Assembly: GCF_900114315.1 (NCBI RefSeq) | Contig: NZ_FOSQ01000003.1 | Location: forward strand, 310,001-374,000 | DNA length: 64,000 nt | DNA from: Falsiroseomonas stagni DSM 19981 | GTDB taxonomy: Bacteria > Pseudomonadota > Alphaproteobacteria > Acetobacterales > Acetobacteraceae | Direction of reading: 5' to 3' | In this document: piece after piece, positions 1 to 64,000 of the stretch | How the letters are laid out: every line of letters begins with the position of its first letter | How positions within the stretch are numbered: the first letter of the stretch is position 1 | Notes under the pieces: generated by a model | What the model saw: only the letters and a program-made list of their open reading frames with translations | Told to the model about the DNA's origin: nothing | The model's database searches: none | Position numbers and translations under genes: made by a program

Positions 1-58
1 CCAGCATGGGCACGCCGGGCGGGGCGGAGGCGGAGGAGTAGGGTGGCTGTGGCTGCCC

Positions 59-218
59 GGGGGGAACGCTGTTCCCCCCGTACCCCCCATGCCAAGGGCC
101 CCCTCCTTGACGGTTTGGGGCCCCTTGGAACCCTTCAATTGACGATGGTCCAGGGGGGTCTCCCCCCCAAATCTTCCACATGGGGCGGATGGGGTGGGGG
201 GAAGGCAGCGCCTTCCCC
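59..218. repeat. Composite hairpin-rich intergenic repeat (copy 1)
   Basis: Three inverted repeats follow each other. At 59-79 a 9-bp stem GGGGGGAAC has a 3-base loop. At 92-128 CCAAGGGCCCC faces GGGGCCCCTTGG. At 198-218 GGGGAAGGC/GCCTTCCCC has the loop AGC. Between them, from 141, is GACGATGGTCCAGGGGG. The same block and the same last hairpin recur at 10484-10546, so this is a dispersed element rather than one gene's terminator. Bases 1-58 hold no gene I can recognise. Confidence 0.7.
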
Positions 219-227
219 ACGGCGCAC

Positions 228-1343
228 GTGAAAATCCTCGAAATCACCAACGTCGATTTCTCGTTGCGCCACTTCCTCCTGCCCCTGATGCGCGGCCTGC
301 GGGACCGGGGGCATGAGGTGGTGGGCGTCTGCGCCGAGGGTCCCTTGCTGGACCTCCCCCGCGCCGAGGGTTTTCGCATCGCCCCCGTTCCCATGGCGCG
401 CAGCCTGAACCCTGTGGCGCAGGCGCGGGCGCTTTCGGCCCTTGTCGCCCTGATGCGGGCGGAGAAGCCGGACCTTGTCCACGCCCATATGCCGATCAGC
501 GGCTTGCTGGCGCGCACCGCCGCGCGCGTCACCGGCGTGCAGCGGATCGCCTATACCTGCCACGGCTTCCTCTTCAACCAGCCCGGCCCCTGGTGGCGAG
601 GCACCCTTGCCCTCAACCTCGAACGCGCCGCCGGCCGCATCACGGATACCTTCCTCACCGTGAGCGCGGAGGAGGCGGAGGATGCGCGGCGCCTCGGCAT
701 CCACCCGCACGCCACCGCCGTGCTGAACGGGCGCGACCCCGCCCGCTTCCGGCCGGACGCGGCGGCGCGGGCGCGGCTGCGGGCGGAACTCGGCGCGGGG
801 CCGGCGGATTGCGTCGTCATCGCCGTCTCCCGCCTCGTCCGCCACAAGGGGATTCCGGAGTTGCTGGCCGCGGCGCCGCCGGGCTGCACCTTGTGGATCG
901 TCGGCGAACGCCTGCCCTCCGACCATGGGGAGGATCTGGAGCCGCATTTCGCGCGCGCGGCGGCGGCGCTCGGCCCGAGGCTGAAGCGCCTGGGCTACCG
1001 GCACGACATCCCGGCGCTGATGGCGGCGGCCGATGTCTTCTGCCTGCCCTCCCACTTCGAGGGCCTGCCCATGTCCATCATCGAGGCGATGCTGACCGGC
1101 CTGCCCGTGGTGGCGACCGATATCCGCGGGCCGCGCGAGCAGGTGGTGGATGGCGAGACCGGGCTGCTGGTGCCCCCCGCCACCGTCGAACCGCTGGCCG
1201 ATGCCCTCTCGCGCCTCGCCGCCGATCCCGCGCTGCGCGCCGCGATGGGGGAGGCCGGCCGCGCCCGGGCGCTGGACCGTTTCGATGAGGCGAAGGTCGT
1301 GGCCCGCAGCATTGCATTGCTGGAAGGCACCAAACGCGGTTGA
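228..1343 (+). CDS. GT4-family glycosyltransferase
   Basis: Cytoplasmic glycosyltransferase with a GT-B fold, 371 residues, probably moving a sugar from a nucleotide donor to a surface glycan or lipid acceptor. The N-terminal Rossmann half starts [17 protein letters not shown]. The C-terminal half carries the GT4 signature EGLPMSIIE near residues 278-286 (the E-x7-E motif that holds the donor) and a [11 protein letters not shown] strand. I chose the GTG at 228 because it begins exactly at the family's first beta strand. An in-frame codon at 180 would add a tail encoded by the repeat. The last hairpin of that repeat ends only 9 bases before the GTG, and no clear ribosome-binding site is visible. 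The stop nearly touches purH. The acceptor cannot be told from sequence. Confidence 0.85.
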
Positions 1344-1363
1344 TGCCCCGGGGGGAGGGGTCT

Positions 1364-2950
1364 ATGCCGCGCCGCATGAGCCAGACCCTCCCCGTCCGCC
1401 GCGCGCTGCTCTCCGTCTCCGACAAGACGGGCATCGTCGAATTCGCCCGCTTCCTCGTCGCCCAGGGCGCCGAGATCCTCTCCACCGGCGGCACCGCCAG
1501 CGCCATCCGCGCGGCCGGCATCCCGGTGAAGGATGTGTCGGAGCACACGGGTTTTCCTGAGATTCTCGATGGCCGGGTGAAGACACTGGTGCCGCAGGTG
1601 CATGGCGGGCTGCTCGGCCGGCGGGACCTGGCCGACCACCTCGCGCAGATGGAGGCGCACGCCATCGCGCCGATCGACCTCGTCGCCGTGAACCTCTACC
1701 CCTTCGAGGCGACCGTCGCTAAGGGTGCCGAGTTCGAGGACTGCATCGAGAATATCGACATTGGCGGGCCCGCGATGATCCGCAGCGCCGCCAAGAATTT
1801 TGCTTCCGTTGTCGTCATCACGGAGCCCGAGCAGCTTTCCGAAGTGCGGGTGGAACTGGAAGACGGCGGCACCACGCTGGCACTGCGCCGGCGCCTTGCC
1901 CAGGCCGCCTATGCCCGCACGGCGGCCTATGACACCGCGATCTCCACCTGGTTCGCGGGCGAGAACAAGGATGTCTTTCCGCAGCGCCTGGCGGTCGCCG
2001 GCATTCTCCGCCAGGGCCTGCGCTACGGCGAGAACCCGCACCAGCAGGCCGCCTTCTACACCGATGGCAGCAACCGCCCCGGCATCGCCACCGCGCGCCA
2101 GGTCCAGGGCAAGGAACTGTCCTACAACAATCTGAACGACACCGACGCCGCCTTCGAATGCGTCGCCGAATTCGACGAGCCGAGCATCGTCATCGTCAAG
2201 CACGCCAATCCCTGCGGGGTGGCGACGGCGGCGAGCCTGGCGGAAGCCTGGGACCGCGCCCTGCTCTGCGACCCCGTCTCCGCCTTCGGCGGCATCGTCG
2301 CCGCCAACCGCGTGCTGGACGCCGCCGCTGCCGAGAAGATCGCCGCCATCTTCACGGAAGTGGTCGTGGCGCCGGATGCCGATGACGCCGCGAAGGCGGT
2401 CTTCGCCCGCAAGAAGAGTTTGCGTTTGTTGCTGACGGGCGGGCTGCCCGACCCCGCCGCGCCGGGGCGGCTGGTGAAGTCCGTGGCCGGCGGCTTCCTC
2501 GCCCAGTCCCGCGACAATGGGCGGGTGACGGAGGGGGCGCTGCGCGTGGTGACGCAGCGCGCGCCGAGCGCGCAGGAGATGCGCGACCTCCTCTTCGCCT
2601 TCCGGGTCTGCAAACACGTGAAATCCAACGCCATCGTCTATGCGAAGGACCTGGCCACGGTCGGCATCGGCGCGGGGCAGATGAACCGCGTCGAATCCTC
2701 CCGCATCGCGGCGTGGAAGTCGGAAGCGGCGGCCAAGGCGGCCGGTCTCGACCAGCCGCTGGCACTCGGCTCCGTCGTCGCCTCCGACGCCTTCTTCCCC
2801 TTTGCCGATGGGCTGGAGACCGCCGCGGCGGCCGGCGCCACCGCCGTCATCCAGCCCGGGGGATCGATGCGGGACGCGGAGGTGATCGCGGCCGCCGACA
2901 AGGCCGGGCTAGCGATGGTGTTCACGGGAATGCGGCATTTCCGCCACTGA
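1364..2950 (+). CDS. purH: Bifunctional AICAR formyltransferase / IMP cyclohydrolase
   Basis: Catalyses the last two steps of de novo purine synthesis: formylation of AICAR by 10-formyl-THF, then ring closure to IMP. The N-terminal cyclohydrolase domain (about 1-150) shows [18 protein letters not shown] and [14 protein letters not shown]. The transformylase domain follows, with the catalytic Lys-His pair in [11 protein letters not shown]. From the ATG at 1364 the protein is 528 residues, matching E. coli PurH, and a GGAGGGG sits 3-4 bases upstream. The ATG at 1376 is an alternative. The gene follows the glycosyltransferase by 20 bases, so co-transcription is possible although the functions are unrelated. 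Confidence 0.97.
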
Positions 2951-2967
2951 GCGCGACGACTTGATGC

Positions 2968-2991
2968 GGATTCATCGAAATCCTTGAATCC
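2968..2991. promoter_or_regulatory. Inverted repeat upstream of the sbtA-like gene
   Basis: GGATTCA (2968-2974) and TGAATCC (2985-2991) form a perfect 7-bp inverted repeat with a 10-base spacer. It lies 18 bases after the purH stop and about 130 bases before the transporter start. No T-run follows, so it could be an operator as easily as a terminator. Confidence 0.3.
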
Positions 2992-3121
2992 GGCCCCGCG
3001 ACAGCGGCTACAGCACGCTGCGCGAGCGGACGCGAACGCATCCCGGTCCTGCGTCAGCAACCCATGAGTGGCAGCCAGCCGGACGGTGCGACGGCAGGCG
3101 CCACCAGCCCGGAAGGCACCC

Positions 3122-4081
3122 GTGCCCGAAATCCTCTCCCTTCTTCCGCCCCCGGTGATGTTCTTCGTCCTCGGCTTCGCCGCGGGGCTCCTCCGCGCCG
3201 ACCTGTCGATCCCGGAGGCGCTGGCCCGCGCCCTGTCGATCTACCTGATGATCGCGATCGGCCTGAAGGGCGGCGCGGCGCTGGCGAGCCCGGGGGCGAC
3301 GGAAGGGCTGTGGGCGGCGCTCGCGCTCGGCATCGGCCTGTCCTTCCTGCTGCCGCTGCCGGCCTTCCTGTTCCTGCGCGGCGCCCTGCGGATCGAACGG
3401 GAGACGGCGGCCGCCATCTCAGGCCATTACGGCTCGGTCTCCGTCGTCACCTACGCCGCCGCCGCCGGCACACTGGCGACACTCGGCGTGGCGCAGGAGG
3501 GGTTCATGCCCGCTGTCCTCGCCGCCATGGAAACCCCCGCCATCCTGACGGCGCTGCTGCTGGCAAGGCTTGGCGCCGGGCCGGACCAGCCGCGGCTGAA
3601 TGCGGGCAAGCTGGCGCATGAGGTGCTGCTGAACGGGCCGGTGGTGCTGCTGCTCGGCAGTTTCCTGATCGGCTTCCTCGCCGGCGCGCCCGGGCGCCAG
3701 CAACTGGCCCCCTTCACCGAGGCGCTTTTCCCCGGCGCGCTCTGCCTGTTCCTGCTGGAGATGGGGCTGATGGCGGTGCGCCAGCTTCGTGCCGGCGGGC
3801 GGGGCCTGTCCTGGGGGCTGGTCGGCTTCGGCATGGCGATGCCGCTGCTGGGGGGCACGGCGGGGCTGCTGGGCGCGCAGGCCATCGGCCTGTCGACCGG
3901 CGGCATCGCGCTGATGGCGGTGCTGTCGGGTTCCGCCAGCTACATCGCGGTGCCCGCGGCCATGCGCCTGGCCTTGCCGCGGGCCGATGCGGGTGTCTAT
4001 GTCACCCTCTCCGTCGCCGTGTCCTTTCCCTTCAACATCCTGGTGGGAATCCCGCTCTGGGTGAAACTGGCCGGGGCCTGA
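3122..4081 (+). CDS. sbtA: SbtA-type sodium-dependent bicarbonate transporter
   Basis: Integral inner-membrane protein of 319 residues with about ten hydrophobic segments. It belongs to the SbtA family (DUF897), whose cyanobacterial members take up bicarbonate with sodium. Family features are two inverted halves, the first with [16 protein letters not shown] and [15 protein letters not shown], the second with [19 protein letters not shown] chose the GTG at 3122, preceded by GGAAGG, because the protein then starts at the first membrane segment; an upstream codon at 3068 would add an 18-residue polar tail. It is followed after 2 bases by the PII-like gene and then a carbonic anhydrase, the partner set expected of SbtA. 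Transport of bicarbonate itself is inferred from family and context. Confidence 0.85.
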
Positions 4082-4083
4082 CC

Positions 4084-4386
4084 ATGCATCACCGCAAGCG
4101 CATCGAGATCGTCGTGGAGCGCGTCCGCGCCGATGACGTCACGGACCTGCTCGACCGCCTTGGCGCCACGGGCTGGACCATCCTGCCCGTGCTGTCCGGC
4201 CGCGGGCGGCGGGGCGTGCGGCTCGGCGGCGATCTGTCCGGCGTGCTCGACAACGTCGTCATCGTCTGCATCGCGAGTGAGGCGGTGACGGCACGCGTGC
4301 TGGACGCCAGTGACGAATTGCTGGGCGCGCGCCCGGCCATTGTCAGCATCACCGACTGCACCGTCCTGCGCGCCGACCATTTCTGA
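4084..4386 (+). CDS. sbtB: PII-like regulator of the bicarbonate transporter (SbtB-like)
   Basis: A 100-residue protein with the ferredoxin-like beta-alpha-beta pattern of PII-like proteins: IEIVVERVRADDVTDLLDRLGATGWT, a T-loop segment rich in Gly and Arg (about 38-50), a second half VVIVCIASEAVTARVLDAS, and the terminal strand ending TVLRADHF seen in SbtB proteins. SbtB binds adenine nucleotides and, in cyanobacteria, cAMP, and controls SbtA. It lies directly between the transporter and the carbonic anhydrase. No Cys-based C-terminal redox loop, present in some cyanobacterial SbtB, is visible. Which ligand it senses here is unknown. Confidence 0.8.
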   Translation: MHHRKRIEIVVERVRADDVTDLLDRLGATGWTILPVLSGRGRRGVRLGGDLSGVLDNVVIVCIASEAVTARVLDASDELLGARPAIVSITDCTVLRADHF

Positions 4387-4402
4387 ACAGGGGCTCGTGC
4401 CG

Positions 4403-5011
4403 ATGCAGCGCCTGCTCGACGGGTATCGGCGCTTCCGGGAAGACACCTGGCCGCAGCAGCGCGCGCGGTTCGAGGCCCTGGCCGCGCAGGGCCAGCGGCC
4501 GCGCACCATGATCATCGCCTGCTCCGACAGCCGCGTGGACCCGCAGATGATCTTCGCGGCGGCGCCGGGGGAGCTGTTCATCGTCCGCAACGTCGCGAAC
4601 CTTGTCCCACCCTACATGCCGGACGCCGCCTTCCACGGCACCAGCGCGGCGGTGGAATTCGCGGTCCGCGTGCTGGGGGTGAAGGACCTGGTCGTGATGG
4701 GCCATGCGCTGTGCGGCGGCATCCGCGCGCTGCGCGAAGGCGTCCCGGTGGAAGCCGGGGACTTCATCGCGGGCTGGATCAACATCGCGGCCCGCGCGCG
4801 CGACGCCGGCCTGCGCTGCGACACGCCGGAAGCGGCGCAGGAGGCCTGCGAGCATGAGGCCGTCCGCATCTCCCTCGCCAACCTCCTGACCTTTCCCTGG
4901 GTGGCGGAGGCGGTGGAGGCGGGCACGCTCGCGCTGCATGGCGCGCATTTCGGCGTGGCGACGGGCCGCCTGGTGCTGATGGACGCGCAAGGGCGTTTCG
5001 CGCCGGCGTGA
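4403..5011 (+). CDS. Beta-class carbonic anhydrase
   Basis: Zinc enzyme interconverting CO2 and bicarbonate in the cytoplasm, 202 residues. The zinc ligands and the Asp-Arg dyad are visible: Cys40, Asp42 and Arg44 in IIACSDSR, then His101 and Cys104 in VVMGHALCGG. I chose the ATG at 4403, nine bases after an AGGGG; a GTG at 4397 is also possible. It lies 16 bases after the SbtB-like gene, and all three genes read the same way. The likely job is to balance imported bicarbonate against CO2 for carboxylases such as acetyl-CoA, pyruvate or PEP carboxylase. No RuBisCO or carboxysome gene is in the window. Confidence 0.92.
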   Translation: MQRLLDGYRRFREDTWPQQRARFEALAAQGQRPRTMIIACSDSRVDPQMIFAAAPGELFIVRNVANLVPPYMPDAAFHGTSAAVEFAVRVLGVKDLVVMGHALCGGIRALREGVPVEAGDFIAGWINIAARARDAGLRCDTPEAAQEACEHEAVRISLANLLTFPWVAEAVEAGTLALHGAHFGVATGRLVLMDAQGRFAPA

Positions 5012-5024
5012 TCGCCATGGCAGG

Positions 5025-6080
5025 ATGGCACCGACGAATCGGGGGATTCCGGTGCCGGACTGGCTGCCCATCGCGCTGATCGCGGGCGTCGCCGCCCTGG
5101 CGGTGCTGCTGCTGATGCTGGCGCTGCGCGGCCGCGCCGCCGAACGCATGGACCGCATCGCGGCCACGCTGGATGCCATCACCGCCGCGCAGGAACGCCT
5201 CGCCGCCCGCACCGACGAACGGATGCGGGAACAGGAACGCGCGCTCGGCCAGCGGCTGGACGTGGCGGCGGAACGCACCCAGGCCACGGCCAGCGCCATC
5301 CAGCAGCGGCTTTCCGTGATCGACAGCGCGCGGCAGAACATCGAGGCGCTGGGCGGGCAGGTGACGTCGCTCGCTGCCGTGCTCGGCAACAAGCAGGCGC
5401 GCGGGGCATTGGGGGAGGTGCAGCTGCGCGACCTGGTGCAGGACCGGCTGCCGCCATCGGGCTTCGCCTGGCAGCACACCCTGTCCAACGGCACGCGCTG
5501 CGACTGCCTGATCCGCCTGCCCTTCCCGCCCGGCCCGATCGCGGTGGACAGCAAGTTCCCCCTCGAAGCCTGGGCGGCGATGCAGGATGCGCCGGATGTG
5601 ACGTCGCGCGCGCAGGCCGCCCGCCGCTTCGCCGCCGATATCCGCCGGCACGTCGATGATATCTCGAAAAAATACCTGATCCCCGGGGAGACGGCGGAAG
5701 GCGCGCTGATGTTCCTGCCCTCGGAGGCCATCCACGCGGCGCTTCTGGCGCAGCATGGCGACCTGTTCGCGGAGGCCGCGCGGCGCGGCGTGCATATCGT
5801 GGGCCCGTCCAGCTTCTGGGCCGTGCTCAACACCATGCGCGGCCTGTTGCGCGATGCGCGCCTGCAGGATGAGGCGCGGCGCATCCGCCAGCAGGTGGAG
5901 GCGCTGGCGGAGGAGACCTCGCGCCTCGAACGCCGCGTCGGCGCGCTGCGCGGCCACTACGCCGCCATGGCGCAGGACATGCGGGATATCGAGGTCACGG
6001 CGGAGAAGATCGCGCGCCGCGGCGATGCGATCCGCGCCCTCGACATCCCCGATGAGACCCCTCGAAAGGCCGCGGAATGA
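5025..6080 (+). CDS. rmuC: DNA recombination protein RmuC
   Basis: RmuC-family protein of 351 residues, thought to limit recombination between inverted repeats. An N-terminal membrane segment (LPIALIAGVAALAVLLLMLA) is followed by a coiled-coil stretch (about 40-110) and then the nuclease-like RmuC domain with GALGEVQLRDLV, LIRLPFPPGPIAVDSKFPLEAW and ALMFLPSEA. A GTG at 5052 just before the membrane segment is an alternative start with a closer G-rich site. Its stop overlaps the next start by 4 bases (ATGA), so it is translationally coupled to the nucleoside transporter. No genetic link to the carbonic anhydrase is implied. Confidence 0.93.
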   Translation: MAPTNRGIPVPDWLPIALIAGVAALAVLLLMLALRGRAAERMDRIAATLDAITAAQERLAARTDERMREQERALGQRLDVAAERTQATASAIQQRLSVIDSARQNIEALGGQVTSLAAVLGNKQARGALGEVQLRDLVQDRLPPSGFAWQHTLSNGTRCDCLIRLPFPPGPIAVDSKFPLEAWAAMQDAPDVTSRAQAARRFAADIRRHVDDISKKYLIPGETAEGALMFLPSEAIHAALLAQHGDLFAEAARRGVHIVGPSSFWAVLNTMRGLLRDARLQDEARRIRQQVEALAEETSRLERRVGALRGHYAAMAQDMRDIEVTAEKIARRGDAIRALDIPDETPRKAAE

Positions 6081-7327
6081 GTGCGTTGCAGATCCAATCC
6101 GGCCTTGGCCTGCTGGCCCTGGCGCTGCTGGCCTGGGTGCTGGGCGGGTGCCGGCGGGGGGTGCCCTGGCGGGTGATCCTGGCGGGGCTCGTGTTGCAGA
6201 TCGTGCTGGCGGCCGCGCTGCTGCACATCGCGCCGCTGCGTGCCGCCTTCGCGCTGATCGGCCGCGCGGTGGATGCGCTGGCGGCGGCGACGAAGGAAGG
6301 CACCACCCTGGTCTTCGGCTATCTCGGCGGTGGCCCGCTGCCCTTCGCGGAGCCCTTCCCCGGCGCGGGCTTCATCCTGTTCTTCCAGGGCCTGCCGCTG
6401 GTGCTGGTCGTGGGTGCGCTGTCCGCCCTGCTCTACCACTGGCGCATCCTGCCGGTGGTCGTCGCCGCCCTGGCGAAGGTGCTCTCGGGAACACTCGGCA
6501 TCGGCGGCGCCACGGGCTTTTCCGTCGCCGCCAATGTCTTCGTCGGCATGGTGGAGGCGCCGCTGCTGATCCGCCCCTGGCTGGCCCGGCTGACGACCAG
6601 CGAGATGTTCGTGGTGATGACGGCGGGGTTGGCCACCATCAGCGGCAACATGCTGGTGGTCTATGCCTTCATGATCGCCCCCGTCGTGCCGGATGCGGCG
6701 GGGCAGCTGCTGGTGGCGTCGCTGATCGCCGCCCCCGCTTCCATCGTCGCCGCGCTGCTGATGATCCCGCCCCGACCCGGCGAGGTGCCGGATGCCGGGG
6801 AGCAGGCCGAGGCCCCCCGCCTCTACGACAGCGCGATGGAGGCGGTGGTCCGCGGCACGATGGATGGGCTGCAATTGCTGTTCGGCATCATGGCCATGCT
6901 GATCGTCTTCGTGGCGCTGGTGGCGCTGGTGAACATGGTGCTGGAACCCGTCACGGGCCTCACCTTGCAGGTCATCGCGGCCTGGCTGTTCTGGCCGCTG
7001 GCCTTTGCCATGGGCGTGCCGCTGGAACACGTCGGCACCGTCGCGCAGTCGCTCGGCATCAAGGTCGTGGTGAATGAGTTCGTCTCCTACCTCCAGCTCG
7101 CGACCAGTGGCGGGCAGGGGCTGGACGGGCGCTCGCGGCTGATCCTGACCTATGCGCTCTGCGGCTTCACCAATTTCGGCTCCGTCGGCATCATGCTGGG
7201 GGGGATGACGGCGATGGTGCCGGAACGGCGCGCGGATATCGTCCGGCTGGGGCTGCCCGCGCTGGTGGCGGCGATGATCGCCTGCTGCATGACGGGCGCG
7301 GTGGTGGGGATGCTGGTCGCGCCGTGA
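6077..7327 (+). CDS. CNT-family (NupC-type) nucleoside transporter
   Basis: Inner-membrane concentrative nucleoside transporter of 416 residues. The three CNT parts are visible in order: an N-terminal region, the gate domain with GTLGIGGATGFSVAANVFVGMVEAPLLI and TAGLATISGNMLVVYA, and the C-terminal domain with MGVPLEHVGTVAQSLGIKVVVNEFVSYL and ALCGFTNFGSVGIMLGG. CNT proteins bring nucleosides in with sodium or protons. Its start overlaps the rmuC stop and its own stop overlaps the next GTG. Substrate preference between purine and pyrimidine nucleosides cannot be read. Confidence 0.93.
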   Translation: MSALQIQSGLGLLALALLAWVLGGCRRGVPWRVILAGLVLQIVLAAALLHIAPLRAAFALIGRAVDALAAATKEGTTLVFGYLGGGPLPFAEPFPGAGFILFFQGLPLVLVVGALSALLYHWRILPVVVAALAKVLSGTLGIGGATGFSVAANVFVGMVEAPLLIRPWLARLTTSEMFVVMTAGLATISGNMLVVYAFMIAPVVPDAAGQLLVASLIAAPASIVAALLMIPPRPGEVPDAGEQAEAPRLYDSAMEAVVRGTMDGLQLLFGIMAMLIVFVALVALVNMVLEPVTGLTLQVIAAWLFWPLAFAMGVPLEHVGTVAQSLGIKVVVNEFVSYLQLATSGGQGLDGRSRLILTYALCGFTNFGSVGIMLGGMTAMVPERRADIVRLGLPALVAAMIACCMTGAVVGMLVAP

Positions 7328-8445
7328 CGGAGCCGCCGGCCGCGCTCCGCCAGGTGCTGCTGCCGGGGGAGGAGGTCTGCTGGCACGGCCGGCCCCGTGC
7401 CACGGAGGGGATCGGCTGGGGCATCGGCCTGTCGCTGTTCGGCATCTTCTGGACGGTGATGGTCGCGCGGGCGCCCTTCGACGGCCCAATCTTCATCAAC
7501 AATGTTCCGGTCGACGACCCGGCGACGCGGTGGGCGGCATGGGCCGTCTTCCTGTTCGTCGGCATCGCGATGAGCTTGGCGCTCCCGGGCCTGATGATGG
7601 CCGTCCGTCGCACCGCCTATGCGGTCACGGACCGCCGGGTGCTGGAAGTGATGCGCCTGCCGGTCATCGGCAGCCTGCACAGCTACCTGCCCGCGCGCAT
7701 CTGGGGGACGGAGCGGGCCAACAAGCGCGGCGCGGAGGCGACCGGCTGCCTCGATATCCTGCGCCCCGCGCCGTCGGGACAGCCGGCTGGCGCCGGCGGG
7801 GCGCTGGTCCGGTTCTTCGCGATCCAGGACGACATCGGCGCGCAGGCCGCGGTCCATGCGTTGGTCGCGGCGCCCCGGCCGACCATGCACGACGCGCCAG
7901 GGCCGGCGCCGGCCCTGCAGGCGCTGTTCGATCCGACGCTCCGGCCTGGCGAGGCGCTGCTCTGGGCCGCGCAGCCCGACCGTGCCGCCTATGCCTGGGC
8001 CACGCTGGTGCCCTCGGTGCTGATCCTGTTCTTCCTCTCCCCGGTCTTCGTCGCGCTGCTCGGCGACCAGTTCAGCGATCCCATGGCCATCGGCTACGGC
8101 GCCTTCCTGCTGGTGGCGCCGGGGCTCGCCTGGCGCCGGGCGTCCTTCACCGCCTACGGCGTCACGACGGAGCGCGTCATCGTGCTGGACCGCCGCCCGG
8201 CCCGGGGCATCAGGACGACCTGGCCGCTGGGTGTGATCGAGCGCATCGAGCGCAGCTGGCCGCTGGCCGGGGCCGGCAGCCTGGCGGTGAGACATGCGCG
8301 GGACCGGGATGCGGAGGGCCATCCCGCAAGGCTGGTGCTGCGCGCCCTGCCCGATGCCGCCGCGGCCGAGGCCGCGCTCTTCGTCGCGCTCGACGGGTTG
8401 CGGCGTGACGCGGCGGCGCCGACGCGCCAGGATGCCACGCCATGA
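7324..8445 (+). CDS. Membrane protein with two PH-like repeat halves
   Basis: Unknown function, 373 residues. It is built of two similar halves. Each begins with an (L/R)PGE motif plus a Trp (LLPGEEVCWHGRP at about 17, LRPGEALLWAAQP at about 205), then two membrane segments, then an AYAVTDRRVL / AYGVTTERVIVLDRRP strand typical of bacterial PH-like (bPH) domains. This looks like an internal duplication of a TM-bPH unit. The start is a GTG overlapping the transporter stop (GTGA), and its stop overlaps the RidA gene (ATGA). No catalytic residues are evident. Coupling suggests a shared transcript with rmuC, the transporter and RidA. Confidence 0.7.
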   Translation: MTEPPAALRQVLLPGEEVCWHGRPRATEGIGWGIGLSLFGIFWTVMVARAPFDGPIFINNVPVDDPATRWAAWAVFLFVGIAMSLALPGLMMAVRRTAYAVTDRRVLEVMRLPVIGSLHSYLPARIWGTERANKRGAEATGCLDILRPAPSGQPAGAGGALVRFFAIQDDIGAQAAVHALVAAPRPTMHDAPGPAPALQALFDPTLRPGEALLWAAQPDRAAYAWATLVPSVLILFFLSPVFVALLGDQFSDPMAIGYGAFLLVAPGLAWRRASFTAYGVTTERVIVLDRRPARGIRTTWPLGVIERIERSWPLAGAGSLAVRHARDRDAEGHPARLVLRALPDAAAAEAALFVALDGLRRDAAAPTRQDATP

Positions 8446-8849
8446 TCTCCTTCATCGAACAGCCGGAACCCGGCAGCCCGCGCCCCTTCAGCCGCGCCAC
8501 GCGCGCTGGCGGCCTGGTCTTCGTCTCCGGCCATTCCGCGCCGCACGACCCCGCCCGCGGCATCCATCGCGGCGCGACGCCGGCGGAGGAGGTTCGGAAC
8601 GCACTGGCGGAGGTGGCGCGCATCCTGGCGGAGGCCGCGTCCAGCCTGGAGCGCGTGGTGCAGGTGACGATGCTCATCACCGATCCCGCCGACTACGCCG
8701 CGCTCAACGCCGAATATGTGAAGCACTTCCCGAAGGGGCTGCCCGCCCGCCACACGGCGCGCTTCGGCGTGCCGACCGAGGCCCGCGTCGCCTTTTCCTG
8801 CATCGCTATCGAAGACAAGCGGCCCGATCGGGCCGTGGCCGGAGACTGA
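8442..8849 (+). CDS. RidA (YjgF/UK114) family deaminase
   Basis: A 135-residue RidA-family protein. RidA enzymes hydrolyse reactive enamine/imine intermediates released by PLP enzymes. Visible family pieces are GGLVFVSGHSA, AEEVRNALAEVARILAEA, RVVQVTMLITDPADYAALNAEY and PARHTARFGVP with the conserved Arg. The shorter C-terminal motif differs from classic RidA, so it may be an Rid2-7 subgroup member. The start overlaps the preceding gene by 4 bases, and a PLP aminotransferase begins 5 bases after its stop. The pairing suggests this RidA handles products of that aminotransferase. Confidence 0.88.
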   Translation: MISFIEQPEPGSPRPFSRATRAGGLVFVSGHSAPHDPARGIHRGATPAEEVRNALAEVARILAEAASSLERVVQVTMLITDPADYAALNAEYVKHFPKGLPARHTARFGVPTEARVAFSCIAIEDKRPDRAVAGD

Positions 8850-8854
8850 CCGCC

Positions 8855-10201
8855 ATGCGTTCCCGCCTTCTCCAGCGCAATCTGCGCATCGATCCGCCGC
8901 TGGCCCTGACGGGGCAGGGAATGCTGATCCATGACAGCAACGGCAAGGCCGTCATCGACGGCTCCGGCGGCGCCGCCGTGGCCTGCCTCGGCCATGGTCA
9001 TCCCCGCGTGCTGGAGGCGATGCGCGCGCAGATGGACCGCCTCAGCTATGCCCATACCGCGCTCTATTCCTGCGAACCGGCGGAACAACTGGCTGATATG
9101 GTGCTGGAGGGTGAGCCCGGTGGCCTGACCCACCTGTATCTCTGCTCCTCAGGCTCCGAGGGCGTGGAGGCCGCGCTGAAGCTGGCCCGCCAGTACTTCG
9201 TCGAGATCGGCCAGCCGAACCGCCGAAACTTCATCGCCCGCAGGCAGAGCTATCACGGCAACACGCTCGGCGCGCTGGCCGCCGGCGGGAACATGATGCG
9301 GCGCGCGATCTACCAGCCGATCCTGTCCGACGCCTTCCACCACGTCTCCGCCTGCTACGCCTATCGCGACCGCCGCGACGATGAGAGTGACGCGCAATAC
9401 GTCGCCCGCCTGGCGGCGGAGCTGGAGGCGCAGTTCCAGTCCCTCGGCCCCGATACCGTCGCGGCGTTCATCGCGGAGCCGGTGGTGGGTGCCACGCTCG
9501 GCTGCGTCGCGGCCCTGCCCGGCTATTTCCAGGCCGTCCGCGCCATCTGCGACCGCCATGGCGCGCTGCTGATATTGGATGAGGTGATGTCCGGCATGGG
9601 CCGCACCGGCACCATGCATGCGTGGGAGCAGGAGGGCGTGCCGCCCGATATCCAGGTGGTCGCCAAGGGCCTCGGCGGGGGCTACCAGCCGATCGGCGGC
9701 ATCATGATCGGCGCGAAGATCATCGACGCGCTGCGCGACGGCTCCGGCGGCTTCATGCATGGCCACACCTACCAGGCCCATCCCATCGCCAGTGCCGCGG
9801 CGCTGGCCGTGCAGCAGGTGATCCGGGAGGAAGGGCTGCTGGAGAATGTCCGCGCCATGGGCGCGCTGCTGGAACAGCGCTTGGTCGAGCGGCTCGGCAA
9901 TCATCGCCATGTCGGGGATATTCGCGGCCGCGGCCTGTTCTGGTGCGCCGAATTCGTCGCCGACCGCGCCAGCAAGGCGGTGTTCGACCCCGCGCTGAAA
10001 CTCAATGAGCGCATCAAGCGGGAGGCCTATGAGCGCGGCCTGGCCTGCTACCCCATGGCCGGCACCATCGATGGCAAGCGGGGGGACCATGTGATCCTCT
10101 CGCCCCCCTACATCGCCAGGCCCGCGGATATCGAGGCGATCGTCGCCCGCTTCGGGGATGCGGTGGACGCCGCCATCGCCGGGCTTCCGCCAAGCGGTTG
10201 A
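8855..10201 (+). CDS. Class III PLP-dependent aminotransferase
   Basis: PLP fold-type I enzyme of 448 residues moving an amino group, usually from an omega-amine or amino acid to an alpha-keto acid. Visible motifs: GGAAVACLGHGHPRVLEAM near the N-terminus, SSGSEGVEAALKLAR (cofactor phosphate loop), LILDEVMSGMGRTG with the PLP-nitrogen Asp, and VVAKGLGGGYQPIGG with the Schiff-base Lys at about 271. The ATG at 8855 fits the family length; the open frame runs further upstream through RidA but that part is not protein-like. The donor cannot be assigned; it resembles the broad 'aspartate aminotransferase family' annotated beside RidA genes. Confidence 0.9.
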   Translation: MRSRLLQRNLRIDPPLALTGQGMLIHDSNGKAVIDGSGGAAVACLGHGHPRVLEAMRAQMDRLSYAHTALYSCEPAEQLADMVLEGEPGGLTHLYLCSSGSEGVEAALKLARQYFVEIGQPNRRNFIARRQSYHGNTLGALAAGGNMMRRAIYQPILSDAFHHVSACYAYRDRRDDESDAQYVARLAAELEAQFQSLGPDTVAAFIAEPVVGATLGCVAALPGYFQAVRAICDRHGALLILDEVMSGMGRTGTMHAWEQEGVPPDIQVVAKGLGGGYQPIGGIMIGAKIIDALRDGSGGFMHGHTYQAHPIASAAALAVQQVIREEGLLENVRAMGALLEQRLVERLGNHRHVGDIRGRGLFWCAEFVADRASKAVFDPALKLNERIKREAYERGLACYPMAGTIDGKRGDHVILSPPYIARPADIEAIVARFGDAVDAAIAGLPPSG

Positions 10202-10212
10202 AGTATTACGCC

Positions 10213-10237
10213 GGAACCGCCCGCCTGGACGCGCGTT
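10213..10237 (+). promoter_or_regulatory. Candidate sigma-EcfG general-stress promoter of csbD
   Basis: GGAAC at 10213-10217, a 16-base spacer and CGTT at 10234-10237 match the alphaproteobacterial EcfG consensus (GGAAC, 16-17 bases, CGTT). The CsbD-family start codon lies 49 bases further on. CsbD is a classic general-stress gene, which fits. Confidence 0.6.
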
Positions 10238-10285
10238 TTCATCCCCGAACCGGCCATTGTGGCCGGGAAAGAGGAGAACGCGACC

Positions 10286-10480
10286 ATGGACAAGGACCGG
10301 ATTTCGGGCGCCGCCAACCAGGCCAAGGGCAGCATCAAGCAGGGCGTCGGTGAGTTGACCGGCGACGCGAAGCTGCAGGCCGAGGGCATGGCCGACAAGG
10401 CGAAGGGCAAGGCCCAGAGCGCCGTCGGCGGCGCCAAGGACGCGGCGCGTGACGCCGTGGACGGCAAGGACCGCGTCTGA
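10286..10480 (+). CDS. CsbD-family stress protein
   Basis: Small hydrophilic protein of 64 residues. CsbD-type proteins accumulate under general stress; the molecular role is unknown. The whole length fits the family: DRISGAANQAKGSIKQGVGELTGDAKLQAEGMADKAKGK, followed by an Ala/Lys/Asp-rich helix. I chose the ATG at 10286, preceded by GAGGAG with 9-base spacing. It stands alone behind an EcfG-type promoter and is followed by the dispersed hairpin repeat. Confidence 0.92.
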   Translation: MDKDRISGAANQAKGSIKQGVGELTGDAKLQAEGMADKAKGKAQSAVGGAKDAARDAVDGKDRV

Positions 10481-10483
10481 TCT

Positions 10484-10546
10484 GACGATGGTCCAGGGGG
10501 CTCTGCCTCCTGGCGGTTGGGGTCCGGGGAAGGCAGCGCCTTCCCC
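10484..10546. repeat. Dispersed hairpin repeat (copy 2)
   Basis: Starts with GACGATGGTCCAGGGGG and ends with the perfect hairpin GGGGAAGGC-AGC-GCCTTCCCC (10526-10546), both identical to 141-157 and 198-218. The middle differs in sequence and length (63 bp here, 78 bp there). It begins 3 bases after the csbD stop codon and may double as its terminator. Confidence 0.75.
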
Positions 10547-10560
10547 GGCGTACCGGACGC

Positions 10561-10592
10561 AAAAAAGGCCCGGGGAGTCGCCTCCCCGGGCC
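10561..10592 (-). terminator. Rho-independent terminator of rpsO
   Basis: On the minus strand a perfect 11-bp stem (10567-10577 with 10582-10592) with a 4-base loop is followed by six T residues (A-run at 10561-10566). It lies 30 bases after the rpsO stop and ends the long rimP-rpsO block. Confidence 0.9.
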
Positions 10593-10622
10593 TTTCTCAC
10601 GCCCGCCTTGCGGCGGAAAGGT

Positions 10623-10895
10623 TCAGCGACGCAGCCCGAGGCGCCCGATCAGGCTCTCGTAGCGCTTCACGTCCTTCTTCTTCACGTAGTCCAGCAGGCC
10701 GCGGCGCTGGCCGACCAGCACCAGCAGGCCGCGCCGGCTGTGGAAGTCCTTCGGGTGGGCCTTCAGGTGCTCCGTCAGCATGGCGACGCGCGCGGAGATC
10801 AGGGCGACCTGGACCTCCGGGCTGCCGGTGTCGCCCGGCTTGGTGGCGTATTCCTTGATCAGGGCCGCGCGGGCCTCTGCCGTCATGACCGACAT
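10623..10895 (-). CDS. rpsO: 30S ribosomal protein S15
   Basis: 90 residues, the normal S15 length. S15 binds 16S rRNA early and nucleates the central domain of the small subunit. Family motifs: [44 protein letters not shown] and a C-terminal [13 protein letters not shown]. It is the last gene of the translation block, 22 bases after truB, and ends at a strong terminator. Confidence 0.98.
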
Positions 10896-10917
10896 CGTGT
10901 GTCCTTCCAGGTAGGGG

Positions 10918-11913
10918 TTAAGTCTCGTCCCTGACCTGGATCCAAGGGCCGTCGGGATGGCCGAGCTGGATCAGCCGCTCGGGCTGCATCCAACCGCCTT
11001 CCAGCCGGCACAGGCCGAGGAGACGCTCCCCCGCCATCGCGCGCAACAGCCCCCCTTCGGGGTCCGCTTCGCGGGGAATCCTGCCCATGAGGTCCACCAG
11101 GCTGATCGCCTGGCCCTGCATGAGGCGGGCGGCCTCCTCTCCATTGACGGCCAGTGCCGGGATGTCGGCCAGCGCGGTCGTCACGGGAAGAAGGAGGTCC
11201 GGGGAAGGGAGAGGCGTATCGCCGGTTCCGAGCAGGCTGTCCAGCGAAATCGCGTGTTCCTGCCGGAAAGGCCCGACCCGCAGGCGCCGTAGCGCCGTTA
11301 TGTGCCCGACCGAGCCCACCGCCTTTGCCACGTCGCGCGCCAGTGAGCGCATGTAGACACCCTTGCCGCTTTCGACATGGAAGATGGCGGTGTCGATGTC
11401 CGGGCGCTCGATCAGGTCGAAGCGGTCGATCCGCGCGGGGCGCGGTGCGATCTCCACCACCTGGCCTTCGCGGGCCAGGTCATAGGCGCGCTCGCCGCCG
11501 ATCTTGATGGCGGAATAGGCGGGGGGCACCTGCATGATGTCGCCGCGGAAGGCGGGCAGCACGGCCTCGATCTCCGCATCCGTGGGCCGCACATCGCTGG
11601 TCGCTGTCACCTTGCCATCGGCGTCGTCGGTGTCCCGCGCCTCCCCGAACTTCAGGGTGAAGTGGTAGCTCTTGGTCCCGTCCATGACGTAGGGGACGGT
11701 CTTGGTGGCGGCACCAAAGGCCACCGGCAGAAGGCCGGTCGCCAGCGGGTCCAGCGTGCCGCCATGGCCCGCCTTCTGCGCCTGGAAGGCGCGCTTCACC
11801 TTGTTGACCACATCGGTGGAGCCGATGCCGGAGGGCTTGTCCACGATCAGCCAGCCATCGAGCACGCGGCCCTTCGGCTTCTTGTGGGGGCGGTGGCGGT
11901 TGGGCGGGCTCAC
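10918..11913 (-). CDS. truB: tRNA pseudouridine-55 synthase
   Basis: Makes pseudouridine 55 in the T-loop of tRNAs. 331 residues. The catalytic Asp is Asp55 in [14 protein letters not shown], preceded by [16 protein letters not shown]; the [21 protein letters not shown] segment and a C-terminal PUA-like part are present. Its start overlaps the rbfA stop by 4 bases. A basic N-terminal tail ([12 protein letters not shown]) precedes the core. Confidence 0.97.
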
Positions 11914-12425
11914 GATGGGTCGTTGTCCTGGCGGTCGTCGGATTTGGCAGCGGGCTTCGGTGCGAGGTCCTGCAGAACCTCCGGCCGCTGCATGACCTTG
12001 TTGATGTGCATGGCGTAGTCGAGCGCGGTGTCGGGCTGGAAATGCAGGTCCGGCGCGAAGCGCAGCCGCACCGCGCGGCTCACCAGCGTCCGCAGATAGG
12101 GCGCGACGCGCTTCAGCCCGGCATGCTGCGCCGCGGTCAAATCCTTCCCCAGCCCGCTGACGAAGGCCGTCATGTGCCGCAGGTCGGGGGAGGCGCGAAC
12201 CTCCGTCACCGTCACCTGCAACCCGGCCAGGTCGGGGTCGCGGAATTCCTCCCGCGCGAAGATGGCGGCGAGGGCGTGGCGCACCTCCTCCGCCACGCGG
12301 AGTTGGCGCTGGGACGGGCCTTGCGGTGCGTCGCGCTTCGCGGCGGGCTTGCTCGCGCGGCGTTCGGTGCCGCGGTCGTCGCGGCGCTTGTCGGTCGTAG
12401 TCGCATCCCCGGTTCGGCGGGCCAT
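11910..12425 (-). CDS. rbfA: 30S ribosome-binding factor A
   Basis: Late 30S-subunit assembly factor. 171 residues from the ATG at 12425. A charged N-terminal extension of about 40 residues precedes the KH-like core, which starts [19 protein letters not shown] and continues with [20 protein letters not shown] and [19 protein letters not shown] rejected the longer frame to 12455 because its first 10 codons are not protein-like. It lies between infB and truB as in most proteobacteria. Confidence 0.95.
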
Positions 12426-12461
12426 GCTGGGATTCCTCAACAATCGAACGGGCAAAGCAAA

Positions 12462-12487
12462 GGGGCGCGGCGTGTCCGCCGCGCCCC
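12462..12487 (-). terminator. Hairpin between infB and rbfA, possible partial terminator
   Basis: A perfect 11-bp stem GGGGCGCGGCG/CGCCGCGCCCC with a 4-base loop. On the minus strand it is followed by TTTGCTTTG, a weak T-tract. It may reduce read-through from infB into rbfA, or stabilise the 3' end of the upstream message. Confidence 0.5.
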
Positions 12488-12510
12488 CTTCCTGGCCCAG
12501 GCCTGGTGCG

Positions 12511-15500
12511 TCAGAGCGTGCCGGCGACCGTCTCGGTCTCGTAGCACTCGATCTGGTCGCCGACGCGGATGTCGTTGTAGTTGACGAAGGACATGCCGCA
12601 TTCGTAGCCGTTGGTCACTTCCTTCACGTCATCCTTGAAGCGGCGCAGCGTGCTGAGCTCGCCCTGGTGGATGACGGTGCCATCGCGCAGCAGGCGGACG
12701 CCGCAGCCGCGCTTGACCACGCCTTCGGTGATGCGGCAGCCCGCGACATTGCCGATGCGCTTGACCTCGAAGACCTGCAGGATCTGGGCGTAGCCCAGGA
12801 ACTTCTCCCGCTGCACCGGCGCCAGCTTGCCGCGCACCAGTTCCTCGATGTCGTCCGCCACCTCGTAGATGATGGAGTAGTAGCGGATCTCGACGCCGTC
12901 GCGCGTCGCCAGTTCCCGCGCCTGGGTGGTGGCCCGGACGTTGAAGGCGACGATGACGGCGTTGGACGCCTTGGCGAGCTGGATGTCGCTTTCGGTGATC
13001 TGGCCGACGGCGCTGTGCAGGACACGGACCCGCACCTCGTCGTTGCCGAGCTTGCCGAGCGTGACGCCGATGGCTTCCGCGCTGCCCTGCACGTCGGCCT
13101 TGCAGACGACGGCCACTTCCTTCTGCGCGCCCGCCTGGATTCGGGCCAGCATGTCGGCCAGGCTGCCTCGGCCGGCGGTGATCGCCGCCACCTGCTTCTC
13201 CCGCAGCTTCCGCGTGCGGAACTCCGAGATCTCGCGGGCCTGCGTCTCGTCCTTCACCGCGACGAAGTTCTCGCCGGCGGTGGGAACGCCCGACAGGCCG
13301 AGGATCTCGACCGGCAGGGACGGGCCGGCTTCCTTCACCTGGCGCGTCTTGTCGTCCAGCATCGCGCGCACCCGGCCCCATTCGGCGCCGGCCACGACGA
13401 TGTCGCCCGTCTTCAGCGTGCCCTTCTGGACCAGCACCGTCGCCACCGGGCCACGGCCGCGGTCGAGGCGGCTTTCGATCACGGTGCCTTCCGCCGCGCG
13501 GTCCGGATTGGCGCGCAGGTCCAGGATTTCCGCCTGCAGCGTGATGGCCTCGAGCAGCTTGTCGAGGTTCAGCTTCTGGGTGGCGGAGACCTCGATCTCC
13601 TGCGTCTCGCCGCCCAGGCTTTCCACCACGATCTCGTGCTGCAGCAGTTCCTGCTTCACGCGTTCGGGGCGGACGCCCGGCTTGTCGATCTTGTTGATGG
13701 CCACGATGATCGGGACGCCGGCCGCCTTGGCGTGGCTGATCGCCTCGATCGTCTGGGGCATCACGCCGTCATCGGCCGCCACGACCAGCACGACCATGTC
13801 GGTCACGCTGGCGCCACGGGCGCGCATGGCGGTGAAGGCCGCGTGGCCCGGCGTATCGATGAAGGTGACCTTCTGCCCCGTGGGGATCGTCACCTGGTAG
13901 GCACCGATATGCTGCGTGATGCCGCCGGCCTCGTGCGCGGCCACATCGGCCTTGCGCAGCGCGTCCAGCAGGCTCGTCTTGCCGTGGTCGACATGGCCCA
14001 TGATGGTGACGACCGGGGCGCGGGGCTCCAGGTCAACATCCGTGTCCTCGTCGCCCTCGATGCCGATCTCGACATCGCCTTCCGCCACGCGCTTCACGCG
14101 GTGGCCGAATTCCTGGACGATGAGTTCGGCCGTGTCGGCGTCGATCGACTGGGTCAGCGTCGCCATCACGCCCATGCGGAACAGGGCCTTCACCACTTCG
14201 CCGCCACGCGCGGCCATGCGGTTCGCCAGTTCCTGGACGGTGATGGTTTCCGGCACCACCACGTCACGCACGACGCGCTCGGCGCCGGAGCGCAGGCGCG
14301 CCAGCTCCTGCTGCCGGCGCTCACGTTCACGCGCACGGCGGACGGAGGCGATGGAGCGCGTGCGCTCATCCTCGCCCTCGATCGCCGCATTGACGTCGAT
14401 GCGGGTGTCGCGGCGCCGGTCGGACGGCGTCAGCGTCTTCTTGGGCGGCGGCGCCACGGGCTTCTTGGCGCCGGGCGGGCCGACCATGCCGGGGCGGCGG
14501 ACGGGACGGGCGTCCTCGTCATCCTCCCGCGGCGCGCGGGCCTTCAGCGTCAGCTTGGCGGCCGGCACATCGGCGGGCGGCACGTTCGGCGCCACGTTCG
14601 GCGGTGCGCCGGGCGGGCCGGCCGGACGGCGCGGGCCGATCGAGGACGGCACCGGGCCGGGGCGGCCGGAGCGCAGCGGCGGTGCCATCGGGCGCGGCGG
14701 GCCGCCGGCACGATCGCCATAGCCGGGGCGGGCGCCGAAGCCCGGGCGGGCACCGTCGCGCGGCCCATCGCGGGACGGGCCATCGCCCTGGCGGGGCGGC
14801 GGCGCATCGCGGCGCGGCGGGGGGGGCGCATCCGGCCGGCGCGCCATCGGCGCGGGCGGGGCCTGCGGACGGGGCGGCGGCGGTGCCACGGGCTGGGGCT
14901 GCGGCGTCGCGACCGGGGCAGCGGCCACGGGGGCGCTGTCCTCAGACGCGGCGGGCGGCGGCGGCGGCGGCGGGGGCGCACGGCGCGCTTCCTCGGCAGC
15001 GCGGCGCGCCTCCTCGGCGGCAAGCCGTTCCTCATCCTCGGCGCGGCGCCGGTCTTCCTCGGCGCGGCGGGCCGCTTCCTCGGCGGCGGAGCGCAGCTGG
15101 AGCGCCTGGCGCTCCCGCTCCTCGCGCTGGCGCTGCGCCTCGACGCGGCGCTGCTCCTCCAGCACGCGCTGGCGCATGGCGACTTCCGCCTGCGTCAGCG
15201 GGCGGCCGGCCGCGGCGGGCGGCTTGCCCGCCGGCGCGGCATTGCCCGACCGAGGCGGCCCACCCACGGCGGGGCGAGGCCCGCTGGGCTGGGCTCCGGC
15301 CGGCGCTGCCGCCGCTGGCGCGGCACCCGGCTTTGCCGGTGCCACGGGTGCGGTGGGGGCGCGCTTCTTCAGCACCTCCACCTGCACCACCTTGCTGCGG
15401 CCATGGCTGAAGGACTGGCGCACGCTGCCAGCGTCCACCGTCTTGCCCAGCTCCAGGCGGCCGCCGGGCCGGAGGGAAAGCCGGCCCTTTGCCGCATCCT

Positions 15501-15552
15501 GGTCGTTCTGGTCGCTCATCCGCCGATCCGAACCCGATCTCTCGTCCGTCAT
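12511..15552 (-). CDS. infB: Translation initiation factor IF-2
   Basis: GTPase that places initiator tRNA on the 30S subunit and promotes subunit joining. 1013 residues, at the long end for IF-2. The N-terminus carries the conserved alphaproteobacterial [15 protein letters not shown] segment, then an Arg/Glu/Ala-rich helix (about 120-200) and a long Pro/Arg/Gly-rich low-complexity linker (about 200-350). The G domain begins near residue 515 with [22 protein letters not shown] and NKIDKPG. Beta-barrel and IF2-C2 domains follow. The ATG at 15519 is an equally plausible start. Codon bias in the linker creates a long antisense open frame that is not a gene. Confidence 0.98.
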
Positions 15553-15642
15553 GTCTAGCCGCGTGTTGAACGCGGCACCCTGTGCAGTCCGCGCAAGCGC
15601 GGGTGAAGTCGGTCCCCGCCCCGGCGAACCGGAGCGCGGTAT

Positions 15643-16431
15643 TCAGTCCCCGGCTGTGGCCGGGGGGGGTGTCGCCTCGGGCGGCGCGCCCGGCGCGTCC
15701 CCCTGTCTTGGCCCCGCGGCGGCAACGCCCGCGAGCCGTGCGGCTTCCGCCGCGATTCCGTCCGCCAGCTTTCCTGGCGCGATGACAACATGCACCGCCC
15801 GGTCCCGTCCGAACAGCGCCCCCAGCTCCTCCGCGTTCAGCGGCGCCACCGAGGCGACCCGCCGCAAGCCGAGGAGCCGTTCCCGCTCCGCCAGGCTTCC
15901 ATCGGAAGCCTGGACCACAAGGCCGGCCTGGCCGGCCTGCAACACTTCCCGCGCCGCCTGCCAGCCACTGACAGCCTGCCCGGCGCGACGGGCGAAGCCG
16001 ATGAGGTCGCGGACGCGCCCCCGTAGGCCGTCCTCGATCCGCGCGCGAAGGTCAGGGGGCACGTGCACCGAACCGCGTGCGGCCTTGGCAAAGGCACCAC
16101 GGGCCGTGGCACGTTCTATCACATCGGCCTTCGCGCTCAACCACATTCCCCGGCCCGGCAGGCGCCCGGCCAGATCGCAGACCACCAGACGGTCGGGCGA
16201 CAGCACGAAGCGCAGCATCGCCTCCTTCGGCAGCCGTTCGCGCGTGACCAAGCAGCGACGCAGCGGACCCTTCTCGGGTTCCTCCGCGTCATCCGCGAGG
16301 TCATCCTCCGCACAAACCGCGGGCCCGGCCGCCACGAGGGCAGCCTGATCCTCGATCAGCGTCGCCGGGACCCCGGCCTGGGCCGGGTGCGGCGCGGTGT
16401 CAGGCGTTGCGTTCGTCGCCCTGCTCCCCAT
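15643..16431 (-). CDS. ylxR: YlxR (DUF448) RNA-binding protein with L7Ae-like domain
   Basis: 262-residue protein with two parts. YlxR/DUF448 domain: RRCLVTRERLPKEAMLRFVLSPDRLVVCDLAGRLPGRGMWL (about 60-100). The second half, LIGFARRAGQAVSGWQAAREVLQAGQAGLVVQASDGS, resembles the L7Ae/YlxQ RNA-binding fold. YlxR sits between nusA and infB in most bacteria and has been linked to RNase P and to transcription control; its role here is inferred. The ATG at 16431 overlaps the nusA end by about 30 bases. A later start inside the acidic N-terminal region is possible. Confidence 0.88.
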   Translation of the reverse strand: MGSRATNATPDTAPHPAQAGVPATLIEDQAALVAAGPAVCAEDDLADDAEEPEKGPLRRCLVTRERLPKEAMLRFVLSPDRLVVCDLAGRLPGRGMWLSAKADVIERATARGAFAKAARGSVHVPPDLRARIEDGLRGRVRDLIGFARRAGQAVSGWQAAREVLQAGQAGLVVQASDGSLAERERLLGLRRVASVAPLNAEELGALFGRDRAVHVVIAPGKLADGIAAEAARLAGVAAAGPRQGDAPGAPPEATPPPATAGD

Positions 16432-18040
16432 CCGCGGCGTCCTCGGTGGCACCCTCTTCGATGGCTTCGTCGGCGCCCTGCTCCTCGGCACCCTGCTGCG
16501 CGGCGAGGGCACCGACGACGTCCTCGTCGCCGAACCAGCCGGCGGACTGGCGCGCGGCCAGGATCACGGCATTCGCCGTATCCTCGTCCACCGCATCCGT
16601 GCCCAGGATCTCGATCAGCTCGTCGCCCGCCAGGTCGGCCAGGTCATCGAGGGACTTCACGCCCTTCTCGCCCAGCGCCACCAGCATGGCGGGGGAGAAC
16701 CCGCCCACCTCGGCGACCGCGTCCTCCACCCCCATCTCGCGACGCTTCTCGTCGAGTTCAAGGTCGCGCTTGTCGAGGAAGGCCTGCGCGCGGCGCTTCA
16801 GCTCCGCCGCGACGTTCTCGTCGAAGCCCTCGATGCCCGCGAGCTCCTCGTCATCGACATTGATGATGTCCTCGATGGAGCCGAAGCCCTCGGTCACCAG
16901 CAGCCCGGCGATGACGTCGTCGACGTCCAGCCCTTCGACGAAGAGGCCGGAACGCTTGCGGAAATCCTCCTGCCGGCGCTCGGATTCCTCGGCCTCCGTC
17001 AGGATGTCCACGTCATAGCGCGTGAGCTGGGAGGCGAGGCGGACATTCTGGCCGCGGCGGCCGATGGCCAGGCTGAGCTGGTCATCCGGCACCACCACCT
17101 CGACCCGGCGCGCATCGTCGTCCAGCACCACCTTGGTGACCTCGGCGGGCGCGAGGGCGTTCACGATGAAGGTGGCCTGGTCCTGCGACCAGGGGATGAT
17201 GTCGATCTTCTCGCCCTGCAGTTCCTGCACCACGGCCTGCACGCGCGAGCCGCGCATGCCGACGCAGGCGCCGACGGGGTCGATGGAGCTGTCGCGGGAG
17301 ATCACGGCCATCTTGGCGCGCGAACCGGGGTCCCGCGCCACCGCCTTGATCTCGATGATGCCGTCATAGATTTCCGGCACTTCCTGCGCGAACAGTTTTG
17401 CGAGAAAGCCCGGATGGGTGCGGGACAGGAAGATCTGCGGGCCGCGCGGTTCCTCCCGCACGTCGTAGATGTAGGCGCGGACGCGGTCGCCATTCCGGAA
17501 GGCTTCGCGCGGGATGGTCTCGTCGCGGCGCAGCAGGGCTTCCGCGCGGCCGAGATCGACCATCAGGTTCCCGTATTCGGTCCGCTTCACCACGCCGTTG
17601 ATGATCTCGCCGACGCGGTCCTTGTATTCATGAAACTGCTTGCTGCGCTCGACCTCGCGCACGCGCTGCACGATGACCTGCTTGGCGGTCTGGGCGGCGA
17701 TGCGGCCGAAATCGATGGGCGGCAGCGGGTCGACGATGAATTCACCGATCTGGATGCCGGGCTTGATCTTCTGGGCGATGCGGAAGGAAAGCTGCGTCGC
17801 CTCGTTCTCGACCGGCTCGGCTTCCACCACCTCCGTCCAGCGGGAGAGGCGGACCTCCCCGCTCTTGCGGTCGATGGTGGCGCGGATGTCCTTCTCATGC
17901 CCGTATTTGGCGCGGCCGGCCTTCTGGATGGCCTGCTCCATCGCCTCGAGCACCTCGTCACGCTCGATCATCTTCTCCCGGGCGACCGCATCGGCCACCT
18001 GCAGGAGTTCCGGGCGCGCGATCGCGACATCCATCGCCAT
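16400..18040 (-). CDS. nusA: Transcription termination/antitermination protein NusA
   Basis: Binds RNA polymerase and nascent RNA, controlling pausing, termination and antitermination. 546 residues. Order: N-terminal polymerase-binding domain, S1 domain (about 130-200), KH1 and KH2 (GACVGMRGSRVQAVVQELQGEKIDIIPWS; LSLAIGRRGQNVRLASQLT), then a C-terminal region with two acidic helix-hairpin-helix repeats and a very acidic tail ending EQGDERNA. It starts 4 bases after rimP, and its end overlaps ylxR. Confidence 0.98.
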   Translation of the reverse strand: MAMDVAIARPELLQVADAVAREKMIERDEVLEAMEQAIQKAGRAKYGHEKDIRATIDRKSGEVRLSRWTEVVEAEPVENEATQLSFRIAQKIKPGIQIGEFIVDPLPPIDFGRIAAQTAKQVIVQRVREVERSKQFHEYKDRVGEIINGVVKRTEYGNLMVDLGRAEALLRRDETIPREAFRNGDRVRAYIYDVREEPRGPQIFLSRTHPGFLAKLFAQEVPEIYDGIIEIKAVARDPGSRAKMAVISRDSSIDPVGACVGMRGSRVQAVVQELQGEKIDIIPWSQDQATFIVNALAPAEVTKVVLDDDARRVEVVVPDDQLSLAIGRRGQNVRLASQLTRYDVDILTEAEESERRQEDFRKRSGLFVEGLDVDDVIAGLLVTEGFGSIEDIINVDDEELAGIEGFDENVAAELKRRAQAFLDKRDLELDEKRREMGVEDAVAEVGGFSPAMLVALGEKGVKSLDDLADLAGDELIEILGTDAVDEDTANAVILAARQSAGWFGDEDVVGALAAQQGAEEQGADEAIEEGATEDAADGEQGDERNA

Positions 18041-18044
18041 GGCG

Positions 18045-18632
18045 TCAGTTCCTCTTGGGTTTGCGGCCGCGGGGGGGCGCCCCGGCGGCCTCGTCCTGGG
18101 CCTCCTCCGCGCCGGCGTCCTCGGCCGGCGCGGCGGTGGCCGCGATCAGTTCATCGGTCAGCACCAGCTTGGCGCGGCGGATATTGCCGCGCGGCATGTC
18201 GAGCTGCGTCCCATCCTCCAGCCGCAGCCGCGCCACCTCCGCATCCGCGCCCAGCGTGATGCCGCGGAACCGCTTGCGGCCGTCCTGCGGCACGACGAGT
18301 TCCACGGTCGCCAGGTGCCCGGCGAAGCGGTTCCAGTCCTTGGCGCGGGTCAGGGGGCGGTCGATGCCGGCGGAGGAAACCTCCAGCATCCATTCGCCCT
18401 TGATCGGGTCTTCCACGTCCAGCACGGCGCCGACGGAATGGCTGATGGTCTCGCAATCCTCGACGCGGAACTGCGCCTGGTCAGCGCGGTCCGCCATGAT
18501 CTGCACCACCGGCCTTTCCTTGCCGCTGACCTGGACTCGCACGAGTTCGTAGCCAAGCTGCCCCAGCGTCGGCAGGATCGCCGCGGCGATCCGGGCCTCC
18601 AGGCCCTCATGGTGCGGTTGATCTTCGTCCAT
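18045..18632 (-). CDS. rimP: Ribosome maturation factor RimP
   Basis: Needed for 30S subunit assembly. 195 residues from the ATG at 18632; an open frame to 18743 runs through the terminator-like hairpin and is rejected as an extension. Family motifs: [59 protein letters not shown] and the C-terminal SH3-like [18 protein letters not shown]. An Ala/Glu-rich tail ends in basic residues. First gene of the nusA-infB block. Confidence 0.96.
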
Positions 18633-18678
18633 TGCGCATTCCAGGCCGACGCGCCCGGGGCCACAGGAAGCGGCCAAC

Positions 18679-18706
18679 AAAAAAGGCGGCCCGTTTCGGG
18701 GCCACC
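18679..18706 (-). terminator. Rho-independent terminator or attenuator ahead of rimP
   Basis: On the minus strand an 8-bp stem (GGTGGCCC with GGGCCGCC, one G-U pair) is followed by six T residues (A-run at 18679-18684). It lies 47 bases before the rimP start and 84 bases after the preceding gene's stop. It may end the upstream transcript or act as a leader attenuator of the rimP-nusA-infB operon. Confidence 0.8.
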
Positions 18707-18789
18707 TCCCGGTCTCGTCGGAAAGCGATCTCTTGAATGCCATATAGACCCGGGCGGATGCGGCTGCAAGCGTGGCGCCGCGCCCCGCG

Positions 18790-19266
18790 CTATTCCGCCC
18801 CTGGCGGCGTCGGCACCCGGGCCAGGTGGGTCACCCGCCGGCGGCCATGCGCGCTGGGCGACAGGGCCTCCCCATGCAGCCGATTGTCGAAGACCCGCGC
18901 ACCGCCGCGCGCGACCTCCAGCAGACAGAAATGCCCGGTGACGCGGGCAAGCCACCAGCCCGCCGGCAGCCCGTCCCGCACCGCGCGCGTCAGCGTCTTG
19001 CGGCCCTCCACCGGGCGGGGTTCCGCGGGGATTCCGGCCAAGCCGAGCGCGCCCAGCAGGTCGCGCCACCAGGCCGTCACCACCTCCCGACCCGGCGGGT
19101 AACGGTCCGGCGCCACCTGGGCGAGCAGCGCACAGGCGCTGGCATAGTCGAGGCCCGCGGCGGTCGCGACTGCGGTCGGGCCGCACCAGGGGGCATGGCC
19201 GCCACGCTCGCCGGCGAAATCCTCCGGGCGGCGCAGGCGGCGATCATTGGCGGGCGGCGGCAGCAT
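18790..19266 (-). CDS. C39-like cysteine-peptidase-fold protein, unknown function
   Basis: 158 residues from the ATG at 19266. Not recognised as a named protein. A papain-like arrangement is visible: Cys28 in [15 protein letters not shown], His112 in [16 protein letters not shown] and Asp127-Asn128 in RVFDNRLHG, which fits the order Cys-His-Asp of C39-type folds. No signal peptide or membrane segment is seen, and no ABC exporter is adjacent, so a bacteriocin-leader peptidase role is not supported. It lies alone between trmB and the rimP terminator. A 35-residue longer start is possible but does not look coding. Confidence 0.65.
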
Positions 19267-19349
19267 GGCGGGGGCCCCGAACGAGGAGGGCCTCACGATA
19301 GCGTGAATTATACAATCACACAATCGAGGCCATGACGCCCGTTGCGCGA

Positions 19350-20063
19350 TCAGGCCTTGCGGAAGATCCACCAGATGGGCTGCCGGCCCTCCCGCCGCGC
19401 CTTCGCCTCATACCGCGTGCCGGGCCAGCCCGCCGGCCGTTCCGCCGCATGCCGCTCGGCCTGCACGAAGAGGGTGGTGCCCGCGAAAACCTCCTCCACC
19501 CAGGCCTGGTAGGTCGGGTCGTCGCTGGCGATGCGCCATTCCCCGCCGGGCCGCAGCGCGCGGGCAACCAGGGCCAGCAGTTCCGGATGCACGAAGCGCC
19601 GCTTGGCGTGGCGCGATTTCGGCCAGGGGTCCGGGAACATCAGCATCAGCCGGTCGAGCGACCCCTCCGGCAGCGCCTGCACCAGGTGCCGGGCATCGGT
19701 GGGCCAGAGGCGGAGATTGGCGGGCAGCGCGCCGGTCGCTTCCTCCCCTTCCGCCACCAGCCGCGTCAGCAGGGAGCAGAGGCCATTCTCGAAGACCTCC
19801 GAGGCGATGTAGGCGACCTCGGGGTGGGCCGCGACCTGTTCCAGCGCGTGTTCCCCGCCGCCGAAGCCGATCTCCAGCCAGAGCTTCGCGCCCGGCATGG
19901 CGAAGGCCGAAAGCGGGTCGCTTGCCTGGTCGGCGGAAAGGCGCAGCCGCGGCAGCGTCACGTCCAGCAGGCGCTGCTGGCGCGGCCGCAGCGGGTGGCC
20001 GCGGCGGCGGCCATAGAGGCGGTCGGGCACGCCCTCGGCGAGGGGCGGTCGGTCGGCGGTCAT
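19350..20063 (-). CDS. trmB: tRNA (guanine-N7-)-methyltransferase
   Basis: SAM-dependent enzyme making m7G46 in tRNA. 237 residues. LEIGFGGGEHALEQVA is the SAM-binding loop, and the family signature is LMLMFPDPWPKSRHAKRRFV. The end GRQPIWWIFRK is typical. It follows metK, the enzyme that makes its SAM cofactor, by about 70 bases containing a hairpin. Confidence 0.97.
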   Translation of the reverse strand: MTADRPPLAEGVPDRLYGRRRGHPLRPRQQRLLDVTLPRLRLSADQASDPLSAFAMPGAKLWLEIGFGGGEHALEQVAAHPEVAYIASEVFENGLCSLLTRLVAEGEEATGALPANLRLWPTDARHLVQALPEGSLDRLMLMFPDPWPKSRHAKRRFVHPELLALVARALRPGGEWRIASDDPTYQAWVEEVFAGTTLFVQAERHAAERPAGWPGTRYEAKARREGRQPIWWIFRKA

Positions 20064-20084
20064 CGCTATCCCCGGAAACAGGAA

Positions 20085-20114
20085 GGGGGCGGCAGGCCTG
20101 CGCCCGCCGCCCCC
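20085..20114 (-). terminator. Hairpin after metK
   Basis: GGGGGCGGC (20085-20093) and GCCGCCCCC (20106-20114) form a perfect 9-bp stem with a 12-base loop, 20 bases after the metK stop. On the minus strand TTCCTGTTTCC follows, a poor T-tract. Likely a terminator or partial terminator between metK and trmB. Confidence 0.5.
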
Positions 20115-20134
20115 GAGTCACGCAAAGCCTGGGA

Positions 20135-21322
20135 TCAGCGGCCGAAGGCGCGGCGGATCTCGTCGGCCAGGTCGGTCTTTTCCCAGGTGAAGGTGCCCTT
20201 CTCCGCATCCGGCGTCCGGCCGAAATGGCCATAGGCGGAGGTCGGGACGTAGATCGGGCGGTTCAGGTGCAGATGCTCCCGGATCCCGCGCGGGGACAGG
20301 TTCACCATGCCGTCGATCACCTTGGCCAGCTTCACCTCGTCCACATCCTTGCCCGTGCCGTGCAGGTCGAAATAGACCGAGAGCGGCTTGGAGACGCCGA
20401 TGGCGTAGGAGACCTGGATGGTGCAGCGATCCGCGAGGCCGGAGGCCACCACGTTCTTCGCGACGTAGCGGGCGGCATAGGCGGCGGAACGGTCGACCTT
20501 GGTCGGGTCCTTGCCCGAGAAGGCACCGCCGCCATGGGGCGCCGCGCCGCCATAGGTGTCGACGATGATCTTGCGGCCCGTCAGGCCGCAATCGCCGTCC
20601 GGCCCGCCGATGACGAAGGTGCCGGTCGGGTTCACGTAGAACTCGTTGTCCGGGCACATCCAGCCCTTGGGCAGGCTGGACTCCACGATCGGGCGCAGGA
20701 TGCGCTTGATCTCGGCCTGGTCCAGGTGTTCCTGGTGCTGGGTCGAGACGACGATGGAGGTGGCGCCCACCGGCTTGCCATCGACATAGCGCAGCGTGAC
20801 CTGGGACTTCGCGTCGGGCAGCAGGCCCTGGACGGAGACGTCGCCGGCACGGCGCAGCTCGCTCACGCGGCGCAGGATCAGGTGCGCGTAGTAGAGCGGC
20901 GCGGGCATCAGCTCCGGCGTCTCGCGGCAGGCATAGCCGAACATGATGCCCTGGTCGCCGGCGCCTTCATCCTTGTTGCCGGCAGCGTCCACGCCCTGCG
21001 CGATATGCGCGGACTGCGCATGCAGGTGGCACTCGATCTGGGCGTTCTTCCAGTGGAAGCCGTCCTGCTCGTAGCCGATGTCATGGATGGCCATGCGGGC
21101 CAGGTGGATCAGCAGCTCCGGCGTCACGCTGCCGGGGCCACGCGTCTCACCGGCCAGCACCACGCGGTTGGTGGTGCACAGCGTCTCGCAGGCCACGCGG
21201 GAATAGGGATCGGCCGAGAGGTAGGCGTCGAGCACGGTATCCGAGATGCGGTCCGCCACCTTGTCCGGGTGGCCCTCGGAGACGCTCTCCGACGTGAAAA
21301 GATATTCGCCCTTGTCGCGCAT
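20135..21322 (-). CDS. metK: S-adenosylmethionine synthetase
   Basis: Makes SAM from methionine and ATP. 395 residues, normal length. Motifs: [21 protein letters not shown] at the start, [12 protein letters not shown] (ATP-binding hexapeptide region) and [21 protein letters not shown] (glycine-rich loop). The 143 bases upstream (21323-21465) show no SAM riboswitch I can recognise and no strong ribosome-binding site. Confidence 0.98.
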
Positions 21323-21465
21323 GGCTTGGTTCGGCCTCTTGTCGCGGGAGAGCCGGAACGCCCCGGCCTGGCAAGAATGCCCCAGCGGATCCGGGACGGG
21401 CGCGTATCGCAGTGCAAAATGGCGCGGTCAAGGCAGGTCGGCGCGTCCGGGGCGTGCCAATCGCG

Positions 21466-22083
21466 TCAGGGTTGTGGCCGGGGGTCGAGCATGAGGGCCG
21501 CCGGGTCCGGCACCCCGCCGGGGATGGCAAGCTCCACCGGTGGGCGGCCCCGCGGGTCGGCATAGGCGCCGATGGGATGCCAATCGGCCAGGCTCCGCTG
21601 GTGGCCGGCATGGCGGACCGCGCCGGTATTCACGGGCGTCAGCCGCGCTTCCGCCCCATGACGGTCCAGCAGCCGGCGGAGATCGATCCGCAGCGCCACC
21701 TGCGGCCGGGCGGGATCGGCCTTGCGCAGCCCCTCGACCCGCGCCGGGTCGAGCCAGAAAAAGACATGCCCGTTGATGTGCTGCCGCCACTGCGCCGGGC
21801 TGGTGCCGGTGCCCGCCAGCGCGCCGGCCAGCGGGCCATCCGGCATCTTCTGGCGGCGCAGCTCGACCAGGCCATGGACGGGGTGGCGCAGCGTGGTGAA
21901 ACCCGGGCGGTGTTCCGCCAGCAGCCTGGTGGCCTCGGGTTCCGGTACCTCGAACAATGCGACCAGGGCGGCGGCGCTGAGCAGCCCGTGGCGGCGGATC
22001 AGCGGCAGGGCATCTGGGCTCGTCAGGTGCCAGGCGACGCCGCCGGTCCGCGCGACCAGCGCCGCCGCGTCCCAGCCCCGCAT
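21466..22083 (-). CDS. DUF7002-like protein, possible ADP-ribosyltransferase fold
   Basis: 205 residues from the ATG at 22083. I place it by pattern in the DUF7002 group: WHLTSPDALPLIRRHGLLSAAAL near the N-terminus, HINGHVFFWLDPARV in the middle and TPVNTGAV further on. The opening 'His ... IRRHGLLS' and the later 'VFFW' strand resemble DarT-type and other ADP-ribosyltransferase-like folds, but I cannot confirm catalytic residues. It starts 2 bases after the dapB stop, so it is co-transcribed with dapB; a metabolic link is not obvious. Function unknown. Confidence 0.6.
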   Translation of the reverse strand: MRGWDAAALVARTGGVAWHLTSPDALPLIRRHGLLSAAALVALFEVPEPEATRLLAEHRPGFTTLRHPVHGLVELRRQKMPDGPLAGALAGTGTSPAQWRQHINGHVFFWLDPARVEGLRKADPARPQVALRIDLRRLLDRHGAEARLTPVNTGAVRHAGHQRSLADWHPIGAYADPRGRPPVELAIPGGVPDPAALMLDPRPQP

Positions 22084-22085
22084 CC

Positions 22086-22859
22086 CTATCGCATGCCGAG
22101 CACATCCATCATGGAATAGAGACCGGCGGGCCGGCCCTGCAGCCACAGCGCCGCGCGGATGGCGCCGGTCGCGTAGGATCGCCGGTCGAAGCTGCGATGG
22201 GTCAGCGCGATCTGCTCCGTCCCGGAGGCGAAGAGCAGCGTGTGCTCCCCCACCACCTGGCCGCCGCGCAGGGCGGCGAAGCCGATGGGGCCGGTCTGGC
22301 GAGCGCCGGTATGGCCATCCCGCCCGGAGTCGATCCCCACCTCCTCCAGCGTCTTCCCCCGCCCCTTCGCGACCGCGCGGCCCATGGCGATGGCGGTGCC
22401 GGAAGGGGCGTCCACCTTCTGGCGGTGATGCATCTCCAGGATCTCGGCATCGTATTGTTCGGGCGGCAGGGTGGCGCCCATGCGTTCGGCGATGGCCAGG
22501 ACCAGGTTCACCCCGGTGGAGTAGTTGGCGGCATAGCAGACCGGCGCGGAGCGTGCGGCGGCGGCGATGGCGGCCTCCTCCTCCAGCGTCAGGCCGGTGG
22601 TACCCAGCACATAGGCCCGGCCCGCGGCGGCGGCGGCGGCGGCGTGGCCGGCGGCGGCGGAGGCATGGGTGAAGTCGATCACCACGTCGCTGGCGGCGAA
22701 CAGCGCGCTCGCATCCGGCAGCAGGGGTGCGGGCAGCCCGGCGGGGTCGGCGCCGGGCCGGTCGATCCCGCCGGCCAGCGTGGCGCCGGCGATCACCGCT
22801 TCCTCCGCCAGCAGCCGCCCCATGCGGCCGGCGATGCCACAGATGCCGATGCGGACCAT
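22086..22859 (-). CDS. dapB: 4-hydroxy-tetrahydrodipicolinate reductase
   Basis: Reduces HTPA to tetrahydrodipicolinate in lysine and meso-diaminopimelate synthesis, using NAD(P)H. 257 residues. RIGICGIAGRMGRLLAEE is the nucleotide-binding loop; EMHHRQKVDAPSGTA holds the catalytic His pair and Lys; the terminal GLYSMMDVLG motif is present. A GTG or ATG choice is not in doubt (ATG at 22859). The DUF7002-like gene follows it immediately. Confidence 0.97.
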   Translation of the reverse strand: MVRIGICGIAGRMGRLLAEEAVIAGATLAGGIDRPGADPAGLPAPLLPDASALFAASDVVIDFTHASAAAGHAAAAAAAGRAYVLGTTGLTLEEEAAIAAAARSAPVCYAANYSTGVNLVLAIAERMGATLPPEQYDAEILEMHHRQKVDAPSGTAIAMGRAVAKGRGKTLEEVGIDSGRDGHTGARQTGPIGFAALRGGQVVGEHTLLFASGTEQIALTHRSFDRRSYATGAIRAALWLQGRPAGLYSMMDVLGMR

Positions 22860-22923
22860 GCGAACCCCCCGTTTCCCGAGCGCCCAGGCTTCGCCCGCGC
22901 GGCGGGAGGGGTCAAGGCCAGGG

Positions 22924-23298
22924 CTAAAGGCTGACGACCTGCCCCGCCCCGACCGCCGCCAGGAAGGTGACCACCCCCGCCACCTCCACCCCCGGCGCCA
23001 GCGATGTGGCGGCGATCGCCTCCGCGCGCAGCCCGGCCTCGCAGGCGATCAGGCGGATGCCGAGGTCCCGCGCCGCCTCCATCAGCGTCGCGATCCCCGC
23101 CACGCCGCGGGATGCCAGCAGCGCCTCCCGCGCTTCCTCCACCAGCGGCGCGGTCGCCAGGAACAGGCGGCAGCCGCCATTGGTGGCGAAGAGCGTGACG
23201 TCCCGTCCCACCGCCGCCGCGCCGGTGGCGAGCACCAGCGCGTAATGCGCGGCCTCATGGTCCCCATGCCGCAGCAGGATGCCGAGCGGCTGGGTCAC
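22924..23298 (-). CDS. DsrE/DsrF-like sulfur-relay family protein
   Basis: 124 residues with a DsrE-type Rossmann-like core: GILLRHGDHEAAHYALVLATGAAAVGRDVTLFATNGGCRLFL and a conserved DLGIRLIACEAGLRA strand-helix containing a Cys. Such proteins carry or regulate persulfide sulfur. Its start overlaps the moeB-like stop by 4 bases, so the pair is coupled. Pairing a DsrE-like protein with an E1-type adenylyltransferase suggests sulfur delivery to a cofactor or tRNA carrier; this is inference. Confidence 0.75.
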   Translation of the reverse strand: MTQPLGILLRHGDHEAAHYALVLATGAAAVGRDVTLFATNGGCRLFLATAPLVEEAREALLASRGVAGIATLMEAARDLGIRLIACEAGLRAEAIAATSLAPGVEVAGVVTFLAAVGAGQVVSL

Positions 23299-24119
23299 AC
23301 CGCGCAGGCCGGGGCGACGACCTCTCCATGGCCCGAAAGGTCATGGATGGTCGCGGCATCCCCGCACAGGGCACAGGCGGGGTCGCGCTTCAGCTTCACC
23401 GTCCTGAACCGCGCATCCAGCGCATCCCACAGCAGCAGGCGGCCCGACAGATCCTCCCCGATGCCGAGGATGACCTTCAGGACCTCCGTCGCCTGCAGCG
23501 TGCCCATCACGCCGGTGACGGCGCCCAGCACCCCGGCCTCCGAACAGGTGGGCACCAGGCCCTCCGGCGGCGGTTCGGGGTGCAGGCAGCGGTGGCAGGG
23601 ATGCGGCGCGCCGAGGTGGGATTTGAAGACGGAGAGCTGACCCTCGAACCGCAGCACGGCGGCGGAGACGAGGGGGCGGCCCAGCAGGTGGCAGGCATCG
23701 CCCAGCAGGAAGCGGGTGGCGAAATTGTCGGTGCCGTCGCAGACGAGGTCGTATTTCGGCACATTCTCCCACGCCCAGGCGGCATCGAGGCGCCTGGCAT
23801 GGATCTCCACCTTCACCTCCGGGTTCAGGGCGCCGATCGTCTCCGCCGCGCTGTCCGCCTTGTTGCGGCCGATCCGGGCGGTGACATGGGCGACCTGGCG
23901 CTGAAGGTTCGACAGTTCCAGCCGGTCATCATCGATGATGCCGAGCGTGCCGATGCCCGCCGCCGCCAGATAGAGCGCGAGCGGCGAGCCGAGGCCGCCG
24001 GCGCCCACCAGCAGCACCCGCGCCGATCGCAGGCGGGATTGGCCGATCGCGCCCACTTCCTCCAGCAGGATGTGGCGGGAGTAGCGGCGGAGCTCCGCCT
24101 CGGTGAAGTCGAGGTCCAT
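23295..24119 (-). CDS. moeB: MoeB/ThiF/HesA-family adenylyltransferase
   Basis: E1-like enzyme that adenylates the C-terminal Gly of a ubiquitin-like sulfur carrier such as MoaD or ThiS. 274 residues from the ATG at 24119. RYSRHILLEEVGAIGQSRL opens the domain; VLLVGAGGLGSPLALYLAAAG binds ATP; IDDDRLELSNLQRQ and the CDGTDNFATRFLLGDAC loop follow; two Cys-x2-Cys pairs (CHRC, CALC) bind zinc. No rhodanese domain is fused. An ATG at 24185 would add 22 unlikely residues. Molybdopterin versus thiamine role is not fixed by context. Confidence 0.88.
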   Translation of the reverse strand: MDLDFTEAELRRYSRHILLEEVGAIGQSRLRSARVLLVGAGGLGSPLALYLAAAGIGTLGIIDDDRLELSNLQRQVAHVTARIGRNKADSAAETIGALNPEVKVEIHARRLDAAWAWENVPKYDLVCDGTDNFATRFLLGDACHLLGRPLVSAAVLRFEGQLSVFKSHLGAPHPCHRCLHPEPPPEGLVPTCSEAGVLGAVTGVMGTLQATEVLKVILGIGEDLSGRLLLWDALDARFRTVKLKRDPACALCGDAATIHDLSGHGEVVAPACAV

Positions 24120-24185
24120 CGGCGTGATATGGGCGCGGGCCGGGGGGCGGCGCAATACGGCGCGCGGCACGCCACGGTGTGACAT

Positions 24186-24234
24186 TTAAGTCGCTTAGCC
24201 GTTTAGCCCGATTATGCCGATTTAGGACGTTTAG
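24186..24234. promoter_or_regulatory. AT-rich tract with phased TTAG motifs upstream of moeB
   Basis: TTA(A)G or TTAT motifs begin at 24186, 24195, 24203, 24212, 24222 and 24231, spaced 8-10 bases, in an otherwise GC-rich genome. It directly precedes moeB on the minus strand and is the likely promoter region, perhaps with tandem regulator sites. Confidence 0.4.
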
Positions 24235-24370
24235 CACCGTGTTCGCGGCCAGGCCGGCACCCGGGACGGGGCGGCGCGGACGCGATGCGGGTCCATGACC
24301 ATCGGAACATAGAGCGAACAAGGCGGTCGGCGCCATCTTTTTCGTGATTCCTGGCGAAACCCTTCCGGGG

Positions 24371-24443
24371 GTTGGCGCGCTGCGCCCGCCGGGTTATGCC
24401 CCCGGCCCCGCCTTCCGGCGGGTTCCCCCTGCCGCGCGCCAAC
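24371..24443. repeat. Nested inverted repeats in the moeB-SGNH gap
   Basis: An outer perfect 10-bp arm pair GTTGGCGCGC (24371-24380) / GCGCGCCAAC (24434-24443) encloses an inner 8-bp pair CCCGCCGG (24385-24392) / CCGGCGGG (24415-24422). The whole could fold as one long stem-loop. The rest of this 400-base gap shows no gene; a minus-strand frame here has no protein-like features. Confidence 0.5.
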
Positions 24444-24586
24444 ATGGCCCGCAGGGGTTCCGCGCCCCGGCCCCGCCGGCGCTCGGGCGGGGCCCATGGC
24501 CCCAGGCACAGCCCGTTCCGGGTTAACGCCATGGTAGCAACCCCGGCGCCAGATGCGCCGGCGATCGCAGGAGGTGATGGCGGAGC

Positions 24587-25231
24587 ATGCGCATGCGGAC
24601 GCGCCTTGGGCTGGACGGCCGATCAGTGAAGGACCGTGCCCGTCGCCATGGCCGATGGACCCTGCTGCTGCCGCTGCTGGGCTGGCTCCTCGCTGCCCCG
24701 GCGCCTGTTCATGCCCAAACCGGCTGCCCCGACGTGCTGCTGGGCGACAGCCTGGCCGTCGGCATGGCCCCCTTCGCCCAGGCCCAGGGGTTCGAGGTGA
24801 TCGCCCGCAACGGCGCCGGCATCGCCTGGCTGCGCCAGCAGGAACCCCGCTGCGCCCGCCGCCTGGTGCTGGTCTTCGGCACCAATGATCTGCGCGGCAT
24901 GCGGAACGAGGAAGCGGACCAGTACCTCCGCCAGATCAGCGCGGTGATGGAGCGCTGGCCGGCGGCGCGCATCATCTGGGCGACGCCCGGCTGCTTCAAC
25001 CGCGACGCCCAGCTGGAACAGGGCAGCACGGCGCTGGACCGCGTCCTGGCGCGCCGCGTGAACCAGGCCGATGACGCGCTGCGCCACCTGCCCGCCATCC
25101 ATCGTGGCCGCGAAGCCCGCTGCACCTATGAATCCCATGACGGGGTGCACCCGACCGGGGAATGGTACCGCAACTGGTGGTCCGCCCTGGTGCGGTCGAT
25201 GGAGCGGACCCAGGTGGCGGGGATGCGCTGA
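24587..25231 (+). CDS. Exported SGNH/GDSL-type hydrolase
   Basis: 214 residues with an Arg-rich N-terminus and a signal peptide (LLLPLLGWLLAAPAPVHA, cleavage about residue 43). SGNH blocks: VLLGDSLAVG (nucleophile Ser), FGTNDLRG (Asn) and SHDGVHPTGEWY (Asp-His). Such enzymes are esterases or deacetylases acting in the periplasm, often on cell-wall sugars or polysaccharide acetyl groups. The two ATGs at 24587 and 24593 sit in a palindromic GCATGCGCATGC. It stands alone and converges on the dioxygenase gene. Confidence 0.85.
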   Translation: MRMRTRLGLDGRSVKDRARRHGRWTLLLPLLGWLLAAPAPVHAQTGCPDVLLGDSLAVGMAPFAQAQGFEVIARNGAGIAWLRQQEPRCARRLVLVFGTNDLRGMRNEEADQYLRQISAVMERWPAARIIWATPGCFNRDAQLEQGSTALDRVLARRVNQADDALRHLPAIHRGREARCTYESHDGVHPTGEWYRNWWSALVRSMERTQVAGMR

Positions 25232-25240
25232 CCTCCCGGG

Positions 25241-26257
25241 CTACGGGGCGACCGGCCGGGAAGCGAGGTAACTCTCCAGCGACACCCGGTCGGGCGGCGG
25301 CGTCCAGGGTGTGGGGGTGAGGCCCGCGAAGGCCGTCGCCTCGTCGAACCAGCAGCGCGGGGCCGGGTAGCCCCAATCCATCGTATTGGCCCGCCGCGCC
25401 GCATCCCAGCGCACGGGTTCCTGTTCCAGGTCGGTCATGTGGTGCGGGGCTTCCAGCACCAGCTCCACCCGATGGCCGTCCGGGTCGCGGAAATAGACGT
25501 ATTGCACATGGCCGAGACCGTGCCGCCCCGGGCCGCGTTCGACCGAGGGGCCGTATTTGTGCAGCCCCGCGGCATCGCAGGCGCGGAACATGTCGATCAT
25601 GCTGGGCGTGACATAGGCGAAATGGTGCAGGCGCGGGCCCGGCCCGGCGAGAAACACCAGGTCCCAGGGGATGTCCTTGCGGTGCATGAAGGCGCCCATC
25701 AGCGCATCCTGCGGCCCCGCCACGATGTAGTCCGAGGTGCGGAAGCCGAGCCTCGTGTAGAATTCCGCCGCGGCGGCGACATCCGCCATGTGGATCTGCT
25801 TGTGGTCGAAGCGCAGCGCGGCGCCGCCGGGGTGGTGGTCCGTCTGCAGCAGGCGGCGGTCCACCGCCTGCATCCGCGCGCAGAATTCCAGCGGCGTGCC
25901 CATGGGGTCCGCCACCTGCATGGTGCGGCCCTGGAAGGGCACATCGACGAAGCGGGGCGTCAGGCCGATGCCATCGAAGAAGGCGGCGGCCTTGTCCAGC
26001 TCCTCCTCCGTCTGCACGCGCAATCCCACGCGTTCGCAGATCGGCGGCGCATCGGACTGCCGCAGGACGAGGCTGTGATGGGCGATCTCCTCGATCCCCC
26101 GCAGCCAGGCCACGGCGCCCTCGCGCCCCGTCACCACCAGCCCGATGACGCGGGTGTAGAAGGCGATCGCGGCATCGAGGTCCCGCACCGTCAGCACCAC
26201 ATGGCTGGCGCGGGTGGTGTTGAAGGGGGGGTAGTGGACGGGCGGCGGGATCGACAT
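25241..26257 (-). CDS. Two-domain extradiol (VOC) dioxygenase
   Basis: 338-residue type I extradiol-cleavage enzyme with two vicinal-oxygen-chelate domains: ASHVVLTVRDLDAAIAFYTRVIGL (N-terminal) and a catalytic C-terminal domain. The iron-binding His-His-Glu set is visible in the second: QIHMADVAAAAEFY, RLHHFAYVT and DPDGHRVELVLE. This fits catechol 2,3-dioxygenase or homoprotocatechuate 2,3-dioxygenase types that open dihydroxy-aromatic rings. I chose the ATG at 26257, with GGAG 9 bases upstream. It lies last in a catabolic set (Bug receptor, NTF2 protein, CMD protein) but behind a terminator, so it may have its own promoter. Confidence 0.88.
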   Translation of the reverse strand: MSIPPPVHYPPFNTTRASHVVLTVRDLDAAIAFYTRVIGLVVTGREGAVAWLRGIEEIAHHSLVLRQSDAPPICERVGLRVQTEEELDKAAAFFDGIGLTPRFVDVPFQGRTMQVADPMGTPLEFCARMQAVDRRLLQTDHHPGGAALRFDHKQIHMADVAAAAEFYTRLGFRTSDYIVAGPQDALMGAFMHRKDIPWDLVFLAGPGPRLHHFAYVTPSMIDMFRACDAAGLHKYGPSVERGPGRHGLGHVQYVYFRDPDGHRVELVLEAPHHMTDLEQEPVRWDAARRANTMDWGYPAPRCWFDEATAFAGLTPTPWTPPPDRVSLESYLASRPVAP

Positions 26258-26306
26258 GGGCGGGACTCCGGAACGCTTCATACCAATGGCAGGATGGAGT
26301 GACCTG

Positions 26307-26380
26307 CGGCCGACGAAGTCGGCCGAGGCCGCGAATGCGGCCCGCGGCCAGTGCCGCGAAGCCAAGCCCGCGGAGCGGGC
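26307..26380. repeat. Array of four consecutive perfect hairpins
   Basis: Four short GC-rich stems with 3-4-base loops follow each other: CGGCCGAC-GAA-GTCGGCCG (26307-26325), GGCCGC-GAAT-GCGGCC (26327-26342), CGCGGC-CAGT-GCCGCG (26343-26358) and GCCCGC-GGA-GCGGGC (26366-26380). They fill the gap between the CMD gene terminator and the dioxygenase. ATACCAA occurs in the same orientation on both sides (26280 and 26406 region), so a mobile or REP-like origin is possible. Confidence 0.6.
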
Positions 26381-26396
26381 GCCGGCGTTTGAGGCA

Positions 26397-26437
26397 TCAA
26401 AAAGAAATACCAACGAGTCGCTGAAAGCGGCCGTTGG
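26397..26437 (-). terminator. Terminator after the CMD-family gene
   Basis: On the minus strand CCAACG (26432-26437) pairs with CGTTGG (26410-26415), with an inner partly paired stem, and TATTTCTTTTT follows. It begins 2 bases after the CMD gene stop, so it should separate that gene from the dioxygenase. Confidence 0.7.
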
Positions 26438-26439
26438 CT

Positions 26440-26982
26440 TCAGATTGTGCGGAACCAGTCTTCGTTCTCGACCTTCAGCGGGCCGTTGATGCGCGCGACC
26501 GCATTGTACCAGGCGACCGCCATGACGAGGTCCATCGCCTCCCGCAGCGGGAAGGCGGCGATGAGGGCGGACCAGGTGGCGTCGGAGACCTCGATCTGGC
26601 GGGTCGCCTCCGCCGCATAGGCGCAGACCGCGCGTTCGCGGTCGCTGAACAGCGGCGATGTCGCGTGGTCGTCGAGGGCGAGGAGCTGTTCGCGCGTGAC
26701 GCCGGCGCGGATGGCGTGGTTCCAGTGATGGTCGAATTCGTAGCGGGAATTGGCCGCGCGCGCCGTCATCATGATGCCGAGTTCGCGGTGGTGCTGGTCC
26801 ATGACGGAGCCGTGGCGCATCTCCTTCGTGAAACTCAGCAGGGAATCCATCAGGTTCGGCATGTTGGCGAGTGCGAGGAAGACATGCGGCGTCGGGTTGC
26901 CGCGTTCCCGCTGCATGCGGTCATAGGTGGCGCGGTGTTCCTCGGGGAACTCCTCGCGCGTCGGCAGGGGAACGCGGGCCAT
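26440..26982 (-). CDS. Carboxymuconolactone decarboxylase (AhpD-like) family protein
   Basis: 180 residues, all-helical AhpD/CMD fold. MPNLMDSLLSFTKEMRHGSVMDQHHRELGIMMTARAANSRYEFDHHWNHAIRAGV covers the core. The Cys pair of AhpD peroxidase partners is absent; the EFDHHWNHA motif is the type seen in catabolic CMD relatives. Likely an isomerase or decarboxylase step in aromatic breakdown, inferred from context. ATG at 26982 is in good position; the upstream frame overlaps the next gene. It follows the NTF2 gene by 17 bases. Confidence 0.8.
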   Translation of the reverse strand: MARVPLPTREEFPEEHRATYDRMQRERGNPTPHVFLALANMPNLMDSLLSFTKEMRHGSVMDQHHRELGIMMTARAANSRYEFDHHWNHAIRAGVTREQLLALDDHATSPLFSDRERAVCAYAAEATRQIEVSDATWSALIAAFPLREAMDLVMAVAWYNAVARINGPLKVENEDWFRTI

Positions 26983-26999
26983 GCGGGCGGAACCTCGTG

Positions 27000-27434
27000 T
27001 CAGGCGCGGCGGAAGATGGAATGGCTGCGGCGCGCGGCGATGCGCCACCCCGCCGGGGTGAGCACGAAATCGTCATGGTATTCGACGATCGCTTCCGGCC
27101 CGGTGAGCGGTGCCTCCCCGCCCGCATGGCCTTCGTGCCGATAGACCGTGGCGTAGGAGATGCCGCGCGCGGTCGCCGGCCCCGTCACCGTCACGACGGC
27201 GTTGGAGGAGACGTGGTAGGACAGCACGTCCCGCGGCCGCCGTACCATGAAGTCCCGTAGCGCCGCATGCCCCTTCAGGCTGGCCTTGGGACGGATCCAT
27301 TCGCCGTCCTCGGTGAAGATGCCGACAAAGGCCTCGGCATCATGATGGTCGGCGGCCACGGCGTAGGTGGCGATCAGCTTCAGGCAATCCTGTTCGATCG
27401 CGCGGCGTTCGTCTTCCGTCATCCCCGCGCTCAT
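27000..27434 (-). CDS. NTF2/SnoaL-like protein
   Basis: 144 residues with the cone-shaped NTF2-like fold: ERRAIEQDCLKLIATYAVAADHHDAEAFVGIFTEDGEWIRPKASLKGHAALRDFM at the start, beta strands ending GWRIAARRSHSIFRR. It resembles the small (beta) subunit of ring-hydroxylating oxygenases and SnoaL isomerases. No alpha subunit is near. The start overlaps the Bug receptor stop by 4 bases, so it is in the same operon. Substrate unknown. Confidence 0.8.
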   Translation of the reverse strand: MSAGMTEDERRAIEQDCLKLIATYAVAADHHDAEAFVGIFTEDGEWIRPKASLKGHAALRDFMVRRPRDVLSYHVSSNAVVTVTGPATARGISYATVYRHEGHAGGEAPLTGPEAIVEYHDDFVLTPAGWRIAARRSHSIFRRA

Positions 27435-28426
27435 GTGCCGAGGATGTTGCGGTCATGGATCACGCGGCCCCATTCCTCCCACTCCCGCTCCACCTTGGCG
27501 CGGAGCGCGGGCAGGGGCAGGGGGTCGGTCAGCATGGAGACCTCCGCCGCGCGGGCCCGGCCTTCCGCGCCCAGGGTGATGGCGTTGATCTCGTTGTGCA
27601 GGCGCTCCACGATCTCCGCCGACGTGCCGGCGGGGGCGAGCAGGCCGAGCCAGAAATCCATGGCGAGGCCGGGGGCCACGGTTTCCGACACCAGCGGCGC
27701 ATCGGGGAAGATGGGCGACCGTCTTTCGCCGACGGTGGCGAGCACGCGGCCGCGGCCGGAGGCGATGAGCGGCCTGGCCGTCAGCACATCCAGCAGCGCG
27801 ACATGGACGTCGCCCGAGAGGAAGGCCGCGCCGAGCGGGCCGCCGCCATTATAGGGCAGGTGCACCATCTCCGTCCGCGTCTGGGCCATGAACATCTCCA
27901 TGGCGACGTGGCTGAAGGCGCCGACGCCATGGCTGCCGAGGTTGTACTTGCCCGGATTGGCGCGCAGCTCCGTCACGAAATCGCCGATGGTCCTGGCGGC
28001 GACATTCTGGTTGACGACGATGACGGAAGGGCCGCTCAGCGTGATCGCGATCGGCACCAGGTCGCGCGGCGTGTTGTAGGGCGCGGGGCGGCGCAGATGG
28101 GGGGAGATGAGGAAGCCGCTGTTGGAGGCGTAGAGGATGGTGTGGCCATCGGGGGCCGCGCGCACCGTTGCCAGCGTGCCGACGATGCCGCCCGCGCCCG
28201 GCTTGTTCTCCACCACCACCGGCCGGCCGAGGCGCTGGGCGAGTGGGGCGGCGAGGGTGCGGGAGAAGATGTCGGTCTGGCTGCCCGGTGCGGCGGGGGA
28301 GATCAGGCTGATCGTGCGGCTGGGATAGGCCGTCTGGGCCCAGGCCGGCGACGGCGCCAGGGACGGCGCCACGACGGTTGCGGCGCCTGCCGCGCCGACC
28401 AGGCCGCGGCGCGTGATGCCTCGCAT
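27431..28426 (-). CDS. Bug (TctC-like) periplasmic solute receptor
   Basis: 331 residues. A twin-Arg-like start (MRGITRRGLVGAAGAATVV) and signal peptide to about AWAQ precede the mature receptor. Family motifs: YPSRTISLISPAAPGSQTDIFSR, VVVENKPGAGGIVGT, NPGKYNLGSHGVGAFSHVAMEMF and VHLPYNGGGPLGAAFLSGDV. Bug proteins bind small carboxylates, often aromatic acids. ATG at 28426 has GGAGGAAG upstream. First gene of the minus-strand catabolic operon; no TctA/TctB permease is nearby. The motif at 28486-28508 lies just upstream. Confidence 0.92.
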   Translation of the reverse strand: MRGITRRGLVGAAGAATVVAPSLAPSPAWAQTAYPSRTISLISPAAPGSQTDIFSRTLAAPLAQRLGRPVVVENKPGAGGIVGTLATVRAAPDGHTILYASNSGFLISPHLRRPAPYNTPRDLVPIAITLSGPSVIVVNQNVAARTIGDFVTELRANPGKYNLGSHGVGAFSHVAMEMFMAQTRTEMVHLPYNGGGPLGAAFLSGDVHVALLDVLTARPLIASGRGRVLATVGERRSPIFPDAPLVSETVAPGLAMDFWLGLLAPAGTSAEIVERLHNEINAITLGAEGRARAAEVSMLTDPLPLPALRAKVEREWEEWGRVIHDRNILGT

Positions 28427-28485
28427 GGGACTTCCTCCGCATTGGTCTTCTTGTGGCGGAGACGCTTTCACGCGTGGCAGGGAGC

Positions 28486-28508
28486 GTCAAGCGAAAATCG
28501 ATATTTCG
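28486..28508. promoter_or_regulatory. Candidate GntR operator, copy 1
   Basis: GTCAAGCGAAAATCGATATT (28486-28505) lies between the GntR gene end and the Bug receptor start. 17 or more of its 20 bases recur at 29313-29332 on the other side of the GntR gene. Confidence 0.6.
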
Positions 28509-28517
28509 GCGTGGCGG

Positions 28518-29282
28518 CTAGGCGCCCTGGCCCCAGCGGCTGCGGGGGGTGATGGCGTCGCCCAGGCCCTGGTTGCGGGCGGCGGCCTCGATATCCTCCG
28601 CCGTGCGGCGCAGATGGGCGGCGAGGAGGGCGACGGCATCCTCCTCCGCCCCATCCTGCACGGCCTCCACGATCTGCCCGTGTTCGGCCTGCACGTCGCG
28701 CGACAGGCCGCGCACCAGGCGCGACATGCGGCGGTAGCGTTCGCTCTGCTCATAGAGCGTGGTGCGGAAGCGCATCAGCCAGTCGAGCCCGCAGGCGCCG
28801 ACCAGCGCCGCGTGGAAGCGGGCATGCAGGGCGGACCAGGAATCATGCGCCTCCGCACTGTCACCCGGCAGGGGGTGGCGGCTGGTGCGGAGCGCGGTCC
28901 AGGACGCCTGCACCGCCTCCCGCCACGCCGCGTCGCCGCGGGCCATGGAGCGGCGGAGCGCCAGGCATTCGATCTCGGCCCGCGTCTCCGCCAGGTCGCG
29001 CAGATCGGGCAGGGTCAGCGGGCTGGCGCGGAAGCCGCGCTGGTCTTCGGCCACCACGAGCCCGTCGGCGAGGAGGCGGGAGAGGGCTTCACGGATGATC
29101 GCGGCGCTGACCTTGAAGCGCTGGGCCAGCAGGCCGATCAGCAGCTTCTCCCCGGGCCTGATGCGGCAGGCGATGAGGTCGTCGCGCAGCCGGCCATGCA
29201 CCGCCGTGGTCAGGGTCCGGGCTTCCTCCACGCCCGGGAGGGCGATGGCGACCGGGGTGGTGCGATGGGGGCTCATGGCCAT
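28518..29282 (-). CDS. GntR-family regulator, FCD subfamily
   Basis: 254 residues. An N-terminal winged helix (VHGRLRDDLIACRIRPGEKLLIGLLAQRFKVSAAIIREALSRLLADGLVVAEDQRGFRASP) and a C-terminal FCD effector domain (DLRDLAETRAEIECLALRRS ... ARFHAALVGACGLDWLMRF ... EHGQIVEAVQDG). FCD regulators usually repress catabolic operons and release DNA on binding a carboxylate. Double ATG at 29282/29276. It is flanked by the shared operator-like motif and by the Bug operon on one side and the MetE-like gene on the other, which it probably controls. Confidence 0.9.
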   Translation of the reverse strand: MAMSPHRTTPVAIALPGVEEARTLTTAVHGRLRDDLIACRIRPGEKLLIGLLAQRFKVSAAIIREALSRLLADGLVVAEDQRGFRASPLTLPDLRDLAETRAEIECLALRRSMARGDAAWREAVQASWTALRTSRHPLPGDSAEAHDSWSALHARFHAALVGACGLDWLMRFRTTLYEQSERYRRMSRLVRGLSRDVQAEHGQIVEAVQDGAEEDAVALLAAHLRRTAEDIEAAARNQGLGDAITPRSRWGQGA

Positions 29283-29312
29283 GCCGGAGGATTGGCGAAA
29301 CCCGCTTCCACG

Positions 29313-29334
29313 GTCAAACGAAAAACGATATTCG
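29313..29334. promoter_or_regulatory. Candidate GntR operator, copy 2
   Basis: GTCAAACGAAAAACGATATT (29313-29332), nearly identical to the copy at 28486, in the 144-base divergent gap between the GntR gene and the MetE-like gene. Suggests autoregulation plus control of the divergent transcript. Confidence 0.6.
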
Positions 29335-29426
29335 ACGGGCATCGGCGTCCCCGACGCCCAAGCCGGCAGTGCCGGCGGCCAGACGCGCTGCCGGCAGCGG
29401 TGCCGGCGACCAGTGAGGATCAAGGC

Positions 29427-30458
29427 ATGAGCCAGACGCTGCTGCCCACCACCGTCGTCGGCAGCTACCCCCAGCCGGCCTGGCTCGTGGACCATGACCG
29501 GCTGCGCAGCCGCCTGGTGCCGCGCATCCGCACCCCCGACATCTGGCGGATCGAGGAGCCGCGCCTGGAACAGGCGCAGGACGACGCGACGCTGATCGCG
29601 ATGCGGGACATGGAACGCGCCGGCATCGACATCATCACCGATGGCGAGATCCGGCGGGAGAGCTACTCCAACCACTTCTCCTGCGCGCTCGAAGGCATCG
29701 AACACGTCGTGCCCGGCGAGATCATCGGCCGCACCGGCAAGCCGACGCTGGTGCCGCGCATCGTCGGCCGCATCCGCCGCATCCGCGCGGTGGAGGTCCG
29801 CGATGTCGCCTTCGCGCGGGCCAACACGGACCGCCCGGTGAAGATCACGCTGCCTGGCCCCTTCACTATGACCGCGCAGTGCAAGAACGAGTTCTATGGT
29901 GACGAGGCCGAGGTGGCGATGGATTTCGCCGCCGCGCTGAACGAGGAGATCCGGGAACTGAAGGCCGCGGGCGCCGATGTGATCCAGCTCGATGAGCCCT
30001 GGATGCAGGCGTTCCCGGACCGCGCGCGCCGCTTCGCCATCGCCGCCATCAACCGCGCGCTGGAAGGGATCGAGGGCACGACCGCCATCCATCTCTGCTT
30101 CGGCTACGCCGCGATGGTGAGCAGCAAGCCCACGGGCTATTCCTTCCTGCCCGAACTCTCCGCCGCCAACGCCCAGCAGATCTCGATCGAGGCGGCGCAG
30201 CCGAAGCTCGACCTCGGCATCCTGCGCGACCTGCCGGGCAAGACGGTGATGGTCGGCGTCATCGACCTCGGCACCACGGAGGTCGAGACGGCGGAGACGG
30301 TGGCGGGCCGCATCCGGGAGGCGATGAAGGTGCTGCCGCCGGAGCGGATCGTGCCCGCGCCGGATTGCGGCATGAAGTACCTGTCGCGGGAGACCGCCTT
30401 CGCCAAGCTGAAGGCGCTGGCGGATGGCGCGGCGATCGTGCGGCGCGAGATCGCGTGA
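29427..30458 (+). CDS. MetE C-terminal-like cobalamin-independent methyltransferase
   Basis: 343 residues, equal to only the catalytic (C-terminal) half of MetE. TTVVGSYPQPAWLVD opens the TIM barrel; FGY preceded by IHLC (His-x-Cys) and PDCGMKYL (Cys) provide the zinc site. QLDEPWMQAFPD matches the substrate pocket region. Short MetE-like proteins transfer methyl groups to thiols from varied donors and need not make methionine. ATG at 29427 follows GAGG. Coupled by GTGA overlap to the dehydrogenase. Its context beside an aromatic-type catabolic operon hints at demethylation, which is inference. Confidence 0.85.
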   Translation: MSQTLLPTTVVGSYPQPAWLVDHDRLRSRLVPRIRTPDIWRIEEPRLEQAQDDATLIAMRDMERAGIDIITDGEIRRESYSNHFSCALEGIEHVVPGEIIGRTGKPTLVPRIVGRIRRIRAVEVRDVAFARANTDRPVKITLPGPFTMTAQCKNEFYGDEAEVAMDFAAALNEEIRELKAAGADVIQLDEPWMQAFPDRARRFAIAAINRALEGIEGTTAIHLCFGYAAMVSSKPTGYSFLPELSAANAQQISIEAAQPKLDLGILRDLPGKTVMVGVIDLGTTEVETAETVAGRIREAMKVLPPERIVPAPDCGMKYLSRETAFAKLKALADGAAIVRREIA

Positions 30459-31411
30459 CAATCCTGGTGTTCGGCGAGGGGGTGGACCTCTCGCTCGACG
30501 CCCTCTCGGCCGCGGCGCCGGGGTATGACTACGTCCTCGCCGATGGCGGGGAGGGGATGATGCGGGCGGCGGCGGAGGCGGAGGTCATCATCGGCCTCGC
30601 CCACGCCATCCCCGGCCGCGTGCTGGCGGCCGCAACCCGGCTGCGCTGGATCCAGGCGCTGACAGCCGGGACGGACCAGCTGGAGGCGCTGCCCGAATTG
30701 CGGCCCGACGTGCTGGTGACGGCGATGCGCGGCATCCAGGGGCCGCAGATGGCGGAACTCGCCTTCCTGATGATGCTGTCGCTGCTGCGCGACATGCGCG
30801 GCGTGCTGGAACGCCAGGCGGCGCGGGTGTGGGACCGCAGGCCGCAGCGGCTGCTGCAGGGGCGCACCGTCACGATCCTCGGCGTCGGCGCCATCGCGGA
30901 GCATCTGGCGGAACGCTGCCGGCTGTTCGGCATGACGGTGATCGGCGTCAGCAATGGCCGGGCGCGGGTGCCGCATTTCGACGCGATCCTGCCGCGCGAT
31001 CGCCTGGCCGAGGCCGCGTCGCGCACCGATTTCCTGGTCGTGCTGGTGCCCTATGCGGCGGAGACGCGCCACATCGTCGATGCCGGCGTGCTGGCGGCCA
31101 TGCGGCCCGACGCCTTCCTCATCAACATCGCCCGCGGCGCGGTGGTGGATGAGGCGGCGCTGGCGGCGTGCCTCGCGGCGGGCGGGATTGCCGGCGCCGG
31201 GCTCGATGTCTTCGCGACCGAGCCGCTGCCGAAGGAAAGCCCGCTCTGGGCGATGCCGAATGTCATCGTCACGCCGCATGTCGGCGGCGTCAGCGACATC
31301 TACATGCAGCAGGCCCTGCCGGCGGTGGCGGAGAATCTGCGGGCGTGGCGGGAGAAGGGGCCTTCCGGGCTGCGCAACCTCGTGCAGCGGCGGGGCGCGG
31401 CGTCGGCGTAG
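30455..31411 (+). CDS. D-isomer-specific 2-hydroxyacid dehydrogenase
   Basis: 318 residues from a GTG that overlaps the preceding stop. NAD-binding domain with VTILGVGAIAEHLAERC, catalytic Arg in LINIARGAVVDE, Glu in VFATEPLPKE and His in IVTPHVGG. Reduces or oxidises a 2-keto/2-hydroxy acid. The third Gly of the usual G-x-G-x2-G is Ala here, which is tolerated in some members. Co-translated with the MetE-like protein. Confidence 0.9.
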   Translation: MTILVFGEGVDLSLDALSAAAPGYDYVLADGGEGMMRAAAEAEVIIGLAHAIPGRVLAAATRLRWIQALTAGTDQLEALPELRPDVLVTAMRGIQGPQMAELAFLMMLSLLRDMRGVLERQAARVWDRRPQRLLQGRTVTILGVGAIAEHLAERCRLFGMTVIGVSNGRARVPHFDAILPRDRLAEAASRTDFLVVLVPYAAETRHIVDAGVLAAMRPDAFLINIARGAVVDEAALAACLAAGGIAGAGLDVFATEPLPKESPLWAMPNVIVTPHVGGVSDIYMQQALPAVAENLRAWREKGPSGLRNLVQRRGAASA

Positions 31412-31480
31412 GGGTCGTCCTCCGGCGGCAGGCGCCGCGCAGCCGGTGGACGATCCCGCCGATCACAAGCCGCCTGTTCC

Positions 31481-32917
31481 TCACCACACAGGCAGGCCCT
31501 CGGCTGCGGTGGCGACGATGCGGGCCGCGTCGGGCTGCAGCAGGAAGCCATCGCGCAGGTTGCGCTCCGTCACCTCCCGCACGCGCTGCAGATAGGCGTC
31601 GCGCGACGGGTGGAGGCGGCGCAGGGTCGCCGCATCGAAGGGGACATGCGTGCCAGCCTGGCGGCAGGCGCCGTCCGGCACCGGGGCCACGCCGCCCGCA
31701 TTCCAGCCCGTGTTGAGCGCCACCGGCACCTCGACATCGGCCAGGCGGACGCCGCCACGCGCGATGCCGTGCTCGTCGCGCAGCGCCACCGGCGGATCGC
31801 GGGAGAGATCCACGTCCATCGGCGCGGGCATCGAGGGCGGGCGCTCGCCCCCCAGCCAGCGCGCGGTCCAGGCATAGGCCGCCTGGGTGACCAGGTGCAG
31901 CCGCACGCGGCTGCGGGCGGGGTCGATGCAATTCGCGGTGTCCGGCGTGATGCCGCGCACGCCGACGTCGCGGAAGCGCACCGGGCTGTTGACGACGAAA
32001 TTGTGGTAGTCGCTGTGGGAGGAGCCCGCGATCTCCCAGGCAATGTAGCGGTCCGTGTCCGGTCGCCGCAGCCGCGCTTCGGACCGCAGCAGGTCCCATT
32101 CGCTGATGATCTTGAAGACGGGCTGGCGCACATCGGTGCGGATCGGGATGTCGATCGGCCCGCCGAGCACGAAGGCGGCGTAGATGGGATCGAGCGGATG
32201 CACCACGTTCGCATAGGTCGCCAGGTTGACCGAGGACTGCGAATCGCCGGTGGCGATCAGCGTCCGCGCGCCGGGCAGCCCGCCCAGCGGATCGACGCCG
32301 CGCGGCCGCGCGATGGCCTGGCCCGCCTGGCTGAAGATGTCCCATTTCAGGCTGTCATCGGTGATGGTCCCGCCCGCCGTCACGTCCAGCGTGCCATACC
32401 GGCGCGGGTTCCAGGCGCGCAGGCCGTTCGGCGTGCCGTGCACGCCCGCGCGCTGCGGCCCGACGCCGACCCAGGCATAGCCTTCGCGGATGAAATACTC
32501 CGACGCGCGGTACCACTGCACGTCGAGTTCCCAGTTGTTGGTGACGTTCTGCCACTCCACGATCACGCGCCCGTTGAAGCGCGCCGGATCGGCGGGGCGG
32601 CGCACCACCAGGCGGATGCGATAAGGGTGGCCATCGCTCACCACCCGCGCCGGCTCCTCCGAGGCCGCAGCGGCGCAGAGCGTCTGCGGGCAGGCGGTCG
32701 TGTAGCGGTTCGCCGTGCCCGCAAGGAAGAACTCCTCCTCGACATAGCCGCCCCCCGGCGGGAAGAGGGTCGTGGCGAGGAAGGGATAGTCGCGCGCGGG
32801 ATCGCCTGGCGCGACGGTCGCGGGGACGGGGGCGGTGACGACGGGATCCGGGATCGCCCGGGCCGGTGACGCCGCAAGGCCGAGCAGCAGTGCAGCAGCG
32901 GCCAGCGCGCGGATCAT
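31481..32917 (-). CDS. Secreted alpha/beta-hydrolase-domain protein
   Basis: 478 residues with a signal peptide (MIRALAAAALLLGLAASPARA). It fits the large alpha/beta-hydrolase-domain family of roughly 450-500 residues. GDSQSSVNLATYANVVHPL has the nucleophile Ser in an unusual G-D-S-Q-S elbow; HSDYHNFVVNSP and a later Asp-rich part may supply the rest of the triad. Substrate unknown, likely an ester. Its start overlaps the next upstream hydrolase by 4 bases. Last gene of the dctP operon. Confidence 0.8.
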   Translation of the reverse strand: MIRALAAAALLLGLAASPARAIPDPVVTAPVPATVAPGDPARDYPFLATTLFPPGGGYVEEEFFLAGTANRYTTACPQTLCAAAASEEPARVVSDGHPYRIRLVVRRPADPARFNGRVIVEWQNVTNNWELDVQWYRASEYFIREGYAWVGVGPQRAGVHGTPNGLRAWNPRRYGTLDVTAGGTITDDSLKWDIFSQAGQAIARPRGVDPLGGLPGARTLIATGDSQSSVNLATYANVVHPLDPIYAAFVLGGPIDIPIRTDVRQPVFKIISEWDLLRSEARLRRPDTDRYIAWEIAGSSHSDYHNFVVNSPVRFRDVGVRGITPDTANCIDPARSRVRLHLVTQAAYAWTARWLGGERPPSMPAPMDVDLSRDPPVALRDEHGIARGGVRLADVEVPVALNTGWNAGGVAPVPDGACRQAGTHVPFDAATLRRLHPSRDAYLQRVREVTERNLRDGFLLQPDAARIVATAAEGLPVW

Positions 32918-33993
32918 CGCCCGCTCCTCCCGCTGCCGAGCGTCGTGGCGAAGAAGTCCAGCGTGCGCGCCAGCATCGCGCGGCTGGTGTCGCGCGTCTG
33001 GTCGTGGCTGCCGCCGATGAAGCTGTGGTCGATGCCGGGGAGGATGACGAGATCCGCGGCGACGCTGGCGGTGCGCAGCCGCTGGTGGAATTCCTGCGAC
33101 TGCGCCACCGGCACGGTGCGATCCGCATCGCCATGGATCAGCAGAAAGGGCGGGTCGCTGCGGTCGACGTAATGCGCGGGGCTCGGCGTATTCAGCCGTT
33201 CCTCAGGGCAGGTCGCGCTGCCGCAGTTGAGGTAGGGATGCTCGCGGTGGTTTGTCGTGCCGGCCGGCGGGCGGCGCAGCGTCGCGAAGTCGAAGATGCC
33301 GTACCAGGCGGCGACGGCCTGCGCGCAGTCGGATTGCTGCAGCAGCCCGGCGGGCGGGCTGATCGGCTGTTCGACATTGGCGTTCATCCGCGGCGCCACG
33401 ACGGGTGGCGCCAGGGCCTCCACGCCGCAACTCGTGCCCGCCAGCGCCGCCAGCTGCCCGCCGGAGGAGGCGCCCCAGAGCCCGACCCTCTCCCGGTCGA
33501 TCCCCCAGCGATGCGCATGGGCGCGCAGGAACCGGATCGCCGTCTTCACGTCGTGGATGGCGGCCGGGAAGGGTTCCTCCCCGGCGAAGCGATAGGCGAC
33601 GGAGGCGACGACGAAGCCCTCCGCCGCGACGGAGGCCAGGACCTCCGGCCAGTTCGCGAAGGCGGCTGAAAGCCGCGGCCCGCCGCCCATCCAGCCGCCG
33701 CCATGGATGTAGACGATGAGGGGCCTCGGCCCGCCGCCCGGCGGCGGCAGATAGAGGTCGAGCTTCATGGGCCGGTAGCCCGCGATGGTCGAATAGGTGA
33801 TGTCGGCCAGCCCCGTGACGCCACCCGTGAAGGTGTGGCGCCGTTCCGGCCAGGGTTCGTGCACATCGCCGAAGATGCGGTAGTTCACGACCGCCTGGCC
33901 GGCCACCCGTTCGCCGGGCGTTTCGGCCAGGGCGACGCCGCCCCAGGCCAGGATACCGAGCGCGAGGCCCGACAGGCCCTTCCACATCGTCAT
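32914..33993 (-). CDS. Secreted esterase, BD-FAE/HSL-like alpha/beta hydrolase
   Basis: 359 residues with a signal peptide (LSGLALGILAWGGVALA). Oxyanion motif VYIHGGGWMGGG, nucleophile GLWGASSGGQLAAL, acid in LIHGDADRTVPV and His in PGIDHSFIGG. This layout is seen in feruloyl-esterase-like and carboxylesterases. A Cys-rich insert near residues 190-250 may form disulfides in the periplasm. It lies 16 bases after aroQ in the TRAP operon, and its stop overlaps the next hydrolase. Confidence 0.85.
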   Translation of the reverse strand: MTMWKGLSGLALGILAWGGVALAETPGERVAGQAVVNYRIFGDVHEPWPERRHTFTGGVTGLADITYSTIAGYRPMKLDLYLPPPGGGPRPLIVYIHGGGWMGGGPRLSAAFANWPEVLASVAAEGFVVASVAYRFAGEEPFPAAIHDVKTAIRFLRAHAHRWGIDRERVGLWGASSGGQLAALAGTSCGVEALAPPVVAPRMNANVEQPISPPAGLLQQSDCAQAVAAWYGIFDFATLRRPPAGTTNHREHPYLNCGSATCPEERLNTPSPAHYVDRSDPPFLLIHGDADRTVPVAQSQEFHQRLRTASVAADLVILPGIDHSFIGGSHDQTRDTSRAMLARTLDFFATTLGSGRSGR

Positions 33994-34009
33994 CGATCCT
34001 TCCTCCCCG

Positions 34010-34456
34010 TCAGTTGGCGGCGTTATCGAGCATCTCCCGCAGCGACCGGATCGCGGTGGCGTAGCCGCGCGCGCCGAGGCCCGCGATCACCGCCGTCGCC
34101 ACGGTGGAGACCAGCGAATGCTGGTGCAGCGCATCGCGGCGATGGATGTTGGAGATATGCAGTTCCACGACCGGCCGCGTGAACATCCGCAGCGCATCGA
34201 CCAGCGGGATGGAGCGGAAGCTGAGCCCGGCGGGGTTGATCACCAGGCCGGCCGCGTCGCTGTCGATGGCGTCGTGGATCCACTCCACCAGCTGGCCCTC
34301 GTAGTTGGTCTGGCGGAACACGACCGTGTCCGGCCCGGCAGCGTCGCGGCACAGCGCCTCGATCTCCGCCAGGGTGGTGCGGCCGTAGATCTCGGGCTCC
34401 CGCTTGCCGAGGCGATCCAGGTTGGGGCCGTTCAGCACATGCAGCCTGCGGGTCAT
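34010..34456 (-). CDS. aroQ: Type II 3-dehydroquinate dehydratase, divergent form
   Basis: 148 residues, normal AroQ length. Converts 3-dehydroquinate to 3-dehydroshikimate. LNGPNLDRLGKREPEIYG (active-site Arg and Tyr region), INPAGLSFRSIPLVDAL, VELHISNIHRRDALHQHS and VIAGLGARGY align along the family. In the second motif the usual Tyr-Thr-His-Thr-Ser reads Leu-Ser-Phe-Arg-Ser, so the substrate-binding His is Phe. Its place between a TRAP transporter and two secreted esterases points to quinate/shikimate catabolism or a related acid rather than aromatic amino-acid synthesis. Confidence 0.85.
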   Translation of the reverse strand: MTRRLHVLNGPNLDRLGKREPEIYGRTTLAEIEALCRDAAGPDTVVFRQTNYEGQLVEWIHDAIDSDAAGLVINPAGLSFRSIPLVDALRMFTRPVVELHISNIHRRDALHQHSLVSTVATAVIAGLGARGYATAIRSLREMLDNAAN

Positions 34457-34461
34457 CGCGT

Positions 34462-35757
34462 TCAGCCTTGGTAGCCGAGCTGCCGCGGCAGCCAGAGCAC
34501 GAGTTCGGGGACGTAGGTGATGAGCGCGAGCGCCGCGATCATGGCGAGCAGGAAGGGCAGCGTGTCCCGCACCACCGCCATCAGCGGCTGGTTCGACAGC
34601 TTGGCGACGATGAACAGCAGCAGCCCGTAGGGCGGCGTCACGAGGCCGATCATGATGTTGACGACGACCATGACGCCGAAATGCACCATGTCCACGCCCA
34701 GCGCCTGGGCGGCGGGCACCAGCACGGGCACCACGATCAGCAGGATGGTGCTGCCTTCCATCAGGCAGCCCAGCACCAGCAGGATGATGTTCACCAGCAG
34801 CAGGAACTGCCACTGCGACAATTCCCAGCCAGCCAGGATGCCGCGCACGGCATTGGGCACGTTCTCGCTGGTGATGACGAAGTTCAGCGCCAGCGCGCCG
34901 GCGATCAGCATGCCGATGGCGGCGGTGGACCGCGCGCTGTCCACCACTGCGGACCAGGTCTGGCGCAGCGTCAGGCTGCGGTAGAAGACGGCGGCGATCA
35001 GCCAGGCATAGGCGGCGGCGACGGCCGCGGCTTCCGTCGGCGTCATCACCCCGCCATAGATGCCGCCCAGCAGGATGACGGGCATCAGCAGCGCGGGCAG
35101 TGCCTCCACCGTCAGGCGCGGCACTTCGCGCAGCGGCACCTTCTCCGCGATCGGCCAGTTGTGGCGATGCGCCATCCAGCTGTTGATGCCCATCTGCGCC
35201 GCCGCCATCAGCAGCCCGGGGATCACGCCGCCCAGGAACAGGTAGCCGATGGAGGCATCGGCGACGAGCGCGTAGAGCACCATCGGGATGGAGGGCGGGA
35301 TGATCGGCCCGATCACGGCGGTGACCGCGGTGAGGGCAGCGGCGTAGCTCGGCGTGTAGATGCCGCCCTTCGTCATCATGTCGATCTGCACCTTGCCGCT
35401 GCCGGCGGCATCGGCGACGGCGGAACCGGACATGCCCGCGAAGATCACGCTCTGCACGATATTGACGTGGCCGAGCCCGCCGCGGAAGCGGCCCACCAGC
35501 AGGTCGCAGAAGCGCAGCAGCCGGTCCGTCAGGCTGCCCGCATTCATCAGCCCCGCGGAGAAGATGAAGAGCGGCACGGCCAGCAGCACATAGCTGCCGT
35601 TCAGCCCGTTCAGAACCTGCTCCGCCGCGATCGACATGTCCTGGCCCGAGGCGCCGAGATAGACGATGGAGGCGCAGATCATCGCGACGCCGATCGGCAG
35701 GCCGAGGCAGGAGAGGCCGAGCAGGGTGATGAGGCAGAGCGTGAGGGGGGAGAGCAT
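34462..35757 (-). CDS. dctM: TRAP transporter large permease (DctM)
   Basis: 431 residues, about 12 membrane segments, the sodium-driven transport subunit of a TRAP system. SGSAVADAAGSGKVQIDMM, GPIIPPSIPMVLYA and FGVMVVVNIMIGLVTPPYGLLLF are the DctM hallmarks. Two bases from dctQ upstream and 5 from aroQ downstream. Substrate likely a carboxylate; identity inferred only from neighbours. Confidence 0.96.
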   Translation of the reverse strand: MLSPLTLCLITLLGLSCLGLPIGVAMICASIVYLGASGQDMSIAAEQVLNGLNGSYVLLAVPLFIFSAGLMNAGSLTDRLLRFCDLLVGRFRGGLGHVNIVQSVIFAGMSGSAVADAAGSGKVQIDMMTKGGIYTPSYAAALTAVTAVIGPIIPPSIPMVLYALVADASIGYLFLGGVIPGLLMAAAQMGINSWMAHRHNWPIAEKVPLREVPRLTVEALPALLMPVILLGGIYGGVMTPTEAAAVAAAYAWLIAAVFYRSLTLRQTWSAVVDSARSTAAIGMLIAGALALNFVITSENVPNAVRGILAGWELSQWQFLLLVNIILLVLGCLMEGSTILLIVVPVLVPAAQALGVDMVHFGVMVVVNIMIGLVTPPYGLLLFIVAKLSNQPLMAVVRDTLPFLLAMIAALALITYVPELVLWLPRQLGYQG

Positions 35758-35759
35758 GG

Positions 35760-36248
35760 TCAGGCCCCCCGCGCCAGGCCGCGCCCGGTGACACTGCGCC
35801 CGGTGACGGACCGCCAGACGATCAGCGCATGGCGCACGATCTGCGCGATGGCGAAGATGACGTAGACGGAGAAGACGAGGTCGAAGCGAAGCCCCAGATA
35901 GGCGGTCTTCTCCACCTTCATGAAGGTGACGTAGTCCACCACCGCGGGCAGCGACCAGGTGAAGATCGCGACCACGGCGGTGCCGGTGACGGCATCCGCC
36001 ACGCGCTTCACCGCGGGCTTCATGGCGCCGTAGATGACGTCGAAGCGGATCTCCTCCTCATCCCGCAGCACCAGGCCGGCGCCCCAGAGGATGCCCCAGA
36101 CCCAGCACAGGGTGGAGAACTCGGCCGTCCAGCTCAGCGGTGCGTTCAGCACGTAGCGCGTGACGATCTGCAGCAGGAAGGCGACGAACATCGCCACCAG
36201 CAGGGCGGAGAGCACATCCTCCGCCCGGCGGCCGAGCCAGTGGACCAC
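35760..36248 (-). CDS. dctQ: TRAP transporter small permease (DctQ)
   Basis: 162 residues with four membrane segments. LSALLVAMFVAFLLQIVTRYVLNAPLSWTAEFSTLCWVWGILWGAGLVLRDEEEIRFDVIY is the family signature with the Trp-rich loop. Partners DctM; starts 9 bases after dctP. A small repeated VTGRSVTGRG lies at the C-terminus. Confidence 0.94.
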   Translation of the reverse strand: MVHWLGRRAEDVLSALLVAMFVAFLLQIVTRYVLNAPLSWTAEFSTLCWVWGILWGAGLVLRDEEEIRFDVIYGAMKPAVKRVADAVTGTAVVAIFTWSLPAVVDYVTFMKVEKTAYLGLRFDLVFSVYVIFAIAQIVRHALIVWRSVTGRSVTGRGLARGA

Positions 36249-36257
36249 GACGCGCGA

Positions 36258-37247
36258 TCAGCGGATCGCGTTGATGCGGTCGAGGATCCCCGCCGGCCAG
36301 CCCTGGGACTGGGTGGAGGCGAGGTAGCGGCGCTGCGCCTCCGCCCGGAAGGCATCGACGTTGGGGGCATAGACCTCCAGCCCCTGGGCGCGGAAGAAGT
36401 CCAGCATCTCCTGCTCCTGCGCCACATGGCGGCGGCTGCTTTCCGCGATCGCCTTGTCGGCGGCGGCCTGCATGGCGGCGCGCTGGGCGGGCGTCAGGCC
36501 ATCCCACACGCGGGCGGAGACGGAGAGCAGGTCATAGGCGACAAGGTGGCTGGTCAGGACGAACTGCGTCGTCACCTCATGGAACCGCATGGTGCGGCTG
36601 GTCGGCAGCGGGTTGTCCTGGCCATCCACCGTGCCGGATTGCAGCGCGGTGTAGAGTTCCGCGAAGGCGACCGGCGTCGGGTTGGCGCCGAGTGCCTCGC
36701 CCAGGAACTGCCAGGTCTCCCCGGGCGGCATGCGCAGCTTGATGCCGCGCATGTCGGCCGGCGTCGTGATGCGCGTGCGCGGCTTCAGGTTGACATGGCG
36801 CGTGCCGAAATAGAGCGGGCCGAGCACCTGCACGTTCAGCTGTTCGCGCGCCATGCGCTTGAAGTCGTCGCCGATCGGGCTGGCGAAGACCTTGGTCATG
36901 TGGTCGACGTCGCGGAACAGGTAGGCCGACGCCATCACGGACCAGGCGGGAATCTGGCGGGAGAAATCCTGCGGCGCGAGGTTCGCCATCTCCACATTGC
37001 CGCGCTGGATCGCGACCAGTTCCGTGCCCTGGCGGAACAGCGTGGCGTTGAGGTGGAGTTCGACGTCGAAATCGGCCGCCAGGTCGCGCTGGAAACCCTT
37101 CATCGCATCCGCGCGGATGTCCTGGTCGGAGAAGACGGCGGTGAAGCGGATGCGGCGGCGCTGCTGGGCGCGGGCCGGCAGGACCGGCGCGGTGGCCAGC
37201 GCGGCGGCGGCGGCCAGCAGCGGGCGGCGCCCGATGAGCGATGACAT
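36258..37247 (-). CDS. dctP: TRAP substrate-binding protein (DctP)
   Basis: 329 residues with a Tat-like signal (MSSLIGRRPLLAAAAALATAPVLPARAQ). Typical DctP pieces: RIRFTAVFSDQDIRADAMKGFQRDLA, DMRGIKLRMPPGETWQFLGEALGANPTPVAFAELYTALQSGTVDGQDNPLPTS with the substrate-anchoring Arg. First gene of a six-gene minus-strand operon (dctP-dctQ-dctM-aroQ-two hydrolases), divergent from two GntR genes. Confidence 0.95.
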   Translation of the reverse strand: MSSLIGRRPLLAAAAALATAPVLPARAQQRRRIRFTAVFSDQDIRADAMKGFQRDLAADFDVELHLNATLFRQGTELVAIQRGNVEMANLAPQDFSRQIPAWSVMASAYLFRDVDHMTKVFASPIGDDFKRMAREQLNVQVLGPLYFGTRHVNLKPRTRITTPADMRGIKLRMPPGETWQFLGEALGANPTPVAFAELYTALQSGTVDGQDNPLPTSRTMRFHEVTTQFVLTSHLVAYDLLSVSARVWDGLTPAQRAAMQAAADKAIAESSRRHVAQEQEMLDFFRAQGLEVYAPNVDAFRAEAQRRYLASTQSQGWPAGILDRINAIR

Positions 37248-37341
37248 GGCGTTCTTCCTTCCCTCGGTCGTCCTTGGCCGCCAGGCGGCATGGAGGCGGA
37301 AGGCTACTGGCGGCGATACCGGCGATCAAGCGGGATTTCCG

Positions 37342-37359
37342 CTGATATCGGAGATTCAG
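37342..37359. promoter_or_regulatory. Imperfect palindrome in the dctP-gntR divergent gap
   Basis: CTGATATC-GGA-GATTCAG is a near-palindrome (arms differ by one inserted T) in the 180-base gap between dctP and the first of two GntR genes. Candidate operator. Confidence 0.3.
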
Positions 37360-37427
37360 TCTTTCATCCGATGTTGCGGCAGCCGATCCGCCGGCCAATA
37401 CTGCGCCTGCCAGGGAGGGACAGCGCG

Positions 37428-38147
37428 GTGATCCGCAGCACCGGCGGCAGCGGGGAGGGGGAGGGCGGCGATGCCGCCTATCGCCGGCTGCGCGCCGATG
37501 TCGTGCTCGGCCGGCTGCGGCCGGGGCAGAAGCTCGGCCTCGATGCGCTGCGGCGGGAGTACGGCTTCGGCGTCGGCACGCTGCGGGAGGCGCTGAACCG
37601 CCTGGCGAGCGAGGATCTGGTGGTGGCGGAAGGACAGCGCGGCTTCACCGTCGCCCCCGTCTCCGCCGCCGATTTCTGCGAGATCGCCGATCTGCGCCTG
37701 CTGCTGGAACGGCACGCCATCACGCTGTCCTTCGCCGCGGGGGATCTGGACTGGGAAGGCCGCGTGGTCGGCGCCCACCACAAGCTGGCGGTGCTGGAAC
37801 GCCGCCTGCTGGCCGGGGAGGCAGCGGACGCCATGCTCTGGAAGCGCTGCGACCGCGACTTCCACCAGGCGCTGATCGATGCCTGCGGCAGCGCCGTGCT
37901 GATGGAAAGCTATGCGGCGGCCTATGACCGCTACCTCCGCTACCAGATGGTCGCGGTGGTCTTCCGCGGCGCCGTCGCGGCCGGGCAGCACGCACAGCTG
38001 CTGGACTGCGCCTTGCGGCGGGACGCGGAGGGCGCGGGCCGGTTGCTGGAAGCCCATATCGCGGGCTGCGTCGACCAGGTGCTGAACGACGACGCCCTGG
38101 CACCCTTCGCGGCGGCGCCGCGACGCCGCCCGGCGAGGCCGGCATGA
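37428..38147 (+). CDS. GntR-family regulator, FCD subfamily (first of a tandem pair)
   Basis: 239 residues from the GTG at 37428, preceded by AGGGAGGGA at 7 bases; an earlier frame start at 37290 lies in the promoter gap. Winged helix AYRRLRADVVLGRLRPGQKLGLDALRREYGFGVGTLREALNRLASEDLVVAEGQRGFTVAP and FCD domain with DRDFHQALIDACGS. Divergent from the dctP operon, which it likely controls. Its stop overlaps the next GntR gene by 4 bases. Confidence 0.9.
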   Translation: MIRSTGGSGEGEGGDAAYRRLRADVVLGRLRPGQKLGLDALRREYGFGVGTLREALNRLASEDLVVAEGQRGFTVAPVSAADFCEIADLRLLLERHAITLSFAAGDLDWEGRVVGAHHKLAVLERRLLAGEAADAMLWKRCDRDFHQALIDACGSAVLMESYAAAYDRYLRYQMVAVVFRGAVAAGQHAQLLDCALRRDAEGAGRLLEAHIAGCVDQVLNDDALAPFAAAPRRRPARPA

Positions 38148-38818
38148 CGGCCCCGTCTGAAACGGCCCCGTCTGAAACAGCGGGGGAGCGCGCCTATCGC
38201 CTGATCCGCGCCGATATCCTGCGCGGCGTGCTGGAGCCCGGGCGCAAGCTGAAGCTGGATGCGCTGCGCGACGCCTATGATGCCGGCGTCGGCACGCTGC
38301 GGGAGACGCTGTCGCGCCTGGTGGCGGAACGCCTGGTGATCGCCGAGGGCCAGCGCGGCTTCGAAGTCGCGCCCTTCTCGCCCACGGAACTGCGGGAGCT
38401 GGCGGGCCTCCGCCTGCTGCTGGAAGGCCATGCGATGGAACAATCCTTCCGCGCCGGCGATGTGGAGTGGGAGGCGCGGGTCGTCGCCGCGCATCACAAG
38501 CTGTCCCTGATGGAGGAAAGGCTGCTTGCGGGGGATGGGGCGGCGCTGGACGGGTGGCGACGCTTCGATGCCCAGTTCCACCAGAGCCTGATCGCGGCCT
38601 GCGGATCGCGCACGCTGATGGCGATGCATGCCGCGATGTTCGACCGCTACCAGCGCTACCAGAACCGGGCACTCGGCTTTCGCGGCGCGATCGCGGCCGG
38701 GGAACATGCGGCGCTGCGCGATGCCGCGTTGCGGCGCGATTCCGGCGCCGCGCGGCGCATCCTGGACGCCCATATCCTGGGCGGCGTGAACCACGCCCTG
38801 GCGAGCGGCTTCCTGTAG
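38144..38818 (+). CDS. GntR-family regulator, FCD subfamily (second of a tandem pair)
   Basis: 224 residues, clearly paralogous to the preceding gene: GVGTLRE(A/T)L.RL......V(V/I)AEGQRGF, HHKL..(L/M)E.RLLAG and F.(A/G)A(V/I)AAG(Q/E)HA.L are shared in the same order. The N-terminus repeats Thr-Ala-Pro-Ser-Glu twice from a 15-bp DNA duplication. A recent duplication is likely, and the two could form heterodimers. Co-translated with the first copy. Confidence 0.9.
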   Translation: MTAPSETAPSETAGERAYRLIRADILRGVLEPGRKLKLDALRDAYDAGVGTLRETLSRLVAERLVIAEGQRGFEVAPFSPTELRELAGLRLLLEGHAMEQSFRAGDVEWEARVVAAHHKLSLMEERLLAGDGAALDGWRRFDAQFHQSLIAACGSRTLMAMHAAMFDRYQRYQNRALGFRGAIAAGEHAALRDAALRRDSGAARRILDAHILGGVNHALASGFL

Positions 38819-38912
38819 CGCCGGCACCGGCCCTTGGCGGGCGTGGGCATTCGCCGTAATCGCAGCGCCAACATCCGCAGCCCCGCCGCGGCAGCAAAGG
38901 AACCACCCGCCC

Positions 38913-40391
38913 ATGTCGTGCTCCGAGATCGAGAAGGCGGAGGCGATCGTCGCCGCGGTGACGGGCACGCTGGACCTGGCCCATGGCGCGGACCAGGACG
39001 TGGTGCCGGTCAACCTCTATGCCGATGAGGAGGCGTTCCGCCTGGCGCATCCGGCGGCGACGCGGATCGGGCCCGCCGATCACCCGCGCATCGCCCGGAC
39101 CGTCGCGCGGGCGCTGCACCGGCACGGCTTCGAGGTGGCCGTGCATGTGCTGCGCGCCGCGCCGATGCGCGCCTGGCTGGCGGCGCAGGGGGGGGATGCC
39201 GACCTCTCGGCCTATCCCGGGGAGCCCGCGGACAGGCTTTCCGGCGATGCGGCGCTGCGGGCCCTCGGCCTGCGGGCCGCGGACCTGCGCGAGGCGCCGC
39301 GCAAGCCCTCCACCGGCCGGACGCTGGCCGCGCGCATCGCGCGCTGGGCGACCGACCCGGAGGCCGATGAGGACCAGATCGACCTGCTGACGGAGGAATT
39401 GCTGTCCCAGCGCCTGGACGGGGCGCTCGGCGTGGTGGAATCGATGCTGGAGCCCCAGGACTACGCCTATGCCCGCCAGGCCATCGAATTCGCGGCAGCG
39501 ACCCATGTGGTGGGCGAGGCGGGGGAGGAACGCCTGGCGGCCCTGTTCGTCAGCCCGGTGCTGCGCCACGGGGAGGAACCGCGCGACCCCGCGATCCCGG
39601 CGACGCTGCAGGCGGCGCTGACGGAGGTCGCGATCGACCCGGCCTTCACGCCGGTGATCCTGGCGCCCTTCTGGATTGCGACCGCCGCCATCGCGCGGCT
39701 CCGCCCGTCCGATCTGCGGGAGGCCGCGGAGGCGCTGGTGAACGGGCAGGAACCGCCGATCCCGCGCGCGGCGCCGCTGGACCGCGATGTCTGCCTGCTC
39801 GGCCTGACCGTCTCCGTCGAGCCCGCGGGGGACCAGCCGGACGAGGCCGAGACGGGCGCGCGGCTGGACCGGTGGGAGGCGATCATCGCCGAGGCCGCGG
39901 GGGGTGGGCAGGCCTCCGCCCCGCTGCCGCTGGCGATGGCGCTGGACCTGCTGCGCCGCGCCAGGCTCGCCATCCCCGATGATGGACCCGCGGATGAGGA
40001 GGAGGGCGAGGAGGAACCGGCGGTGGACGAGGCGTTGATCGCGGCGCTGGCCGGGCACCTCGCCGGCATCGGCACCGGCAGCGCGCTGATCACCGGGGAG
40101 GAGGGTGGCGTCGTGGCGCTGTCCATCGCCGATGGCGTGGTCGACATGGCGCTGGAGGATCTGGTCGAGGTGCTGGCCGAAGCCCTGGCGGAGGGCGGCA
40201 TCCTGTTCGTGGTGCCGGCGACCGCCGGGGCGGCCCGGGGCCATGCCTATGTGCTGGAGCGCGGGGAGGCCGAGGGCGTCTCCGCCGCCGATGCGGCGGC
40301 AATGTTCGCGGAGGAAGCGCCGGCCGACTGGGCCGCCGCCCCCGCCGCCTGGGCGGATGCGCCCCCGCTGGACTACGACCCCGGCGCCTGA
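38913..40391 (+). CDS. Large acidic protein of unknown function
   Basis: 492 residues, no signal peptide or membrane segment, strongly acidic, with an Asp/Glu cluster near 360 (DEEEGEEEP). The middle part, RLAALFVSPVLRHG then VILAPFWIATAAIARLRPSDLREAAEALVNG, faintly recalls the DUF2863 type of cytoplasmic protein, but I cannot confirm this. An N-terminal segment FEVAVHVLRAAPMRAWLAAQG may bind a small partner. It stands alone between the GntR pair and the IclR gene, with normal codon use for this genome, so it is a resident gene. Confidence 0.7.
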   Translation: MSCSEIEKAEAIVAAVTGTLDLAHGADQDVVPVNLYADEEAFRLAHPAATRIGPADHPRIARTVARALHRHGFEVAVHVLRAAPMRAWLAAQGGDADLSAYPGEPADRLSGDAALRALGLRAADLREAPRKPSTGRTLAARIARWATDPEADEDQIDLLTEELLSQRLDGALGVVESMLEPQDYAYARQAIEFAAATHVVGEAGEERLAALFVSPVLRHGEEPRDPAIPATLQAALTEVAIDPAFTPVILAPFWIATAAIARLRPSDLREAAEALVNGQEPPIPRAAPLDRDVCLLGLTVSVEPAGDQPDEAETGARLDRWEAIIAEAAGGGQASAPLPLAMALDLLRRARLAIPDDGPADEEEGEEEPAVDEALIAALAGHLAGIGTGSALITGEEGGVVALSIADGVVDMALEDLVEVLAEALAEGGILFVVPATAGAARGHAYVLERGEAEGVSAADAAAMFAEEAPADWAAAPAAWADAPPLDYDPGA

Positions 40392-40403
40392 CGGGCGCGC
40401 GGC

Positions 40404-41177
40404 CTATCCCGCCACGGCCTGCCCGATCTGCGCGGCAGCCGTGGCCAGGGCAGCGCGCATCGCGGCCTCGTCCGGCTTGTCCATCAGGCCGAAGCTCGTG
40501 CTCAGTCCGGCGCGGATGCGCCCGTCCCGCCCGATGATCGGCACGCCGAGGGAACGGAGCCCGAGCCGCAATTCCTGGTCCACCAGGCAGGAGCCAGCCT
40601 GCCGCACCGCGGCCAGGCCGGCCAGCACATCCGGCACCGCGACGCGGGTGAAGGGCGTGTAGGCGTCGAGCGGCCCGGGCCCGAGCAGCGCCGCCACCTG
40701 CGCCGGTTCCAGCCAGGCCAGCAGCACGCGCCCGATCGCGGTGGCATGGGCGGGCAGGCGGGTGCCGACGGAGCGGTCCAGCCCCGCCACGGGGTTCGGC
40801 GCGGCATAGGCCACATAGACGACCTCCGCCCCATCCAGCACACCCACGGCGCAGGGATGGCCGAGCCGCGCGGCCAGCGGCCCGATATGGCGCTGCGCGT
40901 CCCGCCACCAGGGCTGGGAGGCGAGATAGGCATAGCCGAGGTCGAGCACCGCGGGGCGCAGGGCGAAGTGCTTGCCATCCTCGCTGGCGACATAGCCGAG
41001 GGCCTGCAGCGTCAGCAGCAGCCGCCGCGCCGCGGCCCGGCTGATGCCGGCCTGCGCCGCGGCCTCCGACAGCGTCAGGCGCGGCCGGTCCGCCCCGAAG
41101 GCACGGATGACCGCCAGGCCGCGGTCGAGGCTCTGCACATAGTCGCCATCGGCAGGCTGCTCTTGACGCTGCGGCAT
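40404..41177 (-). CDS. IclR-family transcriptional regulator
   Basis: 257 residues. Winged helix (VQSLDRGLAVIRAFGADRPRLTLSEAAAQAGISRAAARRLLLTLQALGYVASEDGKHFALRP) and the GAF-like effector domain (VGTRLPAHATAIGRVLLAWL ... GLRSLGVPIIGRDGRIRAGLSTS). It is of the PcaR/PobR type that controls aromatic-acid catabolism. Start at the ATG at 41177. Divergent from a CoA-ligase operon with a perfect palindrome in the 100-base gap. Confidence 0.92.
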   Translation of the reverse strand: MPQRQEQPADGDYVQSLDRGLAVIRAFGADRPRLTLSEAAAQAGISRAAARRLLLTLQALGYVASEDGKHFALRPAVLDLGYAYLASQPWWRDAQRHIGPLAARLGHPCAVGVLDGAEVVYVAYAAPNPVAGLDRSVGTRLPAHATAIGRVLLAWLEPAQVAALLGPGPLDAYTPFTRVAVPDVLAGLAAVRQAGSCLVDQELRLGLRSLGVPIIGRDGRIRAGLSTSFGLMDKPDEAAMRAALATAAAQIGQAVAG

Positions 41178-41211
41178 GGGGATTCCAGTGTTGTGCGCAA
41201 TACGCCCTTGA

Positions 41212-41228
41212 TGTGCGATAATCGCACA
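41212..41228. promoter_or_regulatory. Perfect palindrome, likely IclR operator
   Basis: TGTGCGA-TAA-TCGCACA, 7-bp arms with a 3-base spacer, between the divergent IclR and CoA-ligase genes. A further TGTGCG half-site lies at 41192-41197, 20 bases away. Confidence 0.65.
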
Positions 41229-41278
41229 AATTGAGGGGCTGCGCCAGTCCCGGCCGGGGGCGGGCAGGAAGGTGATGG

Positions 41279-42688
41279 ATGTCCGCTCGCGTGCCGCCGC
41301 GCTATCACGAGGCCATCGACCTGGACGCGCTGTGCCAGGAATTCCCGCCGGCGCCCGAATTCTTCGACACGGTCTGGACCCTGCCGGAGGAAGCGCTGCG
41401 CGCGCGGCGGGAAGCGGCCTTCCTGAAGCAGATGGAGCGCGCCTGGCAGGTGCCCTTCTACCGGCGCCGCTGGTCGGCAGCGGGGCTGCAACCCGGCGAT
41501 ATCCGTTCGCTCGACGACCTGAAGCTGATCCCGACCTTCTCCGTGCATGACATGCGGGAAAGCCTGGAGCGCGACCCCTTCTGGCCCGATTATTTCGGCG
41601 TGAATCCGGCGACGGACGAGGCACTGCCGCTGGTGTTCCAGACCTCCGGCGGCACCACGGGCCTGCCGCGGCCGATGATGTTCGCGCCGAGGGACCGGGA
41701 GGTGATGAATATCGTTACCGGAAGGCGGTTGTTCATGCAGGGGGTGCGTCCCTTCGACCGCCTGCAGGTCACGCTGTCGCTCGGCCTGCCGAATGGCGGG
41801 CTGCTGGTGCGGGAGGGAATCCAGAAATACACGGGCGCGGTGCCGATCATGACGGGATCGGGCGCGCAGACGCCGACGCGCCGGCAGATCGAGCTGATGC
41901 GCGCCTGGGGCGTCACGCACCTCATCGGCTTTCCCGCCTATCTCCGCCACATGGCGCTGGTGGCGCGGGACGAACTCGGGCTCGACCCGCGGGGCTTCGG
42001 CATCAAGGGGCTGATCACCCATCTCGGCGTGGAGGATCGCGGCACGCTGGAGGAGCTGTGGGGCGCCGATGTCTACGACACCTACGGGATGAACGAATTC
42101 GGCAGCGTCGCCGTGGACTGCGCCGAGAAGAGCGGCATGCATGTCTTCGAGGATTGCTTCGCGGTCGAGGTCCTGGGCCTGCCCGATGAGCACGGCACGC
42201 GCCGCCTGGCCGCGGAGGGCGAGGACGGCAGCGCCATCGTCACGACCTTCTTCAAGCATGTCGCGCCGATGATCCGCTTCGACACCAACGACATCACCAG
42301 CTTCGCCCCGGGCCGCTGCGCCTGCGGCAGCACGCATCGCCGCATCACCGGCATCCGCGGCCGCGCGGATGGGATGGTGAAGCTGCGCGGCGTGAATGTG
42401 TTCCCCGAGGCGATCGGTGCGCTCGTCGCGGCCGATCCGCGCGGCAATGGTGAATTCCTCTGTGTGCTGGAGCGCGGTGAACGCATGGTCGTGCGCGTCG
42501 AGATGTCTGACGGCAGTGTTGCGGCGGATGTCTTCGCGGCGGACCTCGCGGGCCGCTTCAAGGAAGCGCTTTCCGTCAGGCTGGAGGTGGAGGTGGTCCC
42601 GAAGGGAACGCTTGCGCCGCTCACGGGCCTCGACACCACCTCGAAGATCCGCCGGCTGATCGACCGCCGCGCGGTGCAGGAAGCCTGA
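41279..42688 (+). CDS. Phenylacetate-CoA-ligase-like acyl-CoA synthetase
   Basis: 469 residues of the ANL superfamily, PaaK-like. VFQTSGGTTGLPRPMMF is the ATP-binding loop, DTYGMNEFGSVAVDC the AMP motif, MIRFDTNDITSF the conserved Arg/Asp, and GRADGMVKLRGVNVFPEAIG the hinge. Activates a carboxylate, probably aromatic, to a CoA thioester. Followed after 1 base by an amidohydrolase and then a Bug receptor, forming a small operon under the divergent IclR gene. Confidence 0.9.
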   Translation: MSARVPPRYHEAIDLDALCQEFPPAPEFFDTVWTLPEEALRARREAAFLKQMERAWQVPFYRRRWSAAGLQPGDIRSLDDLKLIPTFSVHDMRESLERDPFWPDYFGVNPATDEALPLVFQTSGGTTGLPRPMMFAPRDREVMNIVTGRRLFMQGVRPFDRLQVTLSLGLPNGGLLVREGIQKYTGAVPIMTGSGAQTPTRRQIELMRAWGVTHLIGFPAYLRHMALVARDELGLDPRGFGIKGLITHLGVEDRGTLEELWGADVYDTYGMNEFGSVAVDCAEKSGMHVFEDCFAVEVLGLPDEHGTRRLAAEGEDGSAIVTTFFKHVAPMIRFDTNDITSFAPGRCACGSTHRRITGIRGRADGMVKLRGVNVFPEAIGALVAADPRGNGEFLCVLERGERMVVRVEMSDGSVAADVFAADLAGRFKEALSVRLEVEVVPKGTLAPLTGLDTTSKIRRLIDRRAVQEA

Positions 42689-42689
42689 C

Positions 42690-43556
42690 ATGCGGATGCT
42701 GGACGCCCATTCCCACTGGGGCACGAAGCGCGGCTACCTGTTCCGCACGCCGGAAGCCCTGGCCCGGCAGCAGGCGATCTGGGGCACGGAGGTGGAGTAT
42801 TTCACCGAGGACGGCATGTGCGACGAATTCGTCCGGCACGAGACGCGCGCGATCCTCGACCTGTCCTATCCGAAGTTCTGGCCGATCGAGGAGATGCGGG
42901 CGGAGAACGACTACGCCTTCGACCTCGCGCGCCGTCGCCCGGATGCCATCGCCGGCCACTGGCTGCAATTCGATCCGCGCCGCGGCTATGAGAGCATCAA
43001 GGAGTTCGAGCGTGCGCTGGGCGCCGGCGCGGGCTTCGTCGGCATCGGCGTGAACGGCCAGGTCACGGGCGTGCCGGCCAGCGATCCGCGCTGGGACGTC
43101 TTCTACCAGGCGGCGCAGGCCCATGGCACGCCGGTGATGATCCTGACCGGCCTGACCGGCATCGGCCAGGGCCTGCCGGGCGGCGATGGCATCGAACTCG
43201 ACCACGGCCATCCCCGGCACATCGACAACGTCGCCTCGCGCTATCCGAAGCTGAAGATCCTCGCCGCGCGCCCCGCCTATCCCTGGCAGGACGAGATGCT
43301 GGCGATCCTGCGGCACAAGCCGAATGTCAGCTACGAACTGCATGGCTGGGGGCCGAAGCGCTATTCGCCGGAACTCCGCAAGGCGATCGCCACCTGGCTG
43401 CAGGACCGCGTGATGTTCGGCTGCGACTTCCCGGTGCTGCGGCACGCCAAGCTGAAGGCGGACTGGCTCTCCATGGGCTTCGCCGACGATATCCTGGCGA
43501 AGGTCCTGCACCGCAACGCGGAAGCCTATTTCGGCCTGGGGGAAACAACGACATGA
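42690..43556 (+). CDS. Amidohydrolase-2 family protein with altered metal site
   Basis: 288 residues, TIM-barrel ACMSD-like family that decarboxylates or hydrates ring-cleavage products. MLDAHSHWG gives the His-x-His pair and VMFGCDFPVLRH the Asp. The third-strand motif, normally 'H-x-G-x-P-W', reads ILAARPAYPWQDEM here, so a metal-binding His is Arg. A subfamily with this change may use the site differently or not be a hydrolase. Its stop overlaps the Bug receptor start by 4 bases. Confidence 0.82.
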   Translation: MRMLDAHSHWGTKRGYLFRTPEALARQQAIWGTEVEYFTEDGMCDEFVRHETRAILDLSYPKFWPIEEMRAENDYAFDLARRRPDAIAGHWLQFDPRRGYESIKEFERALGAGAGFVGIGVNGQVTGVPASDPRWDVFYQAAQAHGTPVMILTGLTGIGQGLPGGDGIELDHGHPRHIDNVASRYPKLKILAARPAYPWQDEMLAILRHKPNVSYELHGWGPKRYSPELRKAIATWLQDRVMFGCDFPVLRHAKLKADWLSMGFADDILAKVLHRNAEAYFGLGETTT

Positions 43557-44533
43557 ACGATGCCATGAAGAGGCGAACCGTCCTGGCCGCGGCGGCGGGC
43601 GTGCTGGGCGCGGCCCCGGGCGCCAGGGCGCAGGCGGCCTTCCCGGCCCGCCAGGTGCAGATCGTGGTGCCCTTCCCGCCGGGTGGCGCCACGGACCTGA
43701 TGGCGCGGCTGCTGGTGGAGCCCATGACCCGCTCGCTCGGCCAGTCCGTGATCGTGGAGAACCGCGCCGGCGCGACCGGGGCGATCGGTGCCCAGGCCGT
43801 GGCGCGGGCGCCGGCCGATGGCCACACCATCCTGATGGGCACGGCCAGCGTGAATTCGGTGCTGACGGCCGTCCGGCCCGATGTGGGCTACGACACGCTG
43901 CGGGACTTCGCGCCGATCCTGCTGGTGGCGAGCTTTCCCAACATGCTGGTCGTGCATCCTTCCGTCCCCGCGACCAGTATCGCGGAACTCGTGGCCCTGC
44001 TGCGCCGGGCGCCGGACAGCCTGACCTTCGCCAGCAGCGGCATCGGATCCTCCGTCCACCTGGCGGGGGAGTTGTTCAAGCTGATGACGGGCACGCAGAT
44101 GACGCATGTGCCCTATCGCGGCAGCGCGCCGGCGGTGACGGACCTGCTGGCCGGGCGCGTCAGCATGATGTTCGACAACATGACGACCGTGCTGCCCCAT
44201 GTGCAGCGCGGCCAGCTTCGGGCCCTCGGCGTCACGGGGCGGGAACGGTCATCGATGACGCCGGAGGTACCGGCCATCGCGGAAACCCTGGCGGGCTATG
44301 ACGCGACATCCTGGGTCGGCCTGATGGCGCCGGCGCGGACACCCGATGCCGTGGTGCAGCGCCTGGCCGCCGATGCCCGCGACGCCCTGGCCCAGCCCGT
44401 CATCGCCAACCGGATGCGCGAACTCGGCGCCGATATCGGTGGCGGATCGCCCCAGGACTTCGTCCGCTTCCTGGAGGAGGATGTGGCGAAGTGGCGGCGC
44501 GTGGTGCGGGACGCCGGCGTGAAGCCGGAATAG
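43553..44533 (+). CDS. Bug (TctC-like) periplasmic solute receptor
   Basis: 326 residues with a Tat-like signal (MKRRTVLAAAAGVLGAAPGARA). FPARQVQIVVPFPPGGATDLMARLL, VIVENRAGATGAIGAQAVARAPADGHTILMG and THVPYRGSAPAVTDLLAGRVSMMFDN are typical. Likely binds the acid activated by the CoA ligase two genes earlier. ATGs at 43553 and 43565 are both possible starts. Confidence 0.93.
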   Translation: MNDAMKRRTVLAAAAGVLGAAPGARAQAAFPARQVQIVVPFPPGGATDLMARLLVEPMTRSLGQSVIVENRAGATGAIGAQAVARAPADGHTILMGTASVNSVLTAVRPDVGYDTLRDFAPILLVASFPNMLVVHPSVPATSIAELVALLRRAPDSLTFASSGIGSSVHLAGELFKLMTGTQMTHVPYRGSAPAVTDLLAGRVSMMFDNMTTVLPHVQRGQLRALGVTGRERSSMTPEVPAIAETLAGYDATSWVGLMAPARTPDAVVQRLAADARDALAQPVIANRMRELGADIGGGSPQDFVRFLEEDVAKWRRVVRDAGVKPE

Positions 44534-44577
44534 CGCGCCGTCGCCGCCCGGGCGGGTTTCACGAAGGCGCCGCCGAT

Positions 44578-44595
44578 CTGTCATGCGACGGTCGC
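44578..44595 (+). promoter_or_regulatory. Candidate Pho box before the phosphonate monoester hydrolase
   Basis: A perfect CTGTCAT half-site (44578-44584), 4 bases, then CGGTCGC (44589-44595; 4 of 7), the 11-bp spacing PhoB uses. It lies 43 bases before the start codon of a phosphorus-ester hydrolase. Confidence 0.5.
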
Positions 44596-44638
44596 CCACC
44601 AGGACTAAGCCGAGGCCGTCAGGACAGGGCGGACCTCC

Positions 44639-46207
44639 ATGCGGCAGCGGCGCAACGTACTTCTCATCGTCGTCGACCAGTGGCGCGCGGATTTCGTGCC
44701 GGCCCTCGGCGCGGATTTCCTGCGCACGCCGAACCTGGACCGCCTGTGCCGCGAAGGGGTGACCTTCCGCAACCATGTCACGACCGCGGTGCCCTGCGGC
44801 CCCGCCCGCGCCAGCCTGCTGACCGGCCTCTATTTGATGAACCATCGCGCCGTGCAGAACACGGTGCCGCTGGATGCGCGCCACACCAACCTCGGCAAGC
44901 AGCTGCGGCTGCTGGGCTATGATCCCGCGCTGATCGGCTACACCACCACCACGCCCGATCCGCGCAGCAGTGGGCCGAAGGATCCGCGCTTCACCACGCT
45001 CGGCGACCTGATGGACGGCTTCCGCAGCGTCGGTGCCTTCGAGCCGAACATGGATGGCTATTTCGGCTGGCTGGCGCATCAGGGCTACACGCTGCCGCCG
45101 AAGCGGGAGGATATCTGGCTGCCGGAAGGCGAGGATGCCGTGCCCGGCGCCACCAACCGCCCCTGCCGCATCCCCGCCGAACTCTCGGACAGCACCTTCT
45201 TCACGGAGAAGGCGCTCACCTACCTCAAGGGCAAGGGCGAAAAGCCCTGGTTCCTGCATCTCGGCTACTACCGCCCGCATCCCCCCTTCATCGCGCCCGC
45301 GCCCTACAACACGATGTACGACCCGGCCGACATGCCCGCGCCGATCCGGCGCGAGCGGTGGGAGGAGGAGGCCGCGCAGCACCCGATGCTGCGCCACTAC
45401 CTCCGCGGCATCCGCCAGGGCAGCTTCTTCCATGGCGCCGGCGGCGTGGCCACGGGCCTCGACGAATTCGCCATCCGCCAGATGCGCGCGACCTATGCCG
45501 GGTTGATGACGGAGATCGACGACTGCCTCGGCCGCGTCTTCTCCTACCTGGAGGAGACGGGGCAGTGGGACGACACCACCATCATCTTCACCTCCGACCA
45601 CGGTGAGCAACTCGGCGACCATTGGCTGCTCGGCAAGGTCGGCTATTTCGACGAAAGCTTCCGCATCCCGCTGGTGGTCAAGGGCGCCGGCGCCGAGCAC
45701 CGCGCCGGTGAGATCGACACCGCCTTCACCGAGAGCGTGGACGTGATGCCGACCATCCTGGAATGGCTGGGGGGCGAGGCGCCGCGCAGCGTCGATGGCC
45801 GTTCGCTGCTGCCCGTCATCGCCGGAGAGAAGCCGGCGGATTGGCGTGACGTGCTGCACTACGAATATGATTTCCGCGACGTCCACTACTCGAAGCCCGA
45901 GGGCGAGCTCGGCCTCTCGATGGATGAGAGCAGCCTCTGCGTCGTGCAGGATGCCGACTACAAGTATGTGCATTTCGCCGCGCTGCCGCCGCTGTTCTTC
46001 GACCTGGCGCGCGATCCGAACCAGTTCGAGAACCTCGCGGAGAATCCCGACTACGCCGCCCTGGTGCGCGACTACGCGCAGAAGGCGCTGTCGCTCCGCC
46101 TGCGCCATGCCGAGCGCACCCTGACCCATTTCCGCGCCACGCCGCAGGGGCTGGAGGAGCGCAAGCCCGACCCCGCGCCCGTAGCCACGCGCGCAGCCGC
46201 CGAATAA
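44639..46207 (+). CDS. Phosphonate monoester hydrolase / sulfatase-family enzyme
   Basis: 522 residues, alkaline-phosphatase superfamily, no signal peptide. NVLLIVVDQWRADFVPALG supplies the metal Asp. Cys53 in VPCGPARASLLTG is the residue modified to formylglycine (C-x-P-x-R). IIFTSDHGEQLGDHWLLGK and the late DVMPTILEWLG motif complete the sulfatase fold. The sequence style matches the rhizobial/Burkholderia phosphonate monoester hydrolase group, which also cuts phosphodiesters and sulfate esters. Neighbours (ABC importer, phosphodiesterase, PhnDEE) favour phosphorus esters. A formylglycine-generating enzyme must be elsewhere. First gene of the island. Confidence 0.88.
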   Translation: MRQRRNVLLIVVDQWRADFVPALGADFLRTPNLDRLCREGVTFRNHVTTAVPCGPARASLLTGLYLMNHRAVQNTVPLDARHTNLGKQLRLLGYDPALIGYTTTTPDPRSSGPKDPRFTTLGDLMDGFRSVGAFEPNMDGYFGWLAHQGYTLPPKREDIWLPEGEDAVPGATNRPCRIPAELSDSTFFTEKALTYLKGKGEKPWFLHLGYYRPHPPFIAPAPYNTMYDPADMPAPIRRERWEEEAAQHPMLRHYLRGIRQGSFFHGAGGVATGLDEFAIRQMRATYAGLMTEIDDCLGRVFSYLEETGQWDDTTIIFTSDHGEQLGDHWLLGKVGYFDESFRIPLVVKGAGAEHRAGEIDTAFTESVDVMPTILEWLGGEAPRSVDGRSLLPVIAGEKPADWRDVLHYEYDFRDVHYSKPEGELGLSMDESSLCVVQDADYKYVHFAALPPLFFDLARDPNQFENLAENPDYAALVRDYAQKALSLRLRHAERTLTHFRATPQGLEERKPDPAPVATRAAAE

Positions 46208-46219
46208 GGAGCCACGCCG

Positions 46220-47839
46220 ATGATCCCGCGCCGCCTGCTGCTCGCCACGCCCGCGCTCCTCCTGCCGCGCTTCGCCATCGCGCAGGCGGACCAGCGCCCT
46301 TCCATCACCATCGCCGTGCAGAAGATCAGCAACACCAACACGCTCGAAGTGCTGCGCGAGCAGTCGAATGTGGGTGAGCGGATCTTCTTCTCCTCGATCT
46401 GGGAGGGACTGATCGGGCGCGACTGGCTGGGCGGTCTCGGCCCGGTGCCGGGGCTGGCCACCGAATGGCGGCGCCTGTCCGACAGCGTGATCGAGCTGAA
46501 GCTCCGCCCCGGCGTCCGCTTCCACAATGGGGAGGAGATGACGGCGGAGGATGTCGTCTTCTCCTTCTCCCGCGAACGCATGTTCGGGGAGACGCTGGCG
46601 ACCGCGCATGGCCGGACGATCCCGATCGGGGAGGGGATGCCCGCCCCGCGCCCGGGCAAGGAATTGCCGCCGGAGGTTCCCGCCGTGGCCCGCCGCGCCT
46701 GGCCGGCGCTGGAACGGGTGGAGGCGGTGGACCGCATGACGGTGCGCTTCCACAACGCGACGCCGGACGTGACGCTGGAAGGGCGCCTGTCCCGCTATGG
46801 CAGCGAGATCGTGAGCCGCCGCGCCTTCGAAGCCGCATCCTCCTGGCTCGACTGGGCGCGCAAGCCCGTCACCACCGGCCCCTATCGCGTGCAGGAATTC
46901 CAGGCCGACCGGTCGCTGCTGCTGGTGGCGCATGATGATTACTGGGGCGGCCGCCCGCCGCTGCGCCAGATCCGCTTCGTCGAGGTCCCCGAGGTTTCAT
47001 CCCGCGTCAACGGCCTGCTGGCCGGCGACTACCACTTCGCCTGCGACATCCCGCCGGACCAGATCCCCGGGATCGAGCGCAACCGCGCCTTCGAGGTGCA
47101 GGGCGGCACCATCCTCAACCATCGCCTGATCTGCTTCGACAAGAGCCACGCCCAGCTGCGCGATGCCCGGGTGCGCCGCGCCATCACCCATTCGATGGAC
47201 CGCAAGGCGATCGTGGAGAGCCTCTGGGCTGGCCGCACCGAGGTGCCGAAGGGCCTGCAATGGCCCTATTACGACCAGATGTTCCATGCGGATTGGGACG
47301 TGCCGGCCTATGACCCCGCGGAAGCGCGGCGCCTGCTGCGGGAGGCCGGCTATCGCGGCGATCCCATCCCCTATCGCCTGCTGAACAACTACTACACCAA
47401 CCAGAACGCGACCGCGCAGGTGCTGGTGGAGATGTGGCGCTCCGTCGGCCTCAACATCCAGATCGAGATGAAGGAGAACTGGGCGCAGATCCTGGAACGC
47501 ACGCCGACGCGCGCGGTGAGGGACTGGTCGAACAGCGCCCCCTTCAACGATCCCGTCTCCTCCCTGGTCGCGCAGCACGGCCCGAACGGCCAGCAGCAGC
47601 AGGTCGGCGAATACAGCAATGACGAGTTGAACCGGCTGTCGGTGGAACTGGAGACGGGCACGGACCGCGCCCGCCGCCGTGCCGCCTTCCGCCGCATGCT
47701 GGAGATCGCGGAGCGCGAGGACCCCGCCTACACCGTCATCCACCAGAACGCGACCTTCACCGCCAAGCGCCGCGATATCCGCTGGAAGGCCAGCCCCGCC
47801 TTCGCCATGGATTTTCGTCAGTCGAATTGGGGTGTTTGA
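46220..47839 (+). CDS. Family-5 ABC solute-binding protein (first of two)
   Basis: 539 residues with signal peptide (RRLLLATPALLLPRFAIA). Dipeptide/oligopeptide-type receptor: LRPGVRFHNGEEMTAEDVVFSFSRER, TTGPYRVQEFQADRSLLLVAHDDYWGG and DARVRRAITHSMDRKAIVESLW are the family marks. The family also binds non-peptide ligands. Preceded by GGAG before the ATG at 46220. Its neighbour downstream is a close paralog, and both start QADQRP..TIAVQKI.NTNTLE. Ligand probably an organophosphorus ester, by context only. Confidence 0.9.
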   Translation: MIPRRLLLATPALLLPRFAIAQADQRPSITIAVQKISNTNTLEVLREQSNVGERIFFSSIWEGLIGRDWLGGLGPVPGLATEWRRLSDSVIELKLRPGVRFHNGEEMTAEDVVFSFSRERMFGETLATAHGRTIPIGEGMPAPRPGKELPPEVPAVARRAWPALERVEAVDRMTVRFHNATPDVTLEGRLSRYGSEIVSRRAFEAASSWLDWARKPVTTGPYRVQEFQADRSLLLVAHDDYWGGRPPLRQIRFVEVPEVSSRVNGLLAGDYHFACDIPPDQIPGIERNRAFEVQGGTILNHRLICFDKSHAQLRDARVRRAITHSMDRKAIVESLWAGRTEVPKGLQWPYYDQMFHADWDVPAYDPAEARRLLREAGYRGDPIPYRLLNNYYTNQNATAQVLVEMWRSVGLNIQIEMKENWAQILERTPTRAVRDWSNSAPFNDPVSSLVAQHGPNGQQQQVGEYSNDELNRLSVELETGTDRARRRAAFRRMLEIAEREDPAYTVIHQNATFTAKRRDIRWKASPAFAMDFRQSNWGV

Positions 47840-47843
47840 GCCG

Positions 47844-49448
47844 ATGATCTCGCGCCGTCTCCTCCTCGCATCACCCGCGCTCCTGGCGGCGCCCGCGCTC
47901 GCGCAGGCCGATCAGCGCCCGGTGATGACGATCGCCGTGCAGAAGATCGCCAACACCAACACGCTGGAGACGCTGCGGGAGCAGTCGAACGTCGGCAGCC
48001 GCACCTGGAATTCCTATGCGGAGACGCTGATCGACCAGTCCTGGACCGGCGACCTTTCCCTGCGTCCGGGCCTGGCGGAATCCTGGCGGCGGATCGATGA
48101 CCGGACGCTGGAACTGACGCTCCGCCAGGGTGTGCTGTTCCATGACGGCCGGACGATGACGGCGGAGGATGTCGCCTTCACCTTCAGCGCGGAGCGCATG
48201 GGCTGGAACCTGACGGTGGAGCAGGCCCGCAACCTGTTCGGCTCCGTCCCGGGCCAGACCCAGGGCCGCACACCGCCGCCGGAGGCGCTGGCCGTGGCGC
48301 GCCGCACCTTCCCCGGCCTGGATCGCATCGAGATCGTCGATGCCCGGACGATCCGTTTCCACAACCGCGTGCCCGACGTGACCCTGGAAGGCCGCATCAG
48401 CCGCAACGTCGCGATGATCCTGTCGCGCGATGCCTTCGAGAAGGCGGGTTCCTGGCTGGACTGGGCGCGCCGGCCCATCGGCACCGGGCCCTTCCGCGTG
48501 GTGGAGTTCCGCCCCGACCATTCGCTGGTGCTCGACGCCTTCGACAACTATTGGGGCGGCCGCCCGCCGGTGCGGCGGCTGCGCTTCCTGGAAGTGCCGG
48601 AGGTGTCGTCGCGAATCAACGCGCTGCTCTCGGGCGAGGTCGATTTCGCCTGCGACATACCGCCGGACCAGATCGCGACGGTGGAACGAAGCCCGCGCCA
48701 CCATGTCGTCGGCGGGCCCATCATGAACCACCGCCTGACGGTGTTCGACAAGAACCACCCGCATCTGCGCGACGCCCGCATCCGCCGCGCCTTCACGCAC
48801 AGCATCGACCGCGATGCCATCACGCAGGCGCTGTGGGGCGGCCGCGCGCCGGTACCGCGCGGGCTGCAATTCGAATTCTACGGCCCGATGTACCACGCCG
48901 ACTGGTCCGCGCCCCGCTTCGATCCCGCGGAGGCCCGCCGCCTGCTGCGGGAGGCCGGCTACCGCGGGGAACCGATCCCCTATCGCCTGCTGAACGGCTA
49001 CTACACCAATCAGGTGCCGACCGCGCAGATCCTGGTGGAAGGCTGGCGCGCCGTTGGCCTCAACGTTGTCATCGAGATGCGGGAGAATTTCCCGCAGGTC
49101 CTTTCGCGCGAAGGACAGCGCGGCGTGCGGGACTGGTCCGGCAGTGCCAGCTTCAACGACCCCGTCTCCTCCATCGTCGCCGCGCATGGGCCGGAAGGCC
49201 AGCAATGGCAGATCAATGAATGGCGGAACGAGGAATTCGGCCGCCTGTCGAACGCGCTTGAAACGGGCACCGATCCTGCCGAGCGTCGTCGCACCTTCCG
49301 CCGGATGCTGGAGATCGCGGAGCGCGAGGACCCCGCCTACACCGTGCTGCATCAATCCGTGAACCTGACGGCGAAGCGACGCGACCTCGGCTGGACGCCC
49401 GGTCAGTCCTTCCAGATGGATTTCCGCAGCCGGAACTTCACGGCGTGA
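47844..49448 (+). CDS. Family-5 ABC solute-binding protein (second of two)
   Basis: 534 residues, paralogous to the gene 4 bases upstream along the whole length (shared ADQRP, LREQSNVG, CDIPPDQI, LREAGYRG and REDPAYTV.HQ). Signal peptide LLLASPALLAAPALA. Differences cluster around residues 40-60 and in loops, suggesting the two receptors widen substrate range for one transporter. Its stop overlaps the first ATPase start (GTGA). Confidence 0.9.
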   Translation: MISRRLLLASPALLAAPALAQADQRPVMTIAVQKIANTNTLETLREQSNVGSRTWNSYAETLIDQSWTGDLSLRPGLAESWRRIDDRTLELTLRQGVLFHDGRTMTAEDVAFTFSAERMGWNLTVEQARNLFGSVPGQTQGRTPPPEALAVARRTFPGLDRIEIVDARTIRFHNRVPDVTLEGRISRNVAMILSRDAFEKAGSWLDWARRPIGTGPFRVVEFRPDHSLVLDAFDNYWGGRPPVRRLRFLEVPEVSSRINALLSGEVDFACDIPPDQIATVERSPRHHVVGGPIMNHRLTVFDKNHPHLRDARIRRAFTHSIDRDAITQALWGGRAPVPRGLQFEFYGPMYHADWSAPRFDPAEARRLLREAGYRGEPIPYRLLNGYYTNQVPTAQILVEGWRAVGLNVVIEMRENFPQVLSREGQRGVRDWSGSASFNDPVSSIVAAHGPEGQQWQINEWRNEEFGRLSNALETGTDPAERRRTFRRMLEIAEREDPAYTVLHQSVNLTAKRRDLGWTPGQSFQMDFRSRNFTA

Positions 49449-50425
49449 GTGCGCTCGTCTCGCTGCGCAACCTGCGCGTCAGCTTCGACGGCCAGGCGGC
49501 CCTGCGGGGCATCGACCTGGATGTCGCAGCGGGCGAGGCGGTGGGTCTTGTGGGCGAATCCGGCTGCGGGAAATCCGTGACCTGGCTGGCTGCGCTCGGC
49601 CTGCTGCCGGGCAAGGCCCGCGTGACGGGCAGTGCCACGCTGCAGGGGCAGGAACTGCTCGGTACCGCCCCCGCCACGCTGGACCGTGTGCGCGGTGGCC
49701 GCATCGCGATGATCTTCCAGGACCCCGCCAGCAGCCTGAACCCGGTGATCCGCATCGGGCGCCAGGTGGAGGAGGCGCTGCGCCTGCATCGTGGGATGCG
49801 CGGCGCGGCGGCGCGGGCGGAGGCGAAGCGGCTGTTCGACCAGGTCGGCATCCCCGATGCCGCGCGGCGGCTGGATGCCTGGCCGCATGAACTCTCCGGC
49901 GGGCAGAACCAGCGCGTGATGATCGCGATCGCGCTTGCCGGGCGCCCCGAATTGCTGGTGGCGGATGAACCGACCACGGCGCTGGACGTCACCATCCAGG
50001 CGCAGATCCTGACGCTGCTGCAGGATCTGCGGCGCGATACCGGCATGGCGCTGGTGCTGATCTCCCACGATCTCGGCGTGGTGGCGGATAGCTGCGACCG
50101 CGTCTGCGTCATGTATGCCGGGCGCATCGTGGAACAGGCGCCGGTGGCGCGGTTGTTCGCGGCGCCGACGCATCCCTATACGCGCGGCCTGCTGGGCGCG
50201 CTGCCACCGCTCGACGGACCCCGGCGTCGCCTGGCGGCGATCGGCGGCAGCGTGCCGGAGCCCTGGGCCATGCCCAGGGGCTGCGCCTTCGCGCCGCGCT
50301 GCGCGGAACGCTCCCCGGCCTGCGACCTCGCCGTGCCGGACGCCGTCCATCTCGCATCCGGCCACCAGGCCGCCTGCATCCGCGCGACCGCCATGGACCT
50401 GCTGAAGGAAACCGTCGCCGCATGA
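49445..50425 (+). CDS. Opp/Dpp-type ABC transporter ATPase (OppD-like)
   Basis: 326 residues. Walker A GESGCGKSVTW, signature LSGGQNQRVMIA, Walker B LLVADEPTTALDV and switch His in LISHDLGVV. The C-terminal CAFAPRCAERSPACD is the oligopeptide/dipeptide-type C-terminal extension with Cys residues. Begins with GTG overlapping the receptor stop, and ends overlapping the second ATPase by 4 bases. Confidence 0.94.
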   Translation: MSALVSLRNLRVSFDGQAALRGIDLDVAAGEAVGLVGESGCGKSVTWLAALGLLPGKARVTGSATLQGQELLGTAPATLDRVRGGRIAMIFQDPASSLNPVIRIGRQVEEALRLHRGMRGAAARAEAKRLFDQVGIPDAARRLDAWPHELSGGQNQRVMIAIALAGRPELLVADEPTTALDVTIQAQILTLLQDLRRDTGMALVLISHDLGVVADSCDRVCVMYAGRIVEQAPVARLFAAPTHPYTRGLLGALPPLDGPRRRLAAIGGSVPEPWAMPRGCAFAPRCAERSPACDLAVPDAVHLASGHQAACIRATAMDLLKETVAA

Positions 50426-51417
50426 CGCCGATGCTGGAGGCCAAGGGCCTGGTGCGCCGCTACGCCATGCGGCGCGGGCTCATGGGACGCAGCGTGGAGG
50501 TCCGCGCCGTCGATGGTGTCTCGCTCTCCGTCGAACGGGGCCGCACGCTCGGCCTCGTCGGTGAATCCGGCTGCGGCAAATCGACGACGGGCCGCCTGGT
50601 GCTGGGGCTGGAGGCGCCGGATGCCGGCAGCGTCGCCTTCCAGGACAAGCCCATGCCGCCGGCGGGCACGCCCGCCTGGCGCGCGCTGCGGTCGCGCATG
50701 CAGATGGTGTTCCAGGACCCGCTGGGCGCGCTGGATCGCCGCCTGCCGATCGGCGCGCAGGTGCAGGAACCCCTCGACATCCATGCGATCGGTGAGGCGA
50801 AGGACCGCCCCGCCCGCGCGATCGAGGCGCTGCGCGCGGTCGGGCTGCGGCCGGACCAGGCCGCGCGCTACCCGCATGAACTCTCCGGCGGCCAGCGCCA
50901 GCGCGCCGTGCTGGCGCGGGCGCTGGCGACGGAACCCGCGCTGCTGGTCTGTGACGAGCCGATCAGCGCGCTCGATGTCTCGATCCAGGCGCAGGTGATG
51001 AACCTGCTGATGGAGCAGCAGGAACGCCTCGGCCTTGGCATCCTGTTCATCAGCCACGATCTGCGCGCGGTGCGGCAGGTGAGCCACCGCGTCGCGGTGA
51101 TGTATCTCGGCACCATCGTGGAGGAGGGGGAGCCCGATGCGGTGCTGCACGACCCCGCCCATCCCTATGCGCAGGCCCTCGTCTCCGCCATCCCGCATCC
51201 CGGCCGCACGGGCAACCGCATCGTGCTGCAGGGGGATCCGCCGAATCCCGCGGACCGCCCGACCGGCTGCGCCTTCCACCCGCGCTGCCCCGTCGCGACC
51301 GCCTTCTGCGCGCGGGAGGCGCCGGTGCTGAAGCCGCGCAACAGCGATGGCCGCCTCGTCGCCTGCCATGTCGCGCAGGGCGATGTCGCGCCTGCCGTCA
51401 CGCAAAGGGCTGCCTGA
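50422..51417 (+). CDS. Opp/Dpp-type ABC transporter ATPase (OppF-like)
   Basis: 331 residues. Walker A GESGCGKSTTGRL, signature LSGGQRQRAVLARAL, Walker B LLVCDEPISALDVS, switch His ISHDLRAV, and a C-terminal TGCAFHPRCPVAT extension. The OppD-OppF pair drives the two permeases that follow. Translationally coupled to both neighbours. Confidence 0.94.
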   Translation: MTPMLEAKGLVRRYAMRRGLMGRSVEVRAVDGVSLSVERGRTLGLVGESGCGKSTTGRLVLGLEAPDAGSVAFQDKPMPPAGTPAWRALRSRMQMVFQDPLGALDRRLPIGAQVQEPLDIHAIGEAKDRPARAIEALRAVGLRPDQAARYPHELSGGQRQRAVLARALATEPALLVCDEPISALDVSIQAQVMNLLMEQQERLGLGILFISHDLRAVRQVSHRVAVMYLGTIVEEGEPDAVLHDPAHPYAQALVSAIPHPGRTGNRIVLQGDPPNPADRPTGCAFHPRCPVATAFCAREAPVLKPRNSDGRLVACHVAQGDVAPAVTQRAA

Positions 51418-51418
51418 G

Positions 51419-52360
51419 ATGATCCGCTTCCTCGGCAGCCGCCTGCTGCGCGCCGCCATCACCATCGTGATGGTCGTGACCTTCGCCTTCGTCGTGCTGC
51501 GCCTGTCCGGCGACCCCGCGCAGATCATCATGGGCGCGGATGCGCCGCCGGAGGCGGTGGATGCCTTCCGCGCGGCCTGGGGCCTCGATCGCCCCGTCTG
51601 GATCCAGTACTTTCATTACTTCGGCGCGATCCTGCAGGGAGACCTTGGGCGATCCATGCGCGACGGGCGCGATGCCATCGTGCTGGTGGCGGAGCGGATT
51701 CCCGCGACGCTGGCGCTGACCCTGCCGGCGCTGGCCATCAAGGTGGGGCTCGGCATTCCCGCGGGGATCACCGCGGCGCTGCATCGCAATTCCTTCATCG
51801 ACCGCGCGGTGATGATGCTGGCGGTGGCCGGCTTCACCGTGCCGTCCTTCGTGCTCGGCCTGCTGCTGGTGCTGGTCTTCGCGGTGCAGCTGGGGTGGTT
51901 GCCGTCGGGCGGGCAGGACAGCTGGCGGCACGCGATCCTGCCCATCATCACGCTCGGCATCGGCGGGGCCGCCGTGCTGGCGCGCTTCACCCGCAGCGCC
52001 ATGCTGGAAGTACTGGGCCAGCCCTATATCCGCACGGCCAGCGCGAAGGGCGTGCCCTGGCGCGCCGTGGTCTGGGGCCATGCGCTGCCCAACGCCGCCA
52101 TCCCCACCGTCACCATCGTGGGCTTCATGGTCGGCAGCCTGATCGCCGGCGCCGTCGTCGTCGAAAGCGTCTTCTCCTGGCCCGGGGTCGGGCGGCTGCT
52201 GGTGGTGGCCGTCGCCAACCGGGACCTCGCGGTGGTGCAGTGCATCCTGCTGCTGGTGGCGATGACCATGGTGACCTCCAACCTCATCGTCGATCTGCTC
52301 TACGGGCTGCTCGATCCGCGGCTGCGCAACCAGCCGAAGCGCGCGGCGGGGATAGCCTGA
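51419..52360 (+). CDS. Opp/Dpp-type ABC permease (DppB-like)
   Basis: 313 residues, six membrane segments. Starts MIRFLGSRLLRAAITIVMVVTF; GLDRPVWIQYFHYFGAILQGDLGRSMRD and the EAA loop IRTASAKGVPWRAVVWGHALPNAAIP are typical DppB features. The ATG at 51419 lies one base after the ATPase stop. One base also separates it from the next permease. Confidence 0.94.
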   Translation: MIRFLGSRLLRAAITIVMVVTFAFVVLRLSGDPAQIIMGADAPPEAVDAFRAAWGLDRPVWIQYFHYFGAILQGDLGRSMRDGRDAIVLVAERIPATLALTLPALAIKVGLGIPAGITAALHRNSFIDRAVMMLAVAGFTVPSFVLGLLLVLVFAVQLGWLPSGGQDSWRHAILPIITLGIGGAAVLARFTRSAMLEVLGQPYIRTASAKGVPWRAVVWGHALPNAAIPTVTIVGFMVGSLIAGAVVVESVFSWPGVGRLLVVAVANRDLAVVQCILLLVAMTMVTSNLIVDLLYGLLDPRLRNQPKRAAGIA

Positions 52361-52361
52361 C

Positions 52362-53237
52362 ATGTCCGACATGACCCTGCCCGCCATCGCGGACGCGCCG
52401 CCGCGCGCGAAGCGCGCCCTGCCGCCGCCGATGGTGCTGTTCGGCCTCGTCTGGCTCACGCTCATGCTGCTGACGGCGGTGCTGGCCGATGTCATCAGCC
52501 CCTATGCCTATACCGCTCTCGACCTCCGCAACCGCCTGGCGCCGCCGGCCTTCATGGGCGGCACCTGGCTGCATCCGCTGGGCACGGATGAGCTGGGCCG
52601 CGATGTGCTGGCCCGCCTGATCTATTCGATCCGCATGAGCCTGCTGATCGCCTTCGGCGCCACGATCATCGGCGCGCTGATCGGCACGACGCTCGGCTTC
52701 CTCGCCGCCCATTTCAGGGGTTTCGTGGAGCAGGTGGTGCTGGCGCTGGTCGATTTCTCGGCCAGCCTGCCCTTCCTGATCCTGGCGCTGGCGGTGCTGG
52801 CCTTCTTCGGCAATTCGATGGTGCTGTTCATCTGCCTGCTCGGCCTGCATGCCTGGGAACGCTACGCCCGCATCGCGCGGGGCCTCGCCATCAGCGCGGG
52901 GTCGCAGGGCTATGCGGCGGCGGTGCGGCAGCTCGGCGCCTCTCCCTGGCGGATCTATGGGCGCCACGTTCTGCCGAACATCGCCTCCACGCTGATCGTG
53001 TCGATGACCTTGGCCTTCCCGGAGATCATCCTGCTGGAAAGCGGCCTGTCCTTCCTCGGCCTCGGCGTGCAGCCGCCTTCGACCTCGCTCGGCTCCATGG
53101 TGGGTTATGGGCGCGAATACCTGACGCGCGCGCCCTGGATCCTGCTCTCTCCCGCCCTCACCATCGTGCTGACCACGCTGTCCGTCTCCCTCATCGGCGA
53201 CTGGCTGCGGGACCGGCTCGACCCCACGCTGCGATAG
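52362..53237 (+). CDS. Opp/Dpp-type ABC permease (DppC-like)
   Basis: 291 residues. PLGTDELGRDVLARLIYSIRMSLLIAFGATIIG is the DppC hallmark; EAA loop YAAAVRQLGASPWRIYGRHVLPNIASTLIV and LLESGLSFLGLGVQPPSTSLGSMVGYGREYL follow. Completes a receptor-ATPase-permease importer whose genes are all coupled. A phosphodiesterase starts 10 bases after its stop. Confidence 0.95.
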   Translation: MSDMTLPAIADAPPRAKRALPPPMVLFGLVWLTLMLLTAVLADVISPYAYTALDLRNRLAPPAFMGGTWLHPLGTDELGRDVLARLIYSIRMSLLIAFGATIIGALIGTTLGFLAAHFRGFVEQVVLALVDFSASLPFLILALAVLAFFGNSMVLFICLLGLHAWERYARIARGLAISAGSQGYAAAVRQLGASPWRIYGRHVLPNIASTLIVSMTLAFPEIILLESGLSFLGLGVQPPSTSLGSMVGYGREYLTRAPWILLSPALTIVLTTLSVSLIGDWLRDRLDPTLR

Positions 53238-53247
53238 GCCCTTCCCC

Positions 53248-54675
53248 ATGACGCGCTTCATCCTCGTGGCCCTCGATGGGCTGCGGCCCGACATGGTGTC
53301 AGCGGCCGCAACGCCATATCTGGCGGCGCTGGCCGCCGCGGGCACGCGCTTTGCCAATGCGCGCAGCGTCTTCCCGAGCGAGACGCGCGTCGCCACGCCC
53401 TCCCTCATCACGGGGTGCCGCCCCGGCGGGCATGGCATGGTGGCGAACACGCTGTTCGACGCCAGCGTGGCGCCGGACAGACTGCTGCGCACCAAGCTCG
53501 TCAGCGATGTCCTCGCCATGGCGCAGGGCGGTGAGAGCCCGCTGGAACGGCCGAGCCTGGCGGAGCGCCTGGCGCCGCAGGGCCTGTCCTTCGCCCTCGT
53601 CAGTGCCGGCACCGCGGGCGCGGCGCGGCTGCTGCACCCGGCGGCGGAACGCCTCGGCAGTTTTCGGTGGAACGTCGAGGATGAGGCAGGCGAGACCGCC
53701 CGCCTGGTCAGCGACCGGCTGGGGCCGACGCCGCCCCATGCCGTGCCCAACCTCGCGCGGCTGCGCCACGCCGCGCGCGTGATGCTGGAGATCGTGCTGC
53801 CGGAACGCCGGCCCGATGTGACGCTGCTGTGGCTGTCGGAGCCCGACATCGCCTTCCATTGGGGAGGGCTGCTGTCGCCGGAGGCGCAGGCGGGCCTGCG
53901 CGCCGCCGATGAGGTGCTGGGCGATATCGTCGCCTGGCGCGATGCGCAGCCGGATGCCGATGACATCGCCATCATCGTGCTGTCCGACCACGGCCACGTC
54001 ACCGGCCGCGGCAAGACATCGCTGCGCGATGAACTGTGCCGCGCGAGCTTCCGGGCCGGCACGGGGCTGGGGGAGGGCATCGACATCGCGGTCGCGCCCG
54101 CGGCGGCGCCGGGCCTCTGGTTCCGCGATCCGTCGCTGGCGCCGCAGGTGGCGGCCTTCCTGGCGGAACAGAACTGGGCCGGGCCCTTGCTGGCGCGCGA
54201 TCCCGCGATCCTCCCGCCCGGGCAGGCCACGCCCCTGTCGCTGCTGGGCAGTGGGCACCGCCGCAGCGCCGACCTCGTCGTCACCTTCGCCGGCAGCGAG
54301 GCGTCCGACGAATGGGGCCTGCCCGGCTTCGCGCCCTTCGATGCGCCGGATGTGCCGGAGGGTGGCGGCATGCATGGCGGGCTTCACCGGGCGGAGCTGG
54401 CGACCGTGCTGGTGATGCAGGGCGGGCCGTTCCGCGAAGGCGCGGTGGCGCAGATGCCGGCGGACCTGACCGACATCGTGCCGACCATCCTGCATCTGCT
54501 GGGGCTGGAGCAGGAGGGCCTGGAAGGCCGGCCTTTGCTGGCCGGCTGGGATGCGGCGGCGGATGCCCTGCCGATGCGGGAGCGAGTGATGCTGCCGCGC
54601 GGCTTCGTGCTGGAGGCGATGCGCGCGACGCCGGAAGGGCGCCTCTACCCCACCGCGCTGCGGCGCTGTGGTTGA
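53248..54675 (+). CDS. Alkaline-phosphatase-superfamily phosphodiesterase (NPP-like)
   Basis: 475 residues, no signal peptide, so cytoplasmic. Two-metal nucleotide pyrophosphatase/phosphodiesterase pattern: Asp10 in LVALDGLRPDM, nucleophile Thr46 in SVFPSETRVATPSLITG, SEPDIAFHWGG (Asp, His), IIVLSDHGHVTG (Asp-His) and GGGMHGGLH (His). Such enzymes cut phosphodiesters or phosphonate esters. Following an Opp-type importer by 10 bases, it probably splits the imported substrate inside the cell. The region after it, to 54789, contains a candidate Pho box. Confidence 0.88.
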   Translation: MTRFILVALDGLRPDMVSAAATPYLAALAAAGTRFANARSVFPSETRVATPSLITGCRPGGHGMVANTLFDASVAPDRLLRTKLVSDVLAMAQGGESPLERPSLAERLAPQGLSFALVSAGTAGAARLLHPAAERLGSFRWNVEDEAGETARLVSDRLGPTPPHAVPNLARLRHAARVMLEIVLPERRPDVTLLWLSEPDIAFHWGGLLSPEAQAGLRAADEVLGDIVAWRDAQPDADDIAIIVLSDHGHVTGRGKTSLRDELCRASFRAGTGLGEGIDIAVAPAAAPGLWFRDPSLAPQVAAFLAEQNWAGPLLARDPAILPPGQATPLSLLGSGHRRSADLVVTFAGSEASDEWGLPGFAPFDAPDVPEGGGMHGGLHRAELATVLVMQGGPFREGAVAQMPADLTDIVPTILHLLGLEQEGLEGRPLLAGWDAAADALPMRERVMLPRGFVLEAMRATPEGRLYPTALRRCG

Positions 54676-54685
54676 ACAGGCGCGC

Positions 54686-54725
54686 TTGTCATCAAAACTT
54701 CAATGAAGCGTCATCAACCTGTCCC
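54686..54725 (+). promoter_or_regulatory. Candidate Pho box array upstream of the small ORF
   Basis: Heptamers at an exact 11-base period: TTGTCAT (54686), ACTTCAA (54697), GCGTCAT (54708) and CTGTCCC (54719), matching CTGTCAT at 6, 3, 5 and 5 of 7 positions. This is the layout PhoB dimers bind. Confidence 0.55.
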
Positions 54726-54789
54726 TGCCGCCTGTTGCCCGCGCTGACGCCGCGGTCGACCCTGCGGGGCGGATGGGGAGTGCGTGCGG

Positions 54790-55026
54790 ATGGGCCAGGG
54801 TTGCGATGCCGGTGCCTTGCATTATCGCGGGCACTGCATCCGCGCATGGCGCCGCAAGCGCGGCTGGACCATCCGCGTCAGCCGCGCCAGCGTCACGACA
54901 TTGCCGCCCGCGGTGCTCGTGATGCTCCGCAACAACGTACCCCATGGACGCGCCATGCTGATGACGGAGGCGCGCCACTGGATCGATCGCCTGGTCGATG
55001 GCCCGCCCTGGCAGGGTAGCCCCTGA
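54790..55026 (+). CDS. Small protein of unknown function
   Basis: 78 residues, basic (RAWRRKRGWTIRVSRASVTTLP), with two Cys near the N-terminus and a C-terminal helix AMLMTEARHWIDRLVDG. Not recognised. It lies between two candidate Pho boxes with the same codon bias as its neighbours. Could be a small phosphate-starvation protein; could also be spurious. Confidence 0.5.
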   Translation: MGQGCDAGALHYRGHCIRAWRRKRGWTIRVSRASVTTLPPAVLVMLRNNVPHGRAMLMTEARHWIDRLVDGPPWQGSP

Positions 55027-55036
55027 CGCCACGACA

Positions 55037-55076
55037 ACGTCACGGCATCGTCAAGCGATGGCAATGCAGCCTGTCT
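55037..55076 (+). promoter_or_regulatory. Candidate Pho box before the phytase-like gene
   Basis: ACGTCAC (55037), TCGTCAA (55048) and TGGCAAT (55059) repeat at an 11-base period, with CTGTCT at 55071 one base out of phase. The GTCA core is exact in the first two. The phytase-like start lies 39 bases further on. Confidence 0.55.
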
Positions 55077-55114
55077 AAAGCCCGGCTACGACATCCGGGG
55101 ATGGACAGGATACG

Positions 55115-56500
55115 ATGCGCGCCCTTCTGCTTGCCGCCACCGCGCTGATCGGGCTGGCGCCCGCGGCGATCGCCGACCAGCGCTTCGACGCGACGCTCGC
55201 CGGCCATGCGATCCTGCCCGCCTTCACCATGGCCGTGCCGCCGGCGGATGCGCCGCGGGATGCGCTGGTCTCCGGCAAGTTCGCCGGCCCCGGCAACCTC
55301 CGCGTGGACCGGCCGGGCGCCATCATGGGCGATACCGGCCCGCTGCATGGCCGGCGAGAGACCGGCATCGCCTTCCCCTTCATCGGCCAGCCCATCCAGG
55401 GCTTCTCCGGCATCAAGCCGGTGGCGGGCGATCCCGGCGCCTATTGGGTGCTGACCGACAACGGCTTCGGCACGCGCCGCAACAGCCCCGATACGCTGCT
55501 GATGTTCCACAAGGTGCGTCCTGACTTCCGCACCGGCCAGGTGGCGGTCGAACGCACGACCTTCCTCTCCGACCCCCAGCGCCGCATTCCCTTCCGCATC
55601 ACCTATGAGGGTACCGAGGCGCGCTACCTGACCGGCGCCGATTTCGACCCGGAGAGCATCCAGCCGCTCGCCGATGGCAGCTTCATGATCGGCGAGGAAT
55701 TCGGCCCCTTCCTGGTGCATGTCGATGCCGAAGGCCGCGTGCTGCGCGTGGTGGAGACGCGCATGGACGGCCAGGTGCTGATGAGCCCGGACAACCCCGC
55801 CCTGCAGGTCGCGGCCACGCCCACGGCGGGCGTCGCCTATCGCGTGCGGCGCTCCGGCGGGTATGAGGGCATGGCCCTGACGCCGGATGGGCAGACGCTG
55901 TGGGCGATGCTGGAACAGCCGCTCTTCGCGCCCAATTCCGACCAGCCGGAGGGTCAGTTCCTGCGCGTGCTGGAATACAGCGTGCCGCGCGGCGAATGGA
56001 CCGGGCGCACGGTGCGCTTCCGCCTGGAACCCGGCGCGACCGCGATCGGCGACTTCAACTTCATCGACGCGACGCGCGCCCTGGTGATCGAGCGTGACAA
56101 TGGCGAAGGCGACCCCGGCCTTGCCTGCCCGCAGGGCCAGCAGCCCACCCGCGCGCAGCCCTGCTTCCCGCTGCCCGCCCGCGTGAAGCGCGTGACGCTG
56201 GTGGACATGGCGCAGACCGATAGCGAGGGCTTCGTGCGCAAGATCGGCCATATCGACCTGATGGCGATCCGCGACAGCGAAGGCCTGGCGCGGGTGCGGG
56301 GCGACCTGCCCGCCAATGCGCCGCGGGACCGCTTCACCTTCCCCTTCTTCACGATCGAGGATGTGGCGGTGGTGGATGAGGACCACATCATCGTCGGCAA
56401 CGACAACAACCTGCCCTTCAGCGCCGGCCGCCACTTCTTCCAGGCCGATGCGAATGAGCTGATCCTGCTGCGCGTGCCCGAATTGCTGCGCGCGCGCTGA
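55115..56500 (+). CDS. Secreted phytase-like esterase family protein
   Basis: 461 residues with a signal peptide (MRALLLAATALIGLAPAAIA). It matches the 'esterase-like activity of phytase' family, a beta-propeller-like domain: GNLRVDRPGAIMGDTGPL, YWVLTDNGFGTRRNSPDTLL, GADFDPESIQPLADGSFMIGEEFGPFLVHVDAEGRVL and DVAVVDEDHIIVGNDNNLPFS. Acidic clusters probably bind calcium. Periplasmic release of phosphate from organic esters is inferred from family and Pho context. Its TGA stop forms one copy of the duplication flanking the MITE-like element. Confidence 0.85.
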   Translation: MRALLLAATALIGLAPAAIADQRFDATLAGHAILPAFTMAVPPADAPRDALVSGKFAGPGNLRVDRPGAIMGDTGPLHGRRETGIAFPFIGQPIQGFSGIKPVAGDPGAYWVLTDNGFGTRRNSPDTLLMFHKVRPDFRTGQVAVERTTFLSDPQRRIPFRITYEGTEARYLTGADFDPESIQPLADGSFMIGEEFGPFLVHVDAEGRVLRVVETRMDGQVLMSPDNPALQVAATPTAGVAYRVRRSGGYEGMALTPDGQTLWAMLEQPLFAPNSDQPEGQFLRVLEYSVPRGEWTGRTVRFRLEPGATAIGDFNFIDATRALVIERDNGEGDPGLACPQGQQPTRAQPCFPLPARVKRVTLVDMAQTDSEGFVRKIGHIDLMAIRDSEGLARVRGDLPANAPRDRFTFPFFTIEDVAVVDEDHIIVGNDNNLPFSAGRHFFQADANELILLRVPELLRAR

Positions 56501-56598
56501 GAGCTTGTGAATTAATGCCCGAAAGCGCCGGAATCCGAGGAAATATCCCAATGATTTCAACGGGCATTAATGCTCAAGCTCGCTTCTTTCACAGGCTC
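56501..56598. mobile_element. 98-bp MITE-like element
   Basis: Terminal inverted repeats GAGCTTGTGAA (56501-56511) and TTCACAGGCTC (56588-56598) match at 10 of 11 positions. TGA directly flanks both ends (56498-56500 and 56599-56601), a 3-bp target duplication of TNA type. Inside is a second perfect 11-bp inverted repeat, ATTAATGCCCG/CGGGCATTAAT (56511-56521/56561-56571). There is no room for a transposase, so it would move in trans, perhaps by an IS5-family (IS1031-like) enzyme. Confidence 0.7.
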
Positions 56599-56612
56599 TG
56601 AGGACCGGCACC

Positions 56613-57521
56613 ATGCATCGCCGTCGCATCCTGCTCTCCGGCGCCGCGAGCCTTCTCGCGGCGCCTGCCCTCGCCCAGGCGGATTGGCGGACCCAGTTCC
56701 GTGAGCTTCGCCTCGGCATCTCCTCCGCCGAGAATGAGCGGGATGCGGTGGCGCGGCAGCAGCCCTTCCAGGACTACATCCAGCGCGCGCTGGGCATTCC
56801 GCTGCGCGTCTTCCGCGCCACCGACTATGCGGGGGTGGTGGAGGCGATGCGCAGTTCCAACATCGAATTCGCCCGCATCGGCCCGGCCAATTACGCGCTG
56901 GCGCGGCGCGTGATGGGCGACCGCGTCATCCCCTTCGCGCGCGACCGCGACAATGAAGGGGAGACGGGCTACTACGCCGTCGCCTTCGTGAAGGCCGACA
57001 GCCCCTTCCGCCGGATCGAGGATCTGCGCGGCCGCAGCTTCGCCTTCGCCGATCCCAACTCCACCTCCGGCTTCGCCTTCCCCGCCTATTTCCTGCGCCG
57101 CCAGGGCTTCGTGCCGGAGCAGTTCTTCAGCCGCACCGGCTTCTCCGGCAGCCATGAGCAGAGCGTCATCGCCGTGCTGAACGGCACCTACGATGCCGCT
57201 GCCACCTTCTGGTCCAACGAACGCCACGGCAACATCCAGCGGATGGTGGAAAAGGGCATGGTCGCGCCCGGGTCCACGCGCATCGTCTGGACCAGCCCGC
57301 AGATTCCGAACTCCCCCTGGGTGATGCGCGCGGAACTGCCGGAGGGGCTGCGCCGTGCCTGGCAGGAAGCGGTCTTCGCCATGCCGGAACGCGACCCCGC
57401 CGCCTTCCGCGTCGCGGCCTCCGGCGCCAGCGGCCTCGCGCCGACGCGGCATGAGGACTACCTCGATGTCATCGCCGTGGTGGAGGAGAATCTCGCCCGC
57501 CGTCGAAACCGGGGCACGTGA
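56613..57521 (+). CDS. phnD: Phosphonate ABC transporter substrate-binding protein
   Basis: 302 residues with signal peptide (LSGAASLLAAPALA). PhnD family: LRLGISSAENERDAVARQQPFQDYIQRALGIPLRVFRATDYAGVVEAMRSSNIEFARIGPANYALA, then FADPNSTSGFAFPAYFLR and AATFWSNERHGN. Binds phosphonates or phosphite-like anions in the periplasm. GAGG from the MITE border provides the ribosome-binding site. Coupled to phnE by 4-base overlap. Confidence 0.94.
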   Translation: MHRRRILLSGAASLLAAPALAQADWRTQFRELRLGISSAENERDAVARQQPFQDYIQRALGIPLRVFRATDYAGVVEAMRSSNIEFARIGPANYALARRVMGDRVIPFARDRDNEGETGYYAVAFVKADSPFRRIEDLRGRSFAFADPNSTSGFAFPAYFLRRQGFVPEQFFSRTGFSGSHEQSVIAVLNGTYDAAATFWSNERHGNIQRMVEKGMVAPGSTRIVWTSPQIPNSPWVMRAELPEGLRRAWQEAVFAMPERDPAAFRVAASGASGLAPTRHEDYLDVIAVVEENLARRRNRGT

Positions 57522-58378
57522 CCCGGGCCCTGGCGGCGGAGGCCGCCTGGCAGCGGGCGCGCCGGCACCATCGCCGGCAATGGCTGCTGTGGTCCACGGC
57601 CTTCCTGTTCGCCATGCTGCTGGCGTCATGGGTCGGGGAGGTTGACTTGGCGCGGCTGCTGCGCGGGCTGCCCATGGCGGCGGATTATGTCTGGCGCACC
57701 ATTCCCACCCTGCGCGTCGCGACGCTCGGGGAGGATCTGGCGGAGTGGCTCTGGGGCCTCGATGTCTGGGTCGTGCTGCTGCTGGATACGCTGCTGATCG
57801 CCTATGCCGGCACGCTGCTCGGCGCCGTCGCGGCGCTGGTCTGTTCCTTCCCCGCGGCGGCGACGCTGGCGCCGCGATGGGCCATGGGGCCGGCGCGGCG
57901 CGTGCTGGAATTCGCTCGCACGGTGCCGACACTCGTCTTCGCGCTGATCTTCGTCTACGCCTTCGGCCTCGGCCCCTTCGCGGGGGTGCTGGCGCTGGTG
58001 CTGCACAGCTGGGGCGCACTCGGCAAGCAGTTCGCGGAGGTGCATGAGAATGCGGACCTGCGGACCGTGGAGGCGATCCGCGCCGCGGGTGGCGCCTGGC
58101 CGCAGGCCATGCGCTACGGCGTGCTGCCGCAATCCCTGCCGGACATGCTGTCCTTCGGCCTGCTGCGCTTCGAGATCAATGTGCGGGAGGCCTCCGTACT
58201 CGGCATCGTCGGCGCGGGCGGGATCGGGGAGGAGCTGTACCTCTCGGTCCGCCAGTTCAGCTATCCCGACATCTCCGCCATCCTGCTGCTGATCCTGCTG
58301 ACGGTGACGGCGATCGATCTTGCCTGCGGCTGGCTGCGCCACCGCATCATCGGCCCCGGCGCGGCGGCTGGCGCATGA
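57518..58378 (+). CDS. phnE: Phosphonate ABC transporter permease (PhnE), copy 1
   Basis: 286 residues from a GTG overlapping the phnD stop. Six membrane segments; EFARTVPTLVFALIFVYAFGLGPFAGVLAL and VEAIRAAGGAWPQAMRYGVLPQSLPDMLSFGLLRFEINVREASVLGIVGAGGIGEEL form the PhnE core with the EAA loop. Overlaps the second permease by 4 bases. Confidence 0.94.
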   Translation: MTRALAAEAAWQRARRHHRRQWLLWSTAFLFAMLLASWVGEVDLARLLRGLPMAADYVWRTIPTLRVATLGEDLAEWLWGLDVWVVLLLDTLLIAYAGTLLGAVAALVCSFPAAATLAPRWAMGPARRVLEFARTVPTLVFALIFVYAFGLGPFAGVLALVLHSWGALGKQFAEVHENADLRTVEAIRAAGGAWPQAMRYGVLPQSLPDMLSFGLLRFEINVREASVLGIVGAGGIGEELYLSVRQFSYPDISAILLLILLTVTAIDLACGWLRHRIIGPGAAAGA

Positions 58379-59139
58379 CCGCGCGGCGTTCCGTCCTGCT
58401 GGTGTCGCTGGGCTTCGCGCTGCTGCTGCTGGCGCTGTGGCGCGTCGATGCCTCGCCGCAGCGAGTCTGGGACGGGCTCGGCAAGCTCGGCTGGCTGGTG
58501 GTGCTGATGTGGCCGCCATCGCCGGGCGGGGCGCTGCCGGACCTGCTGCGCGCGCTGGCCGAGACGCTGGCCATGGCCTTCCTCGGCACCTTGCTGGCCG
58601 CCGTCGTGGCGCTGCCCTTCGCTTTTCTCGGCGCGGGCACCATCGTCGCCAATGCCTGGGCGCGCTTCACCATCCGCCGGGGCTTCGACGGGCTGCGCGC
58701 GATCGACAGCCTGGTCTGGGCGCTGATCTTCGTCTCCGCCGTCGGCATGGGCCCTTTCGCCGGCATCCTGGCCCTCGCGCTGCCGGATATCGGGACCTTC
58801 GCAAAAACCTTCTCGGAGGCGCTGGAGGCGACGGAGCGGCGGCAGGTGGAGGGCGTGCGCGGCGCCGGTGCGTCCCGCCTGCTGGTCATCCGCTACGGGC
58901 TGATCCCGCAGGCCCTGCCCATCATGCTGTCGCAGGTGCTCTACATGTTCGAGAGCAACACGCGATCGGCGACGATCCTCGGCGTGGTCGGCGCCGGGGG
59001 CATCGGGTTGGCGCTGTCCGACCGCATCCGCATCAACAACTGGGACGAGGCCGCCTTCATCCTGCTGATGATCCTGGTCACCGTCGCCCTCATCGATGGA
59101 GCCAGCCGATGGCTGAGGCTGAGACTGATCCGCGCCTAG
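58375..59139 (+). CDS. phnE: Phosphonate ABC transporter permease (PhnE), copy 2
   Basis: 254 residues, paralogous to copy 1: IDSLVWALIFVSAVGMGPFAGILALALPDIGTFAKTFSEALEAT and VEGVRGAGASRLLVIRYGLIPQALPIMLSQVLYMFESNTRSATILGVVGAGGIG. Two different permeases suggest a heterodimer. No PhnC ATPase gene is present in this stretch. Its end overlaps the transferase start by 31 bases. Confidence 0.94.
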   Translation: MTARRSVLLVSLGFALLLLALWRVDASPQRVWDGLGKLGWLVVLMWPPSPGGALPDLLRALAETLAMAFLGTLLAAVVALPFAFLGAGTIVANAWARFTIRRGFDGLRAIDSLVWALIFVSAVGMGPFAGILALALPDIGTFAKTFSEALEATERRQVEGVRGAGASRLLVIRYGLIPQALPIMLSQVLYMFESNTRSATILGVVGAGGIGLALSDRIRINNWDEAAFILLMILVTVALIDGASRWLRLRLIRA

Positions 59140-59789
59140 GTGCCTACCAGGACCCGGGGAGCGCCACGAAGGCGCTGGGCCTGAAGCCCTTCATCCACGA
59201 GACCGCCAAGGTGCGCGACAGCGAATTCGGCATCTATACCGAGGTCGGTGCCCGCAGCACGGTCGTGGAGACGGTGTTCGGGGACTACTCCTACGTCGTG
59301 CACGACAGCCAGATCATCTACGCGACGATCGGCCGCTTCTGCTCCATCGCCAGCCATGTCCGCATCAACCCCGGCAACCACCCGCTGGATCGCGTGGCGC
59401 TGAGCCATGTGACCTACCGCGCCAGCGCCTATGGGCTGGGGGAGGACGAGGCCGGGTTCTTCGACTGGCGGCGGCAGAAGCGCGTGACGCTGGGGCATGA
59501 TGTGTGGCTGGGCCATGGCGTCATCGTGCTGCCTGGCGTGAGCATCGGCACGGGGGCCGCCATCGGTGCCGGCGCCGTCGTGACGAAGGACGTGCCGCCC
59601 TTCGCCATCGTCGTCGGCAATCCCGGCCGCGTTCTGCGTTTCCGCTTCCCGGACGCGGTGCGGGACAGCCTGCTGCGCATCGCCTGGTGGGACTGGCCGC
59701 GGGACAGGCTGGCGGCGGGCATCGCGGAGATGCGCAATCTGTCGGCCGAGGATTTCTGCCGGCGCCACGATCGCCACGGGGCCGATTGA
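59109..59789 (+). CDS. Hexapeptide-repeat transferase of phosphonate clusters
   Basis: 226 residues, left-handed beta-helix acetyltransferase fold: AKVRDSEFGIYTEVGARSTVVETVFGDYSYVVHDSQIIYATIGRFCSIASHVRINPGNHPLDRV and GHDVWLGHGVIVLPGVSIGTGAAIGAGAVVTKDVPPFAIVVGNPGRVLRFRF. It matches the phosphonate-associated hexapeptide transferase family usually placed with C-P lyase genes. Likely acetylates an intermediate or an inhibitory aminophosphonate. The ATG at 59109 lies inside phnE copy 2, out of frame. No C-P lyase gene follows. Confidence 0.88.
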   Translation: MAEAETDPRLGAYQDPGSATKALGLKPFIHETAKVRDSEFGIYTEVGARSTVVETVFGDYSYVVHDSQIIYATIGRFCSIASHVRINPGNHPLDRVALSHVTYRASAYGLGEDEAGFFDWRRQKRVTLGHDVWLGHGVIVLPGVSIGTGAAIGAGAVVTKDVPPFAIVVGNPGRVLRFRFPDAVRDSLLRIAWWDWPRDRLAAGIAEMRNLSAEDFCRRHDRHGAD

Positions 59790-59867
59790 GCGTTCCGGCG
59801 GCGGGGGAGGAAGCCAGCGGCGCGCAATACCGCTACCCCAGCGTACCACTAACCCACTAAAAGAAAT

Positions 59868-59944
59868 TGGCGGACCCGATACGATTCGAACGTACGACCT
59901 TTGCCTTCGGAGGGCAACGCTCTATCCAGCTGAGCTACGGGTCC
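59868..59944 (-). tRNA. tRNA-Arg(CCG)
   Basis: 77-base tRNA with encoded CCA. Acceptor stem GGACCCG pairs with CGGGTCC, the D-arm contains AGCTCAGCTGGATAGAGC, and the anticodon stem TTGCC/GGCAA holds the loop CTCCGAA with anticodon CCG (reads CGG). The T-loop is TTCGAAT. It lies between the phosphonate transferase gene and the bicupin gene. No integrase or attachment repeat is visible beside it. Confidence 0.97.
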
Positions 59945-60067
59945 CGCACCCCCTCCATAGCCAATGCCGGCGGCGGAAGGAAGCCCCGGCGTCGCCATGC
60001 GCGGGCATTTCACCAGAAGCCCTGCCTCGGCTACCCTTCGCGGCAATGAAGGGGAGGGTCCCGGCCC

Positions 60068-61135
60068 ATGACAGACGCGCTGCCGACCGGCACGAACGAC
60101 GCCAAGGCGCTGCTCCAGGCGCTGTACGCCGAGATGGCGCCCAAGCACCTGTTCCCCTTGTGGGAAGTGCTGGCGGCCCTGGTCACGCCGACGCCGGCCT
60201 CCCCGGTGCGCCCCCATCTCTGGCGCTACGGGGAAGCGCGGGACCACCTGATGCGGGCGGGCGACCTGATCTCCGCCGAACAGGCGGAGCGCCGGGTGCT
60301 GATCCTCGAGAATCCGGGCCTGCCGGCCTCCTCCTCCGTCACCACCAGCCTCTATGCCGGGCTGCAGCTGATCCTGCCCGGGGAGGTCGCGCCCTGCCAC
60401 CGCCACACCCAATGCGCTCTCCGCTTCGTGATGGAGGGCGACGGCGCCTTCACGGCGCTGGATGGGGAGAAGGCGGTGATGCGCCCCTTCGACCTGGTGC
60501 TGACGCCCAATTGGCAGTGGCATGACCACGGCAACACCAGCGCCGCGCCCATGATCTGGCTGGATGGGCTGGACATCCCGACGGTGCGCCACTTCGCCGC
60601 CAGCTTCGCCGAACGCCTGCCCGATGGTGCCATGGCGCATGCGGAGACGGCGCCGGCGGGGGACACCGCCTCCCGCTACGGCCGCAACCTGCGGCCCTTC
60701 GCGGGCACGGCCGCGGCGCGGCGGCCCGCGCACCAGCCGATGTTCCACTACCCCTATGCCGAATGGCGGGACAGCCTGGCGGCCATGGCGCGCGCCGGCG
60801 ATCCCGATCCGCATCTGGGCCATGCCCTCGAATTCGTGAACCCGGCGGATGGCGGGCCGGTGATGCCGACCATCGCCGCCCATGTCCGGCTGCTGCCCGC
60901 CGGCTTCGCCACCCGCCCGCGCCGGTCGACGGACGCCATGGTGCTGGTCGTGGTGGAGGGCCACGGCACCGCCCGGATCGGCGACCAGGCATTCGCGCTG
61001 GCGGAGCGTGACCTGCTGGTCGTCCCCTCCTGGTCCAGCCTGACCCTGTCGGCCGAGAGCGACCTGGTGCTGTTCGGCTATTCCGACGCGGCCGCGCAGC
61101 AGAAGCTCGGCCTGTACCGGGAGGCGCGCCTCTAG
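60068..61135 (+). CDS. Gentisate 1,2-dioxygenase-type bicupin
   Basis: 355 residues, two cupin domains. First: LILPGEVAPCHRHTQCALRFVMEGDGAFTALDGEKAVM and LTPNWQWHDHGN give the iron-binding His residues. Second: LPAGFATRPRRSTDAMVLVVVEGHGTARIG lacks the His pair, as in gentisate dioxygenases where only one domain binds iron. Opens a dihydroxybenzoate ring (gentisate) or a related salicylate-like ring. Stands alone; no fumarylpyruvate hydrolase or isomerase gene is next to it. Confidence 0.87.
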   Translation: MTDALPTGTNDAKALLQALYAEMAPKHLFPLWEVLAALVTPTPASPVRPHLWRYGEARDHLMRAGDLISAEQAERRVLILENPGLPASSSVTTSLYAGLQLILPGEVAPCHRHTQCALRFVMEGDGAFTALDGEKAVMRPFDLVLTPNWQWHDHGNTSAAPMIWLDGLDIPTVRHFAASFAERLPDGAMAHAETAPAGDTASRYGRNLRPFAGTAAARRPAHQPMFHYPYAEWRDSLAAMARAGDPDPHLGHALEFVNPADGGPVMPTIAAHVRLLPAGFATRPRRSTDAMVLVVVEGHGTARIGDQAFALAERDLLVVPSWSSLTLSAESDLVLFGYSDAAAQQKLGLYREARL

Positions 61136-61149
61136 CCGCGTCGAGGCAG

Positions 61150-61279
61150 GCGCGGCCGAAGCCGCGACGTTGGAAGCACGGCTGAAGCCGCGATGCGGAA
61201 AGCGCGGCCGAAGCCGCGATGCGGAAAGCGCGGCCGAAGTCGCAACGCGGAAAGCGCGGCTGAAGCCGCGACGCGGCCC
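61150..61279. repeat. Five-unit 26-bp tandem repeat with hairpin in each unit
   Basis: Units start at 61150, 61176, 61202, 61228 and 61254, each exactly 26 bp. Most contain CGCGGC-CGAA-GCCGCG (or TGAA loop), a 6-bp stem with a tetraloop, followed by a GCGGAAA spacer. Units differ by a few bases. It starts 15 bases after the bicupin stop; frames across it are repeat translation, not genes. Confidence 0.85.
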
Positions 61280-61362
61280 GGCAACCCCGCGCGCCCCGGA
61301 CGCGTTGCCAGGGCCAGGGCTGCCGGAGACCGTCCGGCGGCCGCCAGCCGAGGGCTCACGCC

Positions 61363-61710
61363 ATGTCCGACATCACGCCGCGGGCGAAACCCGCCGAAAC
61401 CGCCGACCGCCAGGTCGACAAGGGCAGCATCGACAGCTTCCCCGCCAGTGACGCGCCCTCCGGCACCACCCAGGGCAGCCGGGCCGTGTCGCCGGAAGAC
61501 ATGATGGCGGCGACGCGCACCCACACGCCCCACCCCGTCACCCTGACCCGCCACTTCCCCGATCCCGAATCCGCCAAGCTGGCGCTGGAGAACCTGGTCC
61601 GCTCCGTGCCGCTCGACCGCGACTGCACGGCGATCGAGGGGCTGGAACTCCGCCTGCAGGTCCCCCGCGACGATGCGGCGCGGGTCGAGGGCATGCTGAT
61701 GTCGGCGTGA
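61363..61710 (+). CDS. Small protein of unknown function with SFPASD motif
   Basis: 115 residues. The N-terminal half contains VDKGSIDSFPASDAPSGTTQG, a motif found at the N-terminus of many small unassigned proteobacterial proteins. The second half, TRHFPDPESAKLALENLVRSVPLDRDCTAIEGLELRLQVPRDDAARVEGMLMSA, looks like a small alpha/beta domain. No signal or membrane segment. Role unknown. Confidence 0.75.
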   Translation: MSDITPRAKPAETADRQVDKGSIDSFPASDAPSGTTQGSRAVSPEDMMAATRTHTPHPVTLTRHFPDPESAKLALENLVRSVPLDRDCTAIEGLELRLQVPRDDAARVEGMLMSA

Positions 61711-61783
61711 CGTGGCCCGGGCGGCGGGGGTGCTTCCCGTCCGCCGCAGGGACGCGTAGGAACGGCCCGTGCCTGGAGAATGA

Positions 61784-62113
61784 ATGGCCATGCGCTGGGT
61801 CCTGTTCCTGCCGTTGCTGATCCTGATCGCCCTGTTCGCCCTGTCGAATACGCAGGAGGTGGAACTGCGGCTCTGGCCCTTCGATATCGGCTGGGCCTCG
61901 CCGCTCGGCCTTGCCGTGCTGCTGCTGTCGGGCGTGGGCTTCCTGCTGGGCGCCTCGATCGCCTGGGCGGCGGCGCTGCCGGCCCGGCGCCGGGCGCGGG
62001 AACTCCAGAACGCCGCCCGCCTGATGGAAGCCGAACTCGCGGGCTACAAGGCGCGGGAGGAACAGGCGAGGCGGGATGCCGATCTCGGCCGCCTGCCCGC
62101 ACCGACCGCCTGA
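61784..62113 (+). CDS. lapA: LapA-domain membrane protein
   Basis: 109 residues with two membrane segments ([19 protein letters not shown] and [25 protein letters not shown]) joined by [11 protein letters not shown], then a charged coiled-coil tail ([30 protein letters not shown]). LapA takes part in lipopolysaccharide assembly control in E. coli. It lies 2 bases before pyrF. GGAGAA precedes the ATG. Confidence 0.85.
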
Positions 62114-62115
62114 CC

Positions 62116-62829
62116 ATGGCCACGACCCGGAACGCGCCCTGCGGCCTCTGCGTCGCGCTGGATGCGCCTGACCTGGCGACGGCGGAGGCCTGGGCGGCAG
62201 CTGTCGCACCTTCCGCCGGGCTGCTGAAGGTCGGGCTGGAGCTGTTCTCGGCCGAGGGCGCGCCCGCGGTGCGGCGGATCGCCGCGCATCGCCCGGTCTT
62301 CCTCGACCTCAAGCTGCACGACATCCCCAACACGGTGGCCGGCGCGATCCGGTCGCTGGCACCGCTCGGTGCCGCCTGGATCACAATCCATGCCGCGGGC
62401 GGCGCCGCCATGGTGGCGGCGGCGCGGGAGGCGGCGGAGAAGGCCGGCGGCGCCAATCGCCCCCGGATCCTGGCCGTGACGGTGCTGACCAGCATCGATG
62501 CCGCGACTCTGTCGGACATCGGCGTCGCCGGCGGCACCATGCAGCAGGTGCTGCGCCTCGGCCGCCTGGCGGTCGCCGCCGGCGCCGATGGCCTGGTGTG
62601 CTCGCCGCGGGAGGTCTCGGCCCTGCGGGACGCACTGGGGGAGGGGCCTGCCCTGGTGGTGCCGGGCATCCGCCCCGTCGGCAGCGTCGCCGACGACCAG
62701 GCCCGCACCGCGACGCCGGAGGCGATGGCCGCGGCGGGCGCGACCTGGGTGGTGGTCGGCCGCCCCATCACCAAGGCCGCGGACCCCGGCGCCGCGGCGC
62801 AGGGCATCGCCACCGCGCTGGGCTGGTAG
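62116..62829 (+). CDS. pyrF: Orotidine-5'-phosphate decarboxylase
   Basis: Last step of UMP synthesis. 237 residues, TIM barrel. [30 protein letters not shown] (catalytic Asp-Lys-Asp array) and [24 protein letters not shown] are the signatures. ATG at 62116; the longer open frame upstream is the shadow of lapA. trpF follows after 8 bases. Confidence 0.97.
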
Positions 62830-62837
62830 GCACCCCC

Positions 62838-63467
62838 ATGCTGGTGAAGATCTGCGGGATCAACGACGAAGCCGCGATGCGCGCGGCGGCGGGGGCCGAC
62901 CTGGTCGGCTATGTCTTCTTCCCGCCCTCGCCCCGCGCGGTGACGCCGGCGCGGGCCGCGGCGCTGTCCGCCACCGTCTCCGGCGGGCCGCTGCGCGTCG
63001 GCCTCTTCGTCGATCCCACGGATGACCAGTTGGCGGAGACGCTGGCCGCCGTGCCGCTCGATATCCTGCAATTGCACGGGGAGGAGACGCCCGATCGCTG
63101 CGCCGCGATCCGCGCCCGCTTCGGCCTGCCGGTGATGAAGGCGCTCGGCATCGCCTCGGCCGCCGATCTCGATGCCCTGGCCGCCTACGCCCCGGTGGTG
63201 GATCGCTTCCTGCTGGACGCCAAGGCCCCGCCCGGCGCGCCGCTGCCCGGCGGCAATGCCGCCCCCTTCGACTGGACGCTGACCGCCGGCCGCGCCATCC
63301 CCCGCCCCTGGCTGCTGGCCGGGGGGCTGACCCCGGACAATGTGGCGGAGGCCATCCGCATCTCCGGCGCGCCCGGCGTCGACGTATCCTCGGGCGTCGA
63401 GGCCTCTCGCGGTGTGAAGGACCCGGCGCGGGTCGCCGCCTTCGTGGCGGCCGCCCGGGCGGCGTGA
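62838..63467 (+). CDS. trpF: Phosphoribosylanthranilate isomerase
   Basis: Third step of tryptophan synthesis. 209 residues, TIM barrel. LVKICGINDE holds the catalytic Cys near residue 7, VGLFVDPTDDQL and LDILQLHGEETP follow, FLLDAK holds the catalytic Asp, and LAGGLTPDNVAEAI with GVDVSSGVE closes the phosphate site. pyrF-trpF adjacency is common in alphaproteobacteria, with trpB usually next. Here a GNAT gene follows, coupled by GTGA. Confidence 0.97.
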   Translation: MLVKICGINDEAAMRAAAGADLVGYVFFPPSPRAVTPARAAALSATVSGGPLRVGLFVDPTDDQLAETLAAVPLDILQLHGEETPDRCAAIRARFGLPVMKALGIASAADLDALAAYAPVVDRFLLDAKAPPGAPLPGGNAAPFDWTLTAGRAIPRPWLLAGGLTPDNVAEAIRISGAPGVDVSSGVEASRGVKDPARVAAFVAAARAA

Positions 63468-64000
63468 TCCGGCCCGCGACCCGCGCCGACGCCCCCGCGA
63501 TCGGGGAGATGCACGCCCGCGCCTGGACGGAAACCTACCCTGGCCTGGTTCCCGCGGCGCTGTTCGAGGAGATGACGAACCCCGCCCGCCGCCGCGCCGC
63601 CTGGGCGCGCAACCTGGCCGAACCGCTGCTGGAAGGCGGCACGTTGGTGGCGGAGGAGGCGGGCGCCATCATCGGCTTCGTCAGCGTCTGCCGGGCGCGG
63701 GACGCCGCCCTGGGCACGGCGGGGGAGGTCTCCGGCCTCTACCTGCTGCGCCAGGCCCAGCGCCGCGGCCTCGGCCGCGCCTTGCTGGCGGCCGGCGCCG
63801 CGCGGTTGATGGCGGCGGGCATCACGGACGCCGCCGCCTGGGTGCTGGATGCCAATCACCAGGCCCGCGCCTTCTATGCCGCCACCGGCGCCGTCCCAGG
63901 CATCAGCCAGACCGGCTACCACCGCGAAACAGCCGTTTCCGAGACCGCCTATCTCTGGCGCGATCTGTCTTGCATCCCACCTCATCACCACACGGGTCCC
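63464..64000 (+). CDS. GNAT-family N-acetyltransferase, 3' end outside the window
   Basis: Begins with a GTG overlapping the trpF stop and stays open for 179 codons to the last base of the window, so the stop is not seen. IRPATRADAPAIGEMHARAWTETYPGLVP is a typical start; GEVSGLYLLRQAQRRGLGRALLAAGAARLMAAG is the acetyl-CoA loop (Q/R-x2-G-x-G/A); WVLDANHQARAFYAATGAV is the C-terminal motif. The family's normal length suggests only a few residues are missing. Acceptor unknown. Confidence 0.85.
   Translation, partial: MIRPATRADAPAIGEMHARAWTETYPGLVPAALFEEMTNPARRRAAWARNLAEPLLEGGTLVAEEAGAIIGFVSVCRARDAALGTAGEVSGLYLLRQAQRRGLGRALLAAGAARLMAAGITDAAAWVLDANHQARAFYAATGAVPGISQTGYHRETAVSETAYLWRDLSCIPPHHHTGP

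What the first reader, a model, noticed from the sequence alone, without database searches (positions are those of the whole stretch)
44578..59789. A PhoB-type organophosphorus island built from an Opp-type importer and three phosphorus-ester hydrolases
One 15-kb same-strand run holds a formylglycine-type phosphonate monoester hydrolase, two family-5 receptors plus a full Opp-type ABC transporter, an NPP-like phosphodiesterase, a secreted phytase-like protein, PhnD, two PhnE and a phosphonate-type hexapeptide transferase. The two hydrolases next to the importer lack signal peptides, so the model is import of intact esters followed by cytoplasmic cleavage. Three Pho-box-like sites support common control. 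Opp-type transporters are normally annotated as peptide importers, so this one may be misannotated genome-wide.
Basis: partly seen in the sequence, partly recalled or inferred. Interest (0 to 1): 0.78.

Follow-up and report, generated by a model that had tools for sequence, protein, structure and literature searches.

The report
Pho-controlled importer for phosphate diesters
An alphaproteobacterium carries a gene set that probably pulls intact phosphate (or phosphonate) esters into the cell, using relatives of a crown-gall sugar-phosphate receptor, and cuts them open inside, which would give a well-studied enzyme without a known natural job a likely one.

Summary
The core unit is pehA-SBP1-SBP2-oppDFBC-NPP (44639-54675). 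The import model is well supported. Both receptors are closest, among solved proteins, to AccA, the agrocinopine/agrocin-84 (sugar phosphodiester) receptor (profile 310 bits; DppA 123). Five AccA residues that grip phosphate and anomeric OH are kept in both and in 114 of 115 relatives; 20 control receptors of the genome have at most two. Residues lining the rest of the pocket are among the most variable. Of 80 relatives' loci, 68 have a phosphodiesterase-type gene within three genes, of four families. PehA and NPP lack signal peptides. The crystallised R. leguminosarum phosphonate monoester hydrolase (2VQR) is the pehA of such an operon on pRL9. The two best PHO-box-like sites of the window precede pehA and the phytase-like gene, though a site inside SBP2 scores almost as high. 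Not upheld: no box before phnD; phnDEE lacks phnC and is only sometimes linked; the 'phytase' is unproven; homologues are mostly annotated generically, not as peptide importers. Substrate and induction are untested.

The parts
44578..44595 (+). PHO-box-like site CTGTCATGCGACGGTCGC, 61 bp before pehA
   Evidence: best of all positions of the window on both strands; in 27 of 33 relatives whose unit begins with pehA the best site lies at a similar distance
44639..46207 (+). pehA: formylglycine-type phosphonate monoester hydrolase/phosphodiesterase, no signal peptide
   Evidence: NF045661 over cut-off; 2W8S 886 bits and 2VQR 876 bits; CGPAR motif and PMH-type threonine aligned
46220..47839 (+). 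SBP1: AccA-type family-5 receptor
   Evidence: PF00496; only AccA-type chains reach E 1e-40 in the PDB; pocket residues
47844..49448 (+). SBP2: second AccA-type receptor, 64% identical to SBP1
49445..50425 (+). OppD-type ATPase
   Evidence: PF00005 + oligo_HPY
50422..51417 (+). OppF-type ATPase
   Evidence: PF00005 + oligo_HPY
51419..52360 (+). OppB-type permease
   Evidence: PF00528 + PF19300 (searched from 51347); start
52362..53237 (+). OppC-type permease
   Evidence: PF00528 + OppC_N
53248..54675 (+). NPP-type phosphodiesterase, no signal peptide, metal ligands and Thr nucleophile kept
   Evidence: PF01663; alignment A5; model pLDDT 93.7, nearest NPP enzymes
54686..54725 (+). PHO-box-like tandem (TTGTCATCAAAACTTCAA at 54686, GCGTCATCAACCTGTCCC at 54708)
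   Evidence: second and ninth (tied) best of the window; same form as the pstS and phnG-gap sites
55115..56500 (+). secreted PF13449 'phytase-like' protein; activity unproven
   Evidence: signal-peptide-like N-terminus seen in the sequence
56495..56602 (.). 108-bp inverted-repeat element (MITE-like), interspersed repeat
   Evidence: 21 matches in the genome, 19 at 92% or more identity, counting itself
56613..57521 (+). phnD phosphonate-type receptor
   Evidence: TIGR03431 just over cut-off
57518..58378 (+). phnE permease 1
   Evidence: TIGR01097
58375..59139 (+). phnE permease 2
   Evidence: TIGR01097
59109..59789 (+). TIGR03308 phosphonate-associated hexapeptide transferase
   Evidence: start 59109 by codon model; 59136 used in searches

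Best explanation
The 44639-54675 unit is a phosphate-starvation system for intact phosphorus esters. Two AccA-type receptors hold a phosphodiester (or phosphonate monoester) by a fixed phosphate grip (Asn, Asn, Tyr-Tyr, Ser) and differ in the rest of the pocket. OppBCDF carries the bound ester into the cytoplasm. There PehA (formylglycine nucleophile) and the NPP-like enzyme split it into an alcohol and a phosphate monoester or a phosphonate. Phosphate esters then go to ordinary phosphatases and phosphonates to the C-P lyase encoded elsewhere in the genome. The neighbouring PhyL and phnDEE-PhnT units serve related phosphorus sources. Shown by computation: gene content, receptor ancestry, conserved pocket, recurrent phosphodiesterase neighbours, lack of signal peptides, PHO-box-like sites. 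Inferred: the ligand class, direction of transport, product fate, PhoB control.
For: Receptor profile: AccA chains 310 bits, DppA 123; two control receptors of the genome have another best hit, with AccA at ranks 17 and 9. Tree: family plus AccA plus five AccA-like proteins form one side at 99/97, all 20 controls outside. Pocket: 5 of 5 grip residues in both window receptors and in 114 of 115 relatives (the other has 4); 20 controls have 0-2. AccA binding chemistry from PMC4526662 (passages). Of 80 loci, 68 have a phosphodiesterase-type gene within 3 genes; by offset 72 of 151, 12 of 141, 2 of 132, then 3 of 480 at offset 4 or more; Pfam count near versus far. Own-genome AccA-like paralogues also adjoin calcineurin-type phosphoesterases. 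RlPMH (2VQR) is encoded in such an operon on pRL9; its sequence is identical over 514 residues but for the nucleophile changed in the crystal. PHO-box-like sites. PhnJ, PhnG and PhnI, PhoU beside a pst-like operon and five FGE-family matches are in the genome.
Against: No ligand, activity or expression data. AccA's sugar-side contacts (Y145, W178, E434, E510, gate W423) are not kept, so agrocinopine itself is unlikely. In 12 of 80 loci no phosphodiesterase-type gene was found within 3 genes; three of these (L035, L036, L046) are cut by a contig end, nine are not explained so. In 5 of 20 fetched PehA loci there is no SBP-Opp unit beside it, three of these with PehA at 73-77%. The profiles were built from the flanking genes themselves. 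PHO-box weights were set by hand from the recalled consensus, after I had seen the intergenic stretches; a site inside SBP2 ranks third; the 76 loci are not independent.
Confidence: 0.75

Rival explanations
1. It is a peptide importer (Opp/Dpp) that happens to lie beside hydrolase genes.
For: Transporter subunits carry Opp-type Pfam domains; one of 25 listed plasmid homologues is annotated dipeptide/oligopeptide.
Against: Receptors lie with AccA and apart from 20 own-genome control receptors; pocket residues; several kinds of phosphodiesterase recur at the same place.
Confidence: 0.06
2. It imports sulfate esters (or both sulfate and phosphorus esters); PehA acts as a sulfatase in sulfur scavenging.
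For: PehA matches PF00884 Sulfatase, and the family is named phosphoric/sulfuric ester hydrolase; the enzyme family is promiscuous (PMC5488252, passages).
Against: Closest solved relatives are PMHs, and the threonine that marks phosphodiesterases rather than arylsulfatases aligns; alternatives at the same place are GDPD, NPP and calcineurin types, which act on phosphorus esters by family knowledge; PHO-box-like sites.
Confidence: 0.08
3. It serves carbon rather than phosphorus supply: a sugar- or polyol-phosphodiester catabolic system like Acc, regulated by its own sugar-phosphate-responsive repressor.
For: In many Rhizobiales loci the neighbours are SorC-type sugar-phosphate regulators, HAD phosphatases and xylose-isomerase-like proteins; on pRL9 a sugar ABC transporter precedes and a LacI-family regulator follows.
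Against: In the window no such regulator or sugar enzyme lies in the unit; PHO-box-like sites and the phn genes point to phosphorus. The two uses are compatible.
Confidence: 0.25
4. The 15-kb stretch is a chance run of independent operons, only the pehA unit being functional as a set.
For: In the closest named relative, R. ponticola, PhyL and phnDEE-PhnT are not in the 21.6 kb held, of which only about 3 kb lies downstream of the unit; PhyL is in none of the 80 loci held; a repeat element splits PhyL and phnD.
Against: phnD lies 2.4 kb before pehA in 3 of 8 relatives that have both, and in F. selenitidurans phnDEE-PhnT is contiguous with pehA; the second-best PHO-box-like site stands before PhyL.
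Confidence: 0.3

Closest known systems
Agrocinopine catabolism system AccABCDE-AccF-AccG (Agrobacterium Ti plasmids)
   Same: Family-5 receptor of the same clade with the same phosphate-binding residues, ABC importer, intact phosphodiester import, cytoplasmic phosphodiesterase (PMC4526662, passages).
   Different: Sugar-side pocket differs; hydrolases are PehA and NPP; PHO-box-like sites and no repressor gene in the unit; two receptors; linked to phn genes in the window.
PehA / phosphonate monoester hydrolases RlPMH (2VQR) and B. caryophylli PMH (2W8S)
   Same: Same equivalog model, CxPxR motif, threonine marker, no signal peptide; RlPMH itself is the pehA of such an operon.
   Different: The genomic partner and a likely source of the natural substrate are added here; no kinetics for this protein. 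A marine study already proposed that a PMH helps free phosphonates from dissolved organic matter (PMC5649143, passages).
Xanthosan system AvrBs2-XanT-XanP (Xanthomonas; PMC12807533, passages)
   Same: Uptake of a sugar phosphodiester followed by phosphodiesterase cleavage.
   Different: TonB-dependent outer-membrane transporter and 2H-phosphoesterase as described there; neither kind is in this unit.
PhnCDE phosphonate importers
   Same: PhnD and two PhnE over curated cut-offs.
   Different: No phnC in the unit; the two PhnC over cut-off lie in other loci.

Membership tests
PehA (NF045661) / PMH | score over the curated equivalog cut-off | tested here: met
   971.6 bits, cut-off 900
PehA (NF045661) / PMH | formylglycine motif CxPxR and the threonine that marks phosphodiesterases over arylsulfatases | tested here: met
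   alignment to 2VQR/2W8S; meaning of the threonine from a PMC5488252 passage, its residue number recalled; CxPxR seen in 35 of 36 relatives, the other being cut off by the contig end
PehA (NF045661) / PMH | hydrolysis of phosphodiesters and phosphonate monoesters | not testable with these tools
   needs an enzyme assay
AccA-type receptor | phosphate and anomeric-OH contacts N54, N284, Y375, Y376, S419 | tested here: met
   5 of 5 in SBP1 and SBP2
AccA-type receptor | same clade as AccA, apart from other family-5 receptors | tested here: met
   99/97 support, 61-row tree; AccA is a long row of unusual composition and its exact place inside is weak (83/37)
Agrocinopine (Acc) system proper | sugar contacts Y145, W178, E434, E510 and gate W423 | tested here: not met
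   SBP1 A,Y,Q,F,P; SBP2 T,N,A,F,S
Agrocinopine (Acc) system proper | AccF/AccG/AccR partners | not tested
   AccF, AccG and AccR sequences were not compared
Peptide importer Opp/Dpp | receptor closest to peptide-binding proteins | tested here: not met
   AccA 310 bits, DppA 123
PhnCDE phosphonate importer | PhnC ATPase with PhnD and PhnE | tested here: not met
   no PhnC over cut-off in the window; two elsewhere in the genome
Pho regulon | PHO box at the promoter | tested here: met
   PHO-box-like sites before pehA and PhyL; none comparable before phnD
Pho regulon | induction in low phosphate by PhoB | not testable with these tools
   needs expression data
Phytase | phytate hydrolysis by the PF13449 protein | not testable with these tools
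   only a Pfam name supports it

The most novel reading that the evidence does not exclude
AccA-type importers are a broad alphaproteobacterial class of phosphodiester importers, of which the Ti-plasmid agrocinopine system is one offshoot. Each couples a receptor set with an unchanging phosphate grip and hypervariable pocket walls (one to six receptors per operon in the loci held) to an exchangeable cytoplasmic phosphodiesterase (PehA, NPP, GDPD or calcineurin type). Substrates delivered by it would be the natural substrates of the PMH enzymes long studied as promiscuous catalysts.
Probability: 0.5. Interest if true: 0.75.

Novelty: new variant of a known kind. Interest (0 to 1): 0.62.

Why it matters
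Phosphodiesters are a large part of organic phosphorus (general knowledge), and intact uptake with cytoplasmic cleavage would keep the released phosphate from competitors. The locus gives a testable natural context for phosphonate monoester hydrolases, including the crystallised RlPMH. It would allow many family-5 receptors now named only 'ABC transporter substrate-binding protein' to be assigned a ligand class from five residues. In the listings and passages that I saw I met no report of this link (searches; I read no paper whole, and most subscription journals are not in the library).

Tried and rejected
In-frame TGA flagged in several pehA relatives looked like selenocysteine at the catalytic cysteine. 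In the named loci the in-frame stops of pehA fall only at query positions about 509-512, the normal end of the gene; dropped, though the unnamed-genome copies flagged were not read for it.

Five PehA loci without the importer (L132, L134, L143, L144, L145) were gene-called. L134 and L145 hold distant paralogues (49% identity). L132 has a GDPD (PF03009) gene next to pehA. L143 and L144 showed me no obvious partner by eye; their neighbours were not searched.

The paper's Glu504 of AccA reads Trp in the chain under the numbering that fits the other 12 of 13 named residues (my notebook entry says 11 of 12, which is a miscount); it was left out of the pocket test.

Ten further receptors under 44% identity in the loci were looked at: four have five grip residues, two have four, four have one.

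Structure prediction of the receptors was not run; only the NPP-like protein was modelled.
Full report
WHAT IS THERE. The window lies at C24:310001-374000 of a 6.38-Mb genome in 44 contigs; the closest named relative by receptor is Roseomonas ponticola (95%). The run consists of three same-strand units: pehA-SBP1-SBP2-oppD-oppF-oppB-oppC-NPP (44639-54675), the PF13449 gene (55115-56500) and phnD-phnE-phnE-TIGR03308 (56613-59789). A tRNA-Arg at 59868-59944 (-) and a gentisate 1,2-dioxygenase gene follow.

THE RECEPTORS ARE AccA-TYPE. A profile of the two receptors finds AccA chains first (310 bits) and then the dipeptide receptor (123 bits). With single sequences seven distinct chains pass E 1e-40 for each receptor; six are titled as agrocinopine receptors and the seventh, 8cke, aligns like AccA but is titled only as an ABC transporter receptor. 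Two other family-5 receptors of the same genome behave differently: best hit 5u4o at 183 and 173 bits, AccA at ranks 17 and 9. In a 61-row tree made from a selection of rows, the family, AccA and five AccA-like proteins stand together at 99/97 support, with all 20 controls outside; AccA itself is a long row with unusual composition, and four more distant receptors that I had labelled AccA-like fell among the controls.

THE POCKET. AccA holds the pyranose-2-phosphate part of agrocinopine and agrocin 84; Asn54, Ser419, Tyr375 and Tyr376 touch the phosphate, and Asn54, Asn284, Ser419 and Glu510 the anomeric OH (PMC4526662, passages). The numbering was checked: 12 of the 13 residues named there match the chain letters at one offset. 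Asn54, Asn284, Tyr375, Tyr376 and Ser419 are all present in SBP1, SBP2 and 114 of 115 relatives (at least 44% identical, from the 80 loci); the remaining relative has four. The controls are 20 receptors chosen from the better-scoring matches, with the two AccA-like paralogues set apart: 15 have one of the five residues, four none and one two; the two paralogues have five and four. In contrast positions 145, 178 and 423 rank at the 96th-99th percentile of column variability within the family, while the five grip positions rank at the 0-8th; 62 of 519 columns are invariant or nearly so. Glu510, an AccA sugar contact, is Phe in most relatives. In operons with several receptors (up to six family members in one locus) the grip stays and the walls change. 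The reading is a fixed phosphate grip with variable specificity. The alignment around 145 and 178, and that of the distant controls, is the least sure part.

THE NEIGHBOURS ARE PHOSPHODIESTERASES OF SEVERAL KINDS. PehA is in the unit or directly before it in 36 of 80. Elsewhere the place is taken by GDPD (cluster of 21 loci, some also with PehA), NPP-type or calcineurin-type proteins, often with HAD phosphatases, SorC-type sugar-phosphate regulators or xylose-isomerase-like proteins. With profiles built from these clusters, phosphodiesterase-type genes make up 72 of 151 genes at offset 1, 12 of 141 at offset 2, 2 of 132 at offset 3 and 3 of 480 beyond; 68 of 80 loci have one within three genes. 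An independent Pfam count at E 1e-5: of 145 directly flanking genes (145 of 147, two left out for a size limit) 47 match PF01663, 36 PF00884, 20 PF03009 and 4 PF00149, PehA proteins counting in both of the first two where they match both. Of 112 genes at offset 4 none of these families is among the 25 listed, whose tail has one member, so each matches at most one gene. The genome's two AccA-like paralogues on C22 and C33 also each adjoin a calcineurin-type phosphoesterase gene.

RlPMH. The PehA of R. johnstonii 3841 plasmid pRL9 is identical over all 514 residues to the chain of PDB 2VQR (pRL90232), save the nucleophile cysteine, alanine in that chain. It is encoded directly before a receptor-OppDFBC unit; the record names it phosphoric/sulfuric ester hydrolase PehA and the receptor simply ABC transporter substrate-binding protein.

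CYTOPLASMIC CLEAVAGE. In the window, the pehA and NPP frames begin at the first possible start codon after a stop, 11 residues before the VDQ motif of PehA and nine before the first metal ligand of NPP, so neither has room for a signal peptide. Of 36 PehA relatives 31 start 9-15 residues before the motif; the other five have later called starts or a cut contig. In the NPP-like protein Asp10, Asp200, His204, Asp247 and His248 are invariant and Thr46 and His376 nearly so in 15 sequences. Its model (pLDDT 93.7) is closest to NPP enzymes, with phosphonoacetate hydrolase among the first 50. Metal-ligand roles are recalled from the NPP family.

CONTROL. Scored with a hand-set PHO-box matrix, the best two positions of the whole window are 44578 (before pehA) and 54686 (before PhyL); the third lies inside SBP2. 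The promoter of the pstS-like gene and the phnG-phnF gap of the same genome give CTGTCATCGAAGCTTCAT and CTGTCATCGAACGTTCAA, much like TTGTCATCAAAACTTCAA at 54686 (gene names checked by Pfam for PhnG, PhnI, a GntR/UTRA regulator, a response regulator and a PBP-like receptor, and PhoU; pstS and phoB rest on order and similarity). In 76 of 80 loci with a usable upstream region the best site scores higher than in 448 control upstream regions of the same loci (median 13.4 against 11.2; 27 of 76 against 48 of 448 at 14 or more; Mann-Whitney p 2e-19, inflated by relatedness). Where pehA is first, 27 of 33 best sites lie 78-106 bp from the end of the tested stretch, which runs about 20 bp into the gene. 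No comparable site stands before phnD.

LINKAGE. PehA at E 1e-120 occurs in 32 of 150 family genomes, the window's own included; of 20 of these loci fetched, 15 have the receptor-importer unit beside it; several of these seem to be the same genomes as in the named set, so they are not a separate sample. Among 15 near relatives (14 of the genus, one of the family), 12 have PehA (E 1e-150), 11 of them at 77-95% identity. In 10 of those 11 the SBP1 relative follows within 3 kb; in the eleventh it lies at the start of another contig. The four without a close PehA also lack SBP1 at E 1e-120. Of 8 relatives with both PehA and this PhnD (E 1e-90), 3 have phnD 2.4 kb before pehA; the genes between were not read. 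F. selenitidurans has phnDEE-TIGR03308-pehA-receptors-opp in one run. So the phn link recurs in more than one arrangement but is not obligatory. The PF13449 gene was found in none of the 80 loci, whose flanks are at most 10 kb.

JUDGEMENT. Ligand identity remains open: sugar, glycerol or other alcohol phosphodiesters and phosphonate monoesters all fit. It is a new variant of a known kind, and its main value is that it makes the natural role of PMH enzymes and of a large receptor family testable.

Noticed in passing
56495-56602: 108-bp inverted-repeat, MITE-like element with 21 matches in the genome (19 at 92% or more). Copies also lie within the fetched C-P lyase region (C27:42943) and the two AccA-like paralogue regions (C22:487206, C33:71638, the last between receptor and phosphoesterase genes).
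   Followed up: partly
L021 6704-13337: Another phnD-phnC-phnE-phnE set with a GlpD-like FAD protein, a HAD hydrolase and a DeoR-type regulator next to it: perhaps uptake of a glycerol-linked phosphorus compound.
   Followed up: partly
L010 7311-14947: C-P lyase region (PhnG, PhnI, PhnJ) without a PhnC over cut-off; the genome's two PhnC over cut-off lie on C22 and C31.
   Followed up: partly
L031 7168-17955: Falsiroseomonas selenitidurans has six family receptors in one operon, with an NPP-type gene after the first of them.
   Followed up: partly
L011 5411-6958: Own-genome paralogue with nearly the whole AccA pocket (N54, Y145, W178, N284, M372, Y375, Y376, S419) beside a calcineurin-type phosphoesterase: a candidate agrocinopine-like sugar-phosphodiester receptor.
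   Followed up: partly
L021 12485-12560: Very strong PHO-box-like sites between the HAD gene that precedes the other phnD set and the DeoR-type regulator gene.
   Followed up: no
L132 1210-3572: A pehA relative without the importer that stands beside a GDPD gene, a second pairing of the two enzyme kinds.
   Followed up: no
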